From positions 1-64,000 of the forward strand of contig NZ_MINO01000008.1 of NCBI RefSeq assembly GCF_001757355.1: DNA of 64,000 nt. The letters are read 5' to 3'. Made by a program: the position numbers and the translations under genes. The DNA comes from Sphingobium phenoxybenzoativorans. GTDB lineage: Bacteria > Pseudomonadota > Alphaproteobacteria > Sphingomonadales > Sphingomonadaceae. This document shows positions 1 through 64,000 of this stretch, in pieces (position 1 is the stretch's first letter; each line of letters opens with the position of its first letter). The notes below the pieces were generated by a model, which saw only the letters and a list, made by a program, of their open reading frames with translations, had not been told where the DNA came from and searched no databases.

Positions 1-666
1 CATGGCCAGGATGCCGATTGTGCCCGTCGCGAGTTCAGTCGCGCCGAGCAGAAGGACGCGGCGATGCCAGGATGCCGGTGCCGGGACGTCGGTGGGGTAC
101 GACCACTCGCTGGGGAGCGGCCGTCCCGGCTGCGCATTCTCGGTGCGATTGGGCTCGGAGGGTGTGGCAGCGAAAGCTCGACGGGCGACGTCGAAAATGT
201 CGTCGGGTTGGCCGCCGCCATCCAAAAATCCCTGGCGGTAGGCAGGTCGCCGGACATCGGGATCACCCAGTCGTGGCGGTGACGGCGGCCTGGATTCCCA
301 TCCCGCCCGGGCAGCGTAGAGTCCGTCGGCGTAGGCAACGGCAGCATCCCAGCCATAGCCATGCACGTCACGACCATGGAGGATCGCGGGGTTTCGGCTG
401 TCGGTGCTGCCCTGGGCGATCTGGCGCTCGATGCAGGCAAAGTTCGCGGCCACGCGCTGGCGCTCGGTTTCCTGGGCGATCGCTTCGTTGAGGGGACGAA
501 GCGCCTGAACCCGCTCGCGGGAACGCGCCATGCGGGCGTCGAGGGGCGCATCGTTCGGCAGGTCGGGGAAACGGCGCCAGGCATCGGCCAACGCATGGGC
601 GTGATGAGCCGGACGGCCGCGCGCCATCCAGCATCCCGCATCGGCGGGATCGAAACTGTCGGTCAT
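1..666 (-). CDS. Hypothetical protein, 3' end beyond the window
   Basis: An open frame starts at the ATG at 666 and stays open to the first base of the window, giving at least 222 residues. The protein begins MTDSFDPADAG and has a charged, probably helical middle around residues 45-75 (ETERQRVAANFACIERQIA), then a Gly/Tyr-rich stretch (HGRDVHGYGWDAAVAYADG) and a Pro-rich tail. The codon third positions are GC-rich, as in the PRTRC genes upstream. It is the last visible gene of the minus-strand operon and starts 22 bases after the likely stop of the gene before it. I do not recognise a family. The C-terminus is cut off by the window edge. Confidence 0.6.
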   Translation of the reverse strand, partial: MTDSFDPADAGCWMARGRPAHHAHALADAWRRFPDLPNDAPLDARMARSRERVQALRPLNEAIAQETERQRVAANFACIERQIAQGSTDSRNPAILHGRDVHGYGWDAAVAYADGLYAARAGWESRPPSPPRLGDPDVRRPAYRQGFLDGGGQPDDIFDVARRAFAATPSEPNRTENAQPGRPLPSEWSYPTDVPAPASWHRRVLLLGATELATGTIGILAM

Positions 667-687
667 GACGATCTCCGGCCTGGAATG

Positions 688-1154
688 TCAGCGGCTGGCG
701 AGAAGCAGGTCGAGCGCGCGCGCGAACACCTCGTCGCCAGCGTCGTTGACGATGACCGCGGCGGGATTGGTGGCGCGCACGGCGCGGGCGACCGCTTGCG
801 GAGCGGATATTGCAATATCCGGCCACTCTCGATTGTGAGAAGGTTAGTGCGTAAAAGGCGCTTTAGGCGCCGGGACTCGAGTTCGCGCGCGAGAAGGTCG
901 GCTACCTCGATCTCGAGATCATGGTCGCAGCCGAGATTTTCATCCAGGGTGCGCACCGGCCGGTTGGCCTTGAGCCAGGCATCGACCTCGGCCACGGTCC
1001 ACCGGCCAACCTGGTGATAGAAGTCCGCTCCGCCCGTTCCCTGGTTTCGGGCATGAAAGGCGAGTTCGCCTTCGATCCAGACTTCCGCCGAGAAAGCCGC
1101 GGTTTCCTGCGATAGCGCGGCGCTGTAGGAGATACGCCGTAGTTCGATTTGCAT
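688..1154 (-). pseudogene. Hypothetical plasmid-type protein, apparent frameshift near its 3' end
   Basis: The frame starting at 1154 (MQIELRRISYSAALSQETAA) reads well to about residue 117 (LLTIESGRILQYPL), then turns into a Pro/Ser/Arg-rich tail typical of wrong-frame GC-rich DNA and stops at 663. From about 800 down, another frame reads AVARAVRATNPAAVIVNDAG and ends FARALDLLLASR at a TGA at 688-690, with much higher GC at third positions. Joining the two gives a protein of about 155 residues that resembles small conserved plasmid/ICE proteins in general layout. The break lies beside a 16-bp perfect palindrome. Against this, the longer frame's stop forms an ATGA overlap with the next start at 666, so the longer tail cannot be ruled out. 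Function unknown. Confidence 0.45.
805..820. promoter_or_regulatory. 16-bp perfect palindrome inside a coding region
   Basis: GGATATTGCAATATCC equals its own reverse complement. It is AT-rich in a GC-rich neighbourhood and sits at the point where the reading frame of the surrounding gene seems to shift. It could be a binding site for a dimeric protein, such as the operon's own ParB, or chance. Confidence 0.4.
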
Positions 1155-1214
1155 GGGGATTCTCCAGACTGCTCCATCATGCGGAGCACCCTCCCCTGTT
1201 CCCTCTCCCCCTTT

Positions 1215-1499
1215 CTAGGCGCAGCCCGGACTGTCGCCCGCGCCGCAAGGCCGGTATTCGGCATCGTAAGAGCAGCTGTTCTCGAATTCGGGATCGTCGG
1301 TTTCATCGACCAGATAGCCGGTGACCTCTTCAGCCGGCTCCGCCTCCAGCACACCAGCGGCGTTCGGAAGGAGACGAACGGGGAATATCCCGCGTCCGAC
1401 GATCGCGTCAGCCCGCAACATCGCGCCCGCATGATCCTCGGCGGTCACCGCGACCTTGACCCTGATCGTCGTATAGACATGGACGTGAAACCCTCTCAT
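1215..1499 (-). CDS. Hypothetical protein (94 aa)
   Basis: The protein begins MRGFHVHVYTTIRVKVAVTA and ends in an acidic, Cys-containing tail (ETDDPEFENSCSYDAEYRPC). I chose the ATG at 1499 because it overlaps the stop of the gene before it in an ATGA arrangement, which suggests translational coupling. It belongs to the minus-strand PRTRC operon. No family is recognised. Confidence 0.6.
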   Translation of the reverse strand: MRGFHVHVYTTIRVKVAVTAEDHAGAMLRADAIVGRGIFPVRLLPNAAGVLEAEPAEEVTGYLVDETDDPEFENSCSYDAEYRPCGAGDSPGCA

Positions 1500-1771
1500 G
1501 CCGGGAGCTCCGACCAGCCACCGGCGTCGCTGATCCAAACCATTCCGAGCGCCCGGAGCGGCATTTCCATGCAATCACTGGTCTCAGCGAGGGGATCGCG
1601 CACGAACACGCTGCCGCGGTCGTTGGCACGCTGCGGGGCGCGTCCGCCGAGCACCATCAAATCGTTGGCCCCACCCGGCATGGGGACGATATCCCCCGGC
1701 CTGACCTTGGCGGCCAGCACCCGGCCAATGGTATAATGAAGGGTCCAGCCCCTCTGGGAAAGTGACGCCAT
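1496..1771 (-). CDS. Hypothetical protein (91 aa)
   Basis: The start at 1771 (MASLSQRGWTLHYTIGRVLA) has a clear AAGGAG ribosome site eight bases upstream; longer frames upstream lack one. The sequence contains Gly/Pro turns (VRPGDIVPMPGGANDLMVLG), suggesting a small beta-rich fold. It follows the ThiF gene after 112 bases and overlaps the next gene by four. Function unknown. Confidence 0.6.
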   Translation of the reverse strand: MASLSQRGWTLHYTIGRVLAAKVRPGDIVPMPGGANDLMVLGGRAPQRANDRGSVFVRDPLAETSDCMEMPLRALGMVWISDAGGWSELPA

Positions 1772-1883
1772 GTTTGGTCTCCTTGTGTGAATTTGCGAAG
1801 GCGCGATTCTCCCGCCGCTCCGCCGGACTGGCGTGCGGTTCCGGCCGGTGCAGGCCGACTGACACGGGGTGATGCGGGTAGGT

Positions 1884-2642
1884 TCAGTCGCCGCGCGGCA
1901 ACGGGATCGGGACGGCCTGACCGCTGGCGAGGTTGAGGAATGCGCCGGCGTGACCGATGGAGCCGCGTCCGAGAAGGTCGAACAACAACGCCAGGGCATG
2001 GCTCGCAACGACGCGGTTGACGAACAGCGACTGGCGTTCGAGCGCTTCGGCGACCGAGCAGGAAGGGGCATCGTCGTCGGGCAGGTTTTCGTCGGCGAGT
2101 TCGGGGAAATATTCAAGCACGGTCGGCAGGCGATGGCGGTGCTTGTTGGAACAGTGCTCCGGGGAGCCTATGAGATATTGCCCGTCGCTCGCGCGATTGC
2201 CGAGATCCATCCAATAGGCGGGAACGGTCCCGCATTCGGCGAGCGCGGCACCGATCGCGCGGCGGGCCGATGCCGTGTCGACACAGGTGATGACGATGTC
2301 GGCGCCATCCATACTAATGGCTTCAGGGGCGCGGCCGTGCACTGCCTGCCAGGCCAGGCCGTGTGCGAGGTTGATCCGTTCGGTGAGCGTGCGGGCCTTG
2401 GAACTGCCGACGTCGCCCCGGTAATATGGCTGCCTGCCGAGATTGGCTTCGGTCACGATGTCGTCGTCAATCACGACGACATGCAGCGATCGCGAGGAGA
2501 TCGCGCGCAGCGCGGTGTCGAGCGAGGCGAGTCCCATCAGCATCTGCCCGCCGTTTCCGCCGCAACCGACCAGCAGGATGTTGATCGTGCGATTATCGAA
2601 CCCGGCGGGCAGATAATGACGATCCGTGAGGTCAGTCGGCAT
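1884..2642 (-). CDS. PRTRC system ThiF family (E1-like) protein
   Basis: This is the E1/ThiF/MoeB-like adenylating enzyme of the PRTRC cassette, 252 residues. It shows the nucleotide-binding loop LLVGCGGNGG (residues 24-32), a DDDIVTEANLGRQ segment (59-71) matching the family's D...NLxRQ motif, and ITCVDTASARR near residue 118. A later DDAPSCS is a candidate for a functional Cys. I start at 2642 (MPTDLTDRHY) because upstream residues are Ser/Arg-rich and belong to the PRTRC A gene, which it overlaps by 11 bases. By family knowledge it should adenylate the C-terminus of a small beta-grasp protein; PRTRC C is the obvious partner. The substrate in this cassette is not known to me. Confidence 0.88.
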   Translation of the reverse strand: MPTDLTDRHYLPAGFDNRTINILLVGCGGNGGQMLMGLASLDTALRAISSRSLHVVVIDDDIVTEANLGRQPYYRGDVGSSKARTLTERINLAHGLAWQAVHGRAPEAISMDGADIVITCVDTASARRAIGAALAECGTVPAYWMDLGNRASDGQYLIGSPEHCSNKHRHRLPTVLEYFPELADENLPDDDAPSCSVAEALERQSLFVNRVVASHALALLFDLLGRGSIGHAGAFLNLASGQAVPIPLPRGD

Positions 2643-3291
2643 GACGGTCTCCTGAAAACGGGCTCCGTGGTAACGGCAGGAACATGCCGTCGGCGCAAAG
2701 GCGCGCGAGCATCGCCGGACCACAGGGATCGTCGAGCCGGCCGACGACGATCGCGATCTTCGTCGCATGGGCGTCATCGGCATCGTCGGTGGTGCTGAAG
2801 AAGGCGGGACCGACCCCGTGGCTGTGAAAATCGCAGACAACATGCCAATCGGGCTGCGGAATCGGCGTGCGATAGACGAGGCGCGAGGGTGTGGCTTCGT
2901 CGATGACAGGAAGGTCCACCGCGAATTCCCGGGTCGCTTCGTTCCAGAGGACGAACGCCGCGGCTTCATTGGGCAAGGCTGCGCGAAAATGATCGAGAAT
3001 ATGATCGAGATGCTCGCGTGGAATGAGCCCGCAGCGCAGTTCGGCGCGACAGGCGCCCGTGCTGCCATAGGGCATATGGAGGGAAAGCGGCGGCGTGATC
3101 GGGAAATCCAGTTCCAGCCAGGGCCGGCGCAGGATGAGCATGACGCCGTCTATCCCGATCGCAAGGCCGCGTCCGGCGCGGGCGGCGCGCAGCATAGCGA
3201 GGGCGGGCGAGCGTCCCTGTGGCGGGACCGGATAACAGGGCACGGCGGCAAGGACCGCGGCCGCAGTGGGATCGTCAGCAAGCACGGTCAT
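2632..3291 (-). CDS. PRTRC system protein A, JAMM/Prok-JAB peptidase
   Basis: A 219-residue protein whose C-terminal half carries an intact JAMM zinc-peptidase signature: His156-Ser-His158, then Ser166 and Asp169 at canonical spacing in FHSHGVGPAFFSTTDD, with Glu109 (PNEAAAFVLW) as the likely catalytic Glu. JAMM enzymes remove ubiquitin-like tags or process their C-termini, and prokaryotic ones sit beside E1-like genes, as here. It is translationally coupled at both ends: its ATG overlaps the stop of B (ATGA), and its end overlaps ThiF. The assignment is firm; the target protein is unknown. Confidence 0.88.
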   Translation of the reverse strand: MTVLADDPTAAAVLAAVPCYPVPPQGRSPALAMLRAARAGRGLAIGIDGVMLILRRPWLELDFPITPPLSLHMPYGSTGACRAELRCGLIPREHLDHILDHFRAALPNEAAAFVLWNEATREFAVDLPVIDEATPSRLVYRTPIPQPDWHVVCDFHSHGVGPAFFSTTDDADDAHATKIAIVVGRLDDPCGPAMLARLCADGMFLPLPRSPFSGDRHAD

Positions 3292-4118
3292 TGGTTCGCC
3301 CCTCTCGCAAGGAGCTTTCCGAGAGTCATCTGATCGGTCCGGGTTGCTCGCCGGGAGGCCTGTCGTGTCCGACCGGGATCGAATGGCCTGAGACGCCTGA
3401 CCGGAAAGCGCTTCGCCTTGCGCGCGGCGAGGTCGTCCCAGAGCCGAACCAGACCACCTTTGCCGGTGATGGTCAGTTCCTGTCCGGGATTGGGGTGGGT
3501 GGACCAGCTATCGAACACCCCGCGCTCGAATTCCGGGATGGAGGCTGTCGTCAGCGTTTTTGGCTTCGGAATGTTGCCCCAGCAAAGTTGCCCGTCGAGA
3601 TAGACATTGAGCACCGGCGAGTGCAGCACCGGGGTATCGATGCCGGGGCGTTCGTTTGCCGGCAAGGCGTAAACGCCGAACCCCGATCGGGTCGCGATGA
3701 ACAGATGCGGCGGATACGGGACCGGCATAGTGGTTCGCGCGGCGAGCACCTGCAGGCCGGCGGGCGGATCCGTGAGAGCGAAATAGGCCGGGCGAACCTG
3801 GGTCGGGATCCACCATGCGAGCATGTCGGGATGAGCGACCAGCACATTGTCAGGCAGGAATTCGGGAAGAACGGTCCGGCCCAGGGCCTCGGTCCATTGA
3901 CGCAGATGCGCGCGCGACAGCGATGTGCCCGCGCCGATGATCGGCTTTCCCTCATCGTCATGCTCGATCGCATGGATGCTGGCGAATGCGGCGGCGCCCG
4001 CGCGAGCGGTGGCATAGGGACTGGCGTTGCGGATCGGCTGGCTGCGGTAAAGGAGAATGGCGTTGGTCAGCGCGAGGCCGCCGGCGGTCGCTTCGAACTG
4101 GGTGCGGTGGTCGGACAT
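3288..4118 (-). CDS. PRTRC system protein B (E2-like fold)
   Basis: A 276-residue protein at the B position of the PRTRC order. I start at the ATG at 4118 (MSDHRTQFEATAGG), preceded by GAGG, and not at the TTG four codons upstream. The middle has YPPHLFIATRSGFGVYAL (residues 135-151) and the end of the core has SPVLNVYLDGQLCWGNIP, where Cys179 sits as an E2 catalytic Cys would. PRTRC B proteins have been grouped with prokaryotic E2/UBC-like families; I apply that from memory, and catalysis is inferred only. The C-terminus is very basic. It ends in an ATGA overlap with A. Confidence 0.82.
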   Translation of the reverse strand: MSDHRTQFEATAGGLALTNAILLYRSQPIRNASPYATARAGAAAFASIHAIEHDDEGKPIIGAGTSLSRAHLRQWTEALGRTVLPEFLPDNVLVAHPDMLAWWIPTQVRPAYFALTDPPAGLQVLAARTTMPVPYPPHLFIATRSGFGVYALPANERPGIDTPVLHSPVLNVYLDGQLCWGNIPKPKTLTTASIPEFERGVFDSWSTHPNPGQELTITGKGGLVRLWDDLAARKAKRFPVRRLRPFDPGRTRQASRRATRTDQMTLGKLLARGANQ

Positions 4119-4126
4119 AAGGAACC

Positions 4127-5291
4127 TCAAAGGTTGGCTGGATCGAGCTGGATCAGGTCCTGCGCGGCGAGCAGGAACCGCGCGCCGACACGCAAGGACG
4201 CGAACCAGTCGTCGATCGGGACTGAATCTGGCAAAGGGCAGAAGCCGGCGATGTCCATGAAGCCGTATTCCATCCCGTGGCGTCCGACGTCATCGACCTC
4301 GCGTGCGAACTGCTCGACCGGAACGAGCGTCAGCGGGGGCAATGTCGAGCATTCCTCGATGCCGGGGAGATACTCTTGGGCAATCTCGATATCGAATTGC
4401 CAGGCGCTGCGCTCCGGTCGGAGTTTCCCGAGAGCGGCGTACGCCTTGCGGAGTTCCTCCAGTTTCCGGTGTAAGCCGTTCGGAAGTTCCGCCGATGCCC
4501 CCGCGTTTGCCGCGATCATCCAATCGGGCCGGCGAGACTCCATGTTGGATGGCAGAGTGAGTTCCTCGATATCGTCAGGATCCATGCCCTGATATTCGAC
4601 GATCCACTGCCGCGCGGTTTCATCATCGGTCGCGCCGTCCCAATAGTACATAGAGATTTCATCGAAGAGGTCCTGGTAGCCGAAGATCGGAAGGGCGCGG
4701 CCCAGCATATCGTCGAGGGCCTTGTAGGCTGCGGCGCGCCAGGGAATGGGCGCATCGCTGTCTTCGATCCATCCGAGGTCGAGTTGCCCCATGCTGTCGC
4801 AGATCACCGCGATAGCCGGCGGATAACCTTCGTTCCCGTGAAGAACCGCGACCCTGAAGTCCGCGAATTCGACGGAGCCCAGAATGTCGAGCACCGCCTT
4901 GTCGAACAGTCGTTCGATGCGCTGGCGCGCCTGGTCGCGAGTATAGCGTTTAGCCGTCGTTTCCCGAGACGTGGCCCAGCGGCCTATCAGCTTGTGATGG
5001 GACGCCAGTGGAGCATCGAAGAGGGCGGGAATGTCGCCGGACAGTGCAACGGCCCGCCCCGCGAGGTCAGCCAAGGGGTGGAAGGCGCAGGCCCGGTGGC
5101 GGCGGGAGCGGCCTGGGAGCCTTGCTCCCGCCGTCCCCGGACGCGAGAAGGATGCACGCGTGGAGCGCCTGGGTTTGCTCGCTGCAGATTGGCTGGGTGA
5201 ATTCGGATGTGTCGCCATTGCCGGGCTCGATCCATTCGATGAGCGTTTTACGAACTGCGGACGGGATCGCCGCGCTGCTGCCGCGCGCCAC
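4127..5291 (-). CDS. PRTRC system protein F, apparent frameshift in the N-terminal part
   Basis: The long downstream frame (about 335 good residues from CAFHPLADLAGRAVALSG to the stop at 4127) is the PRTRC F protein by its place between C and B. Its nominal N-terminus upstream of about 5110 is a basic, low-quality stretch. A second frame starts at a GTG at 5291, two bases after the stop of C, and reads convincingly (TLIEWIEPGNGDTSEFTQP, ALHACILLASGDGG) to about 5130. One indel in the GC-rich segment 5085-5150 would join them into a protein of about 387 residues. It may be a sequencing error or real inactivation. The role of F is not known. Confidence 0.65.
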
Positions 5292-5293
5292 GG

Positions 5294-5500
5294 TCAGCCC
5301 TTGGTGCCGACGGCGCGCCGGTATTCGGTGACGTGAGCGCCGCCCGACACGCCGGCGTCGACCATCTCGGCGTTGAGAACCGCGGGGTAGAGCGTGGCAT
5401 GGTAGGCACGCAGACCGTCGGGATCGTTGGCGAGATGCGGCGGAACCGGAAGGTCGATGCCGTCATAGCGGTACGCGCGGGTGAGATGGTTGATCTGCAT
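5294..5500 (-). CDS. PRTRC system protein C (small ubiquitin-like candidate)
   Basis: A 68-residue protein, MQINHLTRAYRYDGIDLPVP, matching the length and opening of PRTRC C proteins. Pro-rich LPVPPHLAND is followed by a YHATLYPAVLNAEM segment, and the protein ends in Gly (RAVGTKG). The family has been linked to prokaryotic ubiquitin-like beta-grasp proteins. A terminal Gly would suit E1 adenylation, although only a single Gly is present here. It sits directly upstream of F with a two-base gap. Family call good; the tag role is inferred. Confidence 0.82.
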   Translation of the reverse strand: MQINHLTRAYRYDGIDLPVPPHLANDPDGLRAYHATLYPAVLNAEMVDAGVSGGAHVTEYRRAVGTKG

Positions 5501-5549
5501 GAGGTAAAACTCCCGGCTTGGGTCGTGGCGAGATTTGAGCGGAGTCCGG

Positions 5550-5987
5550 TCAGAACAAGGTGGCGGGTTGGTCCGGTTTGGCGTCGACCGGCGGGGTGAC
5601 CGCGTGCTGGAGCTTCGGAGGACTCACAGGCACCGTCGTCTTTGCTGTCGCGGCCTTCGTGGCGGCCTTGGCCTTCGCGGCCTCCGCTGCGGCGATCCTT
5701 GCGTCCTCGGCCGCCTGGCGCTGATCGGCGATCTGGTCGGCAAGGGTCTTGCGCGTAGCGATGAGCTGGCCGAGTGCGCCGTCCGATCCACGGCCAAGTT
5801 CCGCATCGATCTCCACGGCGGTTGCGGTGATCGAGATCGGGCGGGTCTCGCCGGATTCGAGACCGTGCTTCGCGCCTTCCGCCTTGCGGGGAATGACGGT
5901 CAGCGTGACGGTATCGTCGGGGCCGGCGACAAGATCGAAACCGAGCGAATAGTTGGCGAGAAGCGGCAGCAGGTTGGCAATCAACAT
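5550..5987 (-). CDS. PRTRC system protein E
   Basis: A 145-residue protein. I start at 5987 (MLIANLLPLLANYSLGFDLV), the usual opening of PRTRC E; upstream residues are Pro/Arg-rich and non-coding in style. The N-terminal half is a compact beta-rich domain (GPDDTVTLTVIPRK). Residues 75-125 are an Ala/Lys-rich helix, and the tail is Pro-rich. It lies between ParB and C in the usual cassette order. No catalytic motif is seen and its role is unknown. Confidence 0.82.
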   Translation of the reverse strand: MLIANLLPLLANYSLGFDLVAGPDDTVTLTVIPRKAEGAKHGLESGETRPISITATAVEIDAELGRGSDGALGQLIATRKTLADQIADQRQAAEDARIAAAEAAKAKAATKAATAKTTVPVSPPKLQHAVTPPVDAKPDQPATLF

Positions 5988-6024
5988 GGGCGTTGGTCCT
6001 TGTCTGGAAGGGTGAGGGTGTCGG

Positions 6025-7662
6025 TCAGGCGGCGATTTGCGAGATGGGAGCGTCGGCCGGCTGGGCAGCACGATCCGGGGGCGGTCCATAGGCGCCATCG
6101 AGCGTCATGCAGCCCGGCAGACGTCCCGCCCAATCGAACCCGATGCGATTGAGCATGCTGGTGACAAGCTCGGTCTTTTTCGATGCGAGCAGCTTGGCGA
6201 ACCGTTTCTCGCCGACATGCGCGATCAGGCCGCATTCCTGGGCGATGAACTTGAGCTCTTCCTTTGTGTAGCGCTCGAGAAAGGTCTGATCGACCTGCCA
6301 CGTCTCGCGCAAGTCGACCTCGAACACTCTCGCAAGGTCCGCGACATGATCGAAGCTGAGCACATCCTTGGCGTAAGCGCCGCCGATGACGGCCAGCACA
6401 TTGGCGGCCCGCGCATCGGCAAGCGCCCGGATTTCCGCGATCTTGCCCTTGAAGTCGAGGTCCGGGAACGAGGCGCCGACGAGGATGCCAGCGCGGGACG
6501 TCAGCGTGTCGGGCTTGATCTGCGAAAGCGTGCCCGACATCGCCGCCACAAGGATCGTGGTCCGGGCGTGGACAGCATTGCCCGCGAGCGCACGGGCAAG
6601 CGCGGTTCGCCATGTCGCCTCGCGAAGCTCGGCGGTTCGGGTCGCGATCGACCTGGCCGTGACGGTCGGCTTATGCGCCGTCGACGCGGCCGGCACGGTC
6701 TCGGCAGTGCGTGGCGGGGGAGGCTCGCGGTTTTCGACAGCACTGGATGATATGGCGCCGCGTTCCGGCTGCGGCTGGAGATCCATCGATGGCGCGGGTT
6801 CGACGGTGACATCGTCCTGCGCATCAGCGTCGGCATCATCGGCAGCAGGAGGCATCGCTCTCCTGGCCGCCTTCGCGGCGCGCTCCTTTTCCTCGAAACG
6901 GATCACCTCGGCGGCTTCGGTCTTGAGCTTGAAGCATCCCGGATTGGTGCAATGGCCATCATCGACATGGGTTTCGAAAAGGACTTGCTGCGCCGCCGAG
7001 TTGAACGGACAGGTGGCGCACTCGGTCTTGTCGAAACAGGCGCTCGCGAGGCTATGCGTGATGCGCATCAGTTCCTTGCGCGTATCGTTCACGTCAAGAT
7101 TCAGGCGCAGGATCGTGTCGAGGGCCGTGTCCTGCTTGTCCTTGGGGATGACGGCGAGCAGTTCGGCGTGACCAACCTTGATCCGGCGCTCATCGAGGGC
7201 GGTCTTAGCGGCGTCGGTGAGTTCAGCGAGCGCCAGGCGGCGATCAAGCTTGGCGCGGGACCAGGCCAGTCGCCGTGCGGCCTCGGCGCGGTCGCCGTTG
7301 CATGCCGCGAGGTAGCGGACGGCGGCATCGGCCTGCTCGGTCTCCGACGGATCGTCACGGTCGTCATTCTCGGCGATCGCGGCATCGAGCGCTTCCTGGT
7401 CCGTCATCACGCGGATGATGACCGGCACTTCGCCGTCGAGCCCATAGACTTCCAGCCCTGCCCTGTACCGGCGCTCGCCGGCGACGATGGCATAGACGTC
7501 GTCCTTCGGCCGGAGCAATATGGGCTGGAGTATGCCGCGCTGCCGGATGGAAGCCACCATCTCCTCGTGCTTCTTCCGGTCGAAATACCGGCGGGGATTG
7601 TCGCCCTTCACGATACTGGCGAGCGGCAGCGTGGAGGGATAGCTCGGTTGTAGCGAGGTCAA
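6025..7662 (-). CDS. PRTRC system ParB family protein
   Basis: A 545-residue ParB/Spo0J-type protein. The N-terminal nuclease-like/CTPase domain carries NPRR (22-25) and GERRYRA (62-68), the hallmark boxes of ParB CTP binding. A helix-turn-helix region follows around residues 125-165 (AEAARRLAWSRAKLDRRLAL). A Cys cluster (CFDKTECATCPFN, then CTNPGC) around 210-245 looks like a zinc site, as in PRTRC ParBs, which are longer than chromosomal ParB. A Pro/Ala-rich linker leads to a C-terminal domain of about 200 residues. ParB proteins bind centromere-like DNA. No ParA gene is in the window. It starts 36 bases after the primase stop. Confidence 0.92.
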   Translation of the reverse strand: MTSLQPSYPSTLPLASIVKGDNPRRYFDRKKHEEMVASIRQRGILQPILLRPKDDVYAIVAGERRYRAGLEVYGLDGEVPVIIRVMTDQEALDAAIAENDDRDDPSETEQADAAVRYLAACNGDRAEAARRLAWSRAKLDRRLALAELTDAAKTALDERRIKVGHAELLAVIPKDKQDTALDTILRLNLDVNDTRKELMRITHSLASACFDKTECATCPFNSAAQQVLFETHVDDGHCTNPGCFKLKTEAAEVIRFEEKERAAKAARRAMPPAADDADADAQDDVTVEPAPSMDLQPQPERGAISSSAVENREPPPPRTAETVPAASTAHKPTVTARSIATRTAELREATWRTALARALAGNAVHARTTILVAAMSGTLSQIKPDTLTSRAGILVGASFPDLDFKGKIAEIRALADARAANVLAVIGGAYAKDVLSFDHVADLARVFEVDLRETWQVDQTFLERYTKEELKFIAQECGLIAHVGEKRFAKLLASKKTELVTSMLNRIGFDWAGRLPGCMTLDGAYGPPPDRAAQPADAPISQIAA

Positions 7663-7698
7663 GGCTCGTCTCCTGTGTGGATTGTAGCAGGCTCGCGT

Positions 7699-8679
7699 TC
7701 AGGGTTGGCTGGACGCCCATGCCGCTGCGCGTGTCGGAATGTGCGGGACGCGGCTGATCATCAGTCTGCATTCCGCAACCATCTCCCTCCCCCTTCCCCT
7801 CGCCCGGTAGAGGTCGTTCCAGTCATTGAAGCCCGGCGGTGGAGGCAGCGGCTCGATCGACCGGCCGTCTCGCGCATGCGCCTGTTTCGCCCGCGCCGCG
7901 CCGCGCCGACCGGAAAGGTCGTTGTCGTGAAGGAGGAAGAGGCGTTCGACCCGCTCAGGCACAGTGACCAGGGGGAAGCGGTCGGCACCAAGCGCGGCCC
8001 AGACAGGGATGCCGAGCAGCAAATGAGCGGACCAGGCGGTCTCCCAGCCCTCAGCCAGCCCCAGCACATCGGTGGCGGCCCCGAAACGGACGGTGCCACC
8101 GTGCGGGCGACCCAGCATCAGTTTGGGCGGATCGAGATCAGTGGCCGGCAATCCGGTCCGGGGGTCGAGGAACAGCCGTTCGAGTGCTATGACGCCGGTG
8201 TCGGCTTCAACGGCGGCGAGCAGCGCCGGACGGAAACGGACGTCGGCGCCCCGGCCGAGCGGCACATGATCATGGTAGCGCAGCGCCGGATGCGGCTCGT
8301 TGAAACCACGCGTCGCCATATAGACGCCCGCCGGCGTATCGGTAACGGCACGCGCTTCCTTCCAGAGCGAACGGATCCAGCCGGCCAACCGTCGCTCGCT
8401 GCCATCCGCGCGTGCGAATTCCGTTTCAGCATCGGCCGTCGGTATAGGGCGCCTGTCGCTGCGCAGCGCGCGAATGACATCGATCGTGGAACAGCCGGCA
8501 AAGCATTTGAACAATATGCTATGCTCGCCGACCCGGACCGAAAGGCTCGGGCGATGGTCGTCATGCGCCGGGCAACGGCACATCGCGCCCGATGGCTTCC
8601 ATGTTCCACCGAGTGATTTGACGATGCTGGCGGCAGCGGCATGGAGACGAGGATCGGCGCTCGTGCGCGACAGGGCCAT
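7699..8679 (-). CDS. Toprim and zinc-finger DNA primase-like protein
   Basis: A 326-residue protein starting at 8679 (MALSRTSADPRLHAA). The N-terminus has a CHC2-like zinc finger (CRCPAHDDHRPSL, then FKCFAGC) as in phage and plasmid primases. The C-terminal half has Toprim motifs: GLAEGWETAWSA holds the catalytic Glu and LFLLHDNDLSG holds the D-x-D. It is the first gene of the PRTRC operon and probably primes replication or transfer of the element. No helicase domain is present. Confidence 0.82.
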   Translation of the reverse strand: MALSRTSADPRLHAAAASIVKSLGGTWKPSGAMCRCPAHDDHRPSLSVRVGEHSILFKCFAGCSTIDVIRALRSDRRPIPTADAETEFARADGSERRLAGWIRSLWKEARAVTDTPAGVYMATRGFNEPHPALRYHDHVPLGRGADVRFRPALLAAVEADTGVIALERLFLDPRTGLPATDLDPPKLMLGRPHGGTVRFGAATDVLGLAEGWETAWSAHLLLGIPVWAALGADRFPLVTVPERVERLFLLHDNDLSGRRGAARAKQAHARDGRSIEPLPPPPGFNDWNDLYRARGRGREMVAECRLMISRVPHIPTRAAAWASSQP

Positions 8680-8863
8680 GGGAGGAACTCCAGCATAGGG
8701 AAAACTCCCTCGCCCCACTCCTCCTTCTCTTCAGGCCGCGGCCGACGCTCGCTGCCAATGTGATCTCAGGTCGGATCAACGGGCAGCGCGTCCCCGTTTC
8801 ACCGGCGCAGTGCTGCACGCTACGCTGGCCTATTTGCTGACCACTGATACCGGCGCTGAACTT

Positions 8864-9361
8864 CTACCGTCGGAACCGCCGGACGCCGTCTATCGCAATG
8901 CAGAACGGGACTTCCTGCCGGGTCCCGTCTGGAACGTCGCCGCATTTGCGGGCGCAGTCGTGACAGGTTTGCGCATATCCGGACAGCAAGGTCTGGAAAC
9001 ACGCATCCATCTTATCCCGCCCGGCGGCGGTCAGCTGGACATATATCCGGCGTTTATCGAAGGGATCAGGGAAGCGCTCGACTATGCCTTGCGCCTCCAT
9101 CTCGCCAAGGCATCGCCGACCGGTCATCTCCGATGCTTTCGACGCGAGGCAGAAGCTGGTCAGAGAAGTCTTCAATCCCTGGCTGTCGCGCCAGTAGAGA
9201 TCGAGCAACATTTCGCATCCTGGGTCGGCGCAGAGAGAGCCGAACATGGTGGCCGACGCCGCTCTTGCGCTAATGATCGACCTGCATAGAGGTGCGAAAA
9301 CAGCCGGACGGCCTGTGTCGTCCAGCATGGGGTCAATTCGGGCATCGTGTCGCATGGGCAT
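8864..9361 (-). CDS. MarR-like winged-helix regulator
   Basis: A 165-residue protein. I start at 9361 (MPMRHDARIDPML), which has GGAG seven bases upstream. The winged helix lies around residues 75-145: LLDLYWRDSQGLKTS, a recognition helix near SKASEMTGRRCLGEMEAQG, and the wing DPFDKRRIYVQLTAAG. The C-terminus has several Cys (CHDCARKC) that could bind metal. It lies upstream of the primase on the same strand after a 184-base gap, so it may control that operon. Its ligand is unknown. Confidence 0.72.
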   Translation of the reverse strand: MPMRHDARIDPMLDDTGRPAVFAPLCRSIISARAASATMFGSLCADPGCEMLLDLYWRDSQGLKTSLTSFCLASKASEMTGRRCLGEMEAQGIVERFPDPFDKRRIYVQLTAAGRDKMDACFQTLLSGYAQTCHDCARKCGDVPDGTRQEVPFCIAIDGVRRFRR

Positions 9362-9678
9362 TTGCTCTCCATCCCATTTGGGTAGCATCATGGCGAACCG
9401 TGCCGATGCCCCAACGTCTGGTTGCCCCCCGCTATCCTGAACAAAGTAGTCCAACAGGCATGATGCTCGAATCCTCCTGTCCGGCAAGGTGCCTTTTGGA
9501 GGGGAATTTCGATACCGAATTGGTTAACATTGCGGGATATTCCCACATTGCCTGCCCAGCATCGACGCGCGGGCAACTGGCGGATCGTGAAGCGAACGCG
9601 AAGCCAAAGTCGACACATTAGCGTGCGGTCTGCGCCTGAAAGGCAAGAAGCGTGAGGAACCCATCCAGCAGCATTACC

Positions 9679-9701
9679 GTGGCACATTTCGTGGCACATT
9701 T
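9679..9701. repeat. Two copies of an 11-bp direct repeat near the island boundary
   Basis: GTGGCACATTT occurs at 9679-9689 and again at 9691-9701, about 90 bases left of the tRNA-derived repeat. Short repeats at this distance from an attachment core are often integrase arm sites. The 9362-9957 stretch around it has no credible gene; it holds these repeats, the attachment core and a few AT-richer segments. Confidence 0.4.
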
Positions 9702-9790
9702 AGGGTAATGGAGGGGAGTGGAGGGCAATTGGCGCACCGCAAATCAAGGGCTTGCTTCCCCTGCGTTACCCTGTATTACCCCGAAGGCCC

Positions 9791-9816
9791 GGTTCGATTC
9801 CCGTAGGGGTCACCAA
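9791..9816. repeat. Left island boundary: 26-bp tRNA-Glu 3'-end repeat (att core)
   Basis: The 26 bases ending TAGGGGTCACCAA are identical to 23871-23896. They match the end of a tRNA: TTCGATT loop, 3' T-stem CCCGT, acceptor AGGGGTC plus ACCA. At this copy the bases before the repeat do not restore the T-stem, so only the core is present, not a full tRNA. It marks one edge of the 14-kb island. Confidence 0.75.
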
Positions 9817-9863
9817 GCAATTCCAACAACTTAGCGTGAAAATAGCTCGGTAGTATCGGGCGC

Positions 9864-9874
9864 TTCGGTAATAT
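9864..9874. repeat. Candidate integrase arm site, left end
   Basis: TTCGGTAATAT here shares the exact 10-mer TCGGTAATAT with 23745-23754, and TTCGGTAAT with 23733-23741, at the other end of the island and similarly close to the att core. Matching short repeats at both ends suit arm-type integrase or excisionase sites. Confidence 0.4.
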
Positions 9875-9957
9875 CTCGGTCATATCCATTGCGGGATAGA
9901 CCGGGACGGAACGGCGTATATGAGGAATTGTTCGAGATGCCTGGCAACGATCAAGCC

Positions 9958-10155
9958 CTAAGCATCATCCATCAAGCGGCGGCGGATCCTAGCCAACCGG
10001 AAACGCGCTGCTGCAGACATCCCTAACGGATAACTGGCTTCCAGTTGCGTGCGCCAAAATTTCTTAGGGCTGCTGCCTATCGGAGGAAGATCCTCATGGT
10101 CGAGGTCGAGGGCGTGTCGCAGGCGCTTCAATCGCGTGCTTCGGTTCATTGGCAT
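9958..10155 (-). CDS. Possible small basic protein (65 aa)
   Basis: MPMNRSTRLKRLRHALDLDH is followed by a basic C-terminal helix (ARFRLARIRRRLMDD). The composition is protein-like but the ribosome site is weak, so this is a tentative call. It sits just inside the left edge of the island. The 250 bases to the next gene show nothing further. Confidence 0.35.
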   Translation of the reverse strand: MPMNRSTRLKRLRHALDLDHEDLPPIGSSPKKFWRTQLEASYPLGMSAAARFRLARIRRRLMDDA

Positions 10156-10405
10156 ATGGTCGCCTGTCCATGGCGTTGGATCGTGAGAGCATATCTAACC
10201 GCCGTCGCATGTGTGCGAATGCCACACAGAAGCAGAAATAAATTTTGTAGCTGTGCGCAGGGGTGAACCTCAGGACAATATGGTCATTAGGGCCATTAGG
10301 CGATTTCTTCCATACGAACCGTCATCAGCTCACCGCAGCCTCATTTCACATGTTCTTATTTTGTTCTATCCCGTCTTTCCCCTGATTCGTCGGAAGGAGA
10401 CTGAC

Positions 10406-10690
10406 ATGAACGCCATACTCAACGGGCCGGAACACAGCACGCTTCTTCACGATGTCAGCATCCAGTTTGAGGGCCAGCAATTCTTCGTAGCTGTACGTGA
10501 CGATGCGGCCGACCCCGCCACGCCCTTCGTTAGGCTGCCTGGCGGTTATGCGACAATCGATGATGTACTCTTTGCCGCTCAGCATTACGCCCGCGAGAAC
10601 GGCCTGGCCATTCCCTACGCCGATGATCTGCACCAGTTTCATGCCGACCACCTCGACCTGATGCAGTTCGAAGCCGAATTGCCGTGGTAA
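10406..10690 (+). CDS. Hypothetical protein (94 aa)
   Basis: The ATG at 10406 (MNAILNGPEHSTLLHDVSIQ) follows a good GGAAGGAGA ribosome site. The protein is acidic, with a likely beta hairpin (IQFEGQQFFVAVRDD) then helices, and ends FEAELPW. It is the first of four small plus-strand genes. Family not recognised. Confidence 0.6.
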   Translation: MNAILNGPEHSTLLHDVSIQFEGQQFFVAVRDDAADPATPFVRLPGGYATIDDVLFAAQHYARENGLAIPYADDLHQFHADHLDLMQFEAELPW

Positions 10691-10691
10691 A

Positions 10692-11021
10692 GTGGCGCGC
10701 TCCAGCAAGGGCGGCCTCAAGATCGCAACCTGCATCTTCGAAGCAGCGTTATGGCGATATTCGGTCAGGGTATCCTGCCGGTGCCGCAATACAGCCTATT
10801 TCGAGCCAAAGAGTCTTTGGTGGCGCTTTCATCAGAAAGGTTGGAATGATGCTTTCTGGACGGCGAAAGACCGCTTCCTGTGCCTGCGATGCCTGCACAA
10901 GACCCGGACCAAGGTTCGGCCTGTCGGTATGGAGCAAAGCACGACCGAACCCACAATAAGGCTGCCGGAATGGCCAGACGAGCGGGAATGGAAGCGGGCG
11001 ATGGATCAGTTTCGAGGGTGA
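10692..11021 (+). CDS. Hypothetical Cys-containing protein (109 aa)
   Basis: Starts at a GTG at 10692, one base after the previous stop, so the two are probably coupled. Conserved-looking parts are SCRCRNTAYFEPKSLWWRFH, the aromatic cluster KGWNDAFWTAKDRF, and CLRCLHKTR; the Cys pairs could form a small zinc knuckle. Function unknown. Confidence 0.55.
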   Translation: MARSSKGGLKIATCIFEAALWRYSVRVSCRCRNTAYFEPKSLWWRFHQKGWNDAFWTAKDRFLCLRCLHKTRTKVRPVGMEQSTTEPTIRLPEWPDEREWKRAMDQFRG

Positions 11022-11031
11022 TTGGCTCAGG

Positions 11032-11298
11032 ATGTGGGGCCGGTATTTCCCACGCGGACTGCAGCGTGAGACGGCAATGCTGAGACGCGTGCCTTGCCCG
11101 GACGTCCCGGAAAATGAACTGATTGCGATGATCGACGCGCAGATGGCCGCAGGGCTGCATGCGATCACATATATCCGGATAGCGCCGCAGCGCCTTTGCG
11201 CCGTGCAGGTCGTGTCGGTGCAGGATCAGTCGATTGCCGAGTATGAACTTCCAGAGGCGGTGGCTCGGCACGCGCGGCAGTATTTAGGGCGTCGTTAA
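11032..11298 (+). CDS. Hypothetical protein (88 aa)
   Basis: Starts at the ATG at 11032; an internal ATG at 11077 (MLRRVPCPDVPENEL) is an alternative. The middle AQMAAGLHAITYIRIAPQRL looks like a helix followed by a strand. It lies 10 bases after the preceding gene and shares its orientation. No family recognised. Confidence 0.5.
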   Translation: MWGRYFPRGLQRETAMLRRVPCPDVPENELIAMIDAQMAAGLHAITYIRIAPQRLCAVQVVSVQDQSIAEYELPEAVARHARQYLGRR

Positions 11299-11418
11299 AA
11301 TGAGCCTGGATCTCGCAGCCAAAAAAACGTCGCTGAGTTTCAACGGGTTTGAGGGTCGCAGCCGTTCTGGGCCATATTTGGCCTGTCACTCGACCCACCA
11401 GCGGCGCTATATTCGGCT

Positions 11419-11727
11419 ATGCCCAAACCACTGCTCATAAAGTGGGAGACCACCAATACCACTGGAGAGAGCGTTTGGATTTCGGCTGATGACGGCCGGG
11501 CTTTCTGGATAAGATTGTCCCGGTCCGCACTCGCTGACGCATGTGCAACTCTAACGCCTGAAAGGCTGGACGCACTGGGTGGCGCGCGCGGACTTACCGA
11601 GAAAGCGATAGTTCATCGGTATAAATTAGCGTTGCTGGCCGGAACACTTCATCAGGAAGTCGGCTTACTAGGCTTTATTCTCGAACTGGAGGAGGCAGAC
11701 TTCAGCGCCGTCCAGGCAGAAAAATAG
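11419..11727 (+). CDS. Hypothetical protein (102 aa)
   Basis: MPKPLLIKWETTNTTGESVW begins a soluble, mainly helical protein (LTPERLDALGGARGLTEKAI). It ends at a TAG that is also the first arm of a hairpin at 11725-11754. It is the last gene of the left plus-strand cargo group. Function unknown. Confidence 0.55.
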   Translation: MPKPLLIKWETTNTTGESVWISADDGRAFWIRLSRSALADACATLTPERLDALGGARGLTEKAIVHRYKLALLAGTLHQEVGLLGFILELEEADFSAVQAEK

Positions 11728-11754
11728 CCCGGCGCAGGGAAGAGCACCGGGCTA
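11725..11754 (-). terminator. Hairpin, terminator-like on the minus strand
   Basis: TAGCCCGG and CCGGGCTA form an 8-bp stem around a 14-base loop. On the minus strand the stem is followed by TTTTTC. It could end transcription of the BLUF gene, whose stop is 220 bases upstream on that strand, and may also act on the plus-strand gene it overlaps. Confidence 0.55.
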
Positions 11755-11976
11755 GTAAGAAGCGTTGGTTTAACGCTCGGGTCGCGCGGCGGCTTTGCAC
11801 TAGCAACGGCCCGGACACAAACGAAATCACCTTAATCTGGGTATCGAACCGCGACTTCCGAAGGACCCCGAATCTTCTATTAGGTCCATAATGGCGGAAA
11901 CGGCGGCGACTGCAATGAGAAACCAATATGCGATCCGGTCTTGGGAACGGAATGCGTGGGACAATGGTCCCTCTGG

Positions 11977-12390
11977 TTAACGTGCGGATTTATAAAGGTC
12001 TGCAGTGGTTTCGAACAAGGCGCGAGTAGAAGGGCTTGTCCGATCCAGTAAATTTGAGATGCGCAGTTTCAGTTCGGAGCGCTCTGGAGAACGGCCATCA
12101 TCAAATGCCATTGCCCAGCTACCAAATTCGCGTTCGTCGATTTGTTTGCGATCCAACTCTACGACCGCGCGATGGCGAGGGTCGAGGCTAATCTTCTGAA
12201 ACAGATAGTCCACTGATCGCTCAGGCCCTTCGAGCACCTGAAGAAATCTCTTTAAGTTAAACAAAAGCAGCCCAGTGACATCAAATTTCGATTTATTTGT
12301 GACAGCCGCCTGAAGAATATTTTGGCAGTCAGCTGATCCCAACATAGGCCGGGCGGAGCTAATGTAAATTATTTGAAGCACTGCATTCAC
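11977..12390 (-). CDS. BLUF-domain blue-light sensor
   Basis: A 137-residue single-domain BLUF protein. The flavin-binding residues are all in place: Tyr9 (IIYISSA), Asn32 (TNKSKFDVTG), Gln51 (RFLQVLEGP), and Trp92/Met94 in SWAMAF. BLUF domains bind FAD and signal light through the Tyr-Gln-flavin hydrogen-bond network. With no output domain attached, it must act through a partner, but none is obvious beside it. It stands alone on the minus strand amid island cargo. Family call is firm; role unknown. Confidence 0.92.
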   Translation of the reverse strand: MNAVLQIIYISSARPMLGSADCQNILQAAVTNKSKFDVTGLLLFNLKRFLQVLEGPERSVDYLFQKISLDPRHRAVVELDRKQIDEREFGSWAMAFDDGRSPERSELKLRISNLLDRTSPSTRALFETTADLYKSAR

Positions 12391-12688
12391 TCCGTTATCT
12401 CAGACTGAATGTAGCTGCTATTTCCTAACTTCTTGTGCTTAACATTTGTTAGTATTGATCGCGTCCTGGACTTGGCGCTCATCAGCTACGATTTGAGTGC
12501 ACCTAGCAAAGCCTTTACGCACCGGGATGGAGAGGCCGATCCAAGTTGTCTATGAGTTAGCCGAAGCGGAGTGGGCCGCCAGCAGGTTCCGTAACCCGGA
12601 AGCCTTTTAGCGGGAACAGTAACTGTCTGCTAACCAGTCTCGCCCCATAGCGACGAGGCGACCTAGGGAACATCCCTTCCCTTCACTC

Positions 12689-12718
12689 AGCCCGGCTTCT
12701 CAGGAGGCCGGGCTTTTT
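12689..12718 (+). terminator. Intrinsic terminator without an obvious upstream gene
   Basis: AGCCCGGC (12689-12696) pairs with GCCGGGCT (12707-12714), followed by a T-run. The nearest upstream plus-strand gene ends about 960 bases away, so it may end a small RNA. The 12391-12757 gap otherwise holds the AT-rich region upstream of the BLUF gene and no gene I can support. Confidence 0.75.
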
Positions 12719-12757
12719 GCTATGTGAACGATTCCGCCGCTCGCGCGTAATGCGGAC

Positions 12758-13027
12758 ATGGCTAACAGTACGGTAACTATTCAGCGCTTTCTTGGCAAAG
12801 CTGCCACCGATCGCGAGGTCAGATTCTCCGCGTCGGTTGGGAGCATGCCGGTCGAACTGCGCGTACCCCGCAGGCTTTGGTCGAGGGCAAGCAGTGATGG
12901 TGACGGTCCCCTGGATGCTCAGGTGCTCAGATTGCCCCGGCGTGCTTGTCGGTTGATTGAAGCAGAAGCAGGCTTGCAGATCATGATGGGAAACTGCCCA
13001 AGCGGATCGGTGCTTTCGCTAAGGTAG
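12758..13027 (+). CDS. Possible small protein (89 aa)
   Basis: MANSTVTIQRFLGKAATDRE opens a frame with moderate coding character, including VELRVPRRLW and DAQVLRLPRRACRLIEAEAG. There is no strong ribosome site, so the call is weak. It lies between a terminator and a membrane protein gene. Confidence 0.35.
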   Translation: MANSTVTIQRFLGKAATDREVRFSASVGSMPVELRVPRRLWSRASSDGDGPLDAQVLRLPRRACRLIEAEAGLQIMMGNCPSGSVLSLR

Positions 13028-13129
13028 CAACACATCCGGGAATGGTCGGGTTTTCATTTTCCGGGACGGGTGGCTTGCTGACTGACCGGTTATGGCAGAT
13101 CATATAAGGAAGCAGACCTAGATCGGATA

Positions 13130-13747
13130 GTGTTGGGGGGCAAATTGGCAGACAGGAAACTGATCACCCGAGCCTTTCTTTGGCTTGCCGTGCTTGTGGG
13201 CGGTCCGCTCCTTGGCGCAAAGCTGTTCGACCTTCTGGTCCTCGCGGGCGCTTGGAGTGCCACTCCGCCGCAATCACTTGCGATGATGCCCTATGGGAAG
13301 GCGTGGCCAGTCGATACCGGCGTGTTCTTCATCCCGTTTTCGGCCGCTATGCTCATCGCCGGATTTGGCGCACTTATCGCAGGATGGCGGACGCCTTGGC
13401 ACTATCGATGGCTGCTTTGCCTGCCTTCGATCGGCATCTTGTTGTTACTTATCCTGACAGTAGTGGCGTTCTGGCCGATGAACGCCGCGCTTTACTACCA
13501 CGGTATACACTCTCCCAAGGACACCATCACAGATGCGCAATCCATTGCCATGACACGTCAGTGGATCTCCCTTGATTGGCTACGGGTAGCAGGCGCAACC
13601 GCCGCGTTCGTCGCCCCTCTACGAGCGCTCACCCTCCCGTGGCCCGCCGAAGTCGCAGCAAAAGACCCACCCATTGTGCGTCTAGTACTCGCACTTGCCC
13701 TTATCGGCGTAGCGGCTTTCATAGTGTGGTTTATATCAAACCTATGA
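13130..13747 (+). CDS. Four-helix membrane protein, DUF1772-like
   Basis: A protein of about 205 residues with four hydrophobic segments near 15-40, 62-85, 92-115 and 183-203. The sequence FWPMNAALYYHG after the third segment and RQWISLDWLRVAGA before the fourth recall the DUF1772 (anthrone oxygenase-like) membrane family, which has a PxN motif and a W-x-x-x-H/D-W-x-R segment. The start is a GTG at 13130; a TTG at 13145 after a G-rich stretch is possible. Placed in the inner membrane. Assignment is by pattern only. Confidence 0.55.
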   Translation: MLGGKLADRKLITRAFLWLAVLVGGPLLGAKLFDLLVLAGAWSATPPQSLAMMPYGKAWPVDTGVFFIPFSAAMLIAGFGALIAGWRTPWHYRWLLCLPSIGILLLLILTVVAFWPMNAALYYHGIHSPKDTITDAQSIAMTRQWISLDWLRVAGATAAFVAPLRALTLPWPAEVAAKDPPIVRLVLALALIGVAAFIVWFISNL

Positions 13748-13896
13748 TGGATTAGTCGCCGAGGCGACTGGCGGCTATTTCACCGTTGCACCCTCTTGAT
13801 CCGAATCGTTCGGCATTGATATTTTTCCCGTCCCTTCTCTCCCTTGGGAAGGGTGGGCAGGTGCGAGCGACCCGTGCCTGCCCATTGCGCTAACTC

Positions 13897-14082
13897 ATGG
13901 AGGAACCCGTGTTCGATACTATCGATCGTGCGTATTATGAGCGTCGTGCGAGAGACGAAATTGAAAAGGCCGAGAACTGCCTGGATCCGTGTGCCAAGCG
14001 CGCGCACCTGGCAATGGCTGAGAAGTATCGCCAAAAGGCAGCCGCCTTTGCGGCAGCCGCTCGCATCCCTGAAGACGCCTGA
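13897..14082 (+). CDS. Small charged helical protein (61 aa)
   Basis: MEEPVFDTIDRAYYERRARD leads into a continuous amphipathic helix (EIEKAENCLDPCAKRAHLAM) with two Cys five residues apart. An intrinsic terminator follows at 14117, which supports a real transcription unit. Function unknown. Confidence 0.6.
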   Translation: MEEPVFDTIDRAYYERRARDEIEKAENCLDPCAKRAHLAMAEKYRQKAAAFAAAARIPEDA

Positions 14083-14116
14083 CATTCCAAAATAGAGTAA
14101 CTGCCGGTTATCTATG

Positions 14117-14146
14117 GCCCCGGTCCCAGCACAGGCCGGGGCTTTT
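14117..14146 (+). terminator. Intrinsic terminator
   Basis: GCCCCGG (14117-14123) pairs with CCGGGGC (14136-14142), followed by TTTT. It ends the small gene at 13897. Its downstream bases CTATGTG also follow the terminator at 12689. Confidence 0.78.
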
Positions 14147-14195
14147 CCTATGTGGGTATGATGGCGGGCAGCATCGCCGACCGCTCGGCAACTCA

Positions 14196-14579
14196 CTATG
14201 GTGCCTCCAGACCTTCGTATAGCAGCCACATCTGGGCAGCGATTTTCGAATTGAAAACGGCCATGTCCGCAGCGCCTAATAATCCGCGGACGTGCGCTTT
14301 GTCGTCCGCGTCGGCAACAAGCACTGCTACCCGATCGCCTGGTTGAAACGTCTGTCCAATTTGCCACATCGTTCGCTGCTCGACCGCCGCCGATTGTCGC
14401 TCGGCTCGCGTGACGTCTGATAGCAGCAGGATGGGGAGGCCTTTTTCCCGACGAGCGGCGATCTCCCACTTTAACTCCTCATAATGCTGATCGACCTCAC
14501 GTTCGCTCCATGCGCCAGTGGCAGTTACCAGTATGATTCCGTCTTCATCGCTATAGTCTCGGCTGATCATAGGTGCCAT
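14196..14579 (-). CDS. Hypothetical STAS-like protein (127 aa)
   Basis: I start at 14579 (MAPMISRDYSDEDGIILVTA). The pattern of an N-terminal strand pair with GIILVTATGAWSEREVDQHY, then EIAARREKGLPILLLSDVT and GDRVAVLVADADDKA, is that of an alpha/beta STAS/SpoIIAA-like fold. It may be a regulatory or membrane-associated protein. It is alone on its strand. Confidence in the gene is good, in the fold modest. Confidence 0.6.
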   Translation of the reverse strand: MAPMISRDYSDEDGIILVTATGAWSEREVDQHYEELKWEIAARREKGLPILLLSDVTRAERQSAAVEQRTMWQIGQTFQPGDRVAVLVADADDKAHVRGLLGAADMAVFNSKIAAQMWLLYEGLEAP

Positions 14580-14711
14580 TTCCCCATTTCCAGATGCTAT
14601 ATAGCACGCGAAAGCCATCTGCATTTGCCCAACTATTCCGTTTCGGATAGGAACCAACAATCGCGCCCGACGCTATCACGACACAGGCGTCATGCGGCCC
14701 GTCCCTCCCTT

Positions 14712-14744
14712 GCCCCGCGGCCTGAACTGGCGCGGGGCTTTTTT
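14712..14744 (+). terminator. Intrinsic terminator without an obvious upstream gene
   Basis: GCCCCGCG (14712-14719) pairs with CGCGGGGC (14731-14738), followed by six T. No plus-strand gene ends just upstream; the nearest gene there runs on the minus strand. A short untranslated transcript is possible. Confidence 0.75.
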
Positions 14745-14907
14745 ACCGGACCTCGATTCAATCGGAATTGGGGCCTTTTTTGCAAAATAGGCACTACCAA
14801 GCTTTCGTCACACAGCCAATAATTCGCAAGACGACTCGCCGAAGTCGAGGGGCAAAAAAGAGCGTGTTCTGATTGAGACGGCATTTCCACAAACGGTCTA
14901 CCGTATC

Positions 14908-15324
14908 TTGGACGCGCCAAAGATCATTCAGGATTCGATGGTTTGGCGGGATGGCAATCACGGTGATTACGCCGCATGCGATCTTCGAGTAATAGCACCA
15001 GAAGAACCCAGTTGGAGGTTGCGGTTCAGTATGACGGCACACGTACGCAAGCTGCCTCGTAAATGTTCTTTCATGCTTCTATTCGGGGAGCGCATTTACT
15101 CGCTCGACGTCAATCCCGGCAGGTTCCACAATAACAAGACGGGTAAGTCTGCCGTTGCGACCACTCATTGGTCCGGCTGGCCTTGCGATATTGCTGAACC
15201 TGATCCGAGAGATCAGATGCACGTTCAGTGGTTCAATGAGTTTTTAGGCAGGACCAACATATCTTTCTTTGGTAAATATGAACGGCCGCCATACACGGCC
15301 GAGCAGTTGGATTTTAATGTGTGA
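14908..15324 (+). CDS. Hypothetical protein, first gene of a two-gene module
   Basis: Reads MDAPKIIQDSMVWRDGNHGD from a TTG at 14908. The same frame is open back to 14790 with coding-like residues (ERVLIETAFPQTVYRI), so the true start may be an upstream non-ATG codon or the 5' end may be damaged. Compact motifs are CSFMLLFGERIYSLDVNPG, RFHNN, THWSGWPCD and HVQWFNEFLGRTNI. It ends in TGATG overlap with the next gene, so the pair is coupled. I do not know its function; the context fits an island defence or toxin-antitoxin-like module. Confidence 0.65.
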   Translation: MDAPKIIQDSMVWRDGNHGDYAACDLRVIAPEEPSWRLRFSMTAHVRKLPRKCSFMLLFGERIYSLDVNPGRFHNNKTGKSAVATTHWSGWPCDIAEPDPRDQMHVQWFNEFLGRTNISFFGKYERPPYTAEQLDFNV

Positions 15325-16091
15325 TGATCGAGCGAGGATTAACAGCGGATATAATTAAGGCCTCAATTTGCGGCCTAACTGAGGCCGTCCATACTAATCA
15401 AGGTTTTGAGGTCACGCTCCCTCAGATGTACCACAACGGCCAAAGCGTGGTCGTCATGATCCGCCCAGATGATGGGGGCTTTATCGTTCACGACAATAGC
15501 TATGCTGCGATGCTGCTGAGCAATTTGGGTTTTGCTGTTGGCAAGAGGCTTGGCGACGCGCTTGCCCCGCAAGTCGCTTCTTACGGATGTGACCTGACCG
15601 AATTGCGGGTTTGGCGGCGTTGCGAAACGCTGGAAGACATTGGCGCAATTCTAGCTCTGGTCGGCTGCGCCTCGCGACTTATCGCTGATCAGGCTCTCAA
15701 GGCTGATCGTCCACCATTACATGACTTCAAGTCGTCCCTACTGAGCAAAGTGGTCTCAGCCGTGGGAGTGCAACGCGTGCGCACAAACGAGGAGGTCAGC
15801 GGCCACCTCGGCAGCAGGTATCGCGTGAGCACAGTCGTGCTCGATCGCGCTCAACATAAGCCCATTGCCTTTGTTGAGCCGATAACAGATCGCGACGCGA
15901 TCGCTCGAAGGTTCAAGCAATTCTATGACCTATCTCTAAATCCCAATTATGAGCAGATAGAACGGATAGCGGTTTATGATGAGGCCACGCCGATGCCGAG
16001 TGGGGATGCCCTTTTAATCGAGGAAGTGGGCAACCTTGTCCGCTTCGCGGACACCACGCAGCGCTTCCGCTCCTGGGCTACTGTTCAATAA
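15324..16091 (+). CDS. DUF1828-like protein, second gene of the module
   Basis: A 255-residue protein starting at the ATG at 15324, which overlaps the previous TGA. The N-terminal half (FEVTLPQMYHNGQSVVVMIR, then DGGFIVHDNSYAAMLL) resembles DUF1828, in which a strand-rich domain ends in a D-G/D-N-x-Y-A motif. The C-terminal half (YRVSTVVLDRAQHKPIAFVE, then a helical QIERIAVYDEATPM) resembles its DUF1829 partner domain. Base composition is lower in GC than the flanks. These domains are uncharacterised; I infer linkage to the preceding gene only. Confidence 0.65.
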   Translation: MIERGLTADIIKASICGLTEAVHTNQGFEVTLPQMYHNGQSVVVMIRPDDGGFIVHDNSYAAMLLSNLGFAVGKRLGDALAPQVASYGCDLTELRVWRRCETLEDIGAILALVGCASRLIADQALKADRPPLHDFKSSLLSKVVSAVGVQRVRTNEEVSGHLGSRYRVSTVVLDRAQHKPIAFVEPITDRDAIARRFKQFYDLSLNPNYEQIERIAVYDEATPMPSGDALLIEEVGNLVRFADTTQRFRSWATVQ

Positions 16092-16179
16092 TTGGCGATG
16101 AAGGGCGGAACTTGGGTTCGGCCGCGAGTAAGCCGCACGCAGGCGCACCTTATCTTGCCTGTATTTTACGGTCCGATGC

Positions 16180-16341
16180 CTATCCCCGCATTTCATCCAG
16201 CACCTTGCGCAGAGCAGGATGAGGCTTGCGGACATCAAGGGCAGGAGCATCAATCCGGTCGAGAACTTCGCCAAGGGCCAGATAGGGACTGCGATCCCCT
16301 TCAAGATGGGCGATGCGGCGCTTATGGGTCATTTGGGTCAT
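16180..16341 (-). CDS. Short protein (53 aa) coupled to the DUF5681-like gene
   Basis: MTQMTHKRRIAHLEGDRSPY begins at 16341, where its ATG overlaps the stop of the upstream gene (ATGA). The frame ends at a TAG at 16180. The sequence is protein-like (LGEVLDRIDAPALDVRKPHP, then LRKVLDEMRG). It is the last gene of the long minus-strand replication block of the island. Function unknown. Confidence 0.55.
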   Translation of the reverse strand: MTQMTHKRRIAHLEGDRSPYLALGEVLDRIDAPALDVRKPHPALRKVLDEMRG

Positions 16342-16769
16342 TTTCCTGATCTTTCCTCCAATGTAGTTAACCGGGCTTCATGGTCGCCGGTCTCGACAAG
16401 GCGGCGATGGCTTTCCAGCAGCGACATCACTCTTGCACCTTCGTCCGGGCTGACCTCACCAGCGGCCACGGCAGCGAGCAATGCCGCCGAAGCACCCAAT
16501 GCGTCCTGCGCGGTAGTGATAGGCGGCAAGTCGAAGGTGATGGGCGCATCCTTGCGGGGAGGCGCTATGCGCTCCAGGCACAACCGTAGCGCAGGCACAT
16601 CGCCTTCCAACGCCTTGTCGATGGCCTTGCGGGTCAGCTTTTCATGCTCACCTTCCAACAATGCTTCGATTGCTAGTGTCGTCCGGTGTCGCGCTCCTGG
16701 CGTTTTGCCGCCCAACTTATTTCCCTGAGCAAAGGTGCCGTCCGTTTTTCGACCGTTATTTTTCGGCAT
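16338..16769 (-). CDS. DUF5681-like phage/island protein
   Basis: A 143-residue protein started at 16769 (MPKNNGRKTDGTFAQGNKLG). The opening GTFAQGNKLGGKTPGARHR is typical of DUF5681 proteins found near terminase or replication genes of phages. A helical region follows (LAIEALLEGEHEKLTRKAID), with ALRLCLERIAPPRKD after it. It overlaps its neighbours on both sides. The function of the family is not established. Confidence 0.72.
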   Translation of the reverse strand: MPKNNGRKTDGTFAQGNKLGGKTPGARHRTTLAIEALLEGEHEKLTRKAIDKALEGDVPALRLCLERIAPPRKDAPITFDLPPITTAQDALGASAALLAAVAAGEVSPDEGARVMSLLESHRRLVETGDHEARLTTLEERSGK

Positions 16770-16974
16770 TTCGTTCCCCTTGTTCCGCTTCAACAGCCGC
16801 AGAAATTTCCGCGATCCACCGATCGGCTTCAGCCTGTTCCTCGGGCGTCAGCACTGGACGCGGACCCGGTCCAATCGCGTTTCTCAAAAATTCCAACGTG
16901 GCTTGTCGCCTCTTTTCAGCATCATCGTCGCCAGACTGCTGCTCCAACTTATTTAACCGTGCTCCGATATTCAT
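16756..16974 (-). CDS. Small helical protein (72 aa)
   Basis: MNIGARLNKLEQQSGDDDAE looks like a short coiled-coil start, and the tail is acidic (EEQAEADRWIAEISAAVEAE). It overlaps the downstream gene by 14 bases and the upstream gene by four. Such proteins are common in small islands; no role is known. Confidence 0.6.
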   Translation of the reverse strand: MNIGARLNKLEQQSGDDDAEKRRQATLEFLRNAIGPGPRPVLTPEEQAEADRWIAEISAAVEAEQGERNAEK

Positions 16975-17615
16975 GATTTACCCTCCAACTCCCAAACCGG
17001 CACCAAACCCCTGATCCACCCACGGGAACAGCGGCCAATTTCACCATTTCGATATTCGAACATCGCCATATCCACGCCGACCGACAGCAGCTTCCGCCCC
17101 TCCAGCCGCCAAGCCAATCCACCGACGATCGATCCCGACGCGCCAGCCGGATCAACCCCAAACAAATCCTCAGCCGTCCAGCCATCCGCCGCAGCCTGTT
17201 CTCCGATGTCGTTGAAGATCAGCACGCAGTCCGCCACTAAATGATCCCAGCGCCGCCAATGGAAACCGCCGCGCGGCTTCTCCGGATCGAGGGAGGCAAC
17301 GCCTTCGCGCCAGGCAAGCTGGACAGCGCGATTTCCCACATCATGTTTTTGAGGTGAAACAGGTGAAACGGGTGCAACATCAAGGTTTTCTGCGGGTTTC
17401 CGCGTTGCACTGGCCAAGGTGTCAAGGTGCAACGGGTGCAACATTTCCGCCCCGTCTGTTGCACCTGTATCACCTGGTAAAATCTGAGGTGTTACAGAAT
17501 TTCCTTTTGCTTTCCGCGCTGTATCACCTGTTTCACCTGTTTCACCGGAATTTGCAGTAACTCCGGCAATGAGGTGGGCGGTAAGGTCGAAGCTGGCGGC
17601 TTCCATCTTCATCAC
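16971..17615 (-). CDS. Hypothetical island protein (214 aa)
   Basis: Starts at 17615 in ATGA overlap with the DUF927 gene. The N-terminal 100 residues are low-complexity (GETGETGDTA, VAPVSPVSPQKHD), probably disordered. The C-terminal half holds a compact domain (GGFHWRRWDHLVADCVLIFN, then GSIVGGLAWRLEGRKLLSVG). Proteins with this layout sit next to primase/helicase genes in satellites. Function unknown. Confidence 0.6.
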   Translation of the reverse strand: MMKMEAASFDLTAHLIAGVTANSGETGETGDTARKAKGNSVTPQILPGDTGATDGAEMLHPLHLDTLASATRKPAENLDVAPVSPVSPQKHDVGNRAVQLAWREGVASLDPEKPRGGFHWRRWDHLVADCVLIFNDIGEQAAADGWTAEDLFGVDPAGASGSIVGGLAWRLEGRKLLSVGVDMAMFEYRNGEIGRCSRGWIRGLVPVWELEGKS

Positions 17616-19395
17616 TCACCTCCGAAGATAGCTGGCAGGATGTGGTAGACCCTCGTGTTGCCAATGCCAGGGCAGCGCTGCATGACAGAGAATTTGCCAT
17701 TGGCTTCCCGGAGCATCCCCTTGGACGCCAGGACACGGGCAACGCGAGTAGCGTCGATCCCAGCGCAGACTTCGGACCGCCACACCTCTGGCAGAATAAA
17801 GTGCTCACGCAGGCTGTCATCATCGCTCCGCCAGAAACCTGCCCGGTTCTGGATACGAAGATCGGAGTTGATGTCCCGGTCCATCGCTTCGAACCGGCTG
17901 GCCCCATGTAGTTCGAGGAAAGCCCGGACCTTGGCGATGGCGTCCGCATCTTCAGCAGCACCCACACCGCCGCGACCTGCGAGCCATGTCTTGAGCACCG
18001 CTTCTGCCGCCCGCCCGGCGTCGCCCTCTGACCAAGGCAGAATGCCTAGATGCGTTGCAAGCTCACCCGCAGCGGCGATTACGCCGAGCCTTCTGGCGGC
18101 GCGCTGGACCTGCCCATTGGCATCGGCAGGGACATGGGCATCGGCGAACGCTTTTACCGTCGCTTTAAGTGCGCGGGCATAATGCTCCCGGTTCTCGCAG
18201 ACCATCTCGACGAATTTGGGACCGGCCATGCCATAGGCCGTCGCGGCCCCTTCCTTGATCCGCTGCGACAGGACGCCACCGCTTGGAGCGTCATGCAGCG
18301 TGTCGAACAAGCCAAGCCCGACGCCCGCATCCGCCTCGATATCGAGGATGCGGATTTCCTGACCGGCAGCACTGCGCTTGCCAACGCGTCCATCCCGCCC
18401 AGCCAGGTCGGCCAAGCTGATTTCGCCCGACGACAGGAAGAACGCCCGCCAGCGCGCAGCCGCCCGCGCAGCGCCAGATCGACCAGCACGGGCCTTGCCG
18501 ACGCCATTGGCCAACATATATGCCACGCTTCCGGCCTCTTTCGGATCGAGCTGGGCCAGTTCATCCAGGCAAAGGAGCGTTTCACTATGCTGACAGGCCA
18601 CACCCTCCAGGCCATTGGCGGTTGCGCGCCACTGCCGGACATAGGACGGCGCACCCCATACCGAGGCCGCTGCGAACAGCGCCGTGGACTTGCCGATAGA
18701 TGACGGCCCACGGAGATTGATGCCGCCGCCTTCTTCGCCGATCAGATCGAGCAGGGGGCCGACAAAAGCGGACGCGATGGCGACCGCGATCCGGCTGTTC
18801 CCCGCGCCATAACGAGCAACGCGCTGCTGCCAATCCTCCAGCGTGCCGATCTGGCGATAAGGGTGATCCTGCTGCGCTGGACCCTGATAGATGACCCGTT
18901 GGGATGGCGTGTCGCCGATCGTGATGTCCGGTAGCACGAATGCGCCTTCAGCCCAACCAACGCTATCGACGGCCATTGCGCGGGTATCGATGGAGACTGT
19001 CGCCAGAAGATCGAGCAGCTTGGACTTAGACTTGGCGCTGGTGCCGAGACGGCAGCCACGATCGAGTAGGCTTGCGCGGATTTCGCTGCCGTCCCCGGCC
19101 AACATGGATTTGTGCATCGCCCAGCGGTACTCCCGGTCATCCTGATCCCGCCAGGACATCAGCACGCCCCAAGCCGATCCGCGATCGTCGCGGGTCTGAG
19201 CAAGGAAGTCGATATGTGAGCAGACCCAGAGCGGCGGATTATCGTCGTCGCCGGAGGTAAAAAACTGCCTTCCCGCTTATACGAGAACCCCCACGGCGAC
19301 TTAGGTTCAGGCGGTGCGCCGTTGATCGCGTCGCGGATTGCGGCATCGCTGCGGCCATCTGCGAAATCAACGCCGATTACGTTATTCGCTTCCAT
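17612..19395 (-). CDS. DUF927 P-loop protein, whole only through a -1 frameshift
   Basis: The N-terminal part starts at an ATG at 19395 (MEANNVIGVDFADGRSDAAI), overlapping the previous stop by one base (a GTG one codon upstream, at 19398, is also possible), and reads to SPWGFSYKREGSF. There the frame must slip by -1 at T-TTT-TTA (19264-19258) to continue as TSGDDDNPPLWVCSHIDFLA, then WGVLMSWRDQDDREYRWAMH, and on to the stop at 17612. The joined product is 594 residues. Walker A (GPSSIGKST) and Walker B (ETLLCLDELAQ) are intact. DUF927 proteins are predicted helicase-like ATPases beside primases in islands. Without the shift, a 78-79-residue product ends at 19159. A homopolymer sequencing error is the alternative. 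Confidence 0.78.
19232..19264 (-). other. Candidate programmed -1 frameshift site
   Basis: In the zero frame the minus strand reads AGT TTT TTA, giving the canonical X-XXY-YYZ heptamer T-TTT-TTA at 19264-19258. Four bases later, CGGCG (19253-19249) can pair with CGCCG (19236-19232) to make a hairpin. The shift direction is exactly the one needed to join the two halves of the DUF927 protein. Confidence 0.55.
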
Positions 19396-20246
19396 CACAT
19401 GTCCTCCCTGGGCGGGAGCGCGACACGACCGCCAACCGCCTGAGCGGCGGCGCGGGCGTCTTCCAGACCCACGTTGCGTTTAATTGTTGGGTGATCGACC
19501 AGATGCGCATCATCGTCGGCGAAGATCACCAGATCGCAGTCAGGATATCCAGCCGCGATGGCCATTGCCGTCACCATGAGATTGCCAGCAGAGAAGGCAA
19601 CCGCGAACGCATGGCCGGTTGCCCGATGCGCCGCCGCGCAGGTCGCGTAGCCTTCGCCGATCATCACGACTGCATCGACGGGGCCGACCAGACAAAACAG
19701 CCCATTTTGCCGACCGTCCTTGGCAAAGCGCTTGGCACCATCCGGCCATATGGTCTGGATATTCCAGAGCGTGCCGTCCGCACCGAACATCGGCACAAGC
19801 AAACGGTTGCCCTCTTGCTTCAAGCCCCATCCGGATATTCTCTTTTTCACCAGGTAGGGATGCTGATGATCTACCGCTCCAGCACGATCCCAGCGTTCTC
19901 GGCACCGCTCTGCGGCCTCTTGCTGAGCCTTCAGCTTTGCAGCCTCGCGTTCCGCCTTTTGCTTCCGATATTCCGTAGCCCGACGCTTGCGCTCGATCGG
20001 CGATAGCGGTTCAGACTTCTCAGCCCGCCATGTCTCGCTGACCTGCAAACGGTAGTTGCCAAACGCGCCTGCTGGTCGGCCGTCCGTATGGAGCACTGCC
20101 CAGCCGTTGCGCTTTCCTGCCCGGTCCCCTTCGCAGGAGAACCGGATCAGGTCAGAACCAAGCCGATCAGCCATAGGTTCGGCAGGTCGCATACCTGCCG
20201 CTTCCATCGCGGAAAGGAAGGAAGGGATGATGTCCGTCGCCATCAT
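19395..20246 (-). CDS. Toprim-domain primase-like protein
   Basis: A 283-residue protein. The N-terminal part is a small domain (RFSCEGDRAGKRNGWAVLHT), followed by a Lys/Glu/Ala coiled coil around residues 85-118. The Toprim core follows with AVVMIGEGYATCAAAHRATG (catalytic Glu) and DLVIFADDDAH (D-x-D-x-D). It lacks the zinc finger of the primase at 7699 and resembles island/plasmid TraC- or P4-type primases. It is coupled to both neighbours by short overlaps and should work with the DUF927 ATPase in island replication. Confidence 0.8.
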   Translation of the reverse strand: MMATDIIPSFLSAMEAAGMRPAEPMADRLGSDLIRFSCEGDRAGKRNGWAVLHTDGRPAGAFGNYRLQVSETWRAEKSEPLSPIERKRRATEYRKQKAEREAAKLKAQQEAAERCRERWDRAGAVDHQHPYLVKKRISGWGLKQEGNRLLVPMFGADGTLWNIQTIWPDGAKRFAKDGRQNGLFCLVGPVDAVVMIGEGYATCAAAHRATGHAFAVAFSAGNLMVTAMAIAAGYPDCDLVIFADDDAHLVDHPTIKRNVGLEDARAAAQAVGGRVALPPREDM

Positions 20247-20704
20247 GGTCGGGCCTCCTTCACGAGCGCCCGCAGCAGCGGTCGATCCGGCGCAAGCTTG
20301 TGGATCAGGCTGGACCAGGCTTCTTCCTGTTCCGGCCGCGTCTCGACCAGCATGACGTTCTGGCGCAGAAGGACGGCGCTGGAAGCTACGCAGGCATAGA
20401 CGGCTGGGAGCGGCTCGCAGCTCACAACGGCGAAGGCATGACAGTCACGGACTACCCGACGCATCGAGGCGAAGTTGAAAGCCTTCGGCCCCAATGCCCG
20501 GTCGGTATCATCGCCGACGATTACGATGGCGGGCCGATCGCCCGGCAGGCGGAACGGCTTCTTCGTTTGACCGACCGTCAGCATACCGCATCCATAATTG
20601 CGGACCGCCTCAATCATCGGCCGCAAGAATAGCGGGGCTGCTTCGAAGGCCTCGTCAAGACGAGCGCGTGACGCCGGGGCATGGGTGAAGAAGGCGCTAT
20701 CCAT
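20243..20704 (-). CDS. Hypothetical protein (153 aa) in the replication block
   Basis: I start at 20704 (MDSAFFTHAPASRARLDEAF); the longer upstream reading is Arg/Cys-rich and not protein-like. It has an alternating strand/helix pattern: RPAIVIVGDDTDRALGPKAF, then VVRDCHAFAVVSCEPLPAVY and QNVMLVETRPEQEEAW. This suggests a Rossmann-like or nuclease-like alpha/beta fold. It ends in ATGA overlap with the primase. No family recognised. Confidence 0.6.
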   Translation of the reverse strand: MDSAFFTHAPASRARLDEAFEAAPLFLRPMIEAVRNYGCGMLTVGQTKKPFRLPGDRPAIVIVGDDTDRALGPKAFNFASMRRVVRDCHAFAVVSCEPLPAVYACVASSAVLLRQNVMLVETRPEQEEAWSSLIHKLAPDRPLLRALVKEARP

Positions 20705-21035
20705 TGCCCACCTCCACCTTCTGCGGGGCAAACTGCGGCAGCACCCACACCGCAGCTTGCCGACCCGACGCATTCTTCCGGCGTCTGGTGCTGTCCGCGA
20801 TCTCTTTCCTCGCACGCAGGCCGGATATGCGCGGCCGGGCGGCATAGTGATTGGGCAAGCCGATCTTGTCGGCGACCTCGTCGCTGGTTGCGCCCCACCA
20901 TCCAGCGTCACGGATGACGCGCAAGGCGCGTGCCTCGATGCTGGCTGCACTCTCCGCCATTGATTCTGCGGCGCGCCGGGCAGTGTCGGGTGAACCCCGA
21001 CGAAAACCGGGATTGTTGGGATAACCGCCGTTCAT
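20697..21035 (-). CDS. Winged-helix-like island protein (112 aa)
   Basis: After a disordered N-terminus it reads LRVIRDAGWWGATSDEVADK, IGLPNHYAARPRISGLRARK, then a wing EIADSTRRRKNASGRQAAVW. This is the layout of a small winged-helix DNA-binding domain common in phage islands. It overlaps both neighbours. It may regulate or take part in replication. Confidence 0.6.
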   Translation of the reverse strand: MNGGYPNNPGFRRGSPDTARRAAESMAESAASIEARALRVIRDAGWWGATSDEVADKIGLPNHYAARPRISGLRARKEIADSTRRRKNASGRQAAVWVLPQFAPQKVEVGNG

Positions 21036-21256
21036 GAGCGGCCTCCCTTCGCCAGATCGGTGACGGAATTATTCTCAAGCGCGTGATCGACTATCCGCCA
21101 GCCACGCGTCATGCGAATGCCGCCAGCCCAGCCACGGGCGTTGCGATAACTGTCAAAATCGCCGTCTAGGTCTTCACCTTCAATCGGGGGATCGATCCGG
21201 ACGGTGAAGCCGGAGCCATTTGAGGTCAGGATGATCTTGTGGTCTGGATCAGACAT
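21032..21256 (-). CDS. Hypothetical protein (74 aa)
   Basis: MSDPDHKIILTSNGSGFTVR starts a small acidic protein with a likely beta core and a WAGGIRMTRGWRIVD segment. It is tightly packed between overlapping genes. Function unknown. Confidence 0.55.
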   Translation of the reverse strand: MSDPDHKIILTSNGSGFTVRIDPPIEGEDLDGDFDSYRNARGWAGGIRMTRGWRIVDHALENNSVTDLAKGGRS

Positions 21257-21464
21257 GCGCGCCTCCCCAGATCAGGTTGGAAAGCAGCTTTGCGCGTTGC
21301 CCGGTAACGCCATGCCTCGTGCTCAGCAGTTGAATGCGAAGCCGGTCTGCGCTATCTTCGATGACGTTGCTGATGCTGAATTTCGGAGAGGGTCGCCCTG
21401 CCAGGCGGCCTTTTCCATTTCCGGTGCTATCGGCGCACCGAACCGTTGCTGTCGCCATGATCAA
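21249..21464 (-). CDS. Hypothetical protein (71 aa)
   Basis: Begins MIMATATVRCADSTGNGKGR and holds GRPSPKFSISNVIEDSADRL. It starts directly after the stop of the AlpA-like gene and overlaps the next gene by eight bases. No family recognised. Confidence 0.5.
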   Translation of the reverse strand: MIMATATVRCADSTGNGKGRLAGRPSPKFSISNVIEDSADRLRIQLLSTRHGVTGQRAKLLSNLIWGGAHV

Positions 21465-21689
21465 TCACGCCGCGACCGGATATTCAGGAAGGGACGCCAG
21501 GAACGCGGTCAAATCTTCCCGGAGGATGATCGTGCGCTTCCCCAGTTTCTTGGCTTTCAAGCGACCTTCACGCATTGCGATATACAGCGCAGAGCGCGAC
21601 ACCGCGCCATTACCTGCCTCCACCGCCGCAGGCACTGTGTAAGCAAGGGCGGTCTCGTCAGCCGCCAATCCTTGTTTAGTCACAACCAT
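21465..21689 (-). CDS. AlpA/excisionase-like helix-turn-helix protein
   Basis: A 74-residue protein starting at 21689 (MVVTKQGLAADETALAYTVP). The body NGAVSRSALYIAMREGRLKA, then KKLGKRTIILREDLTAFL, is the MerR-like winged helix-turn-helix of the AlpA/excisionase DNA-binding family (Helix_turn_helix type 17 style). In P4-like islands such proteins activate or assist excision by the integrase. It is the first small gene after the integrase pair. Confidence 0.8.
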   Translation of the reverse strand: MVVTKQGLAADETALAYTVPAAVEAGNGAVSRSALYIAMREGRLKAKKLGKRTIILREDLTAFLASLPEYPVAA

Positions 21690-21766
21690 TGTTGTCCTCC
21701 GTTGTATTGCAACGACCAGAAACAACAGCGGACAATCGGTAAAAACGGACCTTTACCGATAGTTGG

Positions 21767-22453
21767 TTAGCTTGGCGGATTTAAGAGCTTCATCCAGGGG
21801 TGAGAGATAATTTCGTGCGCCAGCGCCTTTGCGCGCGCCTGGGAAAGCGGCCAGGTAGCTTCACCCCAAAATTCGGGATTGCTCCGGAACCTCATGTAGT
21901 GGCCCGTTAATTCTTGATCGTCAGTTTCGGAGCGCCAGTTTGCCACAGTAGAGGCGGGGAAATTGGTTCGTGACTTCTTCCCGCGATAACCCTCGCGATA
22001 GAGCAATTCCGCCACATATTGGTAAGGCTTAGGGACGCTCGACTCTTTCAGGATGACGGCGGCTGCAAGCACATAGAGCTTAAATTCTCTTTCAGCGGAT
22101 GTGGCAGGCGCGCCGCTTCCTACGCCGTCATCGCTTGCAATGAGCGGATGAACCCGACCAAGGCGAAGTCCTTTCAACGCATGTCGCAGCGTCTCCAAAT
22201 CCTCAATCCCCTTTCCGCGCTTTAACAGCGGATGCTGCATAAAAGATTTCACGACGACACCGAGAACTGCGGCCGCTCGATCTCTTGCGTCATTGTTTTG
22301 AGGCTTTGAGTAATATCTCCGCGTGCTTTGAAGCATATCAAGGATGTCATCGGCCCACGCGTCGGGATCAAACACCGGCTTGATATCGCCCTCGTCTAAC
22401 GCCAGTCGATCGACAGTCCGCTTTCTCCGAGCGCGTCGCGGCGCGTCGGTCAC
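21767..22453 (-). CDS. Hypothetical island protein (228 aa)
   Basis: MTDAPRRARRKRTVDRLALD begins at 22453 in ATGA overlap with the integrase stop. The protein is mainly helical, with WADDILDMLQSTRRYYSKPQ and YQYVAELLYREGYRGKKSRT in the middle and a KSRTNFPASTVANWRSETDD segment near the end. The last may be a DNA-binding turn. Coupling to the integrase suggests a role in regulation or recombination, but I recognise no family. Confidence 0.6.
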   Translation of the reverse strand: MTDAPRRARRKRTVDRLALDEGDIKPVFDPDAWADDILDMLQSTRRYYSKPQNNDARDRAAAVLGVVVKSFMQHPLLKRGKGIEDLETLRHALKGLRLGRVHPLIASDDGVGSGAPATSAEREFKLYVLAAAVILKESSVPKPYQYVAELLYREGYRGKKSRTNFPASTVANWRSETDDQELTGHYMRFRSNPEFWGEATWPLSQARAKALAHEIISHPWMKLLNPPS

Positions 22454-23724
22454 GCGCTCGCCTCGGCTATTCTTTCAACATTCGATTTTTCGACGATCCC
22501 AAGTCCCGCTGCATTGGCGCGAACCGTATCCGCAACATAGCTGGGCGACAGGTGGGCATAGTGACGCCGGGTGATGCGCTCGTCCTTATGGCCCAGCGCT
22601 TCCGCGATCACGGCCATCGGCGTGGCCCGCAGAGCCAGTCGCGCACCATACGTCCGCCGTAAATCATGAAAAGAAGCCGGTGGCGAAACCTTTCCCGCCT
22701 TACAAGCCTCATTCATGCGCCGAATTTGCTGCGCATCGTTCCACCGCGCACCGGTCGGGCCAGGGAATATCAGGGCGTTACCGTCCTTCCCTGCCATTTG
22801 CTGTTTGAATAGCTCGCCCCCTTCAGCTTCCAGATAACAGACGCGGGGCACATCACCCTTGGTTTCCTGAAGCCACGCTGTTGCGGTTGAAAGATCAACA
22901 TCAACGCAGCGCAGCCGCCGCAACTCACCCCAGCGCGCACCAGTTAGAAGCGATGCCTGAACGATCTTCCGGAAAACCCCTTCCGCTCCATTCACTACCC
23001 GCCGCGCCTCGTCATCCGTTAGGTAACGAAGCTTCGCCCGATCGGCACCCTTGAATGGCTTCACCTTCCGCCACGCTGCATCAGACGCCACATGGCCCTC
23101 GTTAAAGGCGAGATTGAGCGCCGCCTTCAAAACGGTCATGTCTCGGTTTGCAGTGGACCGACGCTTGCGCTTGGCATCGTCAGTCTCAAGCGGGCGATAC
23201 TGCTGCTCCTTCCCCTTCCCTGTCCGCAGACGCGCTGGTGCGTTGGCTCGGTCGGTCAGGAACTTCTTGATCTGTGCGCTGGTCAGCTTCGACAGGTGGA
23301 CATGGCCCAAAATCGGCCGGATCAGCTTGTCCGCCCGCCTCTTGGTGTTGACCTTATCCTTGCCGGTGAAGGCGTTCAGATAATCATCCAGCGCGTCGCC
23401 TACCGTATAATTGGCGGTGACCTTCTCGACACCAGTCTTACCCGTCAGCCACTTCCGAGCGTGATCCTGCGCTTGCCCATAGTTCAGCACGTCTACGTCA
23501 TCGGCATCGGAGTAATCATCCGGTTCGCCAAGCGTGCCCTTCTCATATCCACCGGCCCGGCCAGGCGGACGATAACGCACCACCCACTTGGCGAGCTTCT
23601 TCCCACGATAATAGCCCAGGTGAAAGCCTTCAGAGATGAGCACCCAATAGGGTTCCGCACGCACCGGCAGCTTCAGCCTGGCAGTGCGGTTTTCCAGCCG
23701 ATGATCGCGGACAGAGCGGGGCAT
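22450..23724 (-). CDS. Tyrosine-type site-specific integrase
   Basis: A 424-residue integrase; I start at 23724 (MPRSVRDHRLENRTARLKLP). Catalytic residues are present: Arg264 (LLTGARWGELRRL), His353-x-x-Arg356 (SFHDLRRT), His379 (LGHKDERI) and Tyr389 (RRHYAHL). The N-terminal part holds a basic arm-binding region and the core-binding helices (LSKLTSAQIKKFLTD). The gene starts 147 bases from the tRNA-derived repeat at 23871 and reads into the island, the normal place for an integrase that uses a tRNA 3' end. Confidence 0.93.
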   Translation of the reverse strand: MPRSVRDHRLENRTARLKLPVRAEPYWVLISEGFHLGYYRGKKLAKWVVRYRPPGRAGGYEKGTLGEPDDYSDADDVDVLNYGQAQDHARKWLTGKTGVEKVTANYTVGDALDDYLNAFTGKDKVNTKRRADKLIRPILGHVHLSKLTSAQIKKFLTDRANAPARLRTGKGKEQQYRPLETDDAKRKRRSTANRDMTVLKAALNLAFNEGHVASDAAWRKVKPFKGADRAKLRYLTDDEARRVVNGAEGVFRKIVQASLLTGARWGELRRLRCVDVDLSTATAWLQETKGDVPRVCYLEAEGGELFKQQMAGKDGNALIFPGPTGARWNDAQQIRRMNEACKAGKVSPPASFHDLRRTYGARLALRATPMAVIAEALGHKDERITRRHYAHLSPSYVADTVRANAAGLGIVEKSNVERIAEASA

Positions 23725-23732
23725 GATATTCC

Positions 23733-23754
23733 TTCGGTAATGCGTCGGTAATAT
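23733..23754. repeat. Candidate integrase arm sites, right end
   Basis: TTCGGTAAT (23733-23741) and TCGGTAATAT (23745-23754) lie just upstream of the integrase and recur at the left end at 9864-9874. They may bind the integrase or the AlpA-like protein and could also link integrase expression to its own binding. Confidence 0.4.
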
Positions 23755-23848
23755 ACATGCCGGGACACCTATAGACAATAGAAGACAGAATATGGCAGAA
23801 AAGCTGAGGTTTCAAAGTCCCGCGATGTCCCGATATGTGCCGGTATCT

Positions 23849-23895
23849 GCCCTCTCACGGCTGAAACACGGGTTCGATTCCCGTAGGGGTCACCA
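23849..23895 (+). other. 3' fragment (47 nt) of a tRNA-Glu(CTC) gene
   Basis: The segment holds an anticodon arm with CTC in the loop (GCCCTCTCACGGC), variable bases, a complete T-arm (ACGGG-TTCGATT-CCCGT), the acceptor 3' strand AGGGGTC and ACCA. The D-arm and 5' acceptor strand are missing: the bases upstream do not contain GACCCCT or a D-loop. It is therefore a tRNA remnant carried as attachment DNA, not a working tRNA. Confidence 0.72.
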
Positions 23896-23896
23896 A
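23871..23896. repeat. Right island boundary: 26-bp tRNA-Glu repeat (att core)
   Basis: Identical to 9791-9816. With the left copy it bounds 14,080 bases. The rest of the 23725-24086 gap shows only this fragment and about 190 bases with no supported gene. Confidence 0.78.
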
Positions 23897-24086
23897 AACA
23901 GCGCTTACCGCGGCAATTCCACGCAATAGCCCGATCTTCGCCGGGCATGTCATGGCAGCGTCCTCCCCGTCATAATGGGAAGTGCTTCGCCTTTTTGATT
24001 TCGCCAAGGCTCAGGGCGTCAGATGCAGTGAGGAAGGCGATGCGGCGCGGGCTGCCCATTCCTTCCCGTGCCGCATCGGCCGCAGA

Positions 24087-24476
24087 TCACTCCGCAAAAA
24101 GCGGGTTTATGTCGATATATATCCAGAGACGATCGAATTTGCCGCTGGCGTTACGCCGGATATGGCTCGCCACTGGCATTGAGACAGTTTTGCCGTCCTT
24201 TCTGGTGTAGGTGACAATACTCATCTGCGCGCCATTATCGCCTTTCACCACCAGTTCTTCGGCGCGATGGCTCATGCCGGAGAGATTGGCCCAGAAGTCG
24301 GCAAAGGATTTTTCCACAGCGGACCAGCCGATAACGGGCGGCATGTTCGCGATCCGCAGGTCGATGTCCTGGGCGAACCAACTCATCAACAAAGGCAGAT
24401 CAAGCTTGTCTGCATCGCGAAAAAAATCGGTCATCCACTGACCTTCCGCATCCAATATGACGCTGCTCTCCGACAT
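24087..24476 (-). CDS. NTF2/SnoaL-like protein
   Basis: A 129-residue single-domain protein with the cone-shaped NTF2 layout: N-terminal helices (WMTDFFRDADKLDLPLLMSW), FAQDIDLRIANMPPVIGW, then GAQMSIVTYTRKDGKTVSMP and a last strand FDRLWIYIDINPLF. Members act as small isomerases, dehydratases or cyclases, or simply bind ligands. It is divergent from the wrbA operon across a 333-base region with a candidate operator, so it probably belongs to the same catabolic regulon. Substrate unknown. Confidence 0.75.
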   Translation of the reverse strand: MSESSVILDAEGQWMTDFFRDADKLDLPLLMSWFAQDIDLRIANMPPVIGWSAVEKSFADFWANLSGMSHRAEELVVKGDNGAQMSIVTYTRKDGKTVSMPVASHIRRNASGKFDRLWIYIDINPLFAE

Positions 24477-24740
24477 AAATAGGCTCCTGTTTTCAGTTAA
24501 AATTGATCGGCAGGATAACAGCGCCGCTCAGCCGCCACCGCCCAGGCTCCGCAGCCCGGACTGAAAAAATCCATTCTCCCGCCTTCTGCCAAAACCGACC
24601 ACATCATGTTAGTGCATACTCTTTTGTTGCGTCCACCCACTTTATTGATAAACGCCTTACACATCCTATTTTTCGGGATTATCCACGAGATTCATCACCA
24701 TTCTTCGAGGATATCCTTCAAAATCGATTTCCGTCAATAT

Positions 24741-24780
24741 GTATACAGATGTTGACAAATGAGCACCGTCAATAATAGTG
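24741..24780 (+). promoter_or_regulatory. Candidate promoter and operator of the wrbA-GST-graF operon
   Basis: GTATACAGATGTTGAC (24741-24756) resembles the GTATCCACTTG operator seen elsewhere. It overlaps a TTGACA -35 box (24752-24757); a weak -10 (ATAGTG) follows 17 bases later. Overlap of operator and -35 suits repression. The rest of the 24477-24809 gap holds no gene. Confidence 0.45.
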
Positions 24781-24809
24781 CGTACACTTATTCAACGAAG
24801 GTGAGAGAG

Positions 24810-25409
24810 ATGCCCAAGCTGCTGATTCTATATTATTCCTCCTTTGGGCATGTTGAGATGATGGCGCACACCATTGCGGAGGGTGTCATATCAGCGGGTG
24901 CCGAAGCTGATGTTCGCCGCGTGGCGGAAACAGTGCCGGCCGAGGTGGCAAAGGCCATGCATTTCAAACTTGAGCAGACAGCCCCGCTTGCCGATCCGGC
25001 GGATCTGGCCGGATATGACGGCATAATCATGGGCGCACCGACACGATTTGGGCGCATGCCGACCCAGATGACGGCGTTCTGGGATCAAACTGGCCCGCTC
25101 TGGATGCAGGGCGCGCTGGTCGGGAAAGTGGGAGCGGCCTTCACGGCAACGGCCAGCCAGCATGGCGGCCAGGAAACCACGCTCTTTTCCATGCTGACCA
25201 ATATGATGCATCACGGCATGGTGCTGGCTGGCCTTCCTTCGACGTTCCAGGGTCAGATGGGGGTCGATGAAATCCGTGGCGGCTCGCCCTATGGCCCGAC
25301 CACAGTAACGGCCGGCGATGGATCGCGCCTCCCCAGCCCTTCTGAATTGGACGGCGCCCGGTTTCTCGGCGCGCATGTCGCCCGCATAGCGGCGAAACTT
25401 GCAGCTTGA
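24810..25409 (+). CDS. wrbA: NAD(P)H:quinone oxidoreductase, WrbA type
   Basis: A 199-residue flavodoxin-fold protein starting at 24810 ([20 protein letters not shown]) after a GAGAGA site. The FMN loop [29 protein letters not shown], and the late [12 protein letters not shown] and GGSPYGPTT segments are WrbA hallmarks. It reduces quinones by two electrons. Next to a hydroxyquinol pathway, a sensible job is keeping hydroxybenzoquinone reduced. First gene of a seven-gene plus-strand operon. Confidence 0.92.
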
Positions 25410-25437
25410 TCAGCCACCGCCAGCAAGGTGCATTGCG

Positions 25438-26118
25438 ATGATCGACCTCTATTATCACTTCGGGCCCAATCCGACGAAAATCGTCCTCTTTCTTGAGGAG
25501 GCGGGACTTCCTTACAAATTGGTCCCCGTCGATACATTCAAGGGCGACCAGTTCACGCCGGAATTCACCCGGCTCAATCCAAACAACAAGGTGCCGGTCA
25601 TAGTGGATGACGGCATTGTCGTTTTCGACAGCAGCGCTATCCTTATCCATCTGGGCGAAAAATCCGGCCAATTCTACCCGGTAGGAACCGCAGAAGAACG
25701 CGCCGAATTGCGCTCCTGGCTGATGTTCGCGGCGACCGGCCTCGGCCCTTATTGCGGTCAGGCAGTCCATTTTCGCCATTTCGCGCCAGAGCCAAAGGAC
25801 TATGCGGTCAACCGTTACATGTTCGAAGCGCGGCGGCATTACGCCATTCTCGACGACCGGCTGAGTGAACGGGAATGGATCGTCAACGGCCAATATTCCA
25901 TTGTCGATATGGCGGTCTGGGGCTGGACCCGGAATATCGATTTCATCCTGGGCGCTGACGCACGGCAGGAATATCCGTCGCTCATGGCGTTCGTTGACAG
26001 GATATCCGAACGCCCGGCGGGAAGGGTTGCGGCGAGCCTGCGCGACAGCGGCGTATTCAAACAGTCCTACGATCAGGAAGCCCATGACCACATGTACCGC
26101 CATGGCGGCACGCAATGA
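25438..26118 (+). CDS. Glutathione S-transferase (copy 1)
   Basis: A 226-residue two-domain GST started at 25438 (MIDLYYHFGPNPTKIVLFLE). The thioredoxin-like domain has NPNNKVPVIVDDG and the glutathione gamma-Glu contact motif FDSSAIL; the helical domain follows from about residue 85 and contains QYSIVDMAVWGW. It closely resembles the GST at 50991 (for example, WLMF-ATGLGPY-GQAVHF is shared). Both are followed by FAH-family hydrolases, as in isomerase/hydrolase pairs of maleylpyruvate and maleylacetoacetate pathways, though a dehalogenating or ether-cleaving role is possible. Confidence 0.88.
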   Translation: MIDLYYHFGPNPTKIVLFLEEAGLPYKLVPVDTFKGDQFTPEFTRLNPNNKVPVIVDDGIVVFDSSAILIHLGEKSGQFYPVGTAEERAELRSWLMFAATGLGPYCGQAVHFRHFAPEPKDYAVNRYMFEARRHYAILDDRLSEREWIVNGQYSIVDMAVWGWTRNIDFILGADARQEYPSLMAFVDRISERPAGRVAASLRDSGVFKQSYDQEAHDHMYRHGGTQ

Positions 26119-26193
26119 TGATGAGGGCGCCGCGGAACGGAACTTCAGCATGCACTTAAATGACAACCCAATGGGACAAGGCGGGGAATAGAA

Positions 26194-27111
26194 ATGACGG
26201 AATTATACCGTTTGGCGGTGGTAAGCGGCGCGGCCGGGAAAGAAGCGATGGTCGAACATGGTGGTATGTTGCTGCCGATCGACACCTTGCTTGATGGAAA
26301 AATTGGAAACAGCACCGGCCGCCCTGTGGATGACCTTGCCCCGGTTCTCGACCACTGGTCAGGATGGAACGCAAAAATCGCCGCGAAGGTTGAAGCTGGA
26401 AAGTCTCTATTTTTGGAAAAGGGCATCCCGGTTCATAGCGCGAAATTTGCTTCGCCTCTCGCCAATCCCGGCAAAATTGTCTGTATCGGTTCAAATTTTC
26501 ACGATCATATCGCCGAAATGGCGATCCCGATGACGCCCTCTTACCCCTACAGTTTCTTGAAACCCGTAAATAATACGGTTCGCGGCAATGGAGATCCCGT
26601 GGCGGTGCCGCGGCGGTCGCAGATGATGGATTGGGAGGCTGAGCTGGGCGTGGTCATTGGCAAGCGTTGCGCCAATGTCAGCGCAGCCGACGCGCTCAAT
26701 ATGGTCGCAGGCTATCTCAATTTTAACGACCTGTCCTGCCGCGACTGGTTGGCGACACGGCCGCCAGTGGGCATCGATTGGGTGCAGCATAAGGCATTTG
26801 ACGGCTTTGCGCCTATGGGGCCTTTCCTGGTTCCGGCGCAGTTCGTGACCGATCCCCAGAATATACCGATGCGCCTTACAGTAAACGGGATCACCAAACA
26901 GGATTCAAATACCGCGCAAATGGTGTTCGGCGTTGCCGAAATCATCGAACATCTCAGTTCGATCATGACCCTGATGCCGGGAGACGTCATCGCGACCGGA
27001 ACTCCGGCGGGTGTAGGCCATGGCGCAAAGCCGCCGCAATATCTGAAAGCCGGAGACATTGTGGAGTTGGAGATAGGCTCTCTGGGCAAGCTGGTGACGC
27101 CAATAGTCTGA
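26194..27111 (+). CDS. Fumarylacetoacetate hydrolase-family protein (copy 1)
   Basis: A 305-residue FAH-fold enzyme. The N-terminal 85 residues form a cap, then GSNFHDHIAE opens the catalytic domain. Metal ligands of the family lie in MMDWEAELGVVIGK (E-x-E), and the conserved end MTLMPGDVIATGTPAGVG is present. FAH-family members hydrolyse or decarboxylate acylpyruvates and related 2-oxo acids. It closely resembles the copy at 51977. It follows GST copy 1, with graF downstream. Exact substrate unknown. Confidence 0.88.
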   Translation: MTELYRLAVVSGAAGKEAMVEHGGMLLPIDTLLDGKIGNSTGRPVDDLAPVLDHWSGWNAKIAAKVEAGKSLFLEKGIPVHSAKFASPLANPGKIVCIGSNFHDHIAEMAIPMTPSYPYSFLKPVNNTVRGNGDPVAVPRRSQMMDWEAELGVVIGKRCANVSAADALNMVAGYLNFNDLSCRDWLATRPPVGIDWVQHKAFDGFAPMGPFLVPAQFVTDPQNIPMRLTVNGITKQDSNTAQMVFGVAEIIEHLSSIMTLMPGDVIATGTPAGVGHGAKPPQYLKAGDIVELEIGSLGKLVTPIV

Positions 27112-27216
27112 CGTGTGCGATGAGGCCGTTTCGCGCCCACCCCTGTCGCAATGTCGCGGAAATATAGCTCGATATCGACGGCTGCGCTCATCGGCGAACA
27201 TGTTTGGGAGTATGAT

Positions 27217-28248
27217 ATGCAAGGCAAAATAGCCCTGGAAGAACATTTCGCCATTCCAGAAACGCTTCAGGATTCGGCTGGTTTTGTACCGGACGACTAT
27301 TGGACGGAATTGTCGGCGCGCATTCTGGATATCCAGGATCGCCGTCTGCGGGAAATGGATGAAAACGGCATCGAAATGATGCTGCTCTCGCTCAACGCTC
27401 CCGCTGTGCAGGCCATATCCGATCCCGCCAAAGCCATAGAGATTGCGCAGCGCGCCAACGACTATCTGGCGGAGGAAATCGCCAAGCGGCCGGACCGATT
27501 CCAGGGGTTCGCCGCCCTCCCTCTGCAGGACCCCGATGCCGCGTCGCAGGAGGTGATACGCTGCGTCAAGGAACTGGGTTTCCGGGGAGCGCTCGTAAAC
27601 GGTTTCTCCCAGTCCGGGGATGGCGACCAGACCCTATATTATGATCTGCCCATGTATCGCTCCTTCTGGGCAGAGGTCGAAAAGCTGGACGTCCCCTTCT
27701 ATCTGCATCCGCGCAATCCCCTGCCTCAAAATGCCCAAATCTATGCTGGCCATGAATGGTTGCTTGGGCCGACATGGGCATTTGGGCAGGAAACCGCTGT
27801 GCACGCGCTGCGCCTGATGGGTTCCGGCCTATTCGACGAGCATCCCGGCCTTACGATCATCGTTGGTCACATGGGAGAAGGATTGCCCATATCCATGTGG
27901 CGGATCGATCATCGGAACGCATGGGTTAAAATGCCCAAGAAGCACCCGGCCAAGCAGCCCATATCCTATTATTTCCACAATAATTTCTACATCACGACCT
28001 CCGGTAATTTCCGGACGCAATCGCTGGTGGATGCGATGATGGAGATAGGATCGGATCGCATCCTGTTCTCTGCGGACTGGCCTTTCGAAAATGTCGACCA
28101 TGCCGCCAACTGGTTCGACAACGCCACCATCAGCGAAAGCGACCGGTTGAAGATCGGCAGGGCCAACGCCAACCGGCTGTTCCAGCTTGGCCTGGACGAA
28201 GGCAAGACAATGGCGGCGACACCGCCCAATCCTTCCAATGTGGATTAA
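27217..28248 (+). CDS. graF: Gamma-resorcylate (2,6-dihydroxybenzoate) decarboxylase
   Basis: A 343-residue amidohydrolase-superfamily decarboxylase started at 27217 (MQGKIALEEHFAIPETLQDS). The metal ligands of gamma-resorcylate decarboxylase are all at their expected places: Glu8, His10, His164 (FYLHPRN) and Asp287 (FSADWPF), plus His218 in VGHMGEG. The sequence is close to the Rhizobium GraF type throughout (LSLNAPAVQAI, LGPTWAFGQETAVHAL). It converts gamma-resorcylate to resorcinol without a redox cofactor. It is followed by the reductase and dioxygenase of the same pathway. Related ortho-hydroxybenzoates could be the real substrate. Confidence 0.9.
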   Translation: MQGKIALEEHFAIPETLQDSAGFVPDDYWTELSARILDIQDRRLREMDENGIEMMLLSLNAPAVQAISDPAKAIEIAQRANDYLAEEIAKRPDRFQGFAALPLQDPDAASQEVIRCVKELGFRGALVNGFSQSGDGDQTLYYDLPMYRSFWAEVEKLDVPFYLHPRNPLPQNAQIYAGHEWLLGPTWAFGQETAVHALRLMGSGLFDEHPGLTIIVGHMGEGLPISMWRIDHRNAWVKMPKKHPAKQPISYYFHNNFYITTSGNFRTQSLVDAMMEIGSDRILFSADWPFENVDHAANWFDNATISESDRLKIGRANANRLFQLGLDEGKTMAATPPNPSNVD

Positions 28249-28266
28249 AGGGTAGCGTCGAAAGAT

Positions 28267-29343
28267 ATGCTTTTCTCCCCAGGCCAATCCTTCACCTACA
28301 CCGCCAATCCGGGCCGCGTGATTTTCGGGCATGGCACGATTGCCCAATTGCCCGATGAAATAGAGCGGCTCGGCCTGAAACGGATGCTGGTGCTATCCAC
28401 GCCCTTCCAGCGGAGCGAGGCAGAAAAGCTAGCGCAGCGCATCGGCGATAAAGCCGCAGACATATTCGCTGGCGCTGTCATGCATACGCCGGTGAATGTC
28501 ACACAGGACGCCGTGGCGGTCGTGAATGCGCTGGGCGCTGATGGCGTCGTCGCCATCGGCGGAGGATCGACCACCGGCTTGGGTAAGGCTATCGCTCTTC
28601 GCACCGGACTGCCCCAGATCGTGGTGCCGACCACCTATGCCGGATCGGAGATGACGCCCATCCTGGGCGAGACGTCTGACGGCACAAAGACCACCCGATC
28701 CGACCCGGCGATATTGCCCGAAGTGGTGATCTACGATGTGGATCTTACTCTCGGACTGCCGCCAATGCTTTCGGGCACGAGCGGCATCAACGCGATCGCC
28801 CATGCCGTGGAAGCGCTATATGCGCGGGACCGCAATCCCGTGATTTCCTTGATGGCGCTGGAAGGCATCTCCGCCTTGTCAGGGGCGCTGCCAACCATCA
28901 ACCACAACCCTTCGGATAGGGACGCGCGCGCTGCCGCGCTTTATGGCGCATGGCTGTGCGGCATCTGCCTCGGTGCGGTCGGCATGGCGCTGCATCACAA
29001 GCTCTGCCATGTGATCGGCGGCACATTCGACCTGCCGCATGCAGAAACCCACACGATCATCCTGCCACATGCGCTTGCCTATAATGCGCCTGCAATTCCA
29101 GAAGCCTGGCAGCAGCTCCAATCCGTTCTCGGCGACGATCCGGCGCTTGCCCTCCACCAACTGGCGCGGAAGGTCGGTGCGCCGCACGGCCTGGGGGCCA
29201 TCGGCATGCCGGAAGAGGGCATAGACGAGGCGACCGGCCGGGCATTCGCCAATCCTTATTGGAACCCCCGCCCCCTCGAAGAAAATCCCATACGCCAACT
29301 GATAGCGCGCGCCTGGCAAGGCGCTCCGCCCGCCAAGGATTGA
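28267..29343 (+). CDS. graC: Maleylacetate reductase
   Basis: A 358-residue iron-type alcohol dehydrogenase-fold protein starting MLFSPGQSFTYTANPGRVIF. It carries the NAD-binding loop IGGGSTTGLGKAIA, VVPTTYAGSEMTPILGETSD, and the C-terminal His segments GMALHHKLCHVIGG and HAETHTIILPHALAYN, all typical of maleylacetate reductases rather than alcohol dehydrogenases. It reduces maleylacetate to 3-oxoadipate with NAD(P)H. It lies 18 bases after graF and 10 before the dioxygenase, in the gra/tsd gene order. Confidence 0.92.
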   Translation: MLFSPGQSFTYTANPGRVIFGHGTIAQLPDEIERLGLKRMLVLSTPFQRSEAEKLAQRIGDKAADIFAGAVMHTPVNVTQDAVAVVNALGADGVVAIGGGSTTGLGKAIALRTGLPQIVVPTTYAGSEMTPILGETSDGTKTTRSDPAILPEVVIYDVDLTLGLPPMLSGTSGINAIAHAVEALYARDRNPVISLMALEGISALSGALPTINHNPSDRDARAAALYGAWLCGICLGAVGMALHHKLCHVIGGTFDLPHAETHTIILPHALAYNAPAIPEAWQQLQSVLGDDPALALHQLARKVGAPHGLGAIGMPEEGIDEATGRAFANPYWNPRPLEENPIRQLIARAWQGAPPAKD

Positions 29344-29353
29344 GAGAAGCGAA

Positions 29354-30250
29354 ATGACCGACATTTCCTGGTTCGAGGAAGATCGCTCTGCGGAGATCGT
29401 AAGCAGTCGCACTGGCCCCGCCGCCAATCCTCGCCTTCGTGAAGTAGTCAATACCCTGGTCCGCCATATGCACGCAGCAGTCAGGGAAGCGAAGGTTACG
29501 CCGGAAGAATGGATGACGGGCATCCAGTTCCTCACCGACACCGGCCATATGTGCAATGAATGGCGGCAGGAGTTCATCCTGCTGTCGGATGTATTGGGCG
29601 TGTCGATGCTGGTGGATGCTATCAATCATCATCGCCCCAACGGATCGACCGAGAATACTGTGCTCGGCCCATTCCATGTCGCCAATGCGCCCGAATATCC
29701 GTTGGGCGCGAATATCTGCCTGGACGGAAAAGGAGAGCCGCTATTGGTGCGCGGCCGTGTGACCGATACGGAGGGGCGGCCCATTGCCGGCGTCACGCTG
29801 GATGTGTGGCAGGCCAATGAGGACGGCTTTTACGACGTGCAGCAGAAGGGCATCCAACCCGACTTCAACCTGCGCGGCATATTCAGGACAGATGCTGACG
29901 GTTATTACTGGTTCCGGTCGGTCAAACCGCGCTGGTATCCCATTCCGGACGACGGGCCGGTGGGCAAGATGCTGACGGCCCTTGATCGCCACCCGAACCG
30001 TGCGGCGCATCTGCACTTCATCGTGGAGGCTGCAGGCTATGACAGGTTGGTAACCCACATATTCACACCCGACTGCCCTTATCTGCCCGGAGATGCGGTT
30101 TTTGGCGTAAAGCAGTCCCTTATCGCCGATTTTGAATTGGTCGATGAACCGGGGGAAGCTGCAAAGCTGGGCTTCTCCAGCCCCTATTGGTCAGTCCAAT
30201 GGGATTTCACGCTTGCGCGCGAAGGCCAGCTCCGTCCTGCGGATATCTGA
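29354..30250 (+). CDS. graB: Hydroxyquinol 1,2-dioxygenase (intradiol)
   Basis: A 298-residue intradiol dioxygenase. The helical N-terminal dimer domain spans residues 1-105 and the catalytic beta-sandwich follows. The Fe(III) ligands are visible: Tyr160 (DGFYDVQQ), Tyr195 (RWYPIPDDGP), His219 and His221 (RAAHLHFIV). The DLDVWQANEDG-type segment (TLDVWQANEDGFYD) and PIPDDGPVGKML fit hydroxyquinol rather than catechol enzymes. It opens benzene-1,2,4-triol to maleylacetate, the substrate of the neighbouring reductase. Cytoplasmic. Confidence 0.92.
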   Translation: MTDISWFEEDRSAEIVSSRTGPAANPRLREVVNTLVRHMHAAVREAKVTPEEWMTGIQFLTDTGHMCNEWRQEFILLSDVLGVSMLVDAINHHRPNGSTENTVLGPFHVANAPEYPLGANICLDGKGEPLLVRGRVTDTEGRPIAGVTLDVWQANEDGFYDVQQKGIQPDFNLRGIFRTDADGYYWFRSVKPRWYPIPDDGPVGKMLTALDRHPNRAAHLHFIVEAAGYDRLVTHIFTPDCPYLPGDAVFGVKQSLIADFELVDEPGEAAKLGFSSPYWSVQWDFTLAREGQLRPADI

Positions 30251-30294
30251 TCCCCTCCCCCGCCCAACCACGAACCACAGATCAAGGATAGGCC

Positions 30295-31020
30295 ATGACA
30301 ATCATAACCCAGGACATCGCCTATACTGGTGACGGCCTAGCGATGAAGGCCACGCTCTATATTGACGACGCGCGGACGACCACGGCGCCGGGCGTGCTCC
30401 TCTATCCCGAAGCCTTTGGCCCCGGCCCGCATGTTCATGCCAAGGCCCGGCGTCTGGCTGACGAGGGCTTTGCAGCCATCGTATGCGACCTGCATGGCAA
30501 CGCGCAGACATTCTCAGACATTGCGGAGGTGATGCCGCTGCTGGACATATTGCGCCCCGATCCAGCGCGTATTCGGTCACGCGCCGCGGGCGCGCTCGAC
30601 GCCGTGATGAAAACGGAATGGGTCGATCCGCTCCGCATTGCGGCCATCGGTTTCTGCTTCGGCGGCACGATGGCGCTTGAACTTGGGCGGTCGGGCGCGC
30701 CGATAAAGGCCATAGTCGGCTTTCACAGCGGCCTCGCCACAAATGCTCCGCAGGATGCATCCAACATCTCCTGCCCGGTACTCGTCTGCATTGGGGCGGA
30801 CGATCCGGGCATTCCCGCCGAACAGCGCATGACCTTTGAAAAGGAAATGCGTGAGGGTCAGGTTGACTGGACGATGCATCTTTATGGCGGCGTCGTGCAC
30901 AGCTTCACCAACCCGGACGCTGACAAGATCGGCAGACCGGAATTTGCCCGTTATGACGCTGCAGCGGATGCGCATTCTTGGAAGGCGATGATGGAGCTGT
31001 TCAGCAGGGTGCTGATATAA
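30295..31020 (+). CDS. Dienelactone hydrolase-family protein
   Basis: A 241-residue alpha/beta hydrolase with the DLH triad: Cys121 in GFCFGGTMALEL, an Asp in IGADDPGIPAEQ and His202 in GGVVHSFTNP. DLH enzymes hydrolyse dienelactones to maleylacetate; here it might feed the same pathway from a lactone or act on another ester or lactone. It is the last gene of the operon, 37 bases from a convergent SDR gene. Confidence 0.88.
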   Translation: MTIITQDIAYTGDGLAMKATLYIDDARTTTAPGVLLYPEAFGPGPHVHAKARRLADEGFAAIVCDLHGNAQTFSDIAEVMPLLDILRPDPARIRSRAAGALDAVMKTEWVDPLRIAAIGFCFGGTMALELGRSGAPIKAIVGFHSGLATNAPQDASNISCPVLVCIGADDPGIPAEQRMTFEKEMREGQVDWTMHLYGGVVHSFTNPDADKIGRPEFARYDAAADAHSWKAMMELFSRVLI

Positions 31021-31057
31021 AACGGCTTCTTCACGCTGTTTTCCCGACTGTCTCAAA

Positions 31058-31801
31058 TCAACTGCGGATCGCACCGCCGTCGACATGGAGATTCTGTCCG
31101 GTGATGAACCGGGCGTCGTCGGTGCAGAGAAACGCAACGGTGCCGCCTACATCATCCGCTTCCATGACTTCGGGCACGGGTTGCTGCGAAGCAATCAGGT
31201 CGAACATCTCCGGTGACAAAGGCACTTGCGCGCCGGGAGTCCTTACCGGGTTCGGCGCAATGGCATTGACCGTAATGCCATGACGGCCAACCTCCGCCGC
31301 CAAAGTGCGCGTCAATCCCACCAGGCCCGCCTTGCTGGCGACATAGGCTCCGCCCATCGGCGGTGAATTGTCCACAGAGGATGAGGAAATATTGATGATC
31401 CTGCCCCAGCCGAGCGCCTTCATTCCTGGCAGAAGCGCCCTGATCAACAGAAAAGGACCATCCAGATTGACCGCCATCGTTTTCCGCCAGAAGGCTGGAT
31501 CGATCTCCTCGAAAGCGACGGGCACGGGGTGAATGCCCGCATTGTTCACCAGGATCTGCACAGTCCCTAACATGGCGGTGACCCGGTCTGCGGCTTCGAC
31601 GATAGATTCCGGGGCGGCCATATCCACCTGCGCGGCGAGGCCCTTTCCGCCTGCCGCCTCAATCAAATTCACGGTTTCCGCACAATCCAGTACATCAAGC
31701 GCGGCGACCTGCGCACCCATAGCGGCCAGCCGCAGGGCAAAAACCCGCCCCATGCCTCTGGCCGCTCCTGTAACTACCGCCGTTTTTCCTTCGAGCATCA
31801 A
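31058..31801 (-). CDS. SDR-family oxidoreductase
   Basis: A 247-residue classical short-chain dehydrogenase. TGAARGMG is the dinucleotide loop, NNAG the structural motif, and Ser-Tyr-Lys are present in INISSSSVDN and GAYVASK. An Asp at the end of strand 2 (AALDVLD) favours NAD. It lies downstream of the TonB receptor on the same strand, after a hairpin that may separate their transcripts. Probably oxidises or reduces an alcohol/ketone of the imported compound. Confidence 0.9.
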   Translation of the reverse strand: MMLEGKTAVVTGAARGMGRVFALRLAAMGAQVAALDVLDCAETVNLIEAAGGKGLAAQVDMAAPESIVEAADRVTAMLGTVQILVNNAGIHPVPVAFEEIDPAFWRKTMAVNLDGPFLLIRALLPGMKALGWGRIINISSSSVDNSPPMGGAYVASKAGLVGLTRTLAAEVGRHGITVNAIAPNPVRTPGAQVPLSPEMFDLIASQQPVPEVMEADDVGGTVAFLCTDDARFITGQNLHVDGGAIRS

Positions 31802-31816
31802 AGGCCAGGCTCCCTA

Positions 31817-31852
31817 AAAATGGGCGGCGACGGCTTTCCAGCCATCGCCGCC
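31817..31852 (-). terminator. Intrinsic terminator after the TonB receptor
   Basis: On the minus strand GGCGGCGA (31852-31845) pairs with TCGCCGCC (31830-31823), followed by CATTTTTA. It lies between the receptor stop (31864) and the SDR start (31801), so it can reduce read-through to the SDR gene. Confidence 0.65.
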
Positions 31853-31863
31853 TGCAGTTGCAA

Positions 31864-34233
31864 TCAGAAGTTGAAGCCCGCGCGAATGCCGATCTGGCGG
31901 CCCTTCGACGGGAAAGCGACAAGGCCATCCTTGGTGCCGGGCGAGATGCTGCCATATTCATTGTAACGGTTATCGGTCAGGTTCCTGCCGAACAGGGAGA
32001 AGGTCCACGTGCCGTCGCCCGCCTTCACGTCCAGATGCGCATCGACAGTGATATATCCCTTCTGCTCCAGCAGCGGCTCATCATTGGCGGACGTGTTGTA
32101 GTGCGACCGGCCAGCGAGCACCGCGCCGCCGCCAAGCATCAAGTCGCCCACCGGCTGTTCATAGTCGATGGAGAAGGTGCCCACCCAACGGGACGACATG
32201 GGCGTCCGGTGTCCCGAAAGGTCCTGGACACACACGGCAAAGGGATTTCCGGTCGCCAGAATGGTGTCGAGATCCTGCTGGCGCGTACAACTCCCACCAG
32301 GAAAATCCTTATATTTTGCGTCGGTGAACGCGCCGGTGAAACCCAGTTTCAAACCTTCAACGGGCGCATAGTTGAACTCCCATTCAAACCCCTTGCTACG
32401 CGCCTTGCCGACATTCGCCACCACCGCGACAGTCGCGGAACCGACATAGGCATTGGTCTGCAGATTGGTGAAGGTCGTATAGAAGGCGGCCAGCGCAAAA
32501 CTGAGTTTGCGATCCAGCGTGATGCCCTTGTACCCGATCTCAAAAGACTCCGCCTTTTCAGGCAGGAAGCGCGTCCCTTCCGGTTCGACGATGACCGGCG
32601 TGCCAGTGGCCGGGTTGGCCGGAATGCCCTGATAGGCGACATCGAAACCACCCGCCTTGTCGCCCTTTACGAATTTGGCGTAGACCTGATCGTGACTGTT
32701 CACCTTATATTGGGCGATGACCTGCGGCTGAAAATGGGTTTCGCGCAGATGCAGGCCGGAGAAGCTGTGCGGCGGCACCCCGAAAAAGCCGAAAAACACC
32801 GGATCGAGAGCGGGATTGAGATCCACCCAGCCCATGCCCTGCCCGAAATTCTTGTTAGGCACGATATTTCCCGCCAACGCCGATTGATTGCCATCCCGCG
32901 TGATGATCGCGTAACGCGCGCCAGCTTCGATGCTGAATGCGTCGGTCAGGTGATAGGTGACGTCGCCAAATCCCGAATAGCTTTTCGTCTTTTGCAGGGA
33001 CAGGAGGTTAAGCGCGAAAGGCGGCAGCGGGACGCCAATGGCGGCCGCATTGAAATCCGCCACGGTAATATTGTCGCGCTTCTCCCACTGATAGAATCCG
33101 CCGAACAGGATATCGAAACTTCCATATTTACCGGCGAAGCGCAGTTCCTGGCTGAACTGTTTGTTGCGATAACCGATATAGCCGGAAAACAGCGGCACAT
33201 CCTGCCCGCCTGCCGCGCCAAGACCCATTTCCAGGTCCCGGTATCCCGACGTTGAGGTGAGCGTACCGCCTAGCAGATCGGCGTTCACATCCATCTGGTA
33301 CGTCTGGTTATTGAGCGCCTGGAAATCATTCCCAAAAAGCGGCGCTACGCTGTTGTCCGAATTTATCCGGCCATCATAATTCACTTCCGGGAACTGATAT
33401 CCGAATATGGGCGGGATAAAGAGCGGCTGCGCAACAGGTTCGCCAACCATCCCCTTGTTGCGGATATGATCATATTCGGCCTTCAACATCACTTCGATGC
33501 CATCCGCAGGGTTCAGCCGCAAAATGGCGCGCGCTGCATAATTCTCATCGGTGGAAACATGCCTGCCGGTCGCGACGTTGAAATTGGGACCTTTGTTCAG
33601 ATCCTGATACATGCCCGAAACGCGAAGGCTCGCACCTTCCGCAATGGGGAGCGTCATCCCGCCCTGAACCAGAATTTCCTGATGATTGAACTCATATGCG
33701 GCCGATCCATCCGCTTCGAAATCATCTCCCGGCTTACGGGTTGTGATATTGAGAGCGCCGGCGGTGGAGCTGTTGCCAAAGAGCAGAACCTGGGGCCCCT
33801 TCAGAACCTCGACACGTTCAACATCGAACAAGGGAAGCCGCGCATCCTGATCCCGGCCATAGGATATGTTGTCGATGAACTTGCCGACCGCCTGATCGAA
33901 GGATTGGCTGTTTCCGGTGCCAAAGCCGCGAATGAGCACAGCAGGCTGGGTCGCGGAATAGGATACCACCAATTGCGGAATGCGCGATGTGAGGTCGCCA
34001 ATCTGGGCGATCTTCGCTTCGGTCAATTGCTGGCCGGAGACTGCCGTTATCGCAACGGGAACGTCCCGTAAATTCTCCGACGCCTTGCGCGCCGTGACGA
34101 TAATATCGTTCACTCCGGCATCGGCATTGTCCGCCGCAGGCGCGGTTTGCGCGACGGCGGGCAATGCGCAGCCAATCACCAACATCATTGCCGTACCGCA
34201 AGCCAATGCGCGGTGAATGCATGAGCCGCTCAT
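31864..34233 (-). CDS. TonB-dependent outer-membrane receptor (1)
   Basis: A 789-residue receptor; I start at 34233 (MSGSCIHRALACGTAMMLVI), after a GGAGGA site. A signal peptide ends near PAVAQT, followed by the plug with DIIVTARKASENLRDVPVAI and the later VLLFGNSSTAGALNITTRKP. The rest is a 22-strand barrel ending in GIRAGFNF, with a terminal Phe as in outer-membrane proteins. It should import a specific, probably aromatic, compound using TonB energy. Its promoter at 34312-34340 contains the shared operator, tying uptake to the regulon. Confidence 0.94.
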   Translation of the reverse strand: MSGSCIHRALACGTAMMLVIGCALPAVAQTAPAADNADAGVNDIIVTARKASENLRDVPVAITAVSGQQLTEAKIAQIGDLTSRIPQLVVSYSATQPAVLIRGFGTGNSQSFDQAVGKFIDNISYGRDQDARLPLFDVERVEVLKGPQVLLFGNSSTAGALNITTRKPGDDFEADGSAAYEFNHQEILVQGGMTLPIAEGASLRVSGMYQDLNKGPNFNVATGRHVSTDENYAARAILRLNPADGIEVMLKAEYDHIRNKGMVGEPVAQPLFIPPIFGYQFPEVNYDGRINSDNSVAPLFGNDFQALNNQTYQMDVNADLLGGTLTSTSGYRDLEMGLGAAGGQDVPLFSGYIGYRNKQFSQELRFAGKYGSFDILFGGFYQWEKRDNITVADFNAAAIGVPLPPFALNLLSLQKTKSYSGFGDVTYHLTDAFSIEAGARYAIITRDGNQSALAGNIVPNKNFGQGMGWVDLNPALDPVFFGFFGVPPHSFSGLHLRETHFQPQVIAQYKVNSHDQVYAKFVKGDKAGGFDVAYQGIPANPATGTPVIVEPEGTRFLPEKAESFEIGYKGITLDRKLSFALAAFYTTFTNLQTNAYVGSATVAVVANVGKARSKGFEWEFNYAPVEGLKLGFTGAFTDAKYKDFPGGSCTRQQDLDTILATGNPFAVCVQDLSGHRTPMSSRWVGTFSIDYEQPVGDLMLGGGAVLAGRSHYNTSANDEPLLEQKGYITVDAHLDVKAGDGTWTFSLFGRNLTDNRYNEYGSISPGTKDGLVAFPSKGRQIGIRAGFNF

Positions 34234-34311
34234 ACAAATCCTCCCCAGATTTTTATTGATCTCTGCGCACACTCTTGAACGCCGCAGAGGGATATTGACC
34301 ATCCGAAAACG

Positions 34312-34340
34312 ATTATGTATCCACTTGACTACTTTGTCAA
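34312..34340 (-). promoter_or_regulatory. TonB receptor 1 promoter with embedded operator
   Basis: On the minus strand TTGACA (34340-34335) and CATAAT (34317-34312) are separated by exactly 17 bases, close to the sigma-70 consensus. The operator GTATCCACTTGACTAC (34317-34332, plus-strand reading) fills the spacer. The plus strand offers TTGACT (34324-34329) with an AT-rich -10 for the SDR gene at 34492, so one operator may serve both directions. Confidence 0.65.
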
Positions 34341-34491
34341 CGCCGATAAAAATCCCAGAAAATACGGGATATTTCGGGGATATTTTTGAGAATCGCCAGA
34401 CTGGATCGAGTTTAAGAATATGGGATCGGAAAATCTTTCCGCCAAAACTCCATACAGTTTTGGCGGAGCTGACCGACGACCGGGAGGGAAT

Positions 34492-35262
34492 ATGGAGCTT
34501 GAAGGAAAGACCTGCCTCATCACTGGCGGCGGATCGGGCATCGGCGCCGCAACGGCGATGCTGTTGGCAAAAAGAGGCGTTCATGTGGTCGTAAGCGGTC
34601 GCCGAGCCGACACGCTCCACGCTGTGGCGGCGGCTATTCGGAACGAGGGCGGAAAGGCGTCCGTCCATCAAGCGGACTTCTCGGTAGAGAAAGAGGCTGA
34701 GGCAGTCGTGTCAGCCATCGCCGACACGCACGGTCAGTTGAACTTCGCCGTGAATGCCGCGGGCGCCGCGGCTGTAGGGACGGCCGTGGATTCGGACGAA
34801 GCGCTCTTTGCGCGCGTCATCGACGCCAATCTGAAAACCGCCTGGCTGGGCATGAAATATCAGATACCCGCCATTGCTGCGGCCGGTGGAGGCGCGATCG
34901 TCAATCTATCGTCTGTCGCCGGTCTTGGAGGAACGCCACACGGCTCCATTTACAGCGCCGCGAAGCATGCGGTCATTGGCCTGACGAAGTCTGCAGCATT
35001 GGAATTTGCTGCGCAGAATGTTCGCATCAACGTCGTCTGCCCCGGAACCACGCGCACTGAGCAATTTGATGGCATCGTAAGGCAGGTGATGGGCGAGATT
35101 TCGCCTGATGAAGCCGCCATTACGATGGGAAAGAAATATCCGCTGGGACGCATTGCCCAGCCAGAGGACATCGCCGGCGCCATCGCCTGGCTGCTCAGCT
35201 CCGACGCCGCTTTCATGACCGGTTCTACGATTGTGGTCGATGGCGGCAAGCGCGCCGAATGA
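34492..35262 (+). CDS. SDR-family oxidoreductase
   Basis: A 256-residue short-chain dehydrogenase started at 34492 (MELEGKTCLITGGGSGIGAA) after GGAGGGAA. It has TGGGSGIG, NAAG, and Ser-Tyr-Lys (NLSSVAGL, SIYSAAK). GRRAD after strand 2 suggests NADP. It is divergent from TonB receptor 1 and followed by a PNPOx-like gene and TetR. Substrate unknown. Confidence 0.9.
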   Translation: MELEGKTCLITGGGSGIGAATAMLLAKRGVHVVVSGRRADTLHAVAAAIRNEGGKASVHQADFSVEKEAEAVVSAIADTHGQLNFAVNAAGAAAVGTAVDSDEALFARVIDANLKTAWLGMKYQIPAIAAAGGGAIVNLSSVAGLGGTPHGSIYSAAKHAVIGLTKSAALEFAAQNVRINVVCPGTTRTEQFDGIVRQVMGEISPDEAAITMGKKYPLGRIAQPEDIAGAIAWLLSSDAAFMTGSTIVVDGGKRAE

Positions 35263-35326
35263 CCGGCCCCCTCCCCCTCTTACCCATCAACCAATTCATG
35301 TCTGAATTTCTGAAAGGAGACCTTAA

Positions 35327-35770
35327 ATGACCAGTACCATCAACCTGTTAGCGGACGATATCCAGGCAGCCGTGGATGCGGCATATGAGCGGGGCGCGCC
35401 TGTGGCGGTCGCCTATGTCAATGAGAAGCAGGAGCCTTCCCTCTCCCTGCGCGGCAGCGCGCAAGTGCTCAACGCAAATGAAATAGGTCTTTGGGCGCGG
35501 AGCACTGACACGGGGCTGGCCGCTGCGATTGAGAAGAACGCCAATTTGTCGCTCATCTTTTTTGGCCCTCTGCCAAGCGGCGACAAGATGCTGTTGTCGA
35601 TAAAGGGGCAGGCCCGCGCCGATGCTTCCCGGAATGATGAGGTCTATAATGGGATGATCGAGAATGAGAGGAATTTTGACCCGGACAAGAAGGGCGTCGC
35701 CATTATCGTGAATGTCGATTCCGCATCCGGCATGTCGATGAAGGGCGGCCCCTTCTCCCAACAACGATGA
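35327..35770 (+). CDS. Pyridoxamine 5'-phosphate oxidase-family (FMN-binding split barrel) protein
   Basis: A 147-residue protein after a strong AAAGGAGA site. The split-barrel pattern is visible: APVAVAYVNEKQEPSLSLRG, then LGLWARS-like IGLWARSTDTGLAAAIEKN, and NLSLIFFGPLPSGDKMLLSI. Members bind FMN, F420 or haem; none can be told apart here. It might supply reduced flavin chemistry to the regulon, but it does not look like a classical flavin reductase. Confidence 0.72.
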   Translation: MTSTINLLADDIQAAVDAAYERGAPVAVAYVNEKQEPSLSLRGSAQVLNANEIGLWARSTDTGLAAAIEKNANLSLIFFGPLPSGDKMLLSIKGQARADASRNDEVYNGMIENERNFDPDKKGVAIIVNVDSASGMSMKGGPFSQQR

Positions 35771-35895
35771 CATGACATCGGCCGCCGCGCCGGCACCTTC
35801 GGGCGGGATCGCCGCCCGGTTTTATCCGGCGCGGCCGCCCATGCGAATGCGGCTTGGTATTTGCATCCACATTCCAGTGGATGTTACACAAGGCG

Positions 35896-36534
35896 ATGAC
35901 CAAAGCAGCCGACAGCGCCCCTCCCCGCCCGCGAAATTCCACAAAGACGAAGGCACGCATCCTGGAGGCTGCACAAAACGCCTTTTCGACGCGGGGATAT
36001 CGCGATGTCGGCATTCGAGACATCTCGGCCGCTGCCGAAGTAAATCAGAACCTGATCACCCGATATTTTGGCGGCAAGGCCAGCCTGTTCCGGGAAGCGC
36101 TGGCTTCAATCCTGAAGCTTGACGATCTGCTGATCGAAGATCGCGCCGATTTCGGTAACAGGCAGGCCAATATCCTCCGGGAAAATCATGCCACGACGAT
36201 GAATTCCGGCGCGATGCTGGCGCTTTCAATCGGCGACCCGCAGGCCAGAGCCATCAGCAGCGAAAAATGGAACCATCAACTGGTTGACGTTATCGCAGAC
36301 TGGCTTGACGGCCCGGACGCCAAAGCCCGCGCGCGTTTGATATCTATGCTCTCGATGGGATTCACGGTTGTCCAGCTCCTCACCGCAGAGGAAAGCGAGG
36401 AAAGCCGGGAAGAACAGATTTTCATCGACCAATGGTTGGCGGAAACGCTGCAAAAGATCGTGGATATGCCGGAGGGTTCCGCTACCGGAACGCTGCCCAG
36501 CTCGTCAGACAAAATCTCCGGCAAAGTCGCCTGA
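35896..36534 (+). CDS. TetR-family regulator
   Basis: I start at 35896 (MTKAADSAPPRPRNSTKTKA); an ATG at 35881 is also possible. The N-terminal helix-turn-helix ARILEAAQNAFSTRGYRDVG, then IRDISAAAEVNQNLITRYFG, is typical TetR, followed by the helical ligand domain. The C-terminus is Ser-rich. It is convergent with the flavin monooxygenase gene. It may respond to a pathway intermediate. Confidence 0.88.
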   Translation: MTKAADSAPPRPRNSTKTKARILEAAQNAFSTRGYRDVGIRDISAAAEVNQNLITRYFGGKASLFREALASILKLDDLLIEDRADFGNRQANILRENHATTMNSGAMLALSIGDPQARAISSEKWNHQLVDVIADWLDGPDAKARARLISMLSMGFTVVQLLTAEESEESREEQIFIDQWLAETLQKIVDMPEGSATGTLPSSSDKISGKVA

Positions 36535-36596
36535 ATAGTATTCCAGCGCCTGCCTAAAATCGCGGGCGAAGCTTCAGACGCAAGATGGCAAGCGGA

Positions 36597-36628
36597 TGCC
36601 GGCAGACCTTTCAATCGGCCTGCCGGCA
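36597..36628. terminator. Bidirectional terminator hairpin between convergent genes
   Basis: TGCCGGCAG (36597-36605) pairs with CTGCCGGCA (36620-36628), followed by ATCTTT. It separates the TetR gene (ends 36534) from the monooxygenase gene (ends 36636). Confidence 0.65.
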
Positions 36629-36635
36629 ATCTTTA

Positions 36636-37916
36636 TCAGACACCGATCACTGGCGTTTTCGCACCTTCCACAAATGTAGGGGACCAGTCATTGCCAGGTT
36701 CCGCAGCCAGGGGCGGCACCCGCTCGCGCGAAAGATCGCGGGCGGACAGATCGTAAAGGAACTGCCACCCATGGCTGAACAATTGGGAATAGTCGCGCCA
36801 CAGCCGCTCCATCCGCTCACCGCGGCGAATTCTGGTCGAACCGCAGGTGCGGACAACCTCCTGAATCGCTTTCCACGCCAGATTGTTGACGACTTCATGG
36901 CCGATGCCGACGAAACGGACATCCTCCTCCCGCTTCCACGCTTTGCGGGCCGACAGATCAATCCATTCGCGGGCGACCGCATCGAGCGCGCATTCGGCAG
37001 TGGCGATCTGGCCGACTGAGCGGCCAAACCAGCGCTGATAGTCGGCATCGCTCGACCGGGGCGTGAATGGCGGGCTGGGAATGGTTTTCGATCCCATCAG
37101 CTCCTCATAACAATCAACGGCGCCTTTCGCCGTGCCAGTCGCCACATTCGACCCACCGAGCATATAGAAGCTGAGCGTGCTGCCGCCGTAGAGCGGATTG
37201 CCGTGCAGATCCATGCCGATCGCGCTCTTGGGATCCATCGTCAGAAAGGTTTGCCCCGGCGTCGCATAGTCGGAAGGAATGATGGCATCCACAACCTTGA
37301 TGCTGTGCGATCCCGAACCGCGAAGCCCCAGCACATCGCCCCAGTCATCCATGATTTCATATGTGTCGCGGGGCGCGATGAACATCATCGGCGCGCCCTT
37401 CTTCCCCGTTTCGGGGTCGATGAGGAACACATGCGACATCATATGGGTGGAATAGGGCGCGCCCGAATTATAGTGGAAGAATCCGTTGATCTTCCAACCG
37501 CCCTCGACCTTCTCGGCCGTACCCTCCGGCTTCGCCGTGAGCGGGGCGCGGAACTCGCCGCTGGCGAAAATTTCCGCCTGCGCCCTTTCCGCGAAAAAGG
37601 ACGCCACAGTCAGCGTGTGGTTGATCGACTGGCTGAGCATCCAGCCAGTCGAGGGACAACCCCGCGCCACCTCACGCACAATCCTGAAATAGGTGAGGAC
37701 ATCGCATTCATATCCTCCATACCGCTTGGGCACGAGCATCTTGTAGAAGCCGGCGTTGGTGAACTCCTCATGCGTGGATTCGGGATAGAAGCTGCGCGCT
37801 TCCGTTTCCCCCTGGCGCTCCACCAGGCGCGGCCGGATTTCCCGCGCGCGTTCCAGCAATTCTTCATCCGTAGGTATCGCCGAAGCGGCGGATTTCATGT
37901 TCGCGTTGGAAGCCAT
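36636..37916 (-). CDS. Group D flavin monooxygenase / acyl-CoA dehydrogenase-fold oxygenase
   Basis: A 426-residue protein with the acyl-CoA dehydrogenase fold. The N-terminal helical domain contains FYKMLVPKRYGGYECDVLTY and GCPSTGWMLSQSINH; the beta domain has GWKINGFFHYNSGAPYSTHM; the C-terminal bundle has NNLAWKAIQEVVRTCGSTRI. The GC-PSTGWM and lack of acyl-CoA residues fit two-component phenol hydroxylases such as HpaB/HsaA/DszC relatives rather than dehydrogenases. It needs FMNH2 or FADH2 from a reductase not seen here. Its promoter holds a double operator. Confidence 0.82.
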   Translation of the reverse strand: MASNANMKSAASAIPTDEELLERAREIRPRLVERQGETEARSFYPESTHEEFTNAGFYKMLVPKRYGGYECDVLTYFRIVREVARGCPSTGWMLSQSINHTLTVASFFAERAQAEIFASGEFRAPLTAKPEGTAEKVEGGWKINGFFHYNSGAPYSTHMMSHVFLIDPETGKKGAPMMFIAPRDTYEIMDDWGDVLGLRGSGSHSIKVVDAIIPSDYATPGQTFLTMDPKSAIGMDLHGNPLYGGSTLSFYMLGGSNVATGTAKGAVDCYEELMGSKTIPSPPFTPRSSDADYQRWFGRSVGQIATAECALDAVAREWIDLSARKAWKREEDVRFVGIGHEVVNNLAWKAIQEVVRTCGSTRIRRGERMERLWRDYSQLFSHGWQFLYDLSARDLSRERVPPLAAEPGNDWSPTFVEGAKTPVIGV

Positions 37917-38008
37917 TATCCCACTCTCCTAAAAATATCCGGTCAGGCGAACGCAGCAGATTTGGCTCGGCCTTGAACAAGCGCCCTGCTGCGGCCTTTC
38001 GCCGACAT

Positions 38009-38053
38009 GTATCCACTTGCATACATATGTCAATAGTGTATGCAAGTGGATAC
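38009..38053. promoter_or_regulatory. Double operator: 45-bp inverted repeat between divergent genes
   Basis: GTATCCACTTGCATACA (38009-38025) and its exact reverse complement (38037-38053) flank 11 bases. Each arm is itself an imperfect palindrome of form GTATnCAnnTGnATAC. The repeat lies midway between the monooxygenase (start 37916, minus) and the SDR (start 38189, plus). On the minus strand a TTGACA lies between the arms. Confidence 0.75.
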
Positions 38054-38188
38054 GGCTAAGCCGCATGATCTTTTTGCTTATCGAGCACCACCGCATCCTG
38101 AAGGACCTGGCACAGAGCTGTGCGCGGACAGGCGTTCTGCGGCATTTGGATTCAGTTTTGGGCACCGTGGATTGGAGAAGATTGAAAC

Positions 38189-38938
38189 ATGGAAAAGACA
38201 CATTCCGGGCGGGTGGCGATCGTCACTGGCGCGGCGCGCGGGATCGGCCAGGCCATTGCCGTCACCTTGGCCCGCCGTGGCGCCAAGCTCATTCTGGTCG
38301 ACATGCTGGATTCGATCGAGACCAGTGAGATGATCGAAAAGGAAACGGGCGCCAAAAATACGAGCGTCACCGCAGATATTACATCACCGGATGCATGGCA
38401 GCAGCTTGCCAAAACCGCCGATGGGATGTTCGGAAGGGGCGATATCGTCGTCAACAATGCTGGCATCTATCCCATGTGCCCGCTGGACGAGTTGGACGAT
38501 AAGCTCTGGCGGAAAACCTTTGCCGTGAACATCGATGCGCATTTCTATTCGGCCAAGGCCTTCGCGCCGCTCATGCGCCGCGAAAAATGGGGGCGCTTCG
38601 TCAACATCTCGTCCAACTCCATTGGTTACGCAATCCCCGGCATGAGCCATTATATGGCGAGCAAGATGGCGGTGCTGGGGTTTGTACGCGGACTGGCCAA
38701 CGAATTGGGCGTCGACGGCATAACCGTGAATGCCGTATTGCCCGCCCCTACGGAAACACCCGGGACTGCCTTCATGTCTGCGGAAAACAAGGAAATGCTG
38801 GCGCAAACCCAAGCGATCAAACGGATATCCGTGCCGGACGACCTGGCCGGACCAGTAGCGTTCCTGACCAGCGATGACGCGGCGTTCATCACCGGTCAGT
38901 CTGTTGTGGTCGACGGCGGGGCTTACAAGATTTCCTGA
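38189..38938 (+). CDS. SDR-family oxidoreductase
   Basis: A 249-residue short-chain dehydrogenase (MEKTHSGRVAIVTGAARGIG). TGAARGIG, NNAGIY, and Ser-Tyr-Lys (NISSNSIGYA, SHYMASK) are intact; LVDMLD after strand 2 favours NAD. It resembles the SDR at 31058 (both have a LVDMLD/ALDVLD-type loop and a WRKT-x-AVN motif). Divergent from the flavin monooxygenase through the double operator, so the two are probably co-induced. Confidence 0.9.
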   Translation: MEKTHSGRVAIVTGAARGIGQAIAVTLARRGAKLILVDMLDSIETSEMIEKETGAKNTSVTADITSPDAWQQLAKTADGMFGRGDIVVNNAGIYPMCPLDELDDKLWRKTFAVNIDAHFYSAKAFAPLMRREKWGRFVNISSNSIGYAIPGMSHYMASKMAVLGFVRGLANELGVDGITVNAVLPAPTETPGTAFMSAENKEMLAQTQAIKRISVPDDLAGPVAFLTSDDAAFITGQSVVVDGGAYKIS

Positions 38939-38953
38939 CGCTCGTTGAAATTA

Positions 38954-38981
38954 GCCCCGCCTGCAAAGCTGCTGGCGGGGC
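38954..38981. terminator. Hairpin between convergent genes
   Basis: GCCCCGCC (38954-38961) pairs with GGCGGGGC (38974-38981). There is no T-run, but it lies exactly between the convergent SDR and VOC genes, a normal place for a shared terminator. Confidence 0.45.
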
Positions 38982-39012
38982 GGCAACCTACAGCGCTGAA
39001 ACGCGGCCTGGC

Positions 39013-39540
39013 TTACTGCCGTTCGGGCTTCCACCGCCTGAGCGCCGTTGTCTTGTTATAGAGTTGCCCCTCAGGATAGGTCACGAGTTCGATCATCGCG
39101 CCAAACGGCGCCATGATAAAGCAGAAGCGGTTGCCATCGCCGCTCTCCGGGCCAATCATGTCCCATGGCTCGGCCATTTGCCGGCCGCCAGCGGCCACCA
39201 TCTTCGCAACGGCGGCGTCGATATCATCGACATATAACGCCACATGCTGCCAGCCGACATCGCACACCCTCAATGCCGGGCGCTGATCCTTCAATGTATA
39301 TTGGAACAGCTCAATCGCGGGTCCCGTGGGCAGCTTATACATGCGCGCCACATTGATCTCCGCGCCCTCGGGTATGCCAACAAGCTTTTCCACTTCCGGC
39401 CCCTTAAGCGGGGGCATTCCGGCCCCCAGCAATTCATACATGAACTGCGCGCCCATCCCCTCCACCAGGAAGCTTTCGGCAGGCCCGATCTCCGGCACCG
39501 TCAGGCCGATATGATCCACTCCACGCACCACGTTTGTCAT
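39013..39540 (-). CDS. VOC-superfamily (glyoxalase/dioxygenase-like) protein
   Basis: A 175-residue protein started at 39540 (MTNVVRGVDHIGLTVPEIGP). Two beta-alpha-beta modules are seen: VDHIGLTVPEIGPAESFLVE and WQHVALYVDDIDAAVAKMVA. Possible metal ligands are His10, an internal Glu (IELFQY), His in WQHVAL and Glu in AMIELVTYP. VOC members include isomerases, lyases and extradiol dioxygenases; this short form suggests an isomerase, epimerase or binding role. A GTATACA-type site lies upstream. Confidence 0.8.
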   Translation of the reverse strand: MTNVVRGVDHIGLTVPEIGPAESFLVEGMGAQFMYELLGAGMPPLKGPEVEKLVGIPEGAEINVARMYKLPTGPAIELFQYTLKDQRPALRVCDVGWQHVALYVDDIDAAVAKMVAAGGRQMAEPWDMIGPESGDGNRFCFIMAPFGAMIELVTYPEGQLYNKTTALRRWKPERQ

Positions 39541-39621
39541 GTCGCACCTTTTTCTGCGGAACAGGGGCCTCTCCCCAACAATGTGTTCAGATGTCAGCCT
39601 TGCCACAACAAGTCAACAACT

Positions 39622-39637
39622 GTATACATAGTGCGAC
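39622..39637. promoter_or_regulatory. Operator-like site upstream of the VOC gene
   Basis: GTATACATAGTGCGAC matches the GTATnCA half of the shared operator and lies 82 bases upstream of the VOC start. It is a degenerate match, so evidence is weak. Confidence 0.3.
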
Positions 39638-39743
39638 AAGGCAGACAATGTCAGCCGTGACGATGACCGCCCCAAAGAAAAAGGGTCGCGAGGAGGAGGA
39701 GGAGGAGTATGCCGGACCAAAAGCCCATATTCCGCGAGATGCG

Positions 39744-40139
39744 TCAGGAATCCCCTGCATCATATCTGTGGCGTGCCGTCTCCACGTCGCGCCGGTGGTC
39801 GCTGGCCCACGCGGCAAGAGCGGTGAGCGGCGCGCAGAGGGATTGGCCCAGAGCCGTAAGCCTATATTCCACCCGTGGAGGCACGGTGCCAAAAGACCGT
39901 CGATCCACCAACCCGTCGCGCTGCAGCCCCCGCAAGGTCAGCGTCAGCATCCTGTGGGAAATGCCCGGAATCGCGCGCTGGATCGCATTGAAACGCATCG
40001 CGCCGGATGAAAGATGTCCAACGACCATTACAGTCCATTTGTCGCCGATGCGGTCGATGACCTGCGCCAGCGCCACGCATTCCCTGCCGGGATCCTCCGC
40101 ATCTTCGCCCGCTATTCCTAAAGTTTCCGGATTTTTCAT
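39744..40139 (-). CDS. HxlR-family regulator
   Basis: A 131-residue winged-helix protein started at 40139 (MKNPETLGIAGEDAEDPGRE). HxlR hallmarks are VIDRIGDKWTVMVVGHLSSG, AMRFNAIQRAIPGISHRMLT, and LRGLQRDGLVDRRSFGTVPP. It is divergent from the NmrA-like gene and so probably controls it, as HxlR proteins often answer to reactive quinones or aldehydes. Confidence 0.9.
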   Translation of the reverse strand: MKNPETLGIAGEDAEDPGRECVALAQVIDRIGDKWTVMVVGHLSSGAMRFNAIQRAIPGISHRMLTLTLRGLQRDGLVDRRSFGTVPPRVEYRLTALGQSLCAPLTALAAWASDHRRDVETARHRYDAGDS

Positions 40140-40196
40140 TCCATTCTCCCGATCCAATCTGGCGATCCGCAAACGAACAAATTTGTGCGTTCTTGT

Positions 40197-40212
40197 GCAT
40201 CCACTTTCTGCC
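40197..40212. promoter_or_regulatory. Operator-like site between HxlR and NmrA-like genes
   Basis: GCATCCACTTTCTGCC differs from the GTATCCACTTG core at two of eleven bases. It lies in the divergent promoter region (40140-40265). Confidence 0.4.
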
Positions 40213-40265
40213 AAGCATATCCGCACGCACAAAATGTTCGTGTCAACTGTCTTGGAGTATCCAGC

Positions 40266-41114
40266 ATGAAAATCGGTGTGAGCGGCGCTAGCGGCCAGTT
40301 GGGCAAAGTGGTGATTGCCGAACTGGCGTCCCGTGCGGGCGAAGCGTCCATAGTCGGCATTTCACGCACACCGGACGCTGTACCCTCCCCTGCCGAGCCG
40401 CGCAGCGGCGACCAGGACGCCCCCCAAAGCCTTGTCAGCGCCTATGCCGGGCTTGACCGCCTCATCATCATTCCTGGCCCTGACCTGATGCCGGGCGTAC
40501 GGGCGCGTCAGATCGTCGCCGCAATCGATGCCGCCATCGCGGCTGATGTCGGCCACATATGCCTGCTGTCAGCCGCAGGCACGCGCGAGAAATCCGAACC
40601 TGCGATCGGCGCGGCATATTGGATCGCCGAGCAGCATTTGATCCGGCAGGCCAGGAACAAATGGACGATCCTGCGGATGAATTTCTTTTCGGAGACGCTG
40701 GTCGAGGAAGCCCGGATGGGCCTGGGCATGGGAATGCTGACGGGACTGGGTGAAAATCGCGTGTCCTATGTGTCTCGAAACGATGTCGGCGCAGCCATCG
40801 CCGGAGCGCTGACGAGTGAAGGGCATTCGGGCGCGATCTACAATCTTACCGGCCCCGTAGCGCTGACTGGCGCGGAACGTGTGGACATTCTCGCTGCCGC
40901 CGCCGGCAAGCCGCTGGCCTTCATGGCGATGCCGGAGGATATGCTTCGCGGTGGCATGGAGAGCGCCGGTATCCCCGGCTTCATTATCGATGCCGTAATC
41001 AGCATGCAGCACAGCTTTGTCGATGGCGCCTATGACATCGTAACCGGCGATATCGAAAAACTGTCGGGCAAATCTCCCACGCCTTTAGCCGCGGCGATCG
41101 CCGGTGCTTTCTGA
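40266..41114 (+). CDS. NmrA-like NAD(P)-binding protein
   Basis: A 282-residue atypical SDR (MKIGVSGASGQLGKVVIAEL) with the G-x-x-G-x-x-G loop GASGQLG and no Tyr-x3-Lys. SAAGTREKSEPAIGAAYWIA, then WTILRMNFFSETLVEEA, are typical of the NmrA/QOR2 subfamily. Such proteins act as NADPH sensors or quinone reductases. With a divergent HxlR gene it resembles known quinone-stress pairs, so detoxifying quinone by-products is plausible. Confidence 0.88.
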   Translation: MKIGVSGASGQLGKVVIAELASRAGEASIVGISRTPDAVPSPAEPRSGDQDAPQSLVSAYAGLDRLIIIPGPDLMPGVRARQIVAAIDAAIAADVGHICLLSAAGTREKSEPAIGAAYWIAEQHLIRQARNKWTILRMNFFSETLVEEARMGLGMGMLTGLGENRVSYVSRNDVGAAIAGALTSEGHSGAIYNLTGPVALTGAERVDILAAAAGKPLAFMAMPEDMLRGGMESAGIPGFIIDAVISMQHSFVDGAYDIVTGDIEKLSGKSPTPLAAAIAGAF

Positions 41115-41133
41115 TCCCCCAACTGGAGACCTT

Positions 41134-42042
41134 ATGCAAATCCCCACCATATCGCCGCCACAGCCCGCCCCGGCGAATGACAGTCCCGTCGATGGCCTCG
41201 ATGGTTTTCGCCATCATTTTGCAGACGTGAATGGTACGCGCATACATTATGTGTCGGGAGGCGCCGGCCCTGCCGTCGTGCTCGTACATGGATGGCCCTA
41301 CACCTGGGCGCTGTGGCGCCAACTCATGCCCTTGATCGCTGATGCGGGCTTTACCGTTATTGCCCCTGATCTGCGCGGGCTGGGCTATTCCGCTCATGCG
41401 GAAGACGGCTTCTCAAAAGTCAGTGTCGCGGAAGATATCCGCGCGATCGTCCAGTCGTGGGGCTTTGCCACGATCAACCTGGTCGGCACGGATATCGGCA
41501 CGATGGTCGCTTATGCCTATGCGTCCCGGCACCCCGAAGAAATCGCTCATCTCGTTCTGGCCGAATCCCTGATACCGGGCTTTGGTCTGGAAGAACTGAT
41601 GAATCCCGCCACCGGCGGCTATTGGCATTTCGGTTTCCATGCCCAGGCGGACCTCGCCGCTTTTCTGACGGAAGGGAAGGAAAGCGCCTATCTTTTGCCG
41701 ACAATGTCGATGATGTCCGCATCGCCGGACGCTGCCGAAACTGCGATGGGCTTGTTCCTCCCTCACTATGTCGCGCCGGGCGGCATGCGCCAAGGGTTCA
41801 AACATTATGCAACGATGGTCTCCGATGGGCAGGAGAACCGCGCCGCATTCACTGCCAAACTCGCCATGCCCGTTCTTGTGCTGAGCGGAGAACGCGGCAT
41901 TCCTCAGGCCCAGACCTTGGCCTGTGTCGAAAAAGTTGCGGCGGATATACAGACCGACATCGTACCGGCGTCAGGGCACACCTTCTCCCTCGACAATCCA
42001 GTTTGGGTTGCGGATCGCCTGAACCGCTTCTTCAACGATTAA
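41134..42042 (+). CDS. Alpha/beta hydrolase, epoxide hydrolase/dehalogenase type
   Basis: A 302-residue hydrolase started at 41134 (MQIPTISPPQPAPANDSPVD). The oxyanion segment VHGWPYTWALWRQLMPLI and the nucleophile motif GTDIGT (Asp120) place it with epoxide hydrolases and haloalkane dehalogenases, which use Asp instead of Ser. His282 (SGHTFSLDNP) completes the dyad. It follows the NmrA-like gene by 20 bases and may open an epoxide made by the monooxygenase or P450. Confidence 0.86.
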   Translation: MQIPTISPPQPAPANDSPVDGLDGFRHHFADVNGTRIHYVSGGAGPAVVLVHGWPYTWALWRQLMPLIADAGFTVIAPDLRGLGYSAHAEDGFSKVSVAEDIRAIVQSWGFATINLVGTDIGTMVAYAYASRHPEEIAHLVLAESLIPGFGLEELMNPATGGYWHFGFHAQADLAAFLTEGKESAYLLPTMSMMSASPDAAETAMGLFLPHYVAPGGMRQGFKHYATMVSDGQENRAAFTAKLAMPVLVLSGERGIPQAQTLACVEKVAADIQTDIVPASGHTFSLDNPVWVADRLNRFFND

Positions 42043-42129
42043 ACGGCTGACTGTCCAAAATAGCAGGCATGCGAGCGCTGGAACCCTTCATGGGAATGCG
42101 CCGCATGCCTCGGCCGGCACGCCGTCAGA

Positions 42130-42495
42130 TCATGCCGCCTCCGCCCATACGGGGCTTTGATCCAGATAGGCATATTGTTCGCAGATCTTGTCGCCGCGAA
42201 TGCGGATCACATCGCAGCATGGCACCGTCACCCATTTCCCGTCGGAACGCTCATAATCGACATTGGCTTCCACAAAGACCATGTCGACGGCTTCGGTGAC
42301 CCGCCAGATATTATGTTTCAGCCTGCCGATCATAGACCAGAACAACAGCACCTGTTCGCGCGCATCGGCCTTGCCGATCACCGGCGGGCGGCCGCCAAAG
42401 ACAAATTTATGATCGTCGGTCAGCATGTTGAGGAAACCGTCAATGTCCTTGCGGTCTACCGCCCGGAAACGCTCAAGCACCCAATGATCCTGCAT
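42130..42495 (-). CDS. NTF2/SnoaL-like protein
   Basis: A 121-residue NTF2-fold protein: MQDHWVLERFRAVDRKDIDG, MLTDDHKFVFGGRPPVIGKA, then NVDYERSDGKWVTVPCCDVI and ICEQYAYLDQSPVW. It is the last gene of the seven-gene operon that begins with TonB receptor 2. A dehydratase, isomerase or cyclase role is possible from the fold; no catalytic Asp-His pair can be assigned safely. Confidence 0.75.
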   Translation of the reverse strand: MQDHWVLERFRAVDRKDIDGFLNMLTDDHKFVFGGRPPVIGKADAREQVLLFWSMIGRLKHNIWRVTEAVDMVFVEANVDYERSDGKWVTVPCCDVIRIRGDKICEQYAYLDQSPVWAEAA

Positions 42496-42522
42496 GACCC
42501 TCTCCCATTTTATGGTTCCAGT

Positions 42523-43449
42523 TTAACGCAAAGCCTCAAATGGCTCTGTACCGCACGTCTGCCTATACCATTGGTTCAGTTCGCCGCAGGTGCCGAGCCA
42601 AACCTGCTCATGCCCCACGACATGCTCCAGCGCGCGGCGCAAATGGCGCGTCCTGAACGCATGCCCTGAAATAAAGGGGTGAAGGGAGATAGGCATGACA
42701 CGAGGAATGTCCGCGCCTTCCCGGTAAAGTTCATCGAACTGATCGATGATGACATCAGCGAAGTCGCTCGCAGTCAGCCCCTTGCCGAGAACACCCGGCA
42801 CGTCATTCAACTCCAACGTGTAAGGCATGGACAAAAGGCTGCCCTGCCGGACCCGCATGGCGAACGGCTGATCGTCGCAGGCATAATCACACACATACTC
42901 TATTCCCGCCTCGGCCAGAAAGTCCGGCGTCGACCATGTTTCAGAGAGATGAGAGCTTAGCCAGCCCTTGGGCCGTATACCCGTAGCCTTCTCAATGGCG
43001 GCGACAGAGCTCTCAATGACGGCGCGGGCTTCATCTTCCCCCATGGCGCCCAGGATATTCGCGGCTGTATGCCCCTGCGCGATCCACTCCCACCCCAGCG
43101 CCTGTCCCGCCCGGACAAGTTCCGGATATTCGCGGCAGACATCGGCATGAAGGTTGACGCTCGCCCGCAAACCCAGAGAAGTCAGCAGGTCCATCAGCCG
43201 CCAGATACCGACCCGGTTCCCATAGTCCCGCCACCCATAATTCAGGATGTCGGGCACCAGATGCTGCGTGCCGGGATAGACCGCATGGGCTGGCGCTGGC
43301 ACGTCTATCGGGAAATGTTCGATGTTGAGGTAGATGACCATCGCCACCCGCGCCCCGCCCGGCAAGGCAAAGCGCCGGTCACGGGTGATCGGGCAATAAG
43401 GATAGCGGGGCGTCTGGGTCAGCCCTGCAACTTCCGCCATTACAGTCAT
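42523..43449 (-). CDS. NodB-fold polysaccharide deacetylase-like hydrolase
   Basis: A 308-residue protein. The first catalytic strand reads AMVIYLNIEHFP where classical deacetylases have T-F-D-D-G, and the second motif reads WIAQGHTAAN instead of H-S-x-x-H. These are the looks of the PuuE/cyclic-imidase-like branch, which acts on small molecules rather than sugars. Other landmarks are GWLSSHLSETWSTPDFLAEA and MPISLHPFISGHAFR. It overlaps the upstream gene by ATGA. In a catabolic operon it may hydrolyse a ring, amide or lactone. Confidence 0.8.
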   Translation of the reverse strand: MTVMAEVAGLTQTPRYPYCPITRDRRFALPGGARVAMVIYLNIEHFPIDVPAPAHAVYPGTQHLVPDILNYGWRDYGNRVGIWRLMDLLTSLGLRASVNLHADVCREYPELVRAGQALGWEWIAQGHTAANILGAMGEDEARAVIESSVAAIEKATGIRPKGWLSSHLSETWSTPDFLAEAGIEYVCDYACDDQPFAMRVRQGSLLSMPYTLELNDVPGVLGKGLTASDFADVIIDQFDELYREGADIPRVMPISLHPFISGHAFRTRHLRRALEHVVGHEQVWLGTCGELNQWYRQTCGTEPFEALR

Positions 43450-43985
43450 AACGCGCCCAGCAATGCCTTGGCGGCGTTGAAATTCTCCTCGCAGAATATC
43501 TGCTGCATGGTTTTCATCAGCTCAGGCTCATGCACATCAAGCAGGGAGTCATTGCCCGACACCCATTGGAAGTCATGCTTCACACGATTGATGAGCCAGC
43601 CGTCCCCGGACCGTTCGAGCCAGAAATCGTACCAGCCATATTGGGTATTGTCCGATGATCCCCGGTCCGTACCCTTCCAGTGGCGGGCGGTCATGTAGAC
43701 AAGCGCATGTGCCTTGTCGCCATCCACCGTGATATCCCAATTGGTATAGACATGATGACGGCGCACCGGCGTCAATATCTGCTCGGCGAATTTGGTCCAC
43801 AGGTCGGCATCGACGCTAACCTCGTCCATGCCGGTCAGCCTTTTGAAATCGATATTGACCGGGTTCGTGAAGCAGGACCGGTATGCCGGCCAATTACCGG
43901 TATCAAGCGCGCGGCCGAAGCGAAGGAGGACCTTCGCGACCTGCTTGTCCTCCCACAGTTCGAGCAGTTTCTCCTCATTGGTCAC
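43446..43985 (-). CDS. SnoaL-type NTF2-fold protein
   Basis: A 179-residue protein started at a GTG at 43985 with AGGAG upstream. RFGRALDTGNWPAYRSCFTN, then AEQILTPVRRHHVYTNWDIT and TQYGWYDFWLERSGDGWLIN, show the NTF2 fold of the SnoaL/scytalone-dehydratase-like and ring-hydroxylase beta subunit group. The His pair HHVYTNWD is a candidate active site. It may dehydrate or isomerise a cyclic intermediate. Coupled to the NodB-fold gene. Confidence 0.75.
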   Translation of the reverse strand: MTNEEKLLELWEDKQVAKVLLRFGRALDTGNWPAYRSCFTNPVNIDFKRLTGMDEVSVDADLWTKFAEQILTPVRRHHVYTNWDITVDGDKAHALVYMTARHWKGTDRGSSDNTQYGWYDFWLERSGDGWLINRVKHDFQWVSGNDSLLDVHEPELMKTMQQIFCEENFNAAKALLGAL

Positions 43986-44047
43986 TCGAACTCTCCTTCT
44001 TGTTCTTTTGCCGTATGCTATGTCAGAATGTGTCGGCCGGGCTCCAT

Positions 44048-44806
44048 TCACCAGGCGCGCACGCCGCCATCGACCGCGATGTCTGCTCCAGTCACATAGG
44101 AGGCATCATCGCTGGCGAGGAACGCCACCACGCTGGCGACCTCCTCCGGCTGGCCCATGCGATTCATCATGGCGCGGCCTAGCTGCACCTTGCACCATTC
44201 TGGGTCCTCCAGAATGAAGCGGGTCTGGTTGGTTTCGATCGTGCCGGGTGACACGGAATTTGCGCGGATGCCGTGCTTTCGGCCCTCCATCGCCAGTTGA
44301 CGCGTCATGGATAGCACGCCGCCCTTCGCTGCGGCATGGGCAAGGCCGGGCAATAATTCGATCCCCGCCCAGGCCGACAGAGAGGCCGTGTTGACGATCG
44401 CGCCCTGGCTCTTGATGAGTTCGGGCCACGCCGCCCTGGTCAGTAGAAAGACGAGATCAAGTTCCTCATTGATCGTCTTGTTCCAGGTGATGTCGTCCAT
44501 CTCCTCGATCCAGGCGAAATAGGCCATCGCACCATTGTTAAAGAGCACGTCGATACCGCCGAACCGCTCCACTGCAGCAGCAACCAGCCGCTCGCATTCG
44601 CTCTTGCTGGTCAGGTTACACGGGTGGACGGACATGATTGAGCCGCCCGCTTCCTCGACCAGGCGCACCGTTTCCTCGGCCCCTGCCGCAACGACATCAC
44701 AGCCGACGACATTCGCGCCCTCGGCGGCGAGGCGCAGCGCGGCTGCGCGGCCGATGCTTCCTCCTGAGCCAGTGACGACGCAGGTCTTTCCTTCAAACCG
44801 CCGCAT
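44048..44806 (-). CDS. SDR-family oxidoreductase lacking the catalytic Tyr
   Basis: A 252-residue SDR (MRRFEGKTCVVTGSGGSIGR) with TGSGGSIG and the C-terminal VTGADIAVDGG. The active-site segment reads GLAHAAAKGG, so His stands where Tyr is expected while Lys is kept; the preceding Ser is present (VNTASLSAWA). The NNAG motif is NNGA. A small SDR subgroup with H-x3-K exists, but its chemistry is not clear to me. It may be a non-redox or altered enzyme. Fourth gene of the TonB-2 operon. Confidence 0.88.
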   Translation of the reverse strand: MRRFEGKTCVVTGSGGSIGRAAALRLAAEGANVVGCDVVAAGAEETVRLVEEAGGSIMSVHPCNLTSKSECERLVAAAVERFGGIDVLFNNGAMAYFAWIEEMDDITWNKTINEELDLVFLLTRAAWPELIKSQGAIVNTASLSAWAGIELLPGLAHAAAKGGVLSMTRQLAMEGRKHGIRANSVSPGTIETNQTRFILEDPEWCKVQLGRAMMNRMGQPEEVASVVAFLASDDASYVTGADIAVDGGVRAW

Positions 44807-44837
44807 ACGGATAGTCTCTCCTGCTATGTCTTGTTTT

Positions 44838-45293
44838 TTAGAGTTCGCCGTCCTGCACCATCTGGCGCACCCGCTTCAGGGTAGCCTCCACAGCGCCGAC
44901 ATAGGCGCCGCGCATGCTGTCCCCCTTCTCTTTTTCCGCAGCGCTATTTTCTTCGATACCGGGGAATTTGATGCCGAAGGTGAAGGTCAGCAGCAGGCCC
45001 TGCTCTGACTCGCTCAGCGTGTTGTCGATCCAGCCTGTGCCATCCAGCCGTTCGAACTGGACTTTCACAGGCTCGAACAGCGTCAGGAATTCCTTGCTCT
45101 GTCCGCCCATAAAGGTGATTTCGCGCAGGATCGTATTGTCCTTGCGTTCCAGCACGTCGCATTGGGTCATGCCGTTGACGAACGGCACGGCATTCTCACA
45201 CTTCATTTCCAGCCCGCGCCAGACCTGGGCCTGAGTGACCTTGGGTTCGACGCCCTCAGGATTCACGGGAATGGTATAGGACAGGGTATACAT
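44838..45293 (-). CDS. DUF1857/AtaL-like SRPBCC protein
   Basis: A 151-residue protein, MYTLSYTIPVNPEGVEPKVT, with TQAQVWRGLEMKCENAVPFV, ITFMGGQSKEFLTLF and a C-terminal helix AYVGAVEATLKRVRQMV. This is the DUF1857 layout, a START/SRPBCC helix-grip fold also found in fungal AtaL-like proteins. The fold binds hydrophobic ligands. It may be a hydrolase or isomerase acting on an aromatic polyketide-like molecule; no function is established. Confidence 0.72.
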   Translation of the reverse strand: MYTLSYTIPVNPEGVEPKVTQAQVWRGLEMKCENAVPFVNGMTQCDVLERKDNTILREITFMGGQSKEFLTLFEPVKVQFERLDGTGWIDNTLSESEQGLLLTFTFGIKFPGIEENSAAEKEKGDSMRGAYVGAVEATLKRVRQMVQDGEL

Positions 45294-45307
45294 GTGCGTG
45301 ACTCCGT

Positions 45308-46075
45308 TCAGATGGATAGATAGCCGCCGTCCACAGCAATGGCCGCGCCCGTGACGAAGGAGGCATGGTCGGACAACAGCCAGGCCACGGACTCGCCGAT
45401 CTCGCCCGGTTCGCCGAACCGTCCCATGGAGTGCCTCAACCGCAAGCGGTCAAATGTGGCGGACAATTGTGGATCCTCGCTCAGGCGCTGGATCATCGGC
45501 GTCCGGGTAATGCCTGGCAAGACTGCATTCACGCGCACGCCCTGCGTGCCATAATCGGCCCCCGCCGCACGGGTCAGGCCCAAGACGCCATGCTTCGCCG
45601 CACAATAGTCCGAAGCCCCGGCCAGTCCCACCTGCGCCAGAGATGAGGCGGTATTGACGATAGCGCCCCCGCCCTGCTTCAGCATGGCACGCGCCTGATA
45701 TTTCAAGCTTACGAATATCGCCGTCAGATTGACGCGGATGACGCGATCCCATGCCTCCATGGTGATCTCGTCCAGCGGCAGGTTGCTTTGTTCGACCGCG
45801 GCATTGTTGAACGCGCCGTCAATGCGTCCGAACTGCTTGACCGTGGCGTCCACCAGTCCGGCGATCTCCTGTTCGGAGGAAAGGTCGGCCGGCACGAAAT
45901 AGGCTTCGCCGCCCTGGGCCTTGACCGCTGCGCAAGCGGCCTCGCCCCCTTCCCTGTTCACATCGGTCAGTATCAATCGCGCGCCGTGCCCCGCCAGCAC
46001 CAGGGCGGAGGCGGACCCTATCCCGCCACCCGCGCCTGTCACCAATATCGCCTTGTCCTTCAGCATTGCACTCAC
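45308..46075 (-). CDS. SDR-family oxidoreductase
   Basis: A 255-residue SDR. A GTG at 46075 with GGAGA seven bases before it is the likely start; an ATG at 46066 is the alternative. TGAGGGIG, NNAAVEQ, and Ser-Tyr-Lys (NTASSLAQVG, SDYCAAK) are intact, and LTDVNREG after strand 2 favours NAD. It starts 14 bases after TonB receptor 2 and is therefore in its operon. Confidence 0.9.
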   Translation of the reverse strand: MSAMLKDKAILVTGAGGGIGSASALVLAGHGARLILTDVNREGGEAACAAVKAQGGEAYFVPADLSSEQEIAGLVDATVKQFGRIDGAFNNAAVEQSNLPLDEITMEAWDRVIRVNLTAIFVSLKYQARAMLKQGGGAIVNTASSLAQVGLAGASDYCAAKHGVLGLTRAAGADYGTQGVRVNAVLPGITRTPMIQRLSEDPQLSATFDRLRLRHSMGRFGEPGEIGESVAWLLSDHASFVTGAAIAVDGGYLSI

Positions 46076-46089
46076 ATTTGTCTCCGCAT

Positions 46090-48225
46090 TTAGAAATTGA
46101 AGGTTCCACGGACACCATAGGTGCGCGGCGCCTCCAGATAGGCGGTTGCAGGGCCGGGAATACCCGCTGCAGCGGTCGCCGCGATAACCGCTTCATTGGT
46201 GATGTTCTTGATCCACGCGCCAAAGCTCCACCCGCCATTGTCGGCATAATAGGTGATGTTGGCATTGGCCTTCACATAGGCTTTCTGACGAACGCCGGGC
46301 GTGTGCACGAAGTCGGACCAGAAGGAGCTTTCATAACGGGCGTCGCCCTGGGCGCGCAGATAGCCGCTGCCGAAATGGAAGTCGTGATAATAGCCGCCGC
46401 TGATCGTCCAGTCCGCCGCATAGGGCGTGCTGAAGCCGTTATAATTGTCACCGGCCGGCGTGATGAAGTCCTTGTTGCGCGCCTTGATGTAGCTGACGTT
46501 CAACTTGAGCTGGTCGTCCCGCGTCGGCTGGAACACGATGTCCAGTTCATTGCCCGGAATGGTGACCTTGGCGGCGTTGAAGATCTGGTTATACGCCTTG
46601 CTCGCGTCATATTGCTGCATGAACAGATCTTTATAGGTGTAGAAGAACACCTCATTGTTGATCTGCAGCTTGTTGTCGAAGAAGCGCGCCTTGAAACCGC
46701 CGCTGATGGCATCCAGCGTTGCCGTCTTAACCGCATTGGTTTGCGTTGGCGTGGCGAAAGTCTCGTTATAGGTGCCTGGCTGATAGCCGGTCTGATAGGT
46801 CGCATAGAGCATGATCTGCGGCGCCACATCAAATTCGACACCGACCTTATAGTCGAACCGCTTATAGGTGTTGCGGAAGGCATAAGGCGTAACCTGGTCC
46901 TCCAGCGAGATGCCGTTCGCCCGGCGCCGGTCGGTGCCAAGGCGGCCGCCGATGGTCACGCGCAGCGGATCGGAAATGCTGTACGTGCCCTGGCCGAATA
47001 CCGCAGCGCCCTCCAACTTGTTCGAAAGCACGTTGGACGAGAAGAATTCGAGCGGCGTGTTGATCAGCACCCTGCCCTGTCCACGCCCGGTCACGCGATA
47101 GCCGTAGAGACCGAGCAACCAGTCCAGCTTCCCGCTATTCCCGCTCAGGCGCAGTTCCTGCGTAATCTCCTTGTACCGGTCCAGCTTGTAGGCGGGAATG
47201 ACGCCCAGCCAATAAGGCTCAACCTCTGAATGCAGGAAGAAATAGCCGGGAATATAGGTCAGCTTCACATCGTCGCTCAGGTTGAAGTTGACCTCTGCGC
47301 CCGTCACCCAGTTGCGATAATTTTGTTCCGACCGGGTCGGCTGGCCGAACGGCGCGGTTCCTGCCAGCGCCCCCGGACGCAGATCGTCCCACGGGCGATC
47401 GCGCAGGAAAGCGTTCTCGCTGAAGGTGAAGGTATTGGGGTCCAGACCCTTGTTCACAAGGTTCGGGGTCGATCCATATTTATGCGCGGTATAACCCCAC
47501 CAATAGATCGAAACGTCGGAGTTCGGTTCATAGAGCAGGCCGATCCTGGCCGATATCGTATCCTTGGAATCCGACCCGGTTTCCATATAGCCCTTGTGAT
47601 AGATGTAATCGACGGCCAGGCGGATCGCCAGCGTGTCCGTGAGCGGCGCGTTGCCGACCACCGTGCCATGGAGAAGGCTGTAATTGCCTGCCTCCAGAAC
47701 GCCGGAAATTTCTGTCTTATGCTTGGGGCGGGCAAAGCTGACATTGACCGTGCCGCCAATTGCGCTTCGGCCGTAAAGTGTACCCTGCGGCCCCGGAAGC
47801 GCTTCAATACGCTCCAGATCGTAAAGTGGCGCACTAGTGCCCTCACGCGGGATGTAGATGCCGTTGAAGTTGAACGAGACTGACTGCTCGATGCTTGCAA
47901 AGTCCAGGTTCGAACCGATGCCGCGCAGGAAGACCTGCGTCGTGTTGCCTTCCGGCTGGAACCGCGCTGCAGGAACGAGCGCCTGCACCGAACGAAGATC
48001 GGTGACGCCCGCCTGCGTCAACACTTCCGGCGAGAGCGCCGTGACCGCCGCCGGCGTCTTTTGCAGATTTTCGCTGCGCTTCTGCGCGGTCACAACGATG
48101 TCCTCAATGCCGCCGCTGCTCTGCGCGCCTTCTTCGCCGGCCTGCGCAAACGCAGTTCCCGGCGTTATGATTGCGGCCAGACTCGCGCCCGCCAACCACA
48201 GCTTTCGAGTGCCCTTCATGTTCAT
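46090..48225 (-). CDS. TonB-dependent outer-membrane receptor (2)
   Basis: A 711-residue receptor (MNMKGTRKLWLAGASLAAII) with a signal peptide ending near GTAFAQA. The plug has IEDIVVTAQKRSENLQKTPA and the GPQGTLYGRSAIGGTVNV motif, and the barrel ends YGVRGTFNF. It belongs to the sphingomonad class of receptors with a VVTAQKR box that import plant or aromatic compounds. It is the first gene of a seven-gene catabolic operon, so its cargo is probably the substrate of the enzymes that follow. Confidence 0.94.
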   Translation of the reverse strand: MNMKGTRKLWLAGASLAAIITPGTAFAQAGEEGAQSSGGIEDIVVTAQKRSENLQKTPAAVTALSPEVLTQAGVTDLRSVQALVPAARFQPEGNTTQVFLRGIGSNLDFASIEQSVSFNFNGIYIPREGTSAPLYDLERIEALPGPQGTLYGRSAIGGTVNVSFARPKHKTEISGVLEAGNYSLLHGTVVGNAPLTDTLAIRLAVDYIYHKGYMETGSDSKDTISARIGLLYEPNSDVSIYWWGYTAHKYGSTPNLVNKGLDPNTFTFSENAFLRDRPWDDLRPGALAGTAPFGQPTRSEQNYRNWVTGAEVNFNLSDDVKLTYIPGYFFLHSEVEPYWLGVIPAYKLDRYKEITQELRLSGNSGKLDWLLGLYGYRVTGRGQGRVLINTPLEFFSSNVLSNKLEGAAVFGQGTYSISDPLRVTIGGRLGTDRRRANGISLEDQVTPYAFRNTYKRFDYKVGVEFDVAPQIMLYATYQTGYQPGTYNETFATPTQTNAVKTATLDAISGGFKARFFDNKLQINNEVFFYTYKDLFMQQYDASKAYNQIFNAAKVTIPGNELDIVFQPTRDDQLKLNVSYIKARNKDFITPAGDNYNGFSTPYAADWTISGGYYHDFHFGSGYLRAQGDARYESSFWSDFVHTPGVRQKAYVKANANITYYADNGGWSFGAWIKNITNEAVIAATAAAGIPGPATAYLEAPRTYGVRGTFNF

Positions 48226-48304
48226 CTTCGCCCTCCGGTAAGTTATATTTCGTTGACAGATCCACTCTCCGCATCCGGTTCATGCGATGGATCATCGAGA
48301 AAAG

Positions 48305-48333
48305 TGTATCCTCTTTTGATTCACATCCGTCAA
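48305..48333 (-). promoter_or_regulatory. TonB receptor 2 promoter with operator-like spacer
   Basis: On the minus strand TTGACG (48333-48328) and GATACA (48310-48305) are 17 bases apart. GTATCCTCTTTTGATT (48306-48321, plus reading) lies in the spacer, as the operator does at TonB receptor 1. The match to GTATCCACTTG is partial. Confidence 0.5.
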
Positions 48334-48396
48334 GATGGGACTTATACCTCCAATTAATTTCCTGACATGCGGCGCTTCCAGCGCGGCAAAGTGCGT

Positions 48397-49635
48397 TCAG
48401 AAGGGAGAGGTAGTCGGAACGCCGAGCCTGTCCTGACCGACCAGACTATATATGGTTTGCACATCCAGCGTCGCGTGGCGGGCGGCGGCGTTTATATCCC
48501 GCCAGTATCGCTGGATTGGCGCATCCAGACTCGCCGCGGATGCCCCCGCACCCTCGAACAGCAGGTTAACCGCTCGAACCGACTGCGCCGCGGCAAAGCC
48601 GATGTCGCGGCGAATACGAATCCGCTCCGTGACGGTCAGCGACTGCTCCTCCATCACCTTTTTCTCCACCGGGGCGAGATCGGCCAACAAAAGACAAAAA
48701 GCAGAATCTATCGCCGCCGAGGCCTCACCGATTCGCGTCTGGGTGAACGGACTTTGGGCAGCCGTTCCTGCGCCACCCGGCTTCAGGCTGGTCTTCACCT
48801 TTTTCTGCATGGTGTCGGAAAACCAGTCCAAAGCGCCCTGGGCCATGCCCAGCAGCGGAGCCACAAGACCAAGCGCGCCAAAGGTCGTGAAGGCGAACAT
48901 CGACATGTCCAGCCCGGCCTCCTTTGGCCCCGGCGTTGTCCCGCGCATGACATCCGAAAATCTGATGATCCTGTGATCGGGCACGAATAGCGGGTCGTTG
49001 GCGAACAGGGTCTTGCTGCCAGTGCCCTGCATGCCGCTCACCCGCCAGCTATCATGATCAATGCCCAGTTCGGCGCGCGGGATCATGAACCACCCCACAT
49101 CCGCTGGCTTCCCGTCCGCATCGGGCAGCGCCGCGCCAACGAACATCCATGCGGCATGATCGCAATTGCTTCCGAACGGCCACCGTCCGCTGACATGATA
49201 TCCGCCAGGCGCCGGTGAACAGTTACCAGTCGGAACGAAGGTTCCAATCACCAGATCGTCGCTGCTCTCCGCCCAGATTTCCTGCTGCGCCTCGATCGGC
49301 CAGTAAGACGTCATCCACGCATTCACATTGCCGATCATGACGCACCAGGCGGTGCTTCCACATGCGCGGCCAAGCTCAAAGCCAACCTGCAACATGACCG
49401 AAGGCGGCAACCCGTATCCGCCGAACCGGCGAGGTTGGCAGATCCGGTATAGTCCTGCTCTAACTAGTTCGGCCGTGACCTCCTTGGACACGCACTGGTC
49501 CCGCTCCGTCTGTGCAGCGCGGTCGAACAGCATGGGGCGCAGAGCAGCGGCCCGCTCGATCAGTTCATCCACATCAGGCGCAGGCTCCATACTCAGCCAG
49601 TCATCGGCCTGCGGTGGATTGGTCATCCGGTTCAT
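48397..49635 (-). CDS. Group D flavin monooxygenase / acyl-CoA dehydrogenase-fold protein
   Basis: A 412-residue protein started at 49635 (MNRMTNPPQADDWLSMEPAP), preceded by GATGAGGA. Residues LVRAGLYRICQPRRFGGYGL, GRACGSTAWCVMIGNVNAWM and FGSNCDHAAWMFVGA show the acyl-CoA dehydrogenase fold with the oxygenase-type GSTAW motif rather than an acyl-CoA site. It is related in layout to the gene at 36636. It should hydroxylate a ring or act as a dehydrogenase. It is divergent from LysR, which probably controls it; no reductase is nearby. Confidence 0.82.
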   Translation of the reverse strand: MNRMTNPPQADDWLSMEPAPDVDELIERAAALRPMLFDRAAQTERDQCVSKEVTAELVRAGLYRICQPRRFGGYGLPPSVMLQVGFELGRACGSTAWCVMIGNVNAWMTSYWPIEAQQEIWAESSDDLVIGTFVPTGNCSPAPGGYHVSGRWPFGSNCDHAAWMFVGAALPDADGKPADVGWFMIPRAELGIDHDSWRVSGMQGTGSKTLFANDPLFVPDHRIIRFSDVMRGTTPGPKEAGLDMSMFAFTTFGALGLVAPLLGMAQGALDWFSDTMQKKVKTSLKPGGAGTAAQSPFTQTRIGEASAAIDSAFCLLLADLAPVEKKVMEEQSLTVTERIRIRRDIGFAAAQSVRAVNLLFEGAGASAASLDAPIQRYWRDINAAARHATLDVQTIYSLVGQDRLGVPTTSPF

Positions 49636-49775
49636 GTCCTCATCCCTTATGATTGTGATTGGATCGAAGGGTAAAGACGCCGCCTGTCGTTGAAAAATGC
49701 CCGGACCAAATGATGCTATCGGCTTTTCCGATAATTGGGTACACTTCTGAAACAACACGGCCGACAGGAGAGGCC

Positions 49776-50717
49776 ATGGCTGAGCTGGATTTGAATCTGC
49801 TACCCGCCCTCGACGCCCTGTTGCACAGTCGGAATGTGACGGTGGCGGCGAGGCAGATTGGCGTATCCCAGCCGACGATGAGCGGCATGTTGGGCCGCCT
49901 TCGCGATCAGTTGCATGATCCCTTGCTGGTAAGAGTGGGAAAGTCGATGCAGTTGACGCAGCGCGCCGGCGCGCTTCTGCCAGAGGTGCGTCAGATGCTG
50001 CTGGCGGCGGAAAAGCTGACCCTCGATCCCGGTCCGTTTGAGCCTGAAAATCTGGAACGCCGATTCACAATGATGACGTCGGAATTTGGACTGTTCATCA
50101 TTTTCCCGCAGGTCATGGATCAGATGATGGCGACGGCAAAAGGCGTGCAGTTTGACATCAGCGCCATCGATCAGCCTGTCGAGAGCGTATATAGCGGCAA
50201 GGTTGACCTCTGCGTCACTGGCGATCTCATCGATGATATCGGTGGAGAAGCGGCGCGATCAGTGCGCACAAAGACGCTGATGACTGACCGGTTCGTCGCC
50301 ATCGTGGACAATGACCATCCGTTGACAGGCCGGATCGGCCTCGACGAACTTCTCGCATATCCACATGTCGCCACCCAGTTTCTGGGCAGCAAACGGGCCG
50401 TCGAGGATGTCGGCAGCCGGAACCTGTCCAACCGGCATCCGCCGCGCGTGCGCGTGCCAAGCTTCCTGTCGATCGCGCCCATGGTGGCAGACACCCATTC
50501 GATCGGCATCGTTCCAGCCCGCCTGGCTCCGCGGCTATGCTGCGATGCCGACGTCCGCCCCCTCATCCTGTCCGATGAGTTCGCGGAGATCGCCATAAAG
50601 ATGCTATGGCACATCCGCGACGATCATGATGCCGCGCATGCCTGGCTCAGAGGCATGATGGTCGCCAGATGCCAGGAGCTTGTCAGGGAAACAGCAATCT
50701 CCGCAGACGCGCACTGA
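49776..50717 (+). CDS. LysR-family regulator
   Basis: A 313-residue LysR protein started at 49776 (MAELDLNLLPALDALLHSRN). The helix-turn-helix is VTVAARQIGVSQPTMSGMLG, RLRDQLHDPLLVRVG, and the effector domain follows, with the PQVMDQMM-type and HPLTGRIGLDELLAYPHVAT segments. The LDLNLLPALDALL opening is that of the NodD/LinR/PcpR-like branch, which answers to aromatics. Divergent with the monooxygenase across 140 bases. Confidence 0.92.
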   Translation: MAELDLNLLPALDALLHSRNVTVAARQIGVSQPTMSGMLGRLRDQLHDPLLVRVGKSMQLTQRAGALLPEVRQMLLAAEKLTLDPGPFEPENLERRFTMMTSEFGLFIIFPQVMDQMMATAKGVQFDISAIDQPVESVYSGKVDLCVTGDLIDDIGGEAARSVRTKTLMTDRFVAIVDNDHPLTGRIGLDELLAYPHVATQFLGSKRAVEDVGSRNLSNRHPPRVRVPSFLSIAPMVADTHSIGIVPARLAPRLCCDADVRPLILSDEFAEIAIKMLWHIRDDHDAAHAWLRGMMVARCQELVRETAISADAH

Positions 50718-50768
50718 ATGGCCGGACGCATCCGCCTAGCTTGACAAACATACCCTCATCAGGAATCT

Positions 50769-50784
50769 GTATCCACAATTGGAA
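50769..50784. promoter_or_regulatory. Operator-like site upstream of GST copy 2
   Basis: GTATCCACAATTGGAA shares the first eight bases of the operator. It lies in the 273-base gap before the GST gene, which otherwise shows no gene. Confidence 0.4.
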
Positions 50785-50990
50785 GCGCAACATCTTGCCG
50801 CGATGAAGCGCCTGCAATGCGCCATGAGCTTTGTCCATTCGCCAGAACCATAATCGGGCATGCGCAATCTCAAAGGCCATGGATGGATTGAGAGGGAACC
50901 ATCGATCGGGTCGGCCGGAGCCGGCATTTCAACAGCATCGCGAACGGCTTTGCACCAACCACAACACCATCAGCATGACGGAGACTGGGC

Positions 50991-51668
50991 ATGATCAGCT
51001 TCTATTATTGCATCGGTCCCAATCCGATGAAGGTCGCGCTTTTCCTTGAAGAATCCGGGGTGCCTTACGACGCGATCCCGGTGGACATATTGAAAGGCGA
51101 GCAGCTCAGCCCCGAATTTCTGCGCCTTAATCCGAATGGGAAACTGCCTGTTCTGGTGGATGAAGGCGTCACCATTTTCGACAGCAACGCCATCTTGCTT
51201 TATCTCGCCGAAAAATACGGGAAGTTCCTTCCGGGGGAATCCTTTGCTGCGCGCGGAACGCTTCTGTCCTGGCTGATGTTCGTGGCAACCGGACTTGGTC
51301 CCTATAGCGGGCAGGCCGTGCATTTTCAGCATTATGCGCCGGAACCGAAAAGCTACGGGGTCCAGCGCTATGTGTTTGAAGCGCGCCGTCATTACGGGGT
51401 GCTCAACGATCATCTCGCCTATCGGGAATGGATGGTTGGTGACACCTATACCATAGTCGATATGGCGGTCTGGGGCTGGTGCGCCAATATCGATCGGGTG
51501 CTGGGCGTCGAAGCCCGGCAGGATTTCCCCCATCTGATGCGGCTGGTCGACAGGATCGGCCAACGCCCCGCAGCCTTGGCCGTACATGGCCTGCGTGAAC
51601 GCCATGCATTCAAAATGCAGTTTGACGAACAGGCGCGTGCTAACATGTTCCAGCACCTTCCTGCATGA
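50991..51668 (+). CDS. Glutathione S-transferase (copy 2)
   Basis: A 225-residue GST (MISFYYCIGPNPMKVALFLE) with NPNGKLPVLVDEG and FDSNAILLYLAEK in the thioredoxin-like domain, and YTIVDMAVWGW in the helical domain. It is clearly paralogous to the GST at 25438 along its whole length. It is followed by a tautomerase and an FAH hydrolase, which together look like an isomerase-tautomerase-hydrolase module. Glutathione-dependent isomerisation is the favoured role. Confidence 0.88.
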   Translation: MISFYYCIGPNPMKVALFLEESGVPYDAIPVDILKGEQLSPEFLRLNPNGKLPVLVDEGVTIFDSNAILLYLAEKYGKFLPGESFAARGTLLSWLMFVATGLGPYSGQAVHFQHYAPEPKSYGVQRYVFEARRHYGVLNDHLAYREWMVGDTYTIVDMAVWGWCANIDRVLGVEARQDFPHLMRLVDRIGQRPAALAVHGLRERHAFKMQFDEQARANMFQHLPA

Positions 51669-51694
51669 TCGCAGCTATCTAAAATTCCATAACT

Positions 51695-51710
51695 GCATCC
51701 ACTATATTGC
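51695..51710. promoter_or_regulatory. Operator-like site upstream of the tautomerase
   Basis: GCATCCACTATATTGC matches GTATCCACT at eight of nine positions and lies 70-85 bases before the tautomerase start. Confidence 0.35.
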
Positions 51711-51779
51711 GCGATGCCACGAATTGGCTATTGAGGATGCACGACTCCGCATCTGAGCAGTCACGGAGAGGGAAAAGGG

Positions 51780-51980
51780 ATGCCGCTAATTTCGGTGCAG
51801 ATGATCCGTGGGCGCACGGCTGAACAAAAGAGAGCCTTCATGAAGGAACTCGCAGAAGCGGCCATTCGGACGCTGGGCGTTCCAGAGCAGTCCGTTCGCG
51901 TGATCGTTACGGAAATTGAGCCGGAACACTGGGGAATCGGCCTGACCACAAAAGCGGAAAGAGACGGGGGAAGCGCATGA
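51780..51980 (+). CDS. 4-oxalocrotonate tautomerase-family protein
   Basis: A 66-residue protein (MPLISVQMIRGRTAEQKRAF) with the catalytic N-terminal Pro after Met removal and an Arg at position 10 of the mature protein. ELAEAAIRTLGVPEQSVRVI, then VTEIEPEHWGIGL, completes the beta-alpha-beta fold. Family members interconvert 2-hydroxymuconate and 2-oxo-3-hexenedioate. It overlaps the FAH gene by ATGA, so its product probably passes to that enzyme; it may also serve the meta pathway at 54 kb, which lacks a tautomerase. Confidence 0.9.
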   Translation: MPLISVQMIRGRTAEQKRAFMKELAEAAIRTLGVPEQSVRVIVTEIEPEHWGIGLTTKAERDGGSA

Positions 51981-52876
51981 CGGACCAGTATCGCCTGGCG
52001 GTTGTCCAGATTGAAGGACAGAGCGCGCCCGTGGTGGAATATGCCGGCCATATGCTGCCGCTGGCGGATATTCTGCCGGGCAGCGAAGGCAAGGCGCCGG
52101 GCGACCTGCTGCCGCTATTGCAGAATTGGGACGAGTCCGAGCAAATTATTTCCGCATATGTGGATGCAAATTTGTCTCGATTTTCTTCCGAGGGATTGTC
52201 CGCGGGCTCCGTTCGGTTCTTGTCCCCGATACAAGCCCCCGGAAAGATTGTGTGCATCGGTTCCAATTTTCACGATCATATCGCCGAAATGCCCATCCCG
52301 ATGGTTCCGACCTATCCTTACAGCTTCCTGAAACCGGCGAATAACACGATCCGCGCTTCGGGCGAGGCCGTCGCCGTGCCCCGCCGCTCCAGCATGATGG
52401 ATTGGGAAGCGGAACTGGCTGTCGTCATCGGCAAGCAATGCGTGGATGTGCCCGCATCCGGCGCCCTCGATGTGATCGCCGGCTATGCGAATTTCAACGA
52501 CCTGTCCGCCCGCGACTGGCTGGACAAGCGGCCGCCGGTTGGCGTCGATTGGGTGCAGCATAAGGCGTTCGATGGCTTTGCGCCCTTCGGACCCTATATC
52601 GTCCCAGCGCGCTTCGTTCCCGATCCGCAGGACTTGCGGATGCGGCTTAGCGTCAATGGCGTGACGAAACAGGATTCCAACACGCGGGAAATGGTTTTCG
52701 GCGTGGCCGCGATCATTGAGCATATCAGCTCGATCATGACGCTGTATCCAGGCGACATCATCGCGACCGGCACGCCGGCGGGAACCGGGCATGGCCGTGG
52801 CGAATATCTGAAATCCGGCGATACGGTCGTCATGGAGGTTGGCCCGCTGGGCGAACTGGTCACGCCTATCGCTTAA
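51977..52876 (+). CDS. Fumarylacetoacetate hydrolase-family protein (copy 2)
   Basis: A 299-residue FAH-fold enzyme, translationally coupled to the tautomerase. GSNFHDHIAEMPIPMVPTYP, SMMDWEAELAVVIGK (metal-binding Glu pair) and MTLYPGDIIATGTPAGTG match copy 1 at 26194 nearly throughout. It probably hydrolyses a 2,4-dioxo acid or related ring-cleavage product. The duplication suggests two related substrates or two branches. Confidence 0.88.
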   Translation: MTDQYRLAVVQIEGQSAPVVEYAGHMLPLADILPGSEGKAPGDLLPLLQNWDESEQIISAYVDANLSRFSSEGLSAGSVRFLSPIQAPGKIVCIGSNFHDHIAEMPIPMVPTYPYSFLKPANNTIRASGEAVAVPRRSSMMDWEAELAVVIGKQCVDVPASGALDVIAGYANFNDLSARDWLDKRPPVGVDWVQHKAFDGFAPFGPYIVPARFVPDPQDLRMRLSVNGVTKQDSNTREMVFGVAAIIEHISSIMTLYPGDIIATGTPAGTGHGRGEYLKSGDTVVMEVGPLGELVTPIA

Positions 52877-53159
52877 TATGCGCACATCCCTTGCGCTACC
52901 GCTGGCGGAATGGCGGTCGACACCGGGCGCGCGGACCCGAAATAAAAGCGGCGATTTCCTCCCCAGGCAAAAACCAAGCCGCCGGCCTGTCCGCATGTGA
53001 ATACAATTTTACGCCGCCTCGCATGTCTGAATATTTCCGGCATCCTGGGGCTGGGGCCGGAATGGCCGATCCTCTTTGGGAATCCGGCCGTTGGCGGCGC
53101 GCGCCTTTCCCATCCTCCGTGCCTATTGATTAAACTGCATCCGATGTTATCGGTCCTCT

Positions 53160-53906
53160 ATGGCTTCTCTTGCGGACGTTCTGAAACCTATCGATCGCAG
53201 CGATGGACGGCGCACGGCCGTTGAGGTCTATGAAACCCTGCAGCAATCCATTCTCAGCGGCCAACTGAAACCCGGCACGATCGTCTCGCAAGTCGAACTC
53301 GCAAAGACCCTGAATGTCAGTCGCACGCCCGTTCGGGAAGCGATGCGCATGCTGCAGGAGGGCGGCCTGCTCGTCGGCGAACCAAATTACCGCAGCCGTG
53401 TCGTCGGTTTCGATCCCGTCGATATCGAAGCGCTCTATATCAAGCGGCTCGCACTGGAATCGCTGGGTGTGGCCATCACCACAAAACGGATGACGCCTGC
53501 GCTGCTCGACGAATTGCGCGAGGTTATCCTCGCGCTCGAGAGCGAGGATGCGCATGACGTCTTTGAACAGTGGCAGAAACTGCATCGCAGGCTCCACCGG
53601 TTGATCGTTGCCGAGGCAGGCGAAGTTCTGGCGAATGAGCTGGAACAACTGGAATTGCGTAGCGAGCGATATCAATCCGCGTACAAGGGCGCTCATCTTG
53701 TCGGATGGTGGCAGCGCGGCGAAGCGGAACATAGGGAAATGTTCCAGGCCATGTCCAATGGCAACGCATCGCTGGCCGCCGAACTGGCGGCGCGCCATCT
53801 CGCTCGAACCGCCCTAGAATTGCTGGCCGCCCTCGCGCCGGAATATGACACGTCGCGCCTCAGGAGCTGCCTCAGCTTCTCCATCGCCGGCGCAAACGCC
53901 GCCTGA
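53160..53906 (+). CDS. GntR-family regulator with FCD domain
   Basis: A 248-residue FadR-type regulator (MASLADVLKPIDRSDGRRTA). The winged helix is VYETLQQSILSGQLKPGTIV, SQVELAKTLNVSRTPVREAM, RMLQEGGLLV; the all-helical FCD domain follows from about residue 90, with RRLHRLIVAEAGEV and HREMFQAMSNGNASLAAELA supplying the usual metal/ligand Asp/His positions. FCD regulators bind operators of GTATnCA/TTGTATACAA type, close to the motif repeated in this region, so it is the best candidate for its binder. Confidence 0.92.
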   Translation: MASLADVLKPIDRSDGRRTAVEVYETLQQSILSGQLKPGTIVSQVELAKTLNVSRTPVREAMRMLQEGGLLVGEPNYRSRVVGFDPVDIEALYIKRLALESLGVAITTKRMTPALLDELREVILALESEDAHDVFEQWQKLHRRLHRLIVAEAGEVLANELEQLELRSERYQSAYKGAHLVGWWQRGEAEHREMFQAMSNGNASLAAELAARHLARTALELLAALAPEYDTSRLRSCLSFSIAGANAA

Positions 53907-53929
53907 CCCCCATCTCTGTCCAAAAAAAT

Positions 53930-53957
53930 GGCCGGCGGTGATGCAGCACCGCCGGCC
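53930..53957. terminator. Strong hairpin after the GntR gene
   Basis: GGCCGGCGGTG (53930-53940) pairs perfectly with CACCGCCGGCC (53947-53957) around a 6-base loop. A run of seven A precedes it, giving a T-run on the minus strand. It closes the GntR transcription unit. The rest of 53907-54288 holds promoter-type sequence for the meta operon and no gene. Confidence 0.6.
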
Positions 53958-54056
53958 GTAGAGCGCCCTGTAACGCATCAGCATCGGCAAACCGGGCTGA
54001 CACAGGGAGAGACATCAGAGATTCTGCGCCACCTCTGATTGCTGCATGATATTCTG

Positions 54057-54076
54057 GATACAGTTTGTGTCCACAC
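54057..54076. promoter_or_regulatory. Operator-like inverted repeat upstream of the meta operon
   Basis: GGATACAGTTTGTGTCCAC holds the inverted halves GGATACA and TGTCC, matching TGTATCC of the shared operator. It lies about 210 bases before the first gene of the meta-cleavage operon. Confidence 0.4.
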
Positions 54077-54232
54077 CTTTTGTGCGGTCTCTCCCAAAAT
54101 TATCGAAAATTCCCAGGCGATGGTGATTGAGCGCGTCAATTAATCGCCATTTTCATGCGATTTCCATCATGCGCACTCCCCGGTGCATGGGTCAGGAAAC
54201 GATATGCCCGCAATCTTCATGGCATCAGGGTT

Positions 54233-54268
54233 GCATCCATATTCTTTAGGACGTATACATCCATAAAC
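54233..54268. promoter_or_regulatory. Pair of operator-like sites just before the meta operon
   Basis: GCATCCATATTC (from 54233) and GTATACATCCATAAAC (54253-54268) are half-site matches 20 bases apart, the second ending 20 bases before the ATG at 54289. The position would suit repression. Confidence 0.4.
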
Positions 54269-54288
54269 GACTCAAGATGGAGAGGTGA

Positions 54289-55797
54289 ATGATCGCGCAC
54301 GCAAGCCAGACCGCTCTTGCCAGCACGGCGGCGGAACGGCCGAAACGGATTCTGCGCAACTTCATCGGTGGCAAATTTATCGATGGCGGCGCACCGTTCG
54401 ATATCTTCGATCCAGCGACGGGATCCGTTCACGCCACGGCCTATGAGGCCGATCGCGCCATCGTCGATGAAGCCGTTCGCGCCGCCCGGAAAGCGGTCGA
54501 GGGCGAATGGGGCAATATGACGCTGGCCAAGCGCCGCGCATTGCTGACGCGGGTCGCGGACCGCATCGAGGAGCGCTTCGACGAATTTCTGGAAGCCGAG
54601 ATTGCTGACACGGGCAAGCCCCATGATCTGGCCCACCATCTCGATATTCCGCGCGGCGCGGCAAATTTCCGGGTTTTTGCGGATGCGATTGCCAATCTGT
54701 CCACCGAAACCTTTGAGATGGATACGCCCGACGGCGGCAAGGCTCTCAACTATGCAGTGCGCAAGCCGCTGGGCGTGGTTGGCGTCATCAGCCCCTGGAA
54801 TCTGCCGCTGCTGCTCATGACGTGGAAGGTCGCCCCTGCCCTCGCCTGCGGCAATGCGGTGATCGTGAAGCCTTCCGAGGAAACGCCATCGACCACAACC
54901 CTGCTGGGCGAGGTCATGGCCGAGGTCGGCATGCCGGACGGCGTGTTCAACGTGATCCACGGCTTCGGCCCGGATTCCGCGGGCGAATTTCTAACGAGCC
55001 ATCCCGGCGTGCGCGCGATCACCTTCACCGGCGAAACACGCACCGGATCGGCTATCATGAAGGCGGCTGCTCCTACGGTGAAAGCGCTCTCCTTCGAATT
55101 GGGCGGCAAAAATGCTGCCATCGTCTTTGCGGACGCCGACATGGATGCAGCCGTCGCCGGATTGGCGCGTGCGGCCTTTCTCAATACCGGCCAGGTATGC
55201 CTCGCGCCTGAACGCATCTATGTGGAGCGTCCCGTGCTCGACCGCTTCGTCGCGGGAATGAAGGAGAAAGCCGAAGCATTGCTGCCGGGGTTGCCGAACG
55301 ACCCCGGCGTGACGCTCGGCCCGGTAATCTCGGAAGAACATCGGGGCAAGGTTCTGGGCTATTACCAGCTCGCCGTGGAGGAAGGCGCCACTGTCATCAC
55401 GGGCGGCGGCATCCCCGATTTGGCGGGCGATGCGGCGGGCGGCTATTTTGTCCAGCCAACCATTTGGACCGGCCTTCCTCATGAGGCGCGGGTGTGCCGT
55501 GAGGAAATCTTCGGCCCCGCATGTGCGATCATCCCCTTCGATACGGAGGAGGAAGCAGTTCGCATGGCCAATGACAGCGAATATGGCCTGGCCTCCTCCA
55601 TCTGGACCACCAATCTTTCGCGCGCGCATCGCGTGGGCAAGGCGATGGAGGTCGGCATATCCTGGGTGAATTGCTGGTTCCTGCGCGATCTGCGCACGCC
55701 CTTTGGCGGCGCCAAAATGTCGGGCGTAGGCCGCGAGGGCGGAGAGCATTCCGTCAATTTCTATTCCGAGCCGACGAACATCTGCATCAAATTATGA
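54289..55797 (+). CDS. 2-hydroxymuconic semialdehyde dehydrogenase-type aldehyde dehydrogenase
   Basis: A 502-residue NAD-type aldehyde dehydrogenase. Catalytic Cys304 (NTGQVCLAPERIY) and Glu270 (ALSFELGGKN) are present, with the coenzyme loop FTGETRTGSAI. NLPLLLMTWKVAPALACGNA and the ending FYSEPTNICIKL are typical of the DmpC/XylG branch. It oxidises the semialdehyde made by the extradiol enzyme encoded next, feeding the 4-oxalocrotonate branch. First gene of the operon. Confidence 0.92.
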   Translation: MIAHASQTALASTAAERPKRILRNFIGGKFIDGGAPFDIFDPATGSVHATAYEADRAIVDEAVRAARKAVEGEWGNMTLAKRRALLTRVADRIEERFDEFLEAEIADTGKPHDLAHHLDIPRGAANFRVFADAIANLSTETFEMDTPDGGKALNYAVRKPLGVVGVISPWNLPLLLMTWKVAPALACGNAVIVKPSEETPSTTTLLGEVMAEVGMPDGVFNVIHGFGPDSAGEFLTSHPGVRAITFTGETRTGSAIMKAAAPTVKALSFELGGKNAAIVFADADMDAAVAGLARAAFLNTGQVCLAPERIYVERPVLDRFVAGMKEKAEALLPGLPNDPGVTLGPVISEEHRGKVLGYYQLAVEEGATVITGGGIPDLAGDAAGGYFVQPTIWTGLPHEARVCREEIFGPACAIIPFDTEEEAVRMANDSEYGLASSIWTTNLSRAHRVGKAMEVGISWVNCWFLRDLRTPFGGAKMSGVGREGGEHSVNFYSEPTNICIKL

Positions 55798-55866
55798 TCG
55801 AGGGAGCGGGCATGCCGATGCCCGATAGTCCAATGCGCTGCATCAACTTGACCAGGGATATGTAAA

Positions 55867-56769
55867 ATGGGTGCCGACCTTCATGACATCCGCTACGTGC
55901 GGATCGGTTGCGACGATCTGGATACCAGCGTCCGCTTCGCCACCGATATCCTTGGCCTTGAACTTATGGAGCGGGATGGCAATCGCGCCTATCTGCGCGG
56001 CGACGATCGCGACCATAACATCTGCTACACGCAAGGGCGTGAGAGCGGCCAGGTCACTGGCTGGGAAGTGGCAAGCCTGGACGCGCTTGATGAGGCGGCA
56101 AAGGCGTTCGAGGCGTCGGGCGTCACAGTCCGGGCAGGCACGAGCGAGGAGCGCGAACTGCGCCGCGTGCGCGGTCTGATTGTGGTTTCCGATCCCACGG
56201 GAAATATCATCGAACTGGTCGCACGGCCGGACGCTTGCGGCAGACGCTATTTCCCAACGCGCGACGCGGGCATTTTGAATTTCAGCCATGTCGGCCTGCA
56301 CACCCGCAACCCCAGCGCGGATGAGGCGTTCTGGGTTCGCAATCTGGGTGGGAAAGTCAGCGACTGGATCGGCGACGCGGCTTTGATCCGCATCAACGAC
56401 GTGCATCACAATGTCGCCCTGTTTCCCTCAACCCGCGCAGGCATCCAGCATGTGAATTTCCAGGTGGAGTCGATCGACGACATCATGCGGTCATTCTACC
56501 ATCTGCAGAAGAATAATGTGCGGATCGTGTTCGGCCCTGGCCGTCATCCCACATCCGGCGCCCGCTTCCTCTATTTTCAGGGGCCGGACGATATCGTCTA
56601 CGAATATTCGACGGGCGTCCGCCTGATCACGGCCGAGGACGAAAAGACCTATGTCCCCCGGCAGTTCCCCAAGGCGGAATCCAGTTTCTGCATGTGGGGC
56701 TCGGTGCCGGACATCCCGGAATTCAGGGTGCCCCAGCCAAATGGCTCAGCGATCGCCCGTGCAGCCTGA
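55867..56769 (+). CDS. Catechol 2,3-dioxygenase-type extradiol dioxygenase
   Basis: A 300-residue two-domain VOC protein. Iron ligands in the second domain are His141 (NFSHVGLHTRN), His195 (GIQHVNFQV) and Glu246 (VYEYSTG), and the second-shell His181 (DVHHNVAL) and Tyr236 fit type I extradiol enzymes. It should open a catechol-like ring next to the hydroxyls. The Pro/Phe-rich C-terminal tail is longer than usual. No upstream ring-hydroxylating dioxygenase is in the window, so the source of its catechol is unknown. Confidence 0.88.
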   Translation: MGADLHDIRYVRIGCDDLDTSVRFATDILGLELMERDGNRAYLRGDDRDHNICYTQGRESGQVTGWEVASLDALDEAAKAFEASGVTVRAGTSEERELRRVRGLIVVSDPTGNIIELVARPDACGRRYFPTRDAGILNFSHVGLHTRNPSADEAFWVRNLGGKVSDWIGDAALIRINDVHHNVALFPSTRAGIQHVNFQVESIDDIMRSFYHLQKNNVRIVFGPGRHPTSGARFLYFQGPDDIVYEYSTGVRLITAEDEKTYVPRQFPKAESSFCMWGSVPDIPEFRVPQPNGSAIARAA

Positions 56770-57439
56770 CCCGTCACGCACGGTAAGGATGGCCGCGCGC
56801 GCAATGGGCAGGCACGGACTTGCCCACGCCTATGGCCATGTGAGCGCGCGGTTGAACGCCGAAAGCTTTCTCGTATCTCCCGCGCAACCGCTGGGGACTG
56901 TCGGCCTGGACGAACCCGGCGTGCAGGTGCCGCTCGACGGAGACCTGCCGCCCGGCGCCTTGCCGGAGGTTCGCATTCATCGCGAAATCTATCGCCGACG
57001 GCCCTCCATTGGCGGCATCTGCCGGGTGCAATCTCCTGCGGTGATGGCGCTGTCCGCCCTTGGTGAAACGCCCCGCGCGCTGCACGGCCTGGGAACCTAT
57101 TTCGCGCCTGCTCCGCCTTTGTGGCCTGGCGTCGCCCTGGTGCGGGACGACGCGCAAGCAGTTGCCGTGGCCGAGATGATGGGTGACGCCGCCGCGATCG
57201 TCCTGTCGGGGAATGGCGCGGTCATCGCGGGCGAGACGCTGGAGGAAGCGGCGAGCCTTGCCTTCTTCCTGGAGGACGCGGCCAAGATCGAACTGGCCCT
57301 GCTGCCTGCCCGCGCCGCTGGGCGGACCCCGCGTGAATATACCGCCGATGAGGTCGCGAAGCGCGCCGTCAGGGCGGGCGCTCTTTTCGAGCGCATGTGG
57401 CAATTTCTTTGTTTCGGAGATCCCGAATGGCAAGCGTAA
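56741..57439 (+). CDS. Class II aldolase/adducin-like protein without zinc His
   Basis: About 232 residues from the ATG at 56741; a GTG at 56759 is an alternative start. The fold is clear (GRHGLAHAYGHVSARL, IHREIYRRRPSIGG, NGAVIAGETLEEA). However, the zinc motif H-x-H appears as CRVQSP and the third ligand region N-H-G as GNGAV, so all three His are missing, while the Glu before HREIYR remains. It is unlikely to be a classical zinc aldolase. It overlaps both neighbours in the meta operon, implying a conserved role there. Confidence 0.82.
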   Translation: MAQRSPVQPDPSRTVRMAARAMGRHGLAHAYGHVSARLNAESFLVSPAQPLGTVGLDEPGVQVPLDGDLPPGALPEVRIHREIYRRRPSIGGICRVQSPAVMALSALGETPRALHGLGTYFAPAPPLWPGVALVRDDAQAVAVAEMMGDAAAIVLSGNGAVIAGETLEEAASLAFFLEDAAKIELALLPARAAGRTPREYTADEVAKRAVRAGALFERMWQFLCFGDPEWQA

Positions 57440-58242
57440 TGACTGCGCCCGCGCTGGGCAGCGATATGGTGGAACAGAAGGCCGCTTCCTTGCGCGGCGC
57501 ATATGACACTCTGGTTCCGGTGGAGCCGATCCGCATCGATTTGCCAGACGCTTCGGTTGAGGACGCCTATGCCATTCAGGAGGCCAATACCGCCCACTGG
57601 CTGAAACAGGGGCGCGTGCTGGTCGGCGCGAAGATCGGTCTCACCGCAAAGACCGTGCAGAAGCAGTTGGGGGTGGATCAGCCTGACTTCGGCGCGCTTT
57701 TTGCCGACATGGCGATCGCGGACGGCGATGACGTCGCGCCCGGACGCCTGCTGCAACCGAAGGTCGAGGCGGAAATCGCCTTCGTTCTTCGCCGGACGCC
57801 CAATGCGAAGGCGCTGACCACGGCCGAGCTGATCAACAGCGTCGACTACGCCCTGCCCGCCATCGAGATTGTCGATAGCCGGATCGCGGATTGGAACATC
57901 CGCATTGTCGACACGATCGCCGACAATGCATCCTCCGGCCTGTTCGTGCTGGGCACGACGCCGGTCAAGCTTGATGCGCTGGACCTGCGTCTGTGCGGCA
58001 TGGTGCTGGAGAAGAATGGCGAACAGGTATCCTTCGGCGCTGGTGCCGCATGCCTGGGCAATCCGCTGCATGCGCTGGGCTGGCTCGCCGCCAAGATGGC
58101 CGAGGTGGGGCGGCCGCTCAAGGAGGGCGACATCGTCCTTGCCGGGACGCTGGGCCCAATGGTCGCCGTCAAACCAGGGGATAAGGTTGAAGCCCGGATC
58201 GAAGGACTGGGCAGCGTTCGCGTAGGTTTTGGAAAGGAATGA
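57439..58242 (+). CDS. 2-keto-4-pentenoate (2-oxopent-4-enoate) hydratase
   Basis: A 267-residue enzyme from the ATG at 57439 ([20 protein letters not shown]), which overlaps the previous TAA by one base; an ATG at 57427 is possible. [34 protein letters not shown] (metal Glu pair) and [11 protein letters not shown] are hallmarks of the hydratase/decarboxylase family, FAH fold. It hydrates 2-oxopent-4-enoate to 4-hydroxy-2-oxovalerate. Confidence 0.92.
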
Positions 58243-58247
58243 TGACG

Positions 58248-59186
58248 ATGAAGACCAAGGTGGCCATCATCGGATCGGGCAATATCGGCACGGACTTGAT
58301 GATCAAGATCATGCGGCTGTCCGACGTGCTGGAAATGGGGGCATTTGTCGGGATCGACCCGGAATCCGATGGGTTGAAGCGTGCGGCGCGCATGGGTGTT
58401 CCTATCACCGCCGGCGGGCTGGATGGATTGATGGCCATGCCTGAATTTGCCGACATCGGCATCGTGTTCGACGCCACGTCCGCAGGCGCCCACGCCCGGC
58501 ATAGCGAAGCGCTGATCGCACATGGCAAGCGGGTGATCGATCTTACGCCCGCCGCGATCGGCCCCTACACGATCCCGCCCGTTAATGGCGACGCCAATCT
58601 GGATGCGCCCAATGTGAACATGGTGACATGCGGCGGACAGGCGACAATCCCCATCGTCGCCGCAGTGAACCGCGTGGCGAAGGTGCGTTATGGCGAGATT
58701 GTTGCCTCGATCGCGTCGAAGTCGGCCGGTCCCGGCACCCGCGCCAATATCGACGAGTTTACTGAGACGACAAGTCAGGCGATCGTCGATGTCGGCGGCG
58801 CGGCGCGCGGCAAGGCCATCATCATATTGAACCCCGCGGAACCGCCCCTGATCATGCGCGACACCGTATATTGCCTCACCGACGACGCAGATCAGGAGGC
58901 TATCGCCGCGTCCGTCGAGCAGATGGTGAAGGAAGTGCAGAGCTATGTGCCGGGTTACCGCCTGAAACAGGCGGTGCAGTTCGAACATATCGGCTCCAAC
59001 AAGCCGCTCCGCATCCCGGAAATGAATGGCGAATTTACCGGCCTCAAGGTCTCGGTGTTCCTGGAGGTGGAAGGCGCCGCCCACTATTTGCCCGCCTATG
59101 CCGGCAACCTCGACATCATGACTTCCGCGGCGCTCAAGACCGCGGAAAAGATCGCCCTGCGCGACCGTGAGCAGATCGCCGCTTAA
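58248..59186 (+). CDS. dmpF: Acetaldehyde dehydrogenase (acylating)
   Basis: About 312 residues from the ATG at 58248 ([20 protein letters not shown]), spaced nine bases from AAAGGA; ATGs at 58239 and 58242 are alternatives. Rossmann loop GSGNIG and catalytic Cys in [11 protein letters not shown] are intact. It converts acetaldehyde, channelled from the aldolase, to acetyl-CoA. Forms a complex with the aldolase encoded next. Overlap or near-overlap with the hydratase gene. Confidence 0.95.
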
Positions 59187-59219
59187 GGCGCTATTGACCC
59201 CTTTTATCAGGACCGGACC

Positions 59220-60260
59220 ATGGCCTTCGATCCCACAACACAAAAGCTTTACATTCAGGACGTGACGCTGCGCGACGGCATGCACGCCATTCGGCATCAA
59301 TATGGCCTGGGCCATGTGCAGGCCATTGCCCGCGCTCTCGACCGCGCCAAGGTCGATGCGATCGAGGTCGCGCATGGCGACGGCCTTCAGGGGTCGAGCT
59401 TCAACTACGGCTTCGGCGCTCATACCGACTGGGACTGGATCGGCGCGGTTGCCGAGGTGCTGGAGCATTCCATCCTCACCACCCTGCTGCTGCCCGGCAT
59501 CGGCACCGTACATGACCTGAAGCATGCCTATGAAATGGGCGTCCGGTCCGTGCGGATCGCTACCCATTGCACCGAAGCCGATGTGTCGAAACAGCATATC
59601 GAGGCCGCTCGCAATCTGGGCATGGACGTGTCCGGCTTTCTGATGATGAGCCATATGAGCGAACCGGACGCGTTGGCGAGCCAAGCCAAGCTGATGGAAA
59701 GCTATGGCGCGCATTGCGTCTATGTGACTGACAGCGGCGGCGCATTGACGATGGACGGCTATGCCGCACGGTGCCAGGCCTATGACCGGGTGCTGAAGCC
59801 GGAGACGCAGCGCGGCGTCCACGCCCATCATAATCTGTCGCTCGGCGTCGCCAATTCCATCGTCGCTGTCCAGAATGGCATAGTCCGGGTCGACGCCAGT
59901 TTGGCGGGCATGGGCGCGGGCGCGGGCAATGCGCCGCTGGAAGTCTTTATCGCCGCCGCCGATACCTATGGCTGGAATCATGGCTGCGATCTCTATGCGC
60001 TGATGGACGCGGCCGAGGATCTGGTTCGGCCGCTGCAGGACCGCCCGGTGCGGGTAGACCGCGAGACCCTGACCCTCGGTTATGCGGGCGTCTATTCCTC
60101 CTTCCTGCGCCACGCCGAAAAGGCGGCGGCGGATCATGGCCTCGACACGCGGGCCATCCTTGTGGAGCTGGGCCGTCGCAAGATGGTCGGCGGACAAGAG
60201 GATATGATCGTCGACGTCGCGCTCGATATGCTGAAACAAAAGGAGCAGGCCGATGCCTGA
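59220..60260 (+). CDS. dmpG: 4-hydroxy-2-oxovalerate aldolase
   Basis: A 346-residue DRE-TIM aldolase ([20 protein letters not shown]). VTLRDGMHA holds the Arg and metal Asp, and [15 protein letters not shown] the metal His pair; the C-terminal DmpG communication domain ends [15 protein letters not shown]. It splits 4-hydroxy-2-oxovalerate to pyruvate and acetaldehyde and passes the latter to the dehydrogenase. Order matches dmpF-dmpG. Confidence 0.95.
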
Positions 60261-61014
60261 GATCATGGACATCGCCGCGCGGCTCGATGACGCCGCGCGC
60301 AACGCGACCGCCACACCGCAGTTGGAAGATCCTCTGACGCTGGACGACGCCTACCGGGTTCAGGCGGCATCGCTGGGCCGCCGGTATCAGCGCGGCGAAA
60401 ATCGCGTTGGCATAAAGATGGGTTTCACCAGCCGCGCCAAAATGGCCCAGATGGGCATAGACGAAATGATCTGGGGCCGCCTGACGGATCAGATGCTGGT
60501 CGAGGATGGCGGCAGCATCGATTTTTCCGCCTATGTGCATCCGCGCGTCGAACCGGAAATCGCCTTCGTCCTGAAGGCGCCCCTTGCCGGCAAGGTAACG
60601 CCAGCCGGGGCGCTGGCGGCTGTCGGCGGAATCGCCCCCGCGTTGGAAATCATCGATTCCCGTTACAAGGACTTCAAATTTTCGCTGACCGATGTGGTCG
60701 CCGACAACAGCTCGTCATCCAGCTTCGTCGTCGGTCCCTGGACTGACCCTGCGGCCGACATCTCCAATCTGGGGATGATCCTGGAGATCGACGGACAGCC
60801 GGTACAGATCGGATCGTCCGCCGCCATTCTAGGCCACCCGCTGCGTTCGCTCGTGGCGGCCGCGCGTCTGGCGGACAGCGCCGGCGAACCTTTGAAGGCG
60901 GGGGATATAGTCATGGCCGGAGGAGCCACCGCCGCCGAACATCTTGCGCCGGGACAGCATGTTCGCCTCCTCGTGCAGAAGCTTGGAAGGGTGGAGTTTT
61001 CCGTGAGGGCGTGA
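60253..61014 (+). CDS. dmpH: 2-oxo-3-hexenedioate (4-oxalocrotonate) decarboxylase
   Basis: A 253-residue member of the hydratase/decarboxylase family that overlaps the aldolase by eight bases. The segments [30 protein letters not shown] and [13 protein letters not shown] are those of the XylI/DmpH decarboxylase rather than the hydratase. It decarboxylates the keto tautomer of 2-hydroxymuconate. A tautomerase gene is not in this operon, the nearest being at 51780. Confidence 0.9.
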
Positions 61015-61074
61015 TTTCCTTCGTCCGATGCTGCATAGGGGCGGCGGTCGGACAAGGGAAAGAAAGCCGAAGAA

Positions 61075-61542
61075 GTGAAGGATCACGATCTGCCCGCGAA
61101 ATTGCGTCACTTCGACCTTATGTCCGCGCCAGGCCATTTGCTGCGCCGGAATCACCAGCGGTCATTCGACATCTTTACCCGCCTCGTCGGCGATGTTCTT
61201 ACACGCCAGCAATTCGCACTGATGCTCGCGCTGGGCCAGCGGCCGGGCGCATCGCAGCGCGATCTTGTAGAGGCGACAGGCATCGACAAGAGCACCTTGA
61301 AGGAGATGCTTGGCCGCATGGTCGCGCGCGGCTGGGTGGAGCGCGAACGGGATAAGGCCGACAGCCGGGCGTGGACCATGCATCTGACGGCCATGGGCAC
61401 TGAGCTGCTGCTGGAAAATTTGCCCAAGGTGCAGGCCGCCCAGCGTGAAATACTTGCGCCATTGTCAGAGGAAGATCGCGCTACCTTCATGCGCTGCCTG
61501 CGCAAACTGATCGATCACGATATCGCGCCGGACGGCGGGTAA
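61075..61542 (+). CDS. MarR-family regulator
   Basis: A 155-residue MarR protein from a GTG at 61075. The winged helix is LTRQQFALMLALGQRPGASQ, RDLVEATGIDKSTLKEMLGR, MVARGWVERERDKADSRAW. Helices at both ends form the dimer. It ends the meta operon, 60 bases after dmpH, and is a likely local repressor answering to a phenolic ligand. Confidence 0.9.
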   Translation: MKDHDLPAKLRHFDLMSAPGHLLRRNHQRSFDIFTRLVGDVLTRQQFALMLALGQRPGASQRDLVEATGIDKSTLKEMLGRMVARGWVERERDKADSRAWTMHLTAMGTELLLENLPKVQAAQREILAPLSEEDRATFMRCLRKLIDHDIAPDGG

Positions 61543-61559
61543 GTGTCCCTAAGGGCCAT

Positions 61560-61598
61560 CCGGCATCCACTCGCAAAAGAAGCGATGCCGGTTCTTTT
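61560..61598 (+). terminator. Intrinsic terminator between convergent genes
   Basis: CCGGCATC (61560-61567) pairs with GATGCCGG (61584-61591), followed by TTCTTTT. It closes the meta operon before the convergent P450 gene. Confidence 0.72.
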
Positions 61599-61612
61599 CC
61601 CGATGATCAGTG

Positions 61613-62821
61613 CTACGCCTCCCGTGGGGCGAACGACACATGCAGTTCGGGGATGAAGGAATAATCCCCTCCCCCGAACTGATAGATGGGAACGCCGCTC
61701 TCGATCCGCATATCCGGTATCATCGTCAGCAATTCTTCCAGCATCACGCACAGCTCCATTCTGGCAAGGGGCGCGCCAGGGCAGATATGGATACCGAAGC
61801 CGAAGCTGAAATGGCGGCTGGCTGGGCGATCGATCGAAAATTCGGCCGGGCACTCGAATATCTGCGGATCGCGGTTGGCGGCAGCCCAGCCCATATAGAC
61901 GTCCTTGCCCGCCGGAATTTCCACGCCCTGCACGTCCACTGCCTTTGTCGTGCGCCGGAAAAAGCCGAAGAAAGGGGGCCTCAGCCGAAGCGCTTCCTCC
62001 ACCGCCACCGGAATCTTGCCGGGGTCGCGGATCAAAAGGTCGCGGACATCCGGCCGGGAAAACACCTCATAGATCAGGCTGGCCATGGCGGATGTCGTAC
62101 TGTGATGCCCCGCCCCCAGGAAAGCGGAGAGGAGGACAACATAGTCATTGTCGTCCAGCGACCTGCCCTCGACCTCCACATCGGCAAGGGAAGTCAGGAA
62201 ATCCTCCCGCGGCCGCGCGCGCCGTTCATGGACCTCGGTCACCGTCAGCGCGCCGAAAACGGCCTGCCGCCTGCCGAACTCCTCCGGGTCGCCCTGCGCT
62301 GCGAACATGGCGAGGGCAGCCTCCCGGATCGGCGGAACCTTGTCATCATCTATGCCGACAAGGTGGCAGATGGTCTCGGCCGGCACGGGTTCCGCCAGTT
62401 CCGCAACGATGTCGCATGATCCCTTGCCGATGAAGCTTGCGATATGCCGCCGGACGTCCTGCCGCACAAAAGGCTCCATCGCAGCGGGCGTGGCGGTCGT
62501 GACGGCCGCACTGAACAGGGCGCGCCAGGCGCTGTGCCGGGGCGGGTCCATTTCCAGCGCCGGAATCTGCTTTCGCGGCAACATGGGGCGCAGCACCTGC
62601 GGCTCCGAAGAAAATGTGCGATAGTCCGCCATCGCCTTGCGGACATCCTTATGGTCGAGCAGCATGTAGAAGCCGTCATGTTCGCTGCTATGGGCGACCG
62701 GACAGCGCGCCCGCGCACTTTCGAAAAGTTCCAGGCTTTCCGCCGGAGGGGTCGTATAGCAACTCCAGCCCTTCGTATCCCGCGCCAGGTCATGGCCCGG
62801 CGCAACCTTGTCCTCACTCAT
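61613..62821 (-). CDS. Cytochrome P450
   Basis: A 402-residue soluble bacterial P450. The haem Cys347 lies in FGFGIHICPGAPLARME, the ExxR in VEEALRL, the I-helix oxygen-activation motif in LGAGHHSTTS, and EMDPPRHSAWR is the C-helix region. It should hydroxylate or demethylate an organic substrate using a ferredoxin and reductase, neither of which is next to it. It is downstream of a TetR gene and a palindrome that may be its operator. Confidence 0.95.
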   Translation of the reverse strand: MSEDKVAPGHDLARDTKGWSCYTTPPAESLELFESARARCPVAHSSEHDGFYMLLDHKDVRKAMADYRTFSSEPQVLRPMLPRKQIPALEMDPPRHSAWRALFSAAVTTATPAAMEPFVRQDVRRHIASFIGKGSCDIVAELAEPVPAETICHLVGIDDDKVPPIREAALAMFAAQGDPEEFGRRQAVFGALTVTEVHERRARPREDFLTSLADVEVEGRSLDDNDYVVLLSAFLGAGHHSTTSAMASLIYEVFSRPDVRDLLIRDPGKIPVAVEEALRLRPPFFGFFRRTTKAVDVQGVEIPAGKDVYMGWAAANRDPQIFECPAEFSIDRPASRHFSFGFGIHICPGAPLARMELCVMLEELLTMIPDMRIESGVPIYQFGGGDYSFIPELHVSFAPREA

Positions 62822-62885
62822 GAAGCTCTCCCGAATCCTCTCTGCAGCACATCAGGCTCACTGCCAAAGTGCACACAGTTTAATA

Positions 62886-62903
62886 CGATACTATAGGGTA
62901 TCG
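62886..62903. promoter_or_regulatory. Palindromic operator between TetR and P450 genes
   Basis: CGATAC (62886-62891) and GTATCG (62898-62903) are inverted around TATAGG. It lies 65 bases upstream of the P450 start and just after the TetR stop, a typical place for TetR control of the P450. Confidence 0.5.
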
Positions 62904-62905
62904 CA

Positions 62906-63553
62906 TCAAGGTCTTTCTTCGGGGGTAGCCTTTCCTATTCCGGACAGGATCAATTCCACCGCCAGACTGATCTGCGCGGGGAAGTCCGCCGCGCTTTGCG
63001 CGAAATCGATCTTGCCCAAGGCAAGGCGCTGATAGGTGTCTCCCATCAACAGATGCATGAACGCCCTAGCCCGCATGTCGGCTTCGGCCGCGGGCAACAG
63101 GCCGGACAGAATGCGTTCGATCACGGCGATCGATCGCGCCGGGGCGGCGTCGTAGAAAAGGCGGCCAAGCTCTGGAAAACGCGCCATTTCGCCCATCAGC
63201 ATGCGGAACAGGCCGAGCACGCCCGGTTCTGTGATGGCCATGACGAAGGTCTGGCCGAAATCCGACAGCGATTGCGCGGCTGCCTCCCGCGTGGTCGCCG
63301 GGTCATGCTCCTCCACGGCATAGATTTGTGCACAGTCCCGGTTGATCGCCGCCAGAAAGAGCGCCTCCTTGCTCTTGAAATGGCGATACAGCGTCATTTT
63401 CGACGCACCGGCCTCCTCAGCGATCCTGTCCATGCTCGCGGCCGAAAATCCTTCCGCCAGGAAGCGGTCGCGGGCGGCGTCCAATATACGCTCGCGCTTG
63501 TCCGCCATCTGCTGCACCCGCGCATGCGATGCCGACCACGCCTTCCGCTTCAT
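62906..63553 (-). CDS. TetR-family regulator
   Basis: A 215-residue TetR protein; an ATG at 63508 (MADKRERILDAARDRFLAEG) is an alternative start. The helix-turn-helix is FSAASMDRIAEEAGASKMTL, YRHFKSKEALF. The C-terminal domain resembles AefR/TetR_C regulators (FRMLMGEMARFPELGRLFYD). It lies upstream of the P450 on the same strand and probably regulates it. A shared-operator copy lies upstream at 63627. Confidence 0.9.
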   Translation of the reverse strand: MKRKAWSASHARVQQMADKRERILDAARDRFLAEGFSAASMDRIAEEAGASKMTLYRHFKSKEALFLAAINRDCAQIYAVEEHDPATTREAAAQSLSDFGQTFVMAITEPGVLGLFRMLMGEMARFPELGRLFYDAAPARSIAVIERILSGLLPAAEADMRARAFMHLLMGDTYQRLALGKIDFAQSAADFPAQISLAVELILSGIGKATPEERP

Positions 63554-63626
63554 TCTGGTTTCGCCTGTAATGATCGACCTCTCCGCTCATGGGGAACAGC
63601 CGAAGTCCAGCACCCGGCCCCGGCCG

Positions 63627-63642
63627 GTATCCACTTGGCTTT
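63627..63642. promoter_or_regulatory. Shared operator upstream of the TetR gene
   Basis: GTATCCACTTGGCTTT contains the exact 11-mer GTATCCACTTG and is followed by TTGTCAT. On the minus strand this reads ATGACAAAGCCAAGTGGATAC, close to TonB receptor 1 (TTGACAAAG...CAAGTGGATAC). It lies 74 bases upstream of the TetR start. Confidence 0.6.
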
Positions 63643-63689
63643 GTCATAAGGCAATCGGAAACCCGCCCAGCCGATGCCCTGCCTGCCCG

Positions 63690-64000
63690 TCAGTCGCGGC
63701 TCTTGGCGCTTTTCTTCGAAAGGGCGGGCAACGCCGTCCGGTATACGACCGGGCGTAGGGCAAAACTGGTCGTCACCTGCGACACGCCGGGCATGCGCGT
63801 CAGATTGTAGCGAAGGAAATCCTCGAAGGACGCCAGCGAGTCGACCAGCACGCGCAGTTGATAATCGGCGTCGCCGGTCATCAGATAGCATTCCATCACT
63901 TCGGGAATTTCGGCGACCGCCTTTTCAAAGGCGTCGAGATGATGGTCCCCCTGCTGGTCCAGCCGCACGCGGATGAATGCACTGACCCCCAGGCCGACCT
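63690..64000 (-). CDS. Lrp/AsnC-family regulator, C-terminal part
   Basis: The frame is open to the right edge of the window, so the N-terminal helix-turn-helix is missing. The visible 103 residues are the RAM ligand domain: GLGVSAFIRVRLDQ, VAEIPEVMECYLMTGDADYQ, LRVLVDSLASFEDFLR and LTRMPGVSQVTTSFALRPVV. Lrp/AsnC proteins respond to amino acids or related acids. The gene points towards the TetR gene and ends 137 bases before it. Confidence 0.9.
   Translation of the reverse strand, partial: VGLGVSAFIRVRLDQQGDHHLDAFEKAVAEIPEVMECYLMTGDADYQLRVLVDSLASFEDFLRYNLTRMPGVSQVTTSFALRPVVYRTALPALSKKSAKSRD

Follow-up and report, generated by a model that had tools for sequence, protein, structure and literature searches.

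Atu1419, a VanR regulator of Agrobacterium fabrum (PDB 6z74 and 6za3), has the operator ATGTATACAT according to the available sections of its description, which also have it repressing a hydroxycinnamate (aromatic) pathway as well as itself from operators located at -10/-35 elements (PMC7797058). The window analyzed here, 64,000 nucleotides of DNA from Sphingobium phenoxybenzoativorans, holds an aromatic-catabolism cluster of which no description was found in the literature searched. The same search yielded no published account of the regulon and, in the parts of the sources available, no match for the pathway substrate. An earlier note had read a word repeated between genes of the window, GTATCCACTTG, as a shared operator that links operons and suits a GntR/FCD dimer, one such regulator being encoded at 53160. 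The shared operator linking operons is supported by our analysis. The single motif for one regulator is not: two overlapping motifs had been merged in it, and neither the TetR nor the HxlR regulator of the cluster had been named. Judging from the comparisons below, the repeated word probably represents two overlapping operator types of one aromatic-catabolism regulon, with the GntR/FCD protein acting on the 8-mer TGnATnCA and the TetR protein on a 16-mer (Table 1).

The exact 11-mer was confirmed at 34317 (+), 38009 (+), 38043 (-), and 63627 (+), and a full-genome scan placed all four copies in the window and none elsewhere in the 5.04-Mb assembly. All 12 positions listed earlier were intergenic by the gene calls of this analysis. 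Among the variants in that list, 48306 and 63627 turned out to be weak, with 1 mismatch to the 8-mer core and no 16-mer, and 39622 falls within the 16-mer at 39612 to 39627; three TGnATnCA sites were absent from it, namely, 35862, 38147, and, preceding the GntR gene, 52998. When up to 2 mismatches were allowed, the 11-mer gave 18 matches against 9.8 expected, a number reached by 1 of 100 shuffles, and single loose variants therefore prove little. The 16-mer GTATNCANNTGNATAC occurs without mismatch only at 38009 and 38038 in the whole genome. With up to 2 mismatches it was found at 32 genome places and the reversed control pattern at 45, which puts loose matches elsewhere in the genome at chance level; the window contains 6 of the 32, whereas shuffles predicted 0.79. 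Within the window, the form GTATNCANNTGNNNAC was present at 6 places and gave 8 strand matches, where shuffles averaged 0.04. As a genus-wide operator, the perfect 16-mer was ruled out, since an exact copy was present in 4 of 94 genus genomes (the window's own and three others, one each) and the reversed control in 2 of 94.

TABLE 1 Candidate operator sites and putative regulator genes in the window
Feature	Sequence	Position	Strand	Context
16-mer	GTATACAGATGTTGAC	24741..24756	+	Strict GTnnAC-N4-GTnnAC; before flavodoxin/intradiol-branch genes
16-mer	GTATCCACTTGACTAC	34317..34332	+	Between TonB receptor (-) and SDR-hyp-TetR run (+)
Perfect 16-mer	GTATCCACTTGCATAC	38009..38024	+	HsaA-like monooxygenase (-)/SDR (+) promoter
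Second perfect 16-mer	GTATGCAAGTGGATAC	38038..38053	+	29 bp from 38009 copy
16-mer	GTATACAGTTGTTGAC	39612..39627	-	Strict TetR-type; upstream of glyoxalase-family gene; encloses TGTATACA
Fourth exact 11-mer		63627..63637	+	Upstream of TetR-P450 pair; 1 mismatch to TGnATnCA, no 16-mer, weak
8-mer	TGCATCCA	35862..35869	+	Upstream of TetR gene
8-mer	TGCATCCA	40196..40203	+	HxlR/NmrA-like divergent intergenic region
8-mer	TGTATCCA	50768..50775	+	Upstream of second GST gene
8-mer	TGCATCCA	51694..51701	+	Upstream of FAH-family gene
8-mer	TGTATTCA	52998..53005	-	Upstream of GntR gene; within weak 16-mer-like site 52989-53004
8-mer	TGTATCCA	54055..54062	-	Upstream of 2-hydroxymuconic semialdehyde dehydrogenase gene
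8-mer	TGCATCCA	54232..54239	+	Followed by CGTATACA 20 bp on
TetR-family regulator		35896..36534	+	Pfam TetR_N 1.1e-12 (ORF from 35854); proposed 16-mer reader
HxlR-family regulator		39744..40139	-	Pfam HxlR 4.9e-28; rival candidate
GntR/FCD regulator		53160..53906	+	Pfam GntR 4.8e-15, FCD 1.9e-14; proposed reader of TGnATnCA

The 53160 protein belongs to the FCD subfamily of the GntR superfamily, scoring above the Pfam cut-offs for both domains (GntR, 55.4 bits, cut-off 27; FCD, 54.6 bits, cut-off 24.3). Orthologs with 64 to 83% identity were found in 7 other genomes, so that the gene occurs in 8 of 397 family genomes including the window's own, and a putative extradiol dioxygenase of the pathway was present at 72% or more in the same 8; this 8/8 co-occurrence rests on a GntR-based sample, the clusters having been gathered through GntR itself. 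Two of 10 relatives of the dioxygenase lack GntR and have no 8-mer in 7.1 kb, but they tell little because they are distant (46 to 48%).

In the window, 14 of 24 copies of TGnATnCA lie in the 10% of DNA that is intergenic (binomial P, 9e-9). In the 7 other GntR genomes, 23 copies precede the same catabolic genes, against 2.22 expected from composition, which ranks this pattern first of 64 reverse-palindromic patterns by enrichment there. Inside the genes of these genomes the count was 9 against 11.1 expected; over-long ORFs (TonB31864 and TetR35854) caused some promoter bases to be scored as coding in this 7-genome count. The consensus is asymmetric, mostly TGYATmCA and then C or G, and 7 of 8 GntR orthologs have an exact 8-mer no more than 400 bp upstream of their own gene. 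Individual sites are also conserved: the flank AATCTGTATCCAC at 50768 is common to positions 385534 of genome G465 and 109789 of G346, as is AACTGCATCCACT at 51694 to positions 384120 and 108330, and the two-unit pair at 54232, with its 20-bp spacing, recurs at 318664 and 102738, respectively (flanks counted by hand). The earlier proposal of a GntR/FCD dimer site is therefore supported for the 8-mer, given its conservation, the presence of GntR with the pathway, and the copies upstream of GntR itself, but not for the 16-bp GTATnCAnnTGnATAC, which does not track GntR.

As would befit operators at core promoters, 19 of 40 8-mers have TTGACH within 35 bp, compared with 4.9 for random upstream positions (500 draws, highest value 14), and on the minus strand the 34317 site sits in the spacer of TTGACA-N17-CATAAT. 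Since 19 of the 40 sites adjoin TTGAC-like -35 boxes, the word might be no operator but part of the core promoter, or a repeat that composition produced by chance. We regard this as very improbable, the word being anything but general: 4/4 exact 11-mers and 7 of the 17 genome copies of TGYATMCASWT fall in the window, and TGnATnCA is rare outside the cluster spans (over the 8 stretches compared, 4 copies in a total of about 212 kb, and 3 within the 49 kb that separate the two G465 blocks).

The effector domain has six helices in VanR-group regulators and seven in the FadR group, and the model of the 53160 protein (pLDDT 84.3) displays six long helices, one short helix, and one extra C-terminal helix. 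Atu1419 VanR was the best Foldseek match to this model (E, 6e-10) and FadR ranked lower (E, 4e-5), with TM-scores by query length of only 0.36 to 0.53 among the best 50 listed. The recognition-helix segment SRTPVREAMRMLQEGGL is invariant in 8/8 orthologs. In a phmmer alignment, the DNA-contacting residues Arg45, Thr46, and Arg49 of Atu1419 correspond to R55, T56, and R59, likewise invariant in all 8, and the position of Glu34 to Gln44. A short palindromic promoter operator is a trait of the VanR group, and the conserved upstream motif TGnATnCA is its matching candidate here.

The 35896 protein is of the TetR family (TetR_N, 48.0 bits, cut-off 24; TetR_C_16, 33.6 bits, cut-off 26.2) and is encoded by the last gene of the SDR34420-hyp35327-TetR run, which starts downstream of site 34317. 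Its relatives at loci L053 to L065 (35 to 41% identity) adjoin P450 and FMO-like monooxygenases in genomes of the same family; seven of their divergent neighbors were typed. These 13 TetR-only loci derive from 10 genomes (G247 with three, G376 with two) that lie outside the GntR matches at 1e-40; L052 (G465), with both regulators, was left out. Absence of TetR was scored genome-wide at 1e-25. Each search covered 397 family genomes, and the handles suggest one common draw. The strict form GTnnAC-N4-GTnnAC was found in the 220 bp upstream of 10/13 relatives against 0.21 expected. The class GT-N12-AC, to which the window 16-mer belongs, was defined by eye before being counted; 10 of the 13 relatives have it upstream in strict form and 11 in relaxed form, and it is absent from all six clusters that carry GntR but not this TetR. 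A matrix was built from nine 16-mers hand-picked from the 11 site-bearing loci (L054 duplicates L053 and L061 duplicates L059; L058 and L064 lack a site).

This matrix, made from TetR relatives only, ranked 39612 first, 24741 second, 38009 and 38038 tied fourth, and 34317 sixth in the window. By these ranks and the separation of the two motifs, the 16-mer fits TetR better than GntR. Third place went to a coding position, 43744 (11.4), just above 38009, 38038, and 34317, and site 52989 ranked 10th with a score of 8.2. The strict form is present in two of the five window 16-mers (24741 and 39612) and a variant half-site in the other three; where the relatives mostly have GTAAAC or GTCTAC, the window has GTATmC. 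Scores at 34317, 38009, and 38038 were 10.5 to 11.4, compared with 15 to 24 for the training sites, and the window TetR would therefore need an altered half-site. Directly upstream of the TetR gene, no site of the 16-mer class was found among the top window matches of the matrix, so autoregulation would run via the upstream operon.

In the alternative that GntR/FCD alone binds all sites, a 16-mer would consist of two abutting 10-bp VanR-type palindromes (ATGTATCCAC and TTGCATACAT), with a pair of dimers or one tetramer bound along a single helix face. Spacing is indeed exactly 10 bp for the units 38008/38018 and 38037/38047 and 20 bp for 54232/54252, the mean second-unit match was highest at +29, +10, and +20 (partly from overlapping window sites themselves), and Atu1419, as far as its available description goes, is a tetramer able to bind two palindromes (PMC7797058). 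A general 10-bp phasing of tandem units was tested and did not hold. GntR-only clusters lack the HsaA/SDR38189 and TonB31864/SDR34420 genes, which leaves a little room for a lineage-specific form of the GntR site. We nevertheless consider GntR alone unlikely, since the motifs part with the proteins: strict 16-mers occur at 10/13 TetR-only loci but in 0/6 GntR-only clusters, and the 8-mer in 6/6 GntR-only clusters but at 1/13 TetR-only loci (L063, inside its 16-mer). G465 also speaks against it. This genome has a syntenic TetR copy, 40 to 41% identical to that of the window; its ortholog of the 38009 promoter carries GTAAACCACTGTTTAC in the same geometry, and its counterpart of the 34317 divergent promoter carries GTCAACAGCGGTTTAC, at least 27 bp before the first possible SDR start. 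Both are of the strict form without TGnATnCA, and in 119 kb of G465 these two orthologous promoters are the top two matches of the TetR matrix.

The HxlR protein, encoded inside the cluster, conserved in G465 (73%), and with site 40196 in its divergent intergenic region, might instead read the shared word. This is hardly credible given that, within the compared stretches, it was found in 2/8 clusters, whereas the 8-mer is in 8/8, and that its intergenic region has its own CGnACA-N3/4-TGTnCG-like palindrome pair, seen by eye in both genomes. Absences of HxlR, LysR, and TetR62906 refer to the compared stretches, some of which were ended by contig ends. Relatives of the HsaA-like protein were all distant (31 loci, at most 36%) and were used only within the pooled tblastn database; HsaA-like relatives in G211 and G413 (about 40%) were dropped, as 19.9 kb of each showed no further cluster gene that passed the filter. 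The predicted genes hyp39709 and u50970 were discarded as artefacts antisense to HxlR and to a GST.

From the observed sites, their positions and conservation, and the separate co-occurrence of the two motifs, we infer binding, repression, and inducers for a two-regulator arrangement. GntR/FCD, as a putative VanR-type dimer, would bind TGnATnCA at core promoters throughout the cluster, its own included. TetR would bind the GT-N12-AC palindrome at an accessory set of promoters, namely TonB31864/SDR34420, HsaA36636/SDR38189 (two sites 29 bp apart), glyoxalase 39013, and the flavodoxin/intradiol-branch genes. Each of the five window 16-mers also contains TGTATmCA or TGTATGCA, and 24741 encloses a GntR-type TGTATACA at 24740 to 24747; the two proteins may therefore contest those promoters or shut them together. 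Most likely, both act as repressors that pathway metabolites release. We suggest only tentatively that two unrelated repressor families share one word here, the TetR half-site having drifted in this lineage from GTAAAC towards GTATmC until each 16-bp operator enclosed a complete GntR/VanR 8-bp operator. If true, genes acquired with TetR and older GntR targets would be under joint control, mutually exclusive or additive, by two sensors. The analysis provides a conserved aromatic-catabolism cluster with candidate regulators and lists of targets, offers a clean natural case for testing the way in which two repressor families arrive at one recognition word, and cautions that a motif spotted by eye beside one regulator may belong to another.

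Compared with the systems as described in the available parts of their publications, the window units resemble those of Atu1419 in the short palindrome ATGTATACAT, which has nearly the same letters, and in the recognition-helix arginine and its neighbors, which are kept (PMC7797058). However, the two proteins are distant in sequence (phmmer, 1.5e-10), the predicted target set is larger here, and the consensus in this cluster is asymmetric. AlkR of Pseudomonas aeruginosa (GntR/VanR; PDB 9isw) is likewise an FCD/VanR repressor of a catabolic oxygenase with a palindromic operator over the promoter, but this operator is ATTGTCAGACAAT and the pathway that of n-alkanes (PMC12042122). On the TetR side, MbdR of Azoarcus is similar in being an aromatic-pathway repressor of several promoters, with the long palindrome ATAC-N10-GTAT at each of several of them, and differs in half-site order and spacing and in its anaerobic 3-methylbenzoate pathway (PMC4424350).

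The window contains a large gene cluster for aromatic catabolism. Its meta-cleavage-type branch comprises a 2-hydroxymuconic semialdehyde dehydrogenase (TIGR03216, 835.8 bits; cut-off, 693.25), proteins near, yet below, the cut-offs for hydratase and 4-oxalocrotonate decarboxylase, an acetaldehyde-dehydrogenase-type protein, and an aldolase with HMGL and DmpG domains. A glyoxalase/dioxygenase-superfamily protein of this branch was taken, from Pfam only, as a putative extradiol dioxygenase. The second branch contains an intradiol-type dioxygenase, an amidohydrolase, a dienelactone-hydrolase-family protein, and an iron alcohol dehydrogenase family protein, to which we infer a maleylacetate-reductase role. 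Two HsaA-like flavin monooxygenases (both under the HsaA cut-off), a P450, SDRs, and two TonB receptors are also present; our guess at the substrate is a two-ringed polyphenol. A probable mobile element borders the cluster at ~17000-23800, where a phage-type integrase (22450-23778) lies with DUF927 and a weak Toprim-like gene.

Regulator genes and half-relaxed 16-mer sites in the window
Feature	Position	Strand	Source
TetR regulator	35896		
HxlR regulator	39744	-	
LysR regulator	49659		
GntR/FCD regulator	53160		
TetR regulator, second	62906		
Lrp/AsnC-type regulator gene	window end		
Half-relaxed 16-mer sites	24741, 34317, 38009, 38038, 39612, 52989		window pattern scan

GntR orthologs (64 to 83% identity) were found in 7 other genomes; adding the window's genome brings the total to 8 of 397, and exactly these 8 harbor the putative extradiol dioxygenase at ≥72%. 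Two more genomes have dioxygenase relatives at 46 to 48% and lack a GntR match. In genome G465, which carries both GntR and TetR, the gene set is largely present on a single contig, split between a block at ~296-322 kb and another at ~372-394 kb. In the fetched stretches of the 8 clusters, window included, HxlR was present in two, TetR 35896 in two, TetR 62906 in three, and LysR in six. GST and FAH-family genes form two pairs in the window, one at 50991-51668 and 51977-52876, the other at 25399-26118 and 26194-27111; the G465 stretches have one of each, and the 50991-52876 pair retains G465-like upstream sites.

The earlier note had proposed that a repeated 11-mer, within a 16-bp palindrome, was the operator of the GntR/FCD protein. 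Its exact 11-mer positions were confirmed, and all four copies in the 5.04-Mb assembly lie in the window. All 12 of its listed positions are intergenic by our own gene annotation. Among the looser variants, 48306 and 63627 are weak matches. The perfect 16-mer, GTATNCANNTGNATAC, occurs at 38009 and 38038 and nowhere else in the genome, and the half-relaxed form, GTATNCANNTGNNNAC, at six places in the window versus 0.04 expected.

In the 7 other genomes with GntR, the 8-mer TGnATnCA was found 23 times upstream of cluster genes (2.22 expected from composition) and 9 times within them (11.1 expected). It was present in all seven and ranked first among 64 reverse-palindromic patterns in upstream windows. 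The 8-mer is retained at the orthologous flavodoxin or GST promoter (AATCTGTATCCAC) and FAH promoter (AACTGCATCCACT). It is also kept at the semialdehyde dehydrogenase promoter, as TTGCATCCA...GGACGTATACA, with the units spaced 20 bp apart in the window, in G465, and in a further genome, G346. An exact copy lies within 400 bp upstream of GntR itself in 7/8 genomes; in G346, this region has one-mismatch forms only. Fourteen of the 24 window copies are intergenic.

Relatives of TetR 35896 (35 to 41% identity) occur in 12/397 genomes, counting the window's own and G465. Their typed divergent neighbors (n = 7) are P450 (two), FMO-like monooxygenase (three), sulfatase (one), and TonB-receptor plug protein (one). 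With window and G465 excluded, 10 of 13 loci of this TetR subfamily (L053-L065) had GTnnAC-N4-GTnnAC in the 220 bp upstream, whereas the pattern's frequency in the rest of these loci predicts 0.21. A matrix of nine 16-mers from TetR-relative loci, with window and G465 unused, ranked 39612 first among all window positions, 24741 second, coding position 43744 third, 38009 and 38038 tied fourth, 34317 sixth, and 52989 tenth. When the matrix was applied to 119 kb of G465, the highest-ranking pair of sites lay at the HsaA/SDR38189 promoter (GTAAACCACTGTTTAC; ortholog of 38009/38038) and the TonB31864/SDR34420 promoter (GTCAACAGCGGTTTAC; ortholog of 34317), the latter at least 27 bp 5' of the first possible SDR start. 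Read directly, HsaA promoter geometry is identical in the window and G465, TTGAC(A/T)-N3-16-mer-AT. Outside the window, at 41378-41423 of G000 contig C20 (L048), two weak 16-mer-like sites lie 30 bp apart, near the 29-bp spacing of 38009/38038.

The 8-mer occurred in 6/6 GntR-only clusters (17 sites in 12.1 kb) and 1/13 TetR-only loci, whereas the 16-mer occurred in 0/6 and 10/13 (strict) or 11/13 (relaxed), respectively. The two motifs therefore track two different proteins, and they overlap in the window because GTATmCA can belong to both. The earlier note's GntR proposal is supported for the short word but is probably wrong for the 16-bp palindrome, the object actually named.

Of 40 8-mers, 19 have a TTGACH box no more than 35 bp away, versus 4.9 expected at random upstream positions, and a minus-strand TTGACA-N17-CATAAT has its spacer filled by the 34317 16-mer (read directly). 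Such positions suggest that repression would proceed through blocking of RNA polymerase. GntR and TetR may both occupy composite sites 24741, 34317, 38009, 38038, and 39612; the main weakness of dual occupancy is that three of the five carry a TetR half-site variant and fall short of the matrix training sites in score.

By eye, two CGnACA-N3/4-TGTnCG palindromes were seen in the HxlR/NmrA-like divergent region (40140-40265), and a similar pair 5' of HxlR in G465 (L042, ~8720-8810). Judged from sequence, these are likely HxlR's own operator.

Atu1419 provides the biochemical precedent for the 8-mer: this VanR-group member of the GntR family represses hydroxycinnamate genes and has ATGTATACAT as its operator (PMC7797058). 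It was the best Foldseek match to the GntR model (E 6e-10), with a TM of just ~0.45, and its base-contacting Arg45, Thr46, and Arg49 are conserved in the window GntR.
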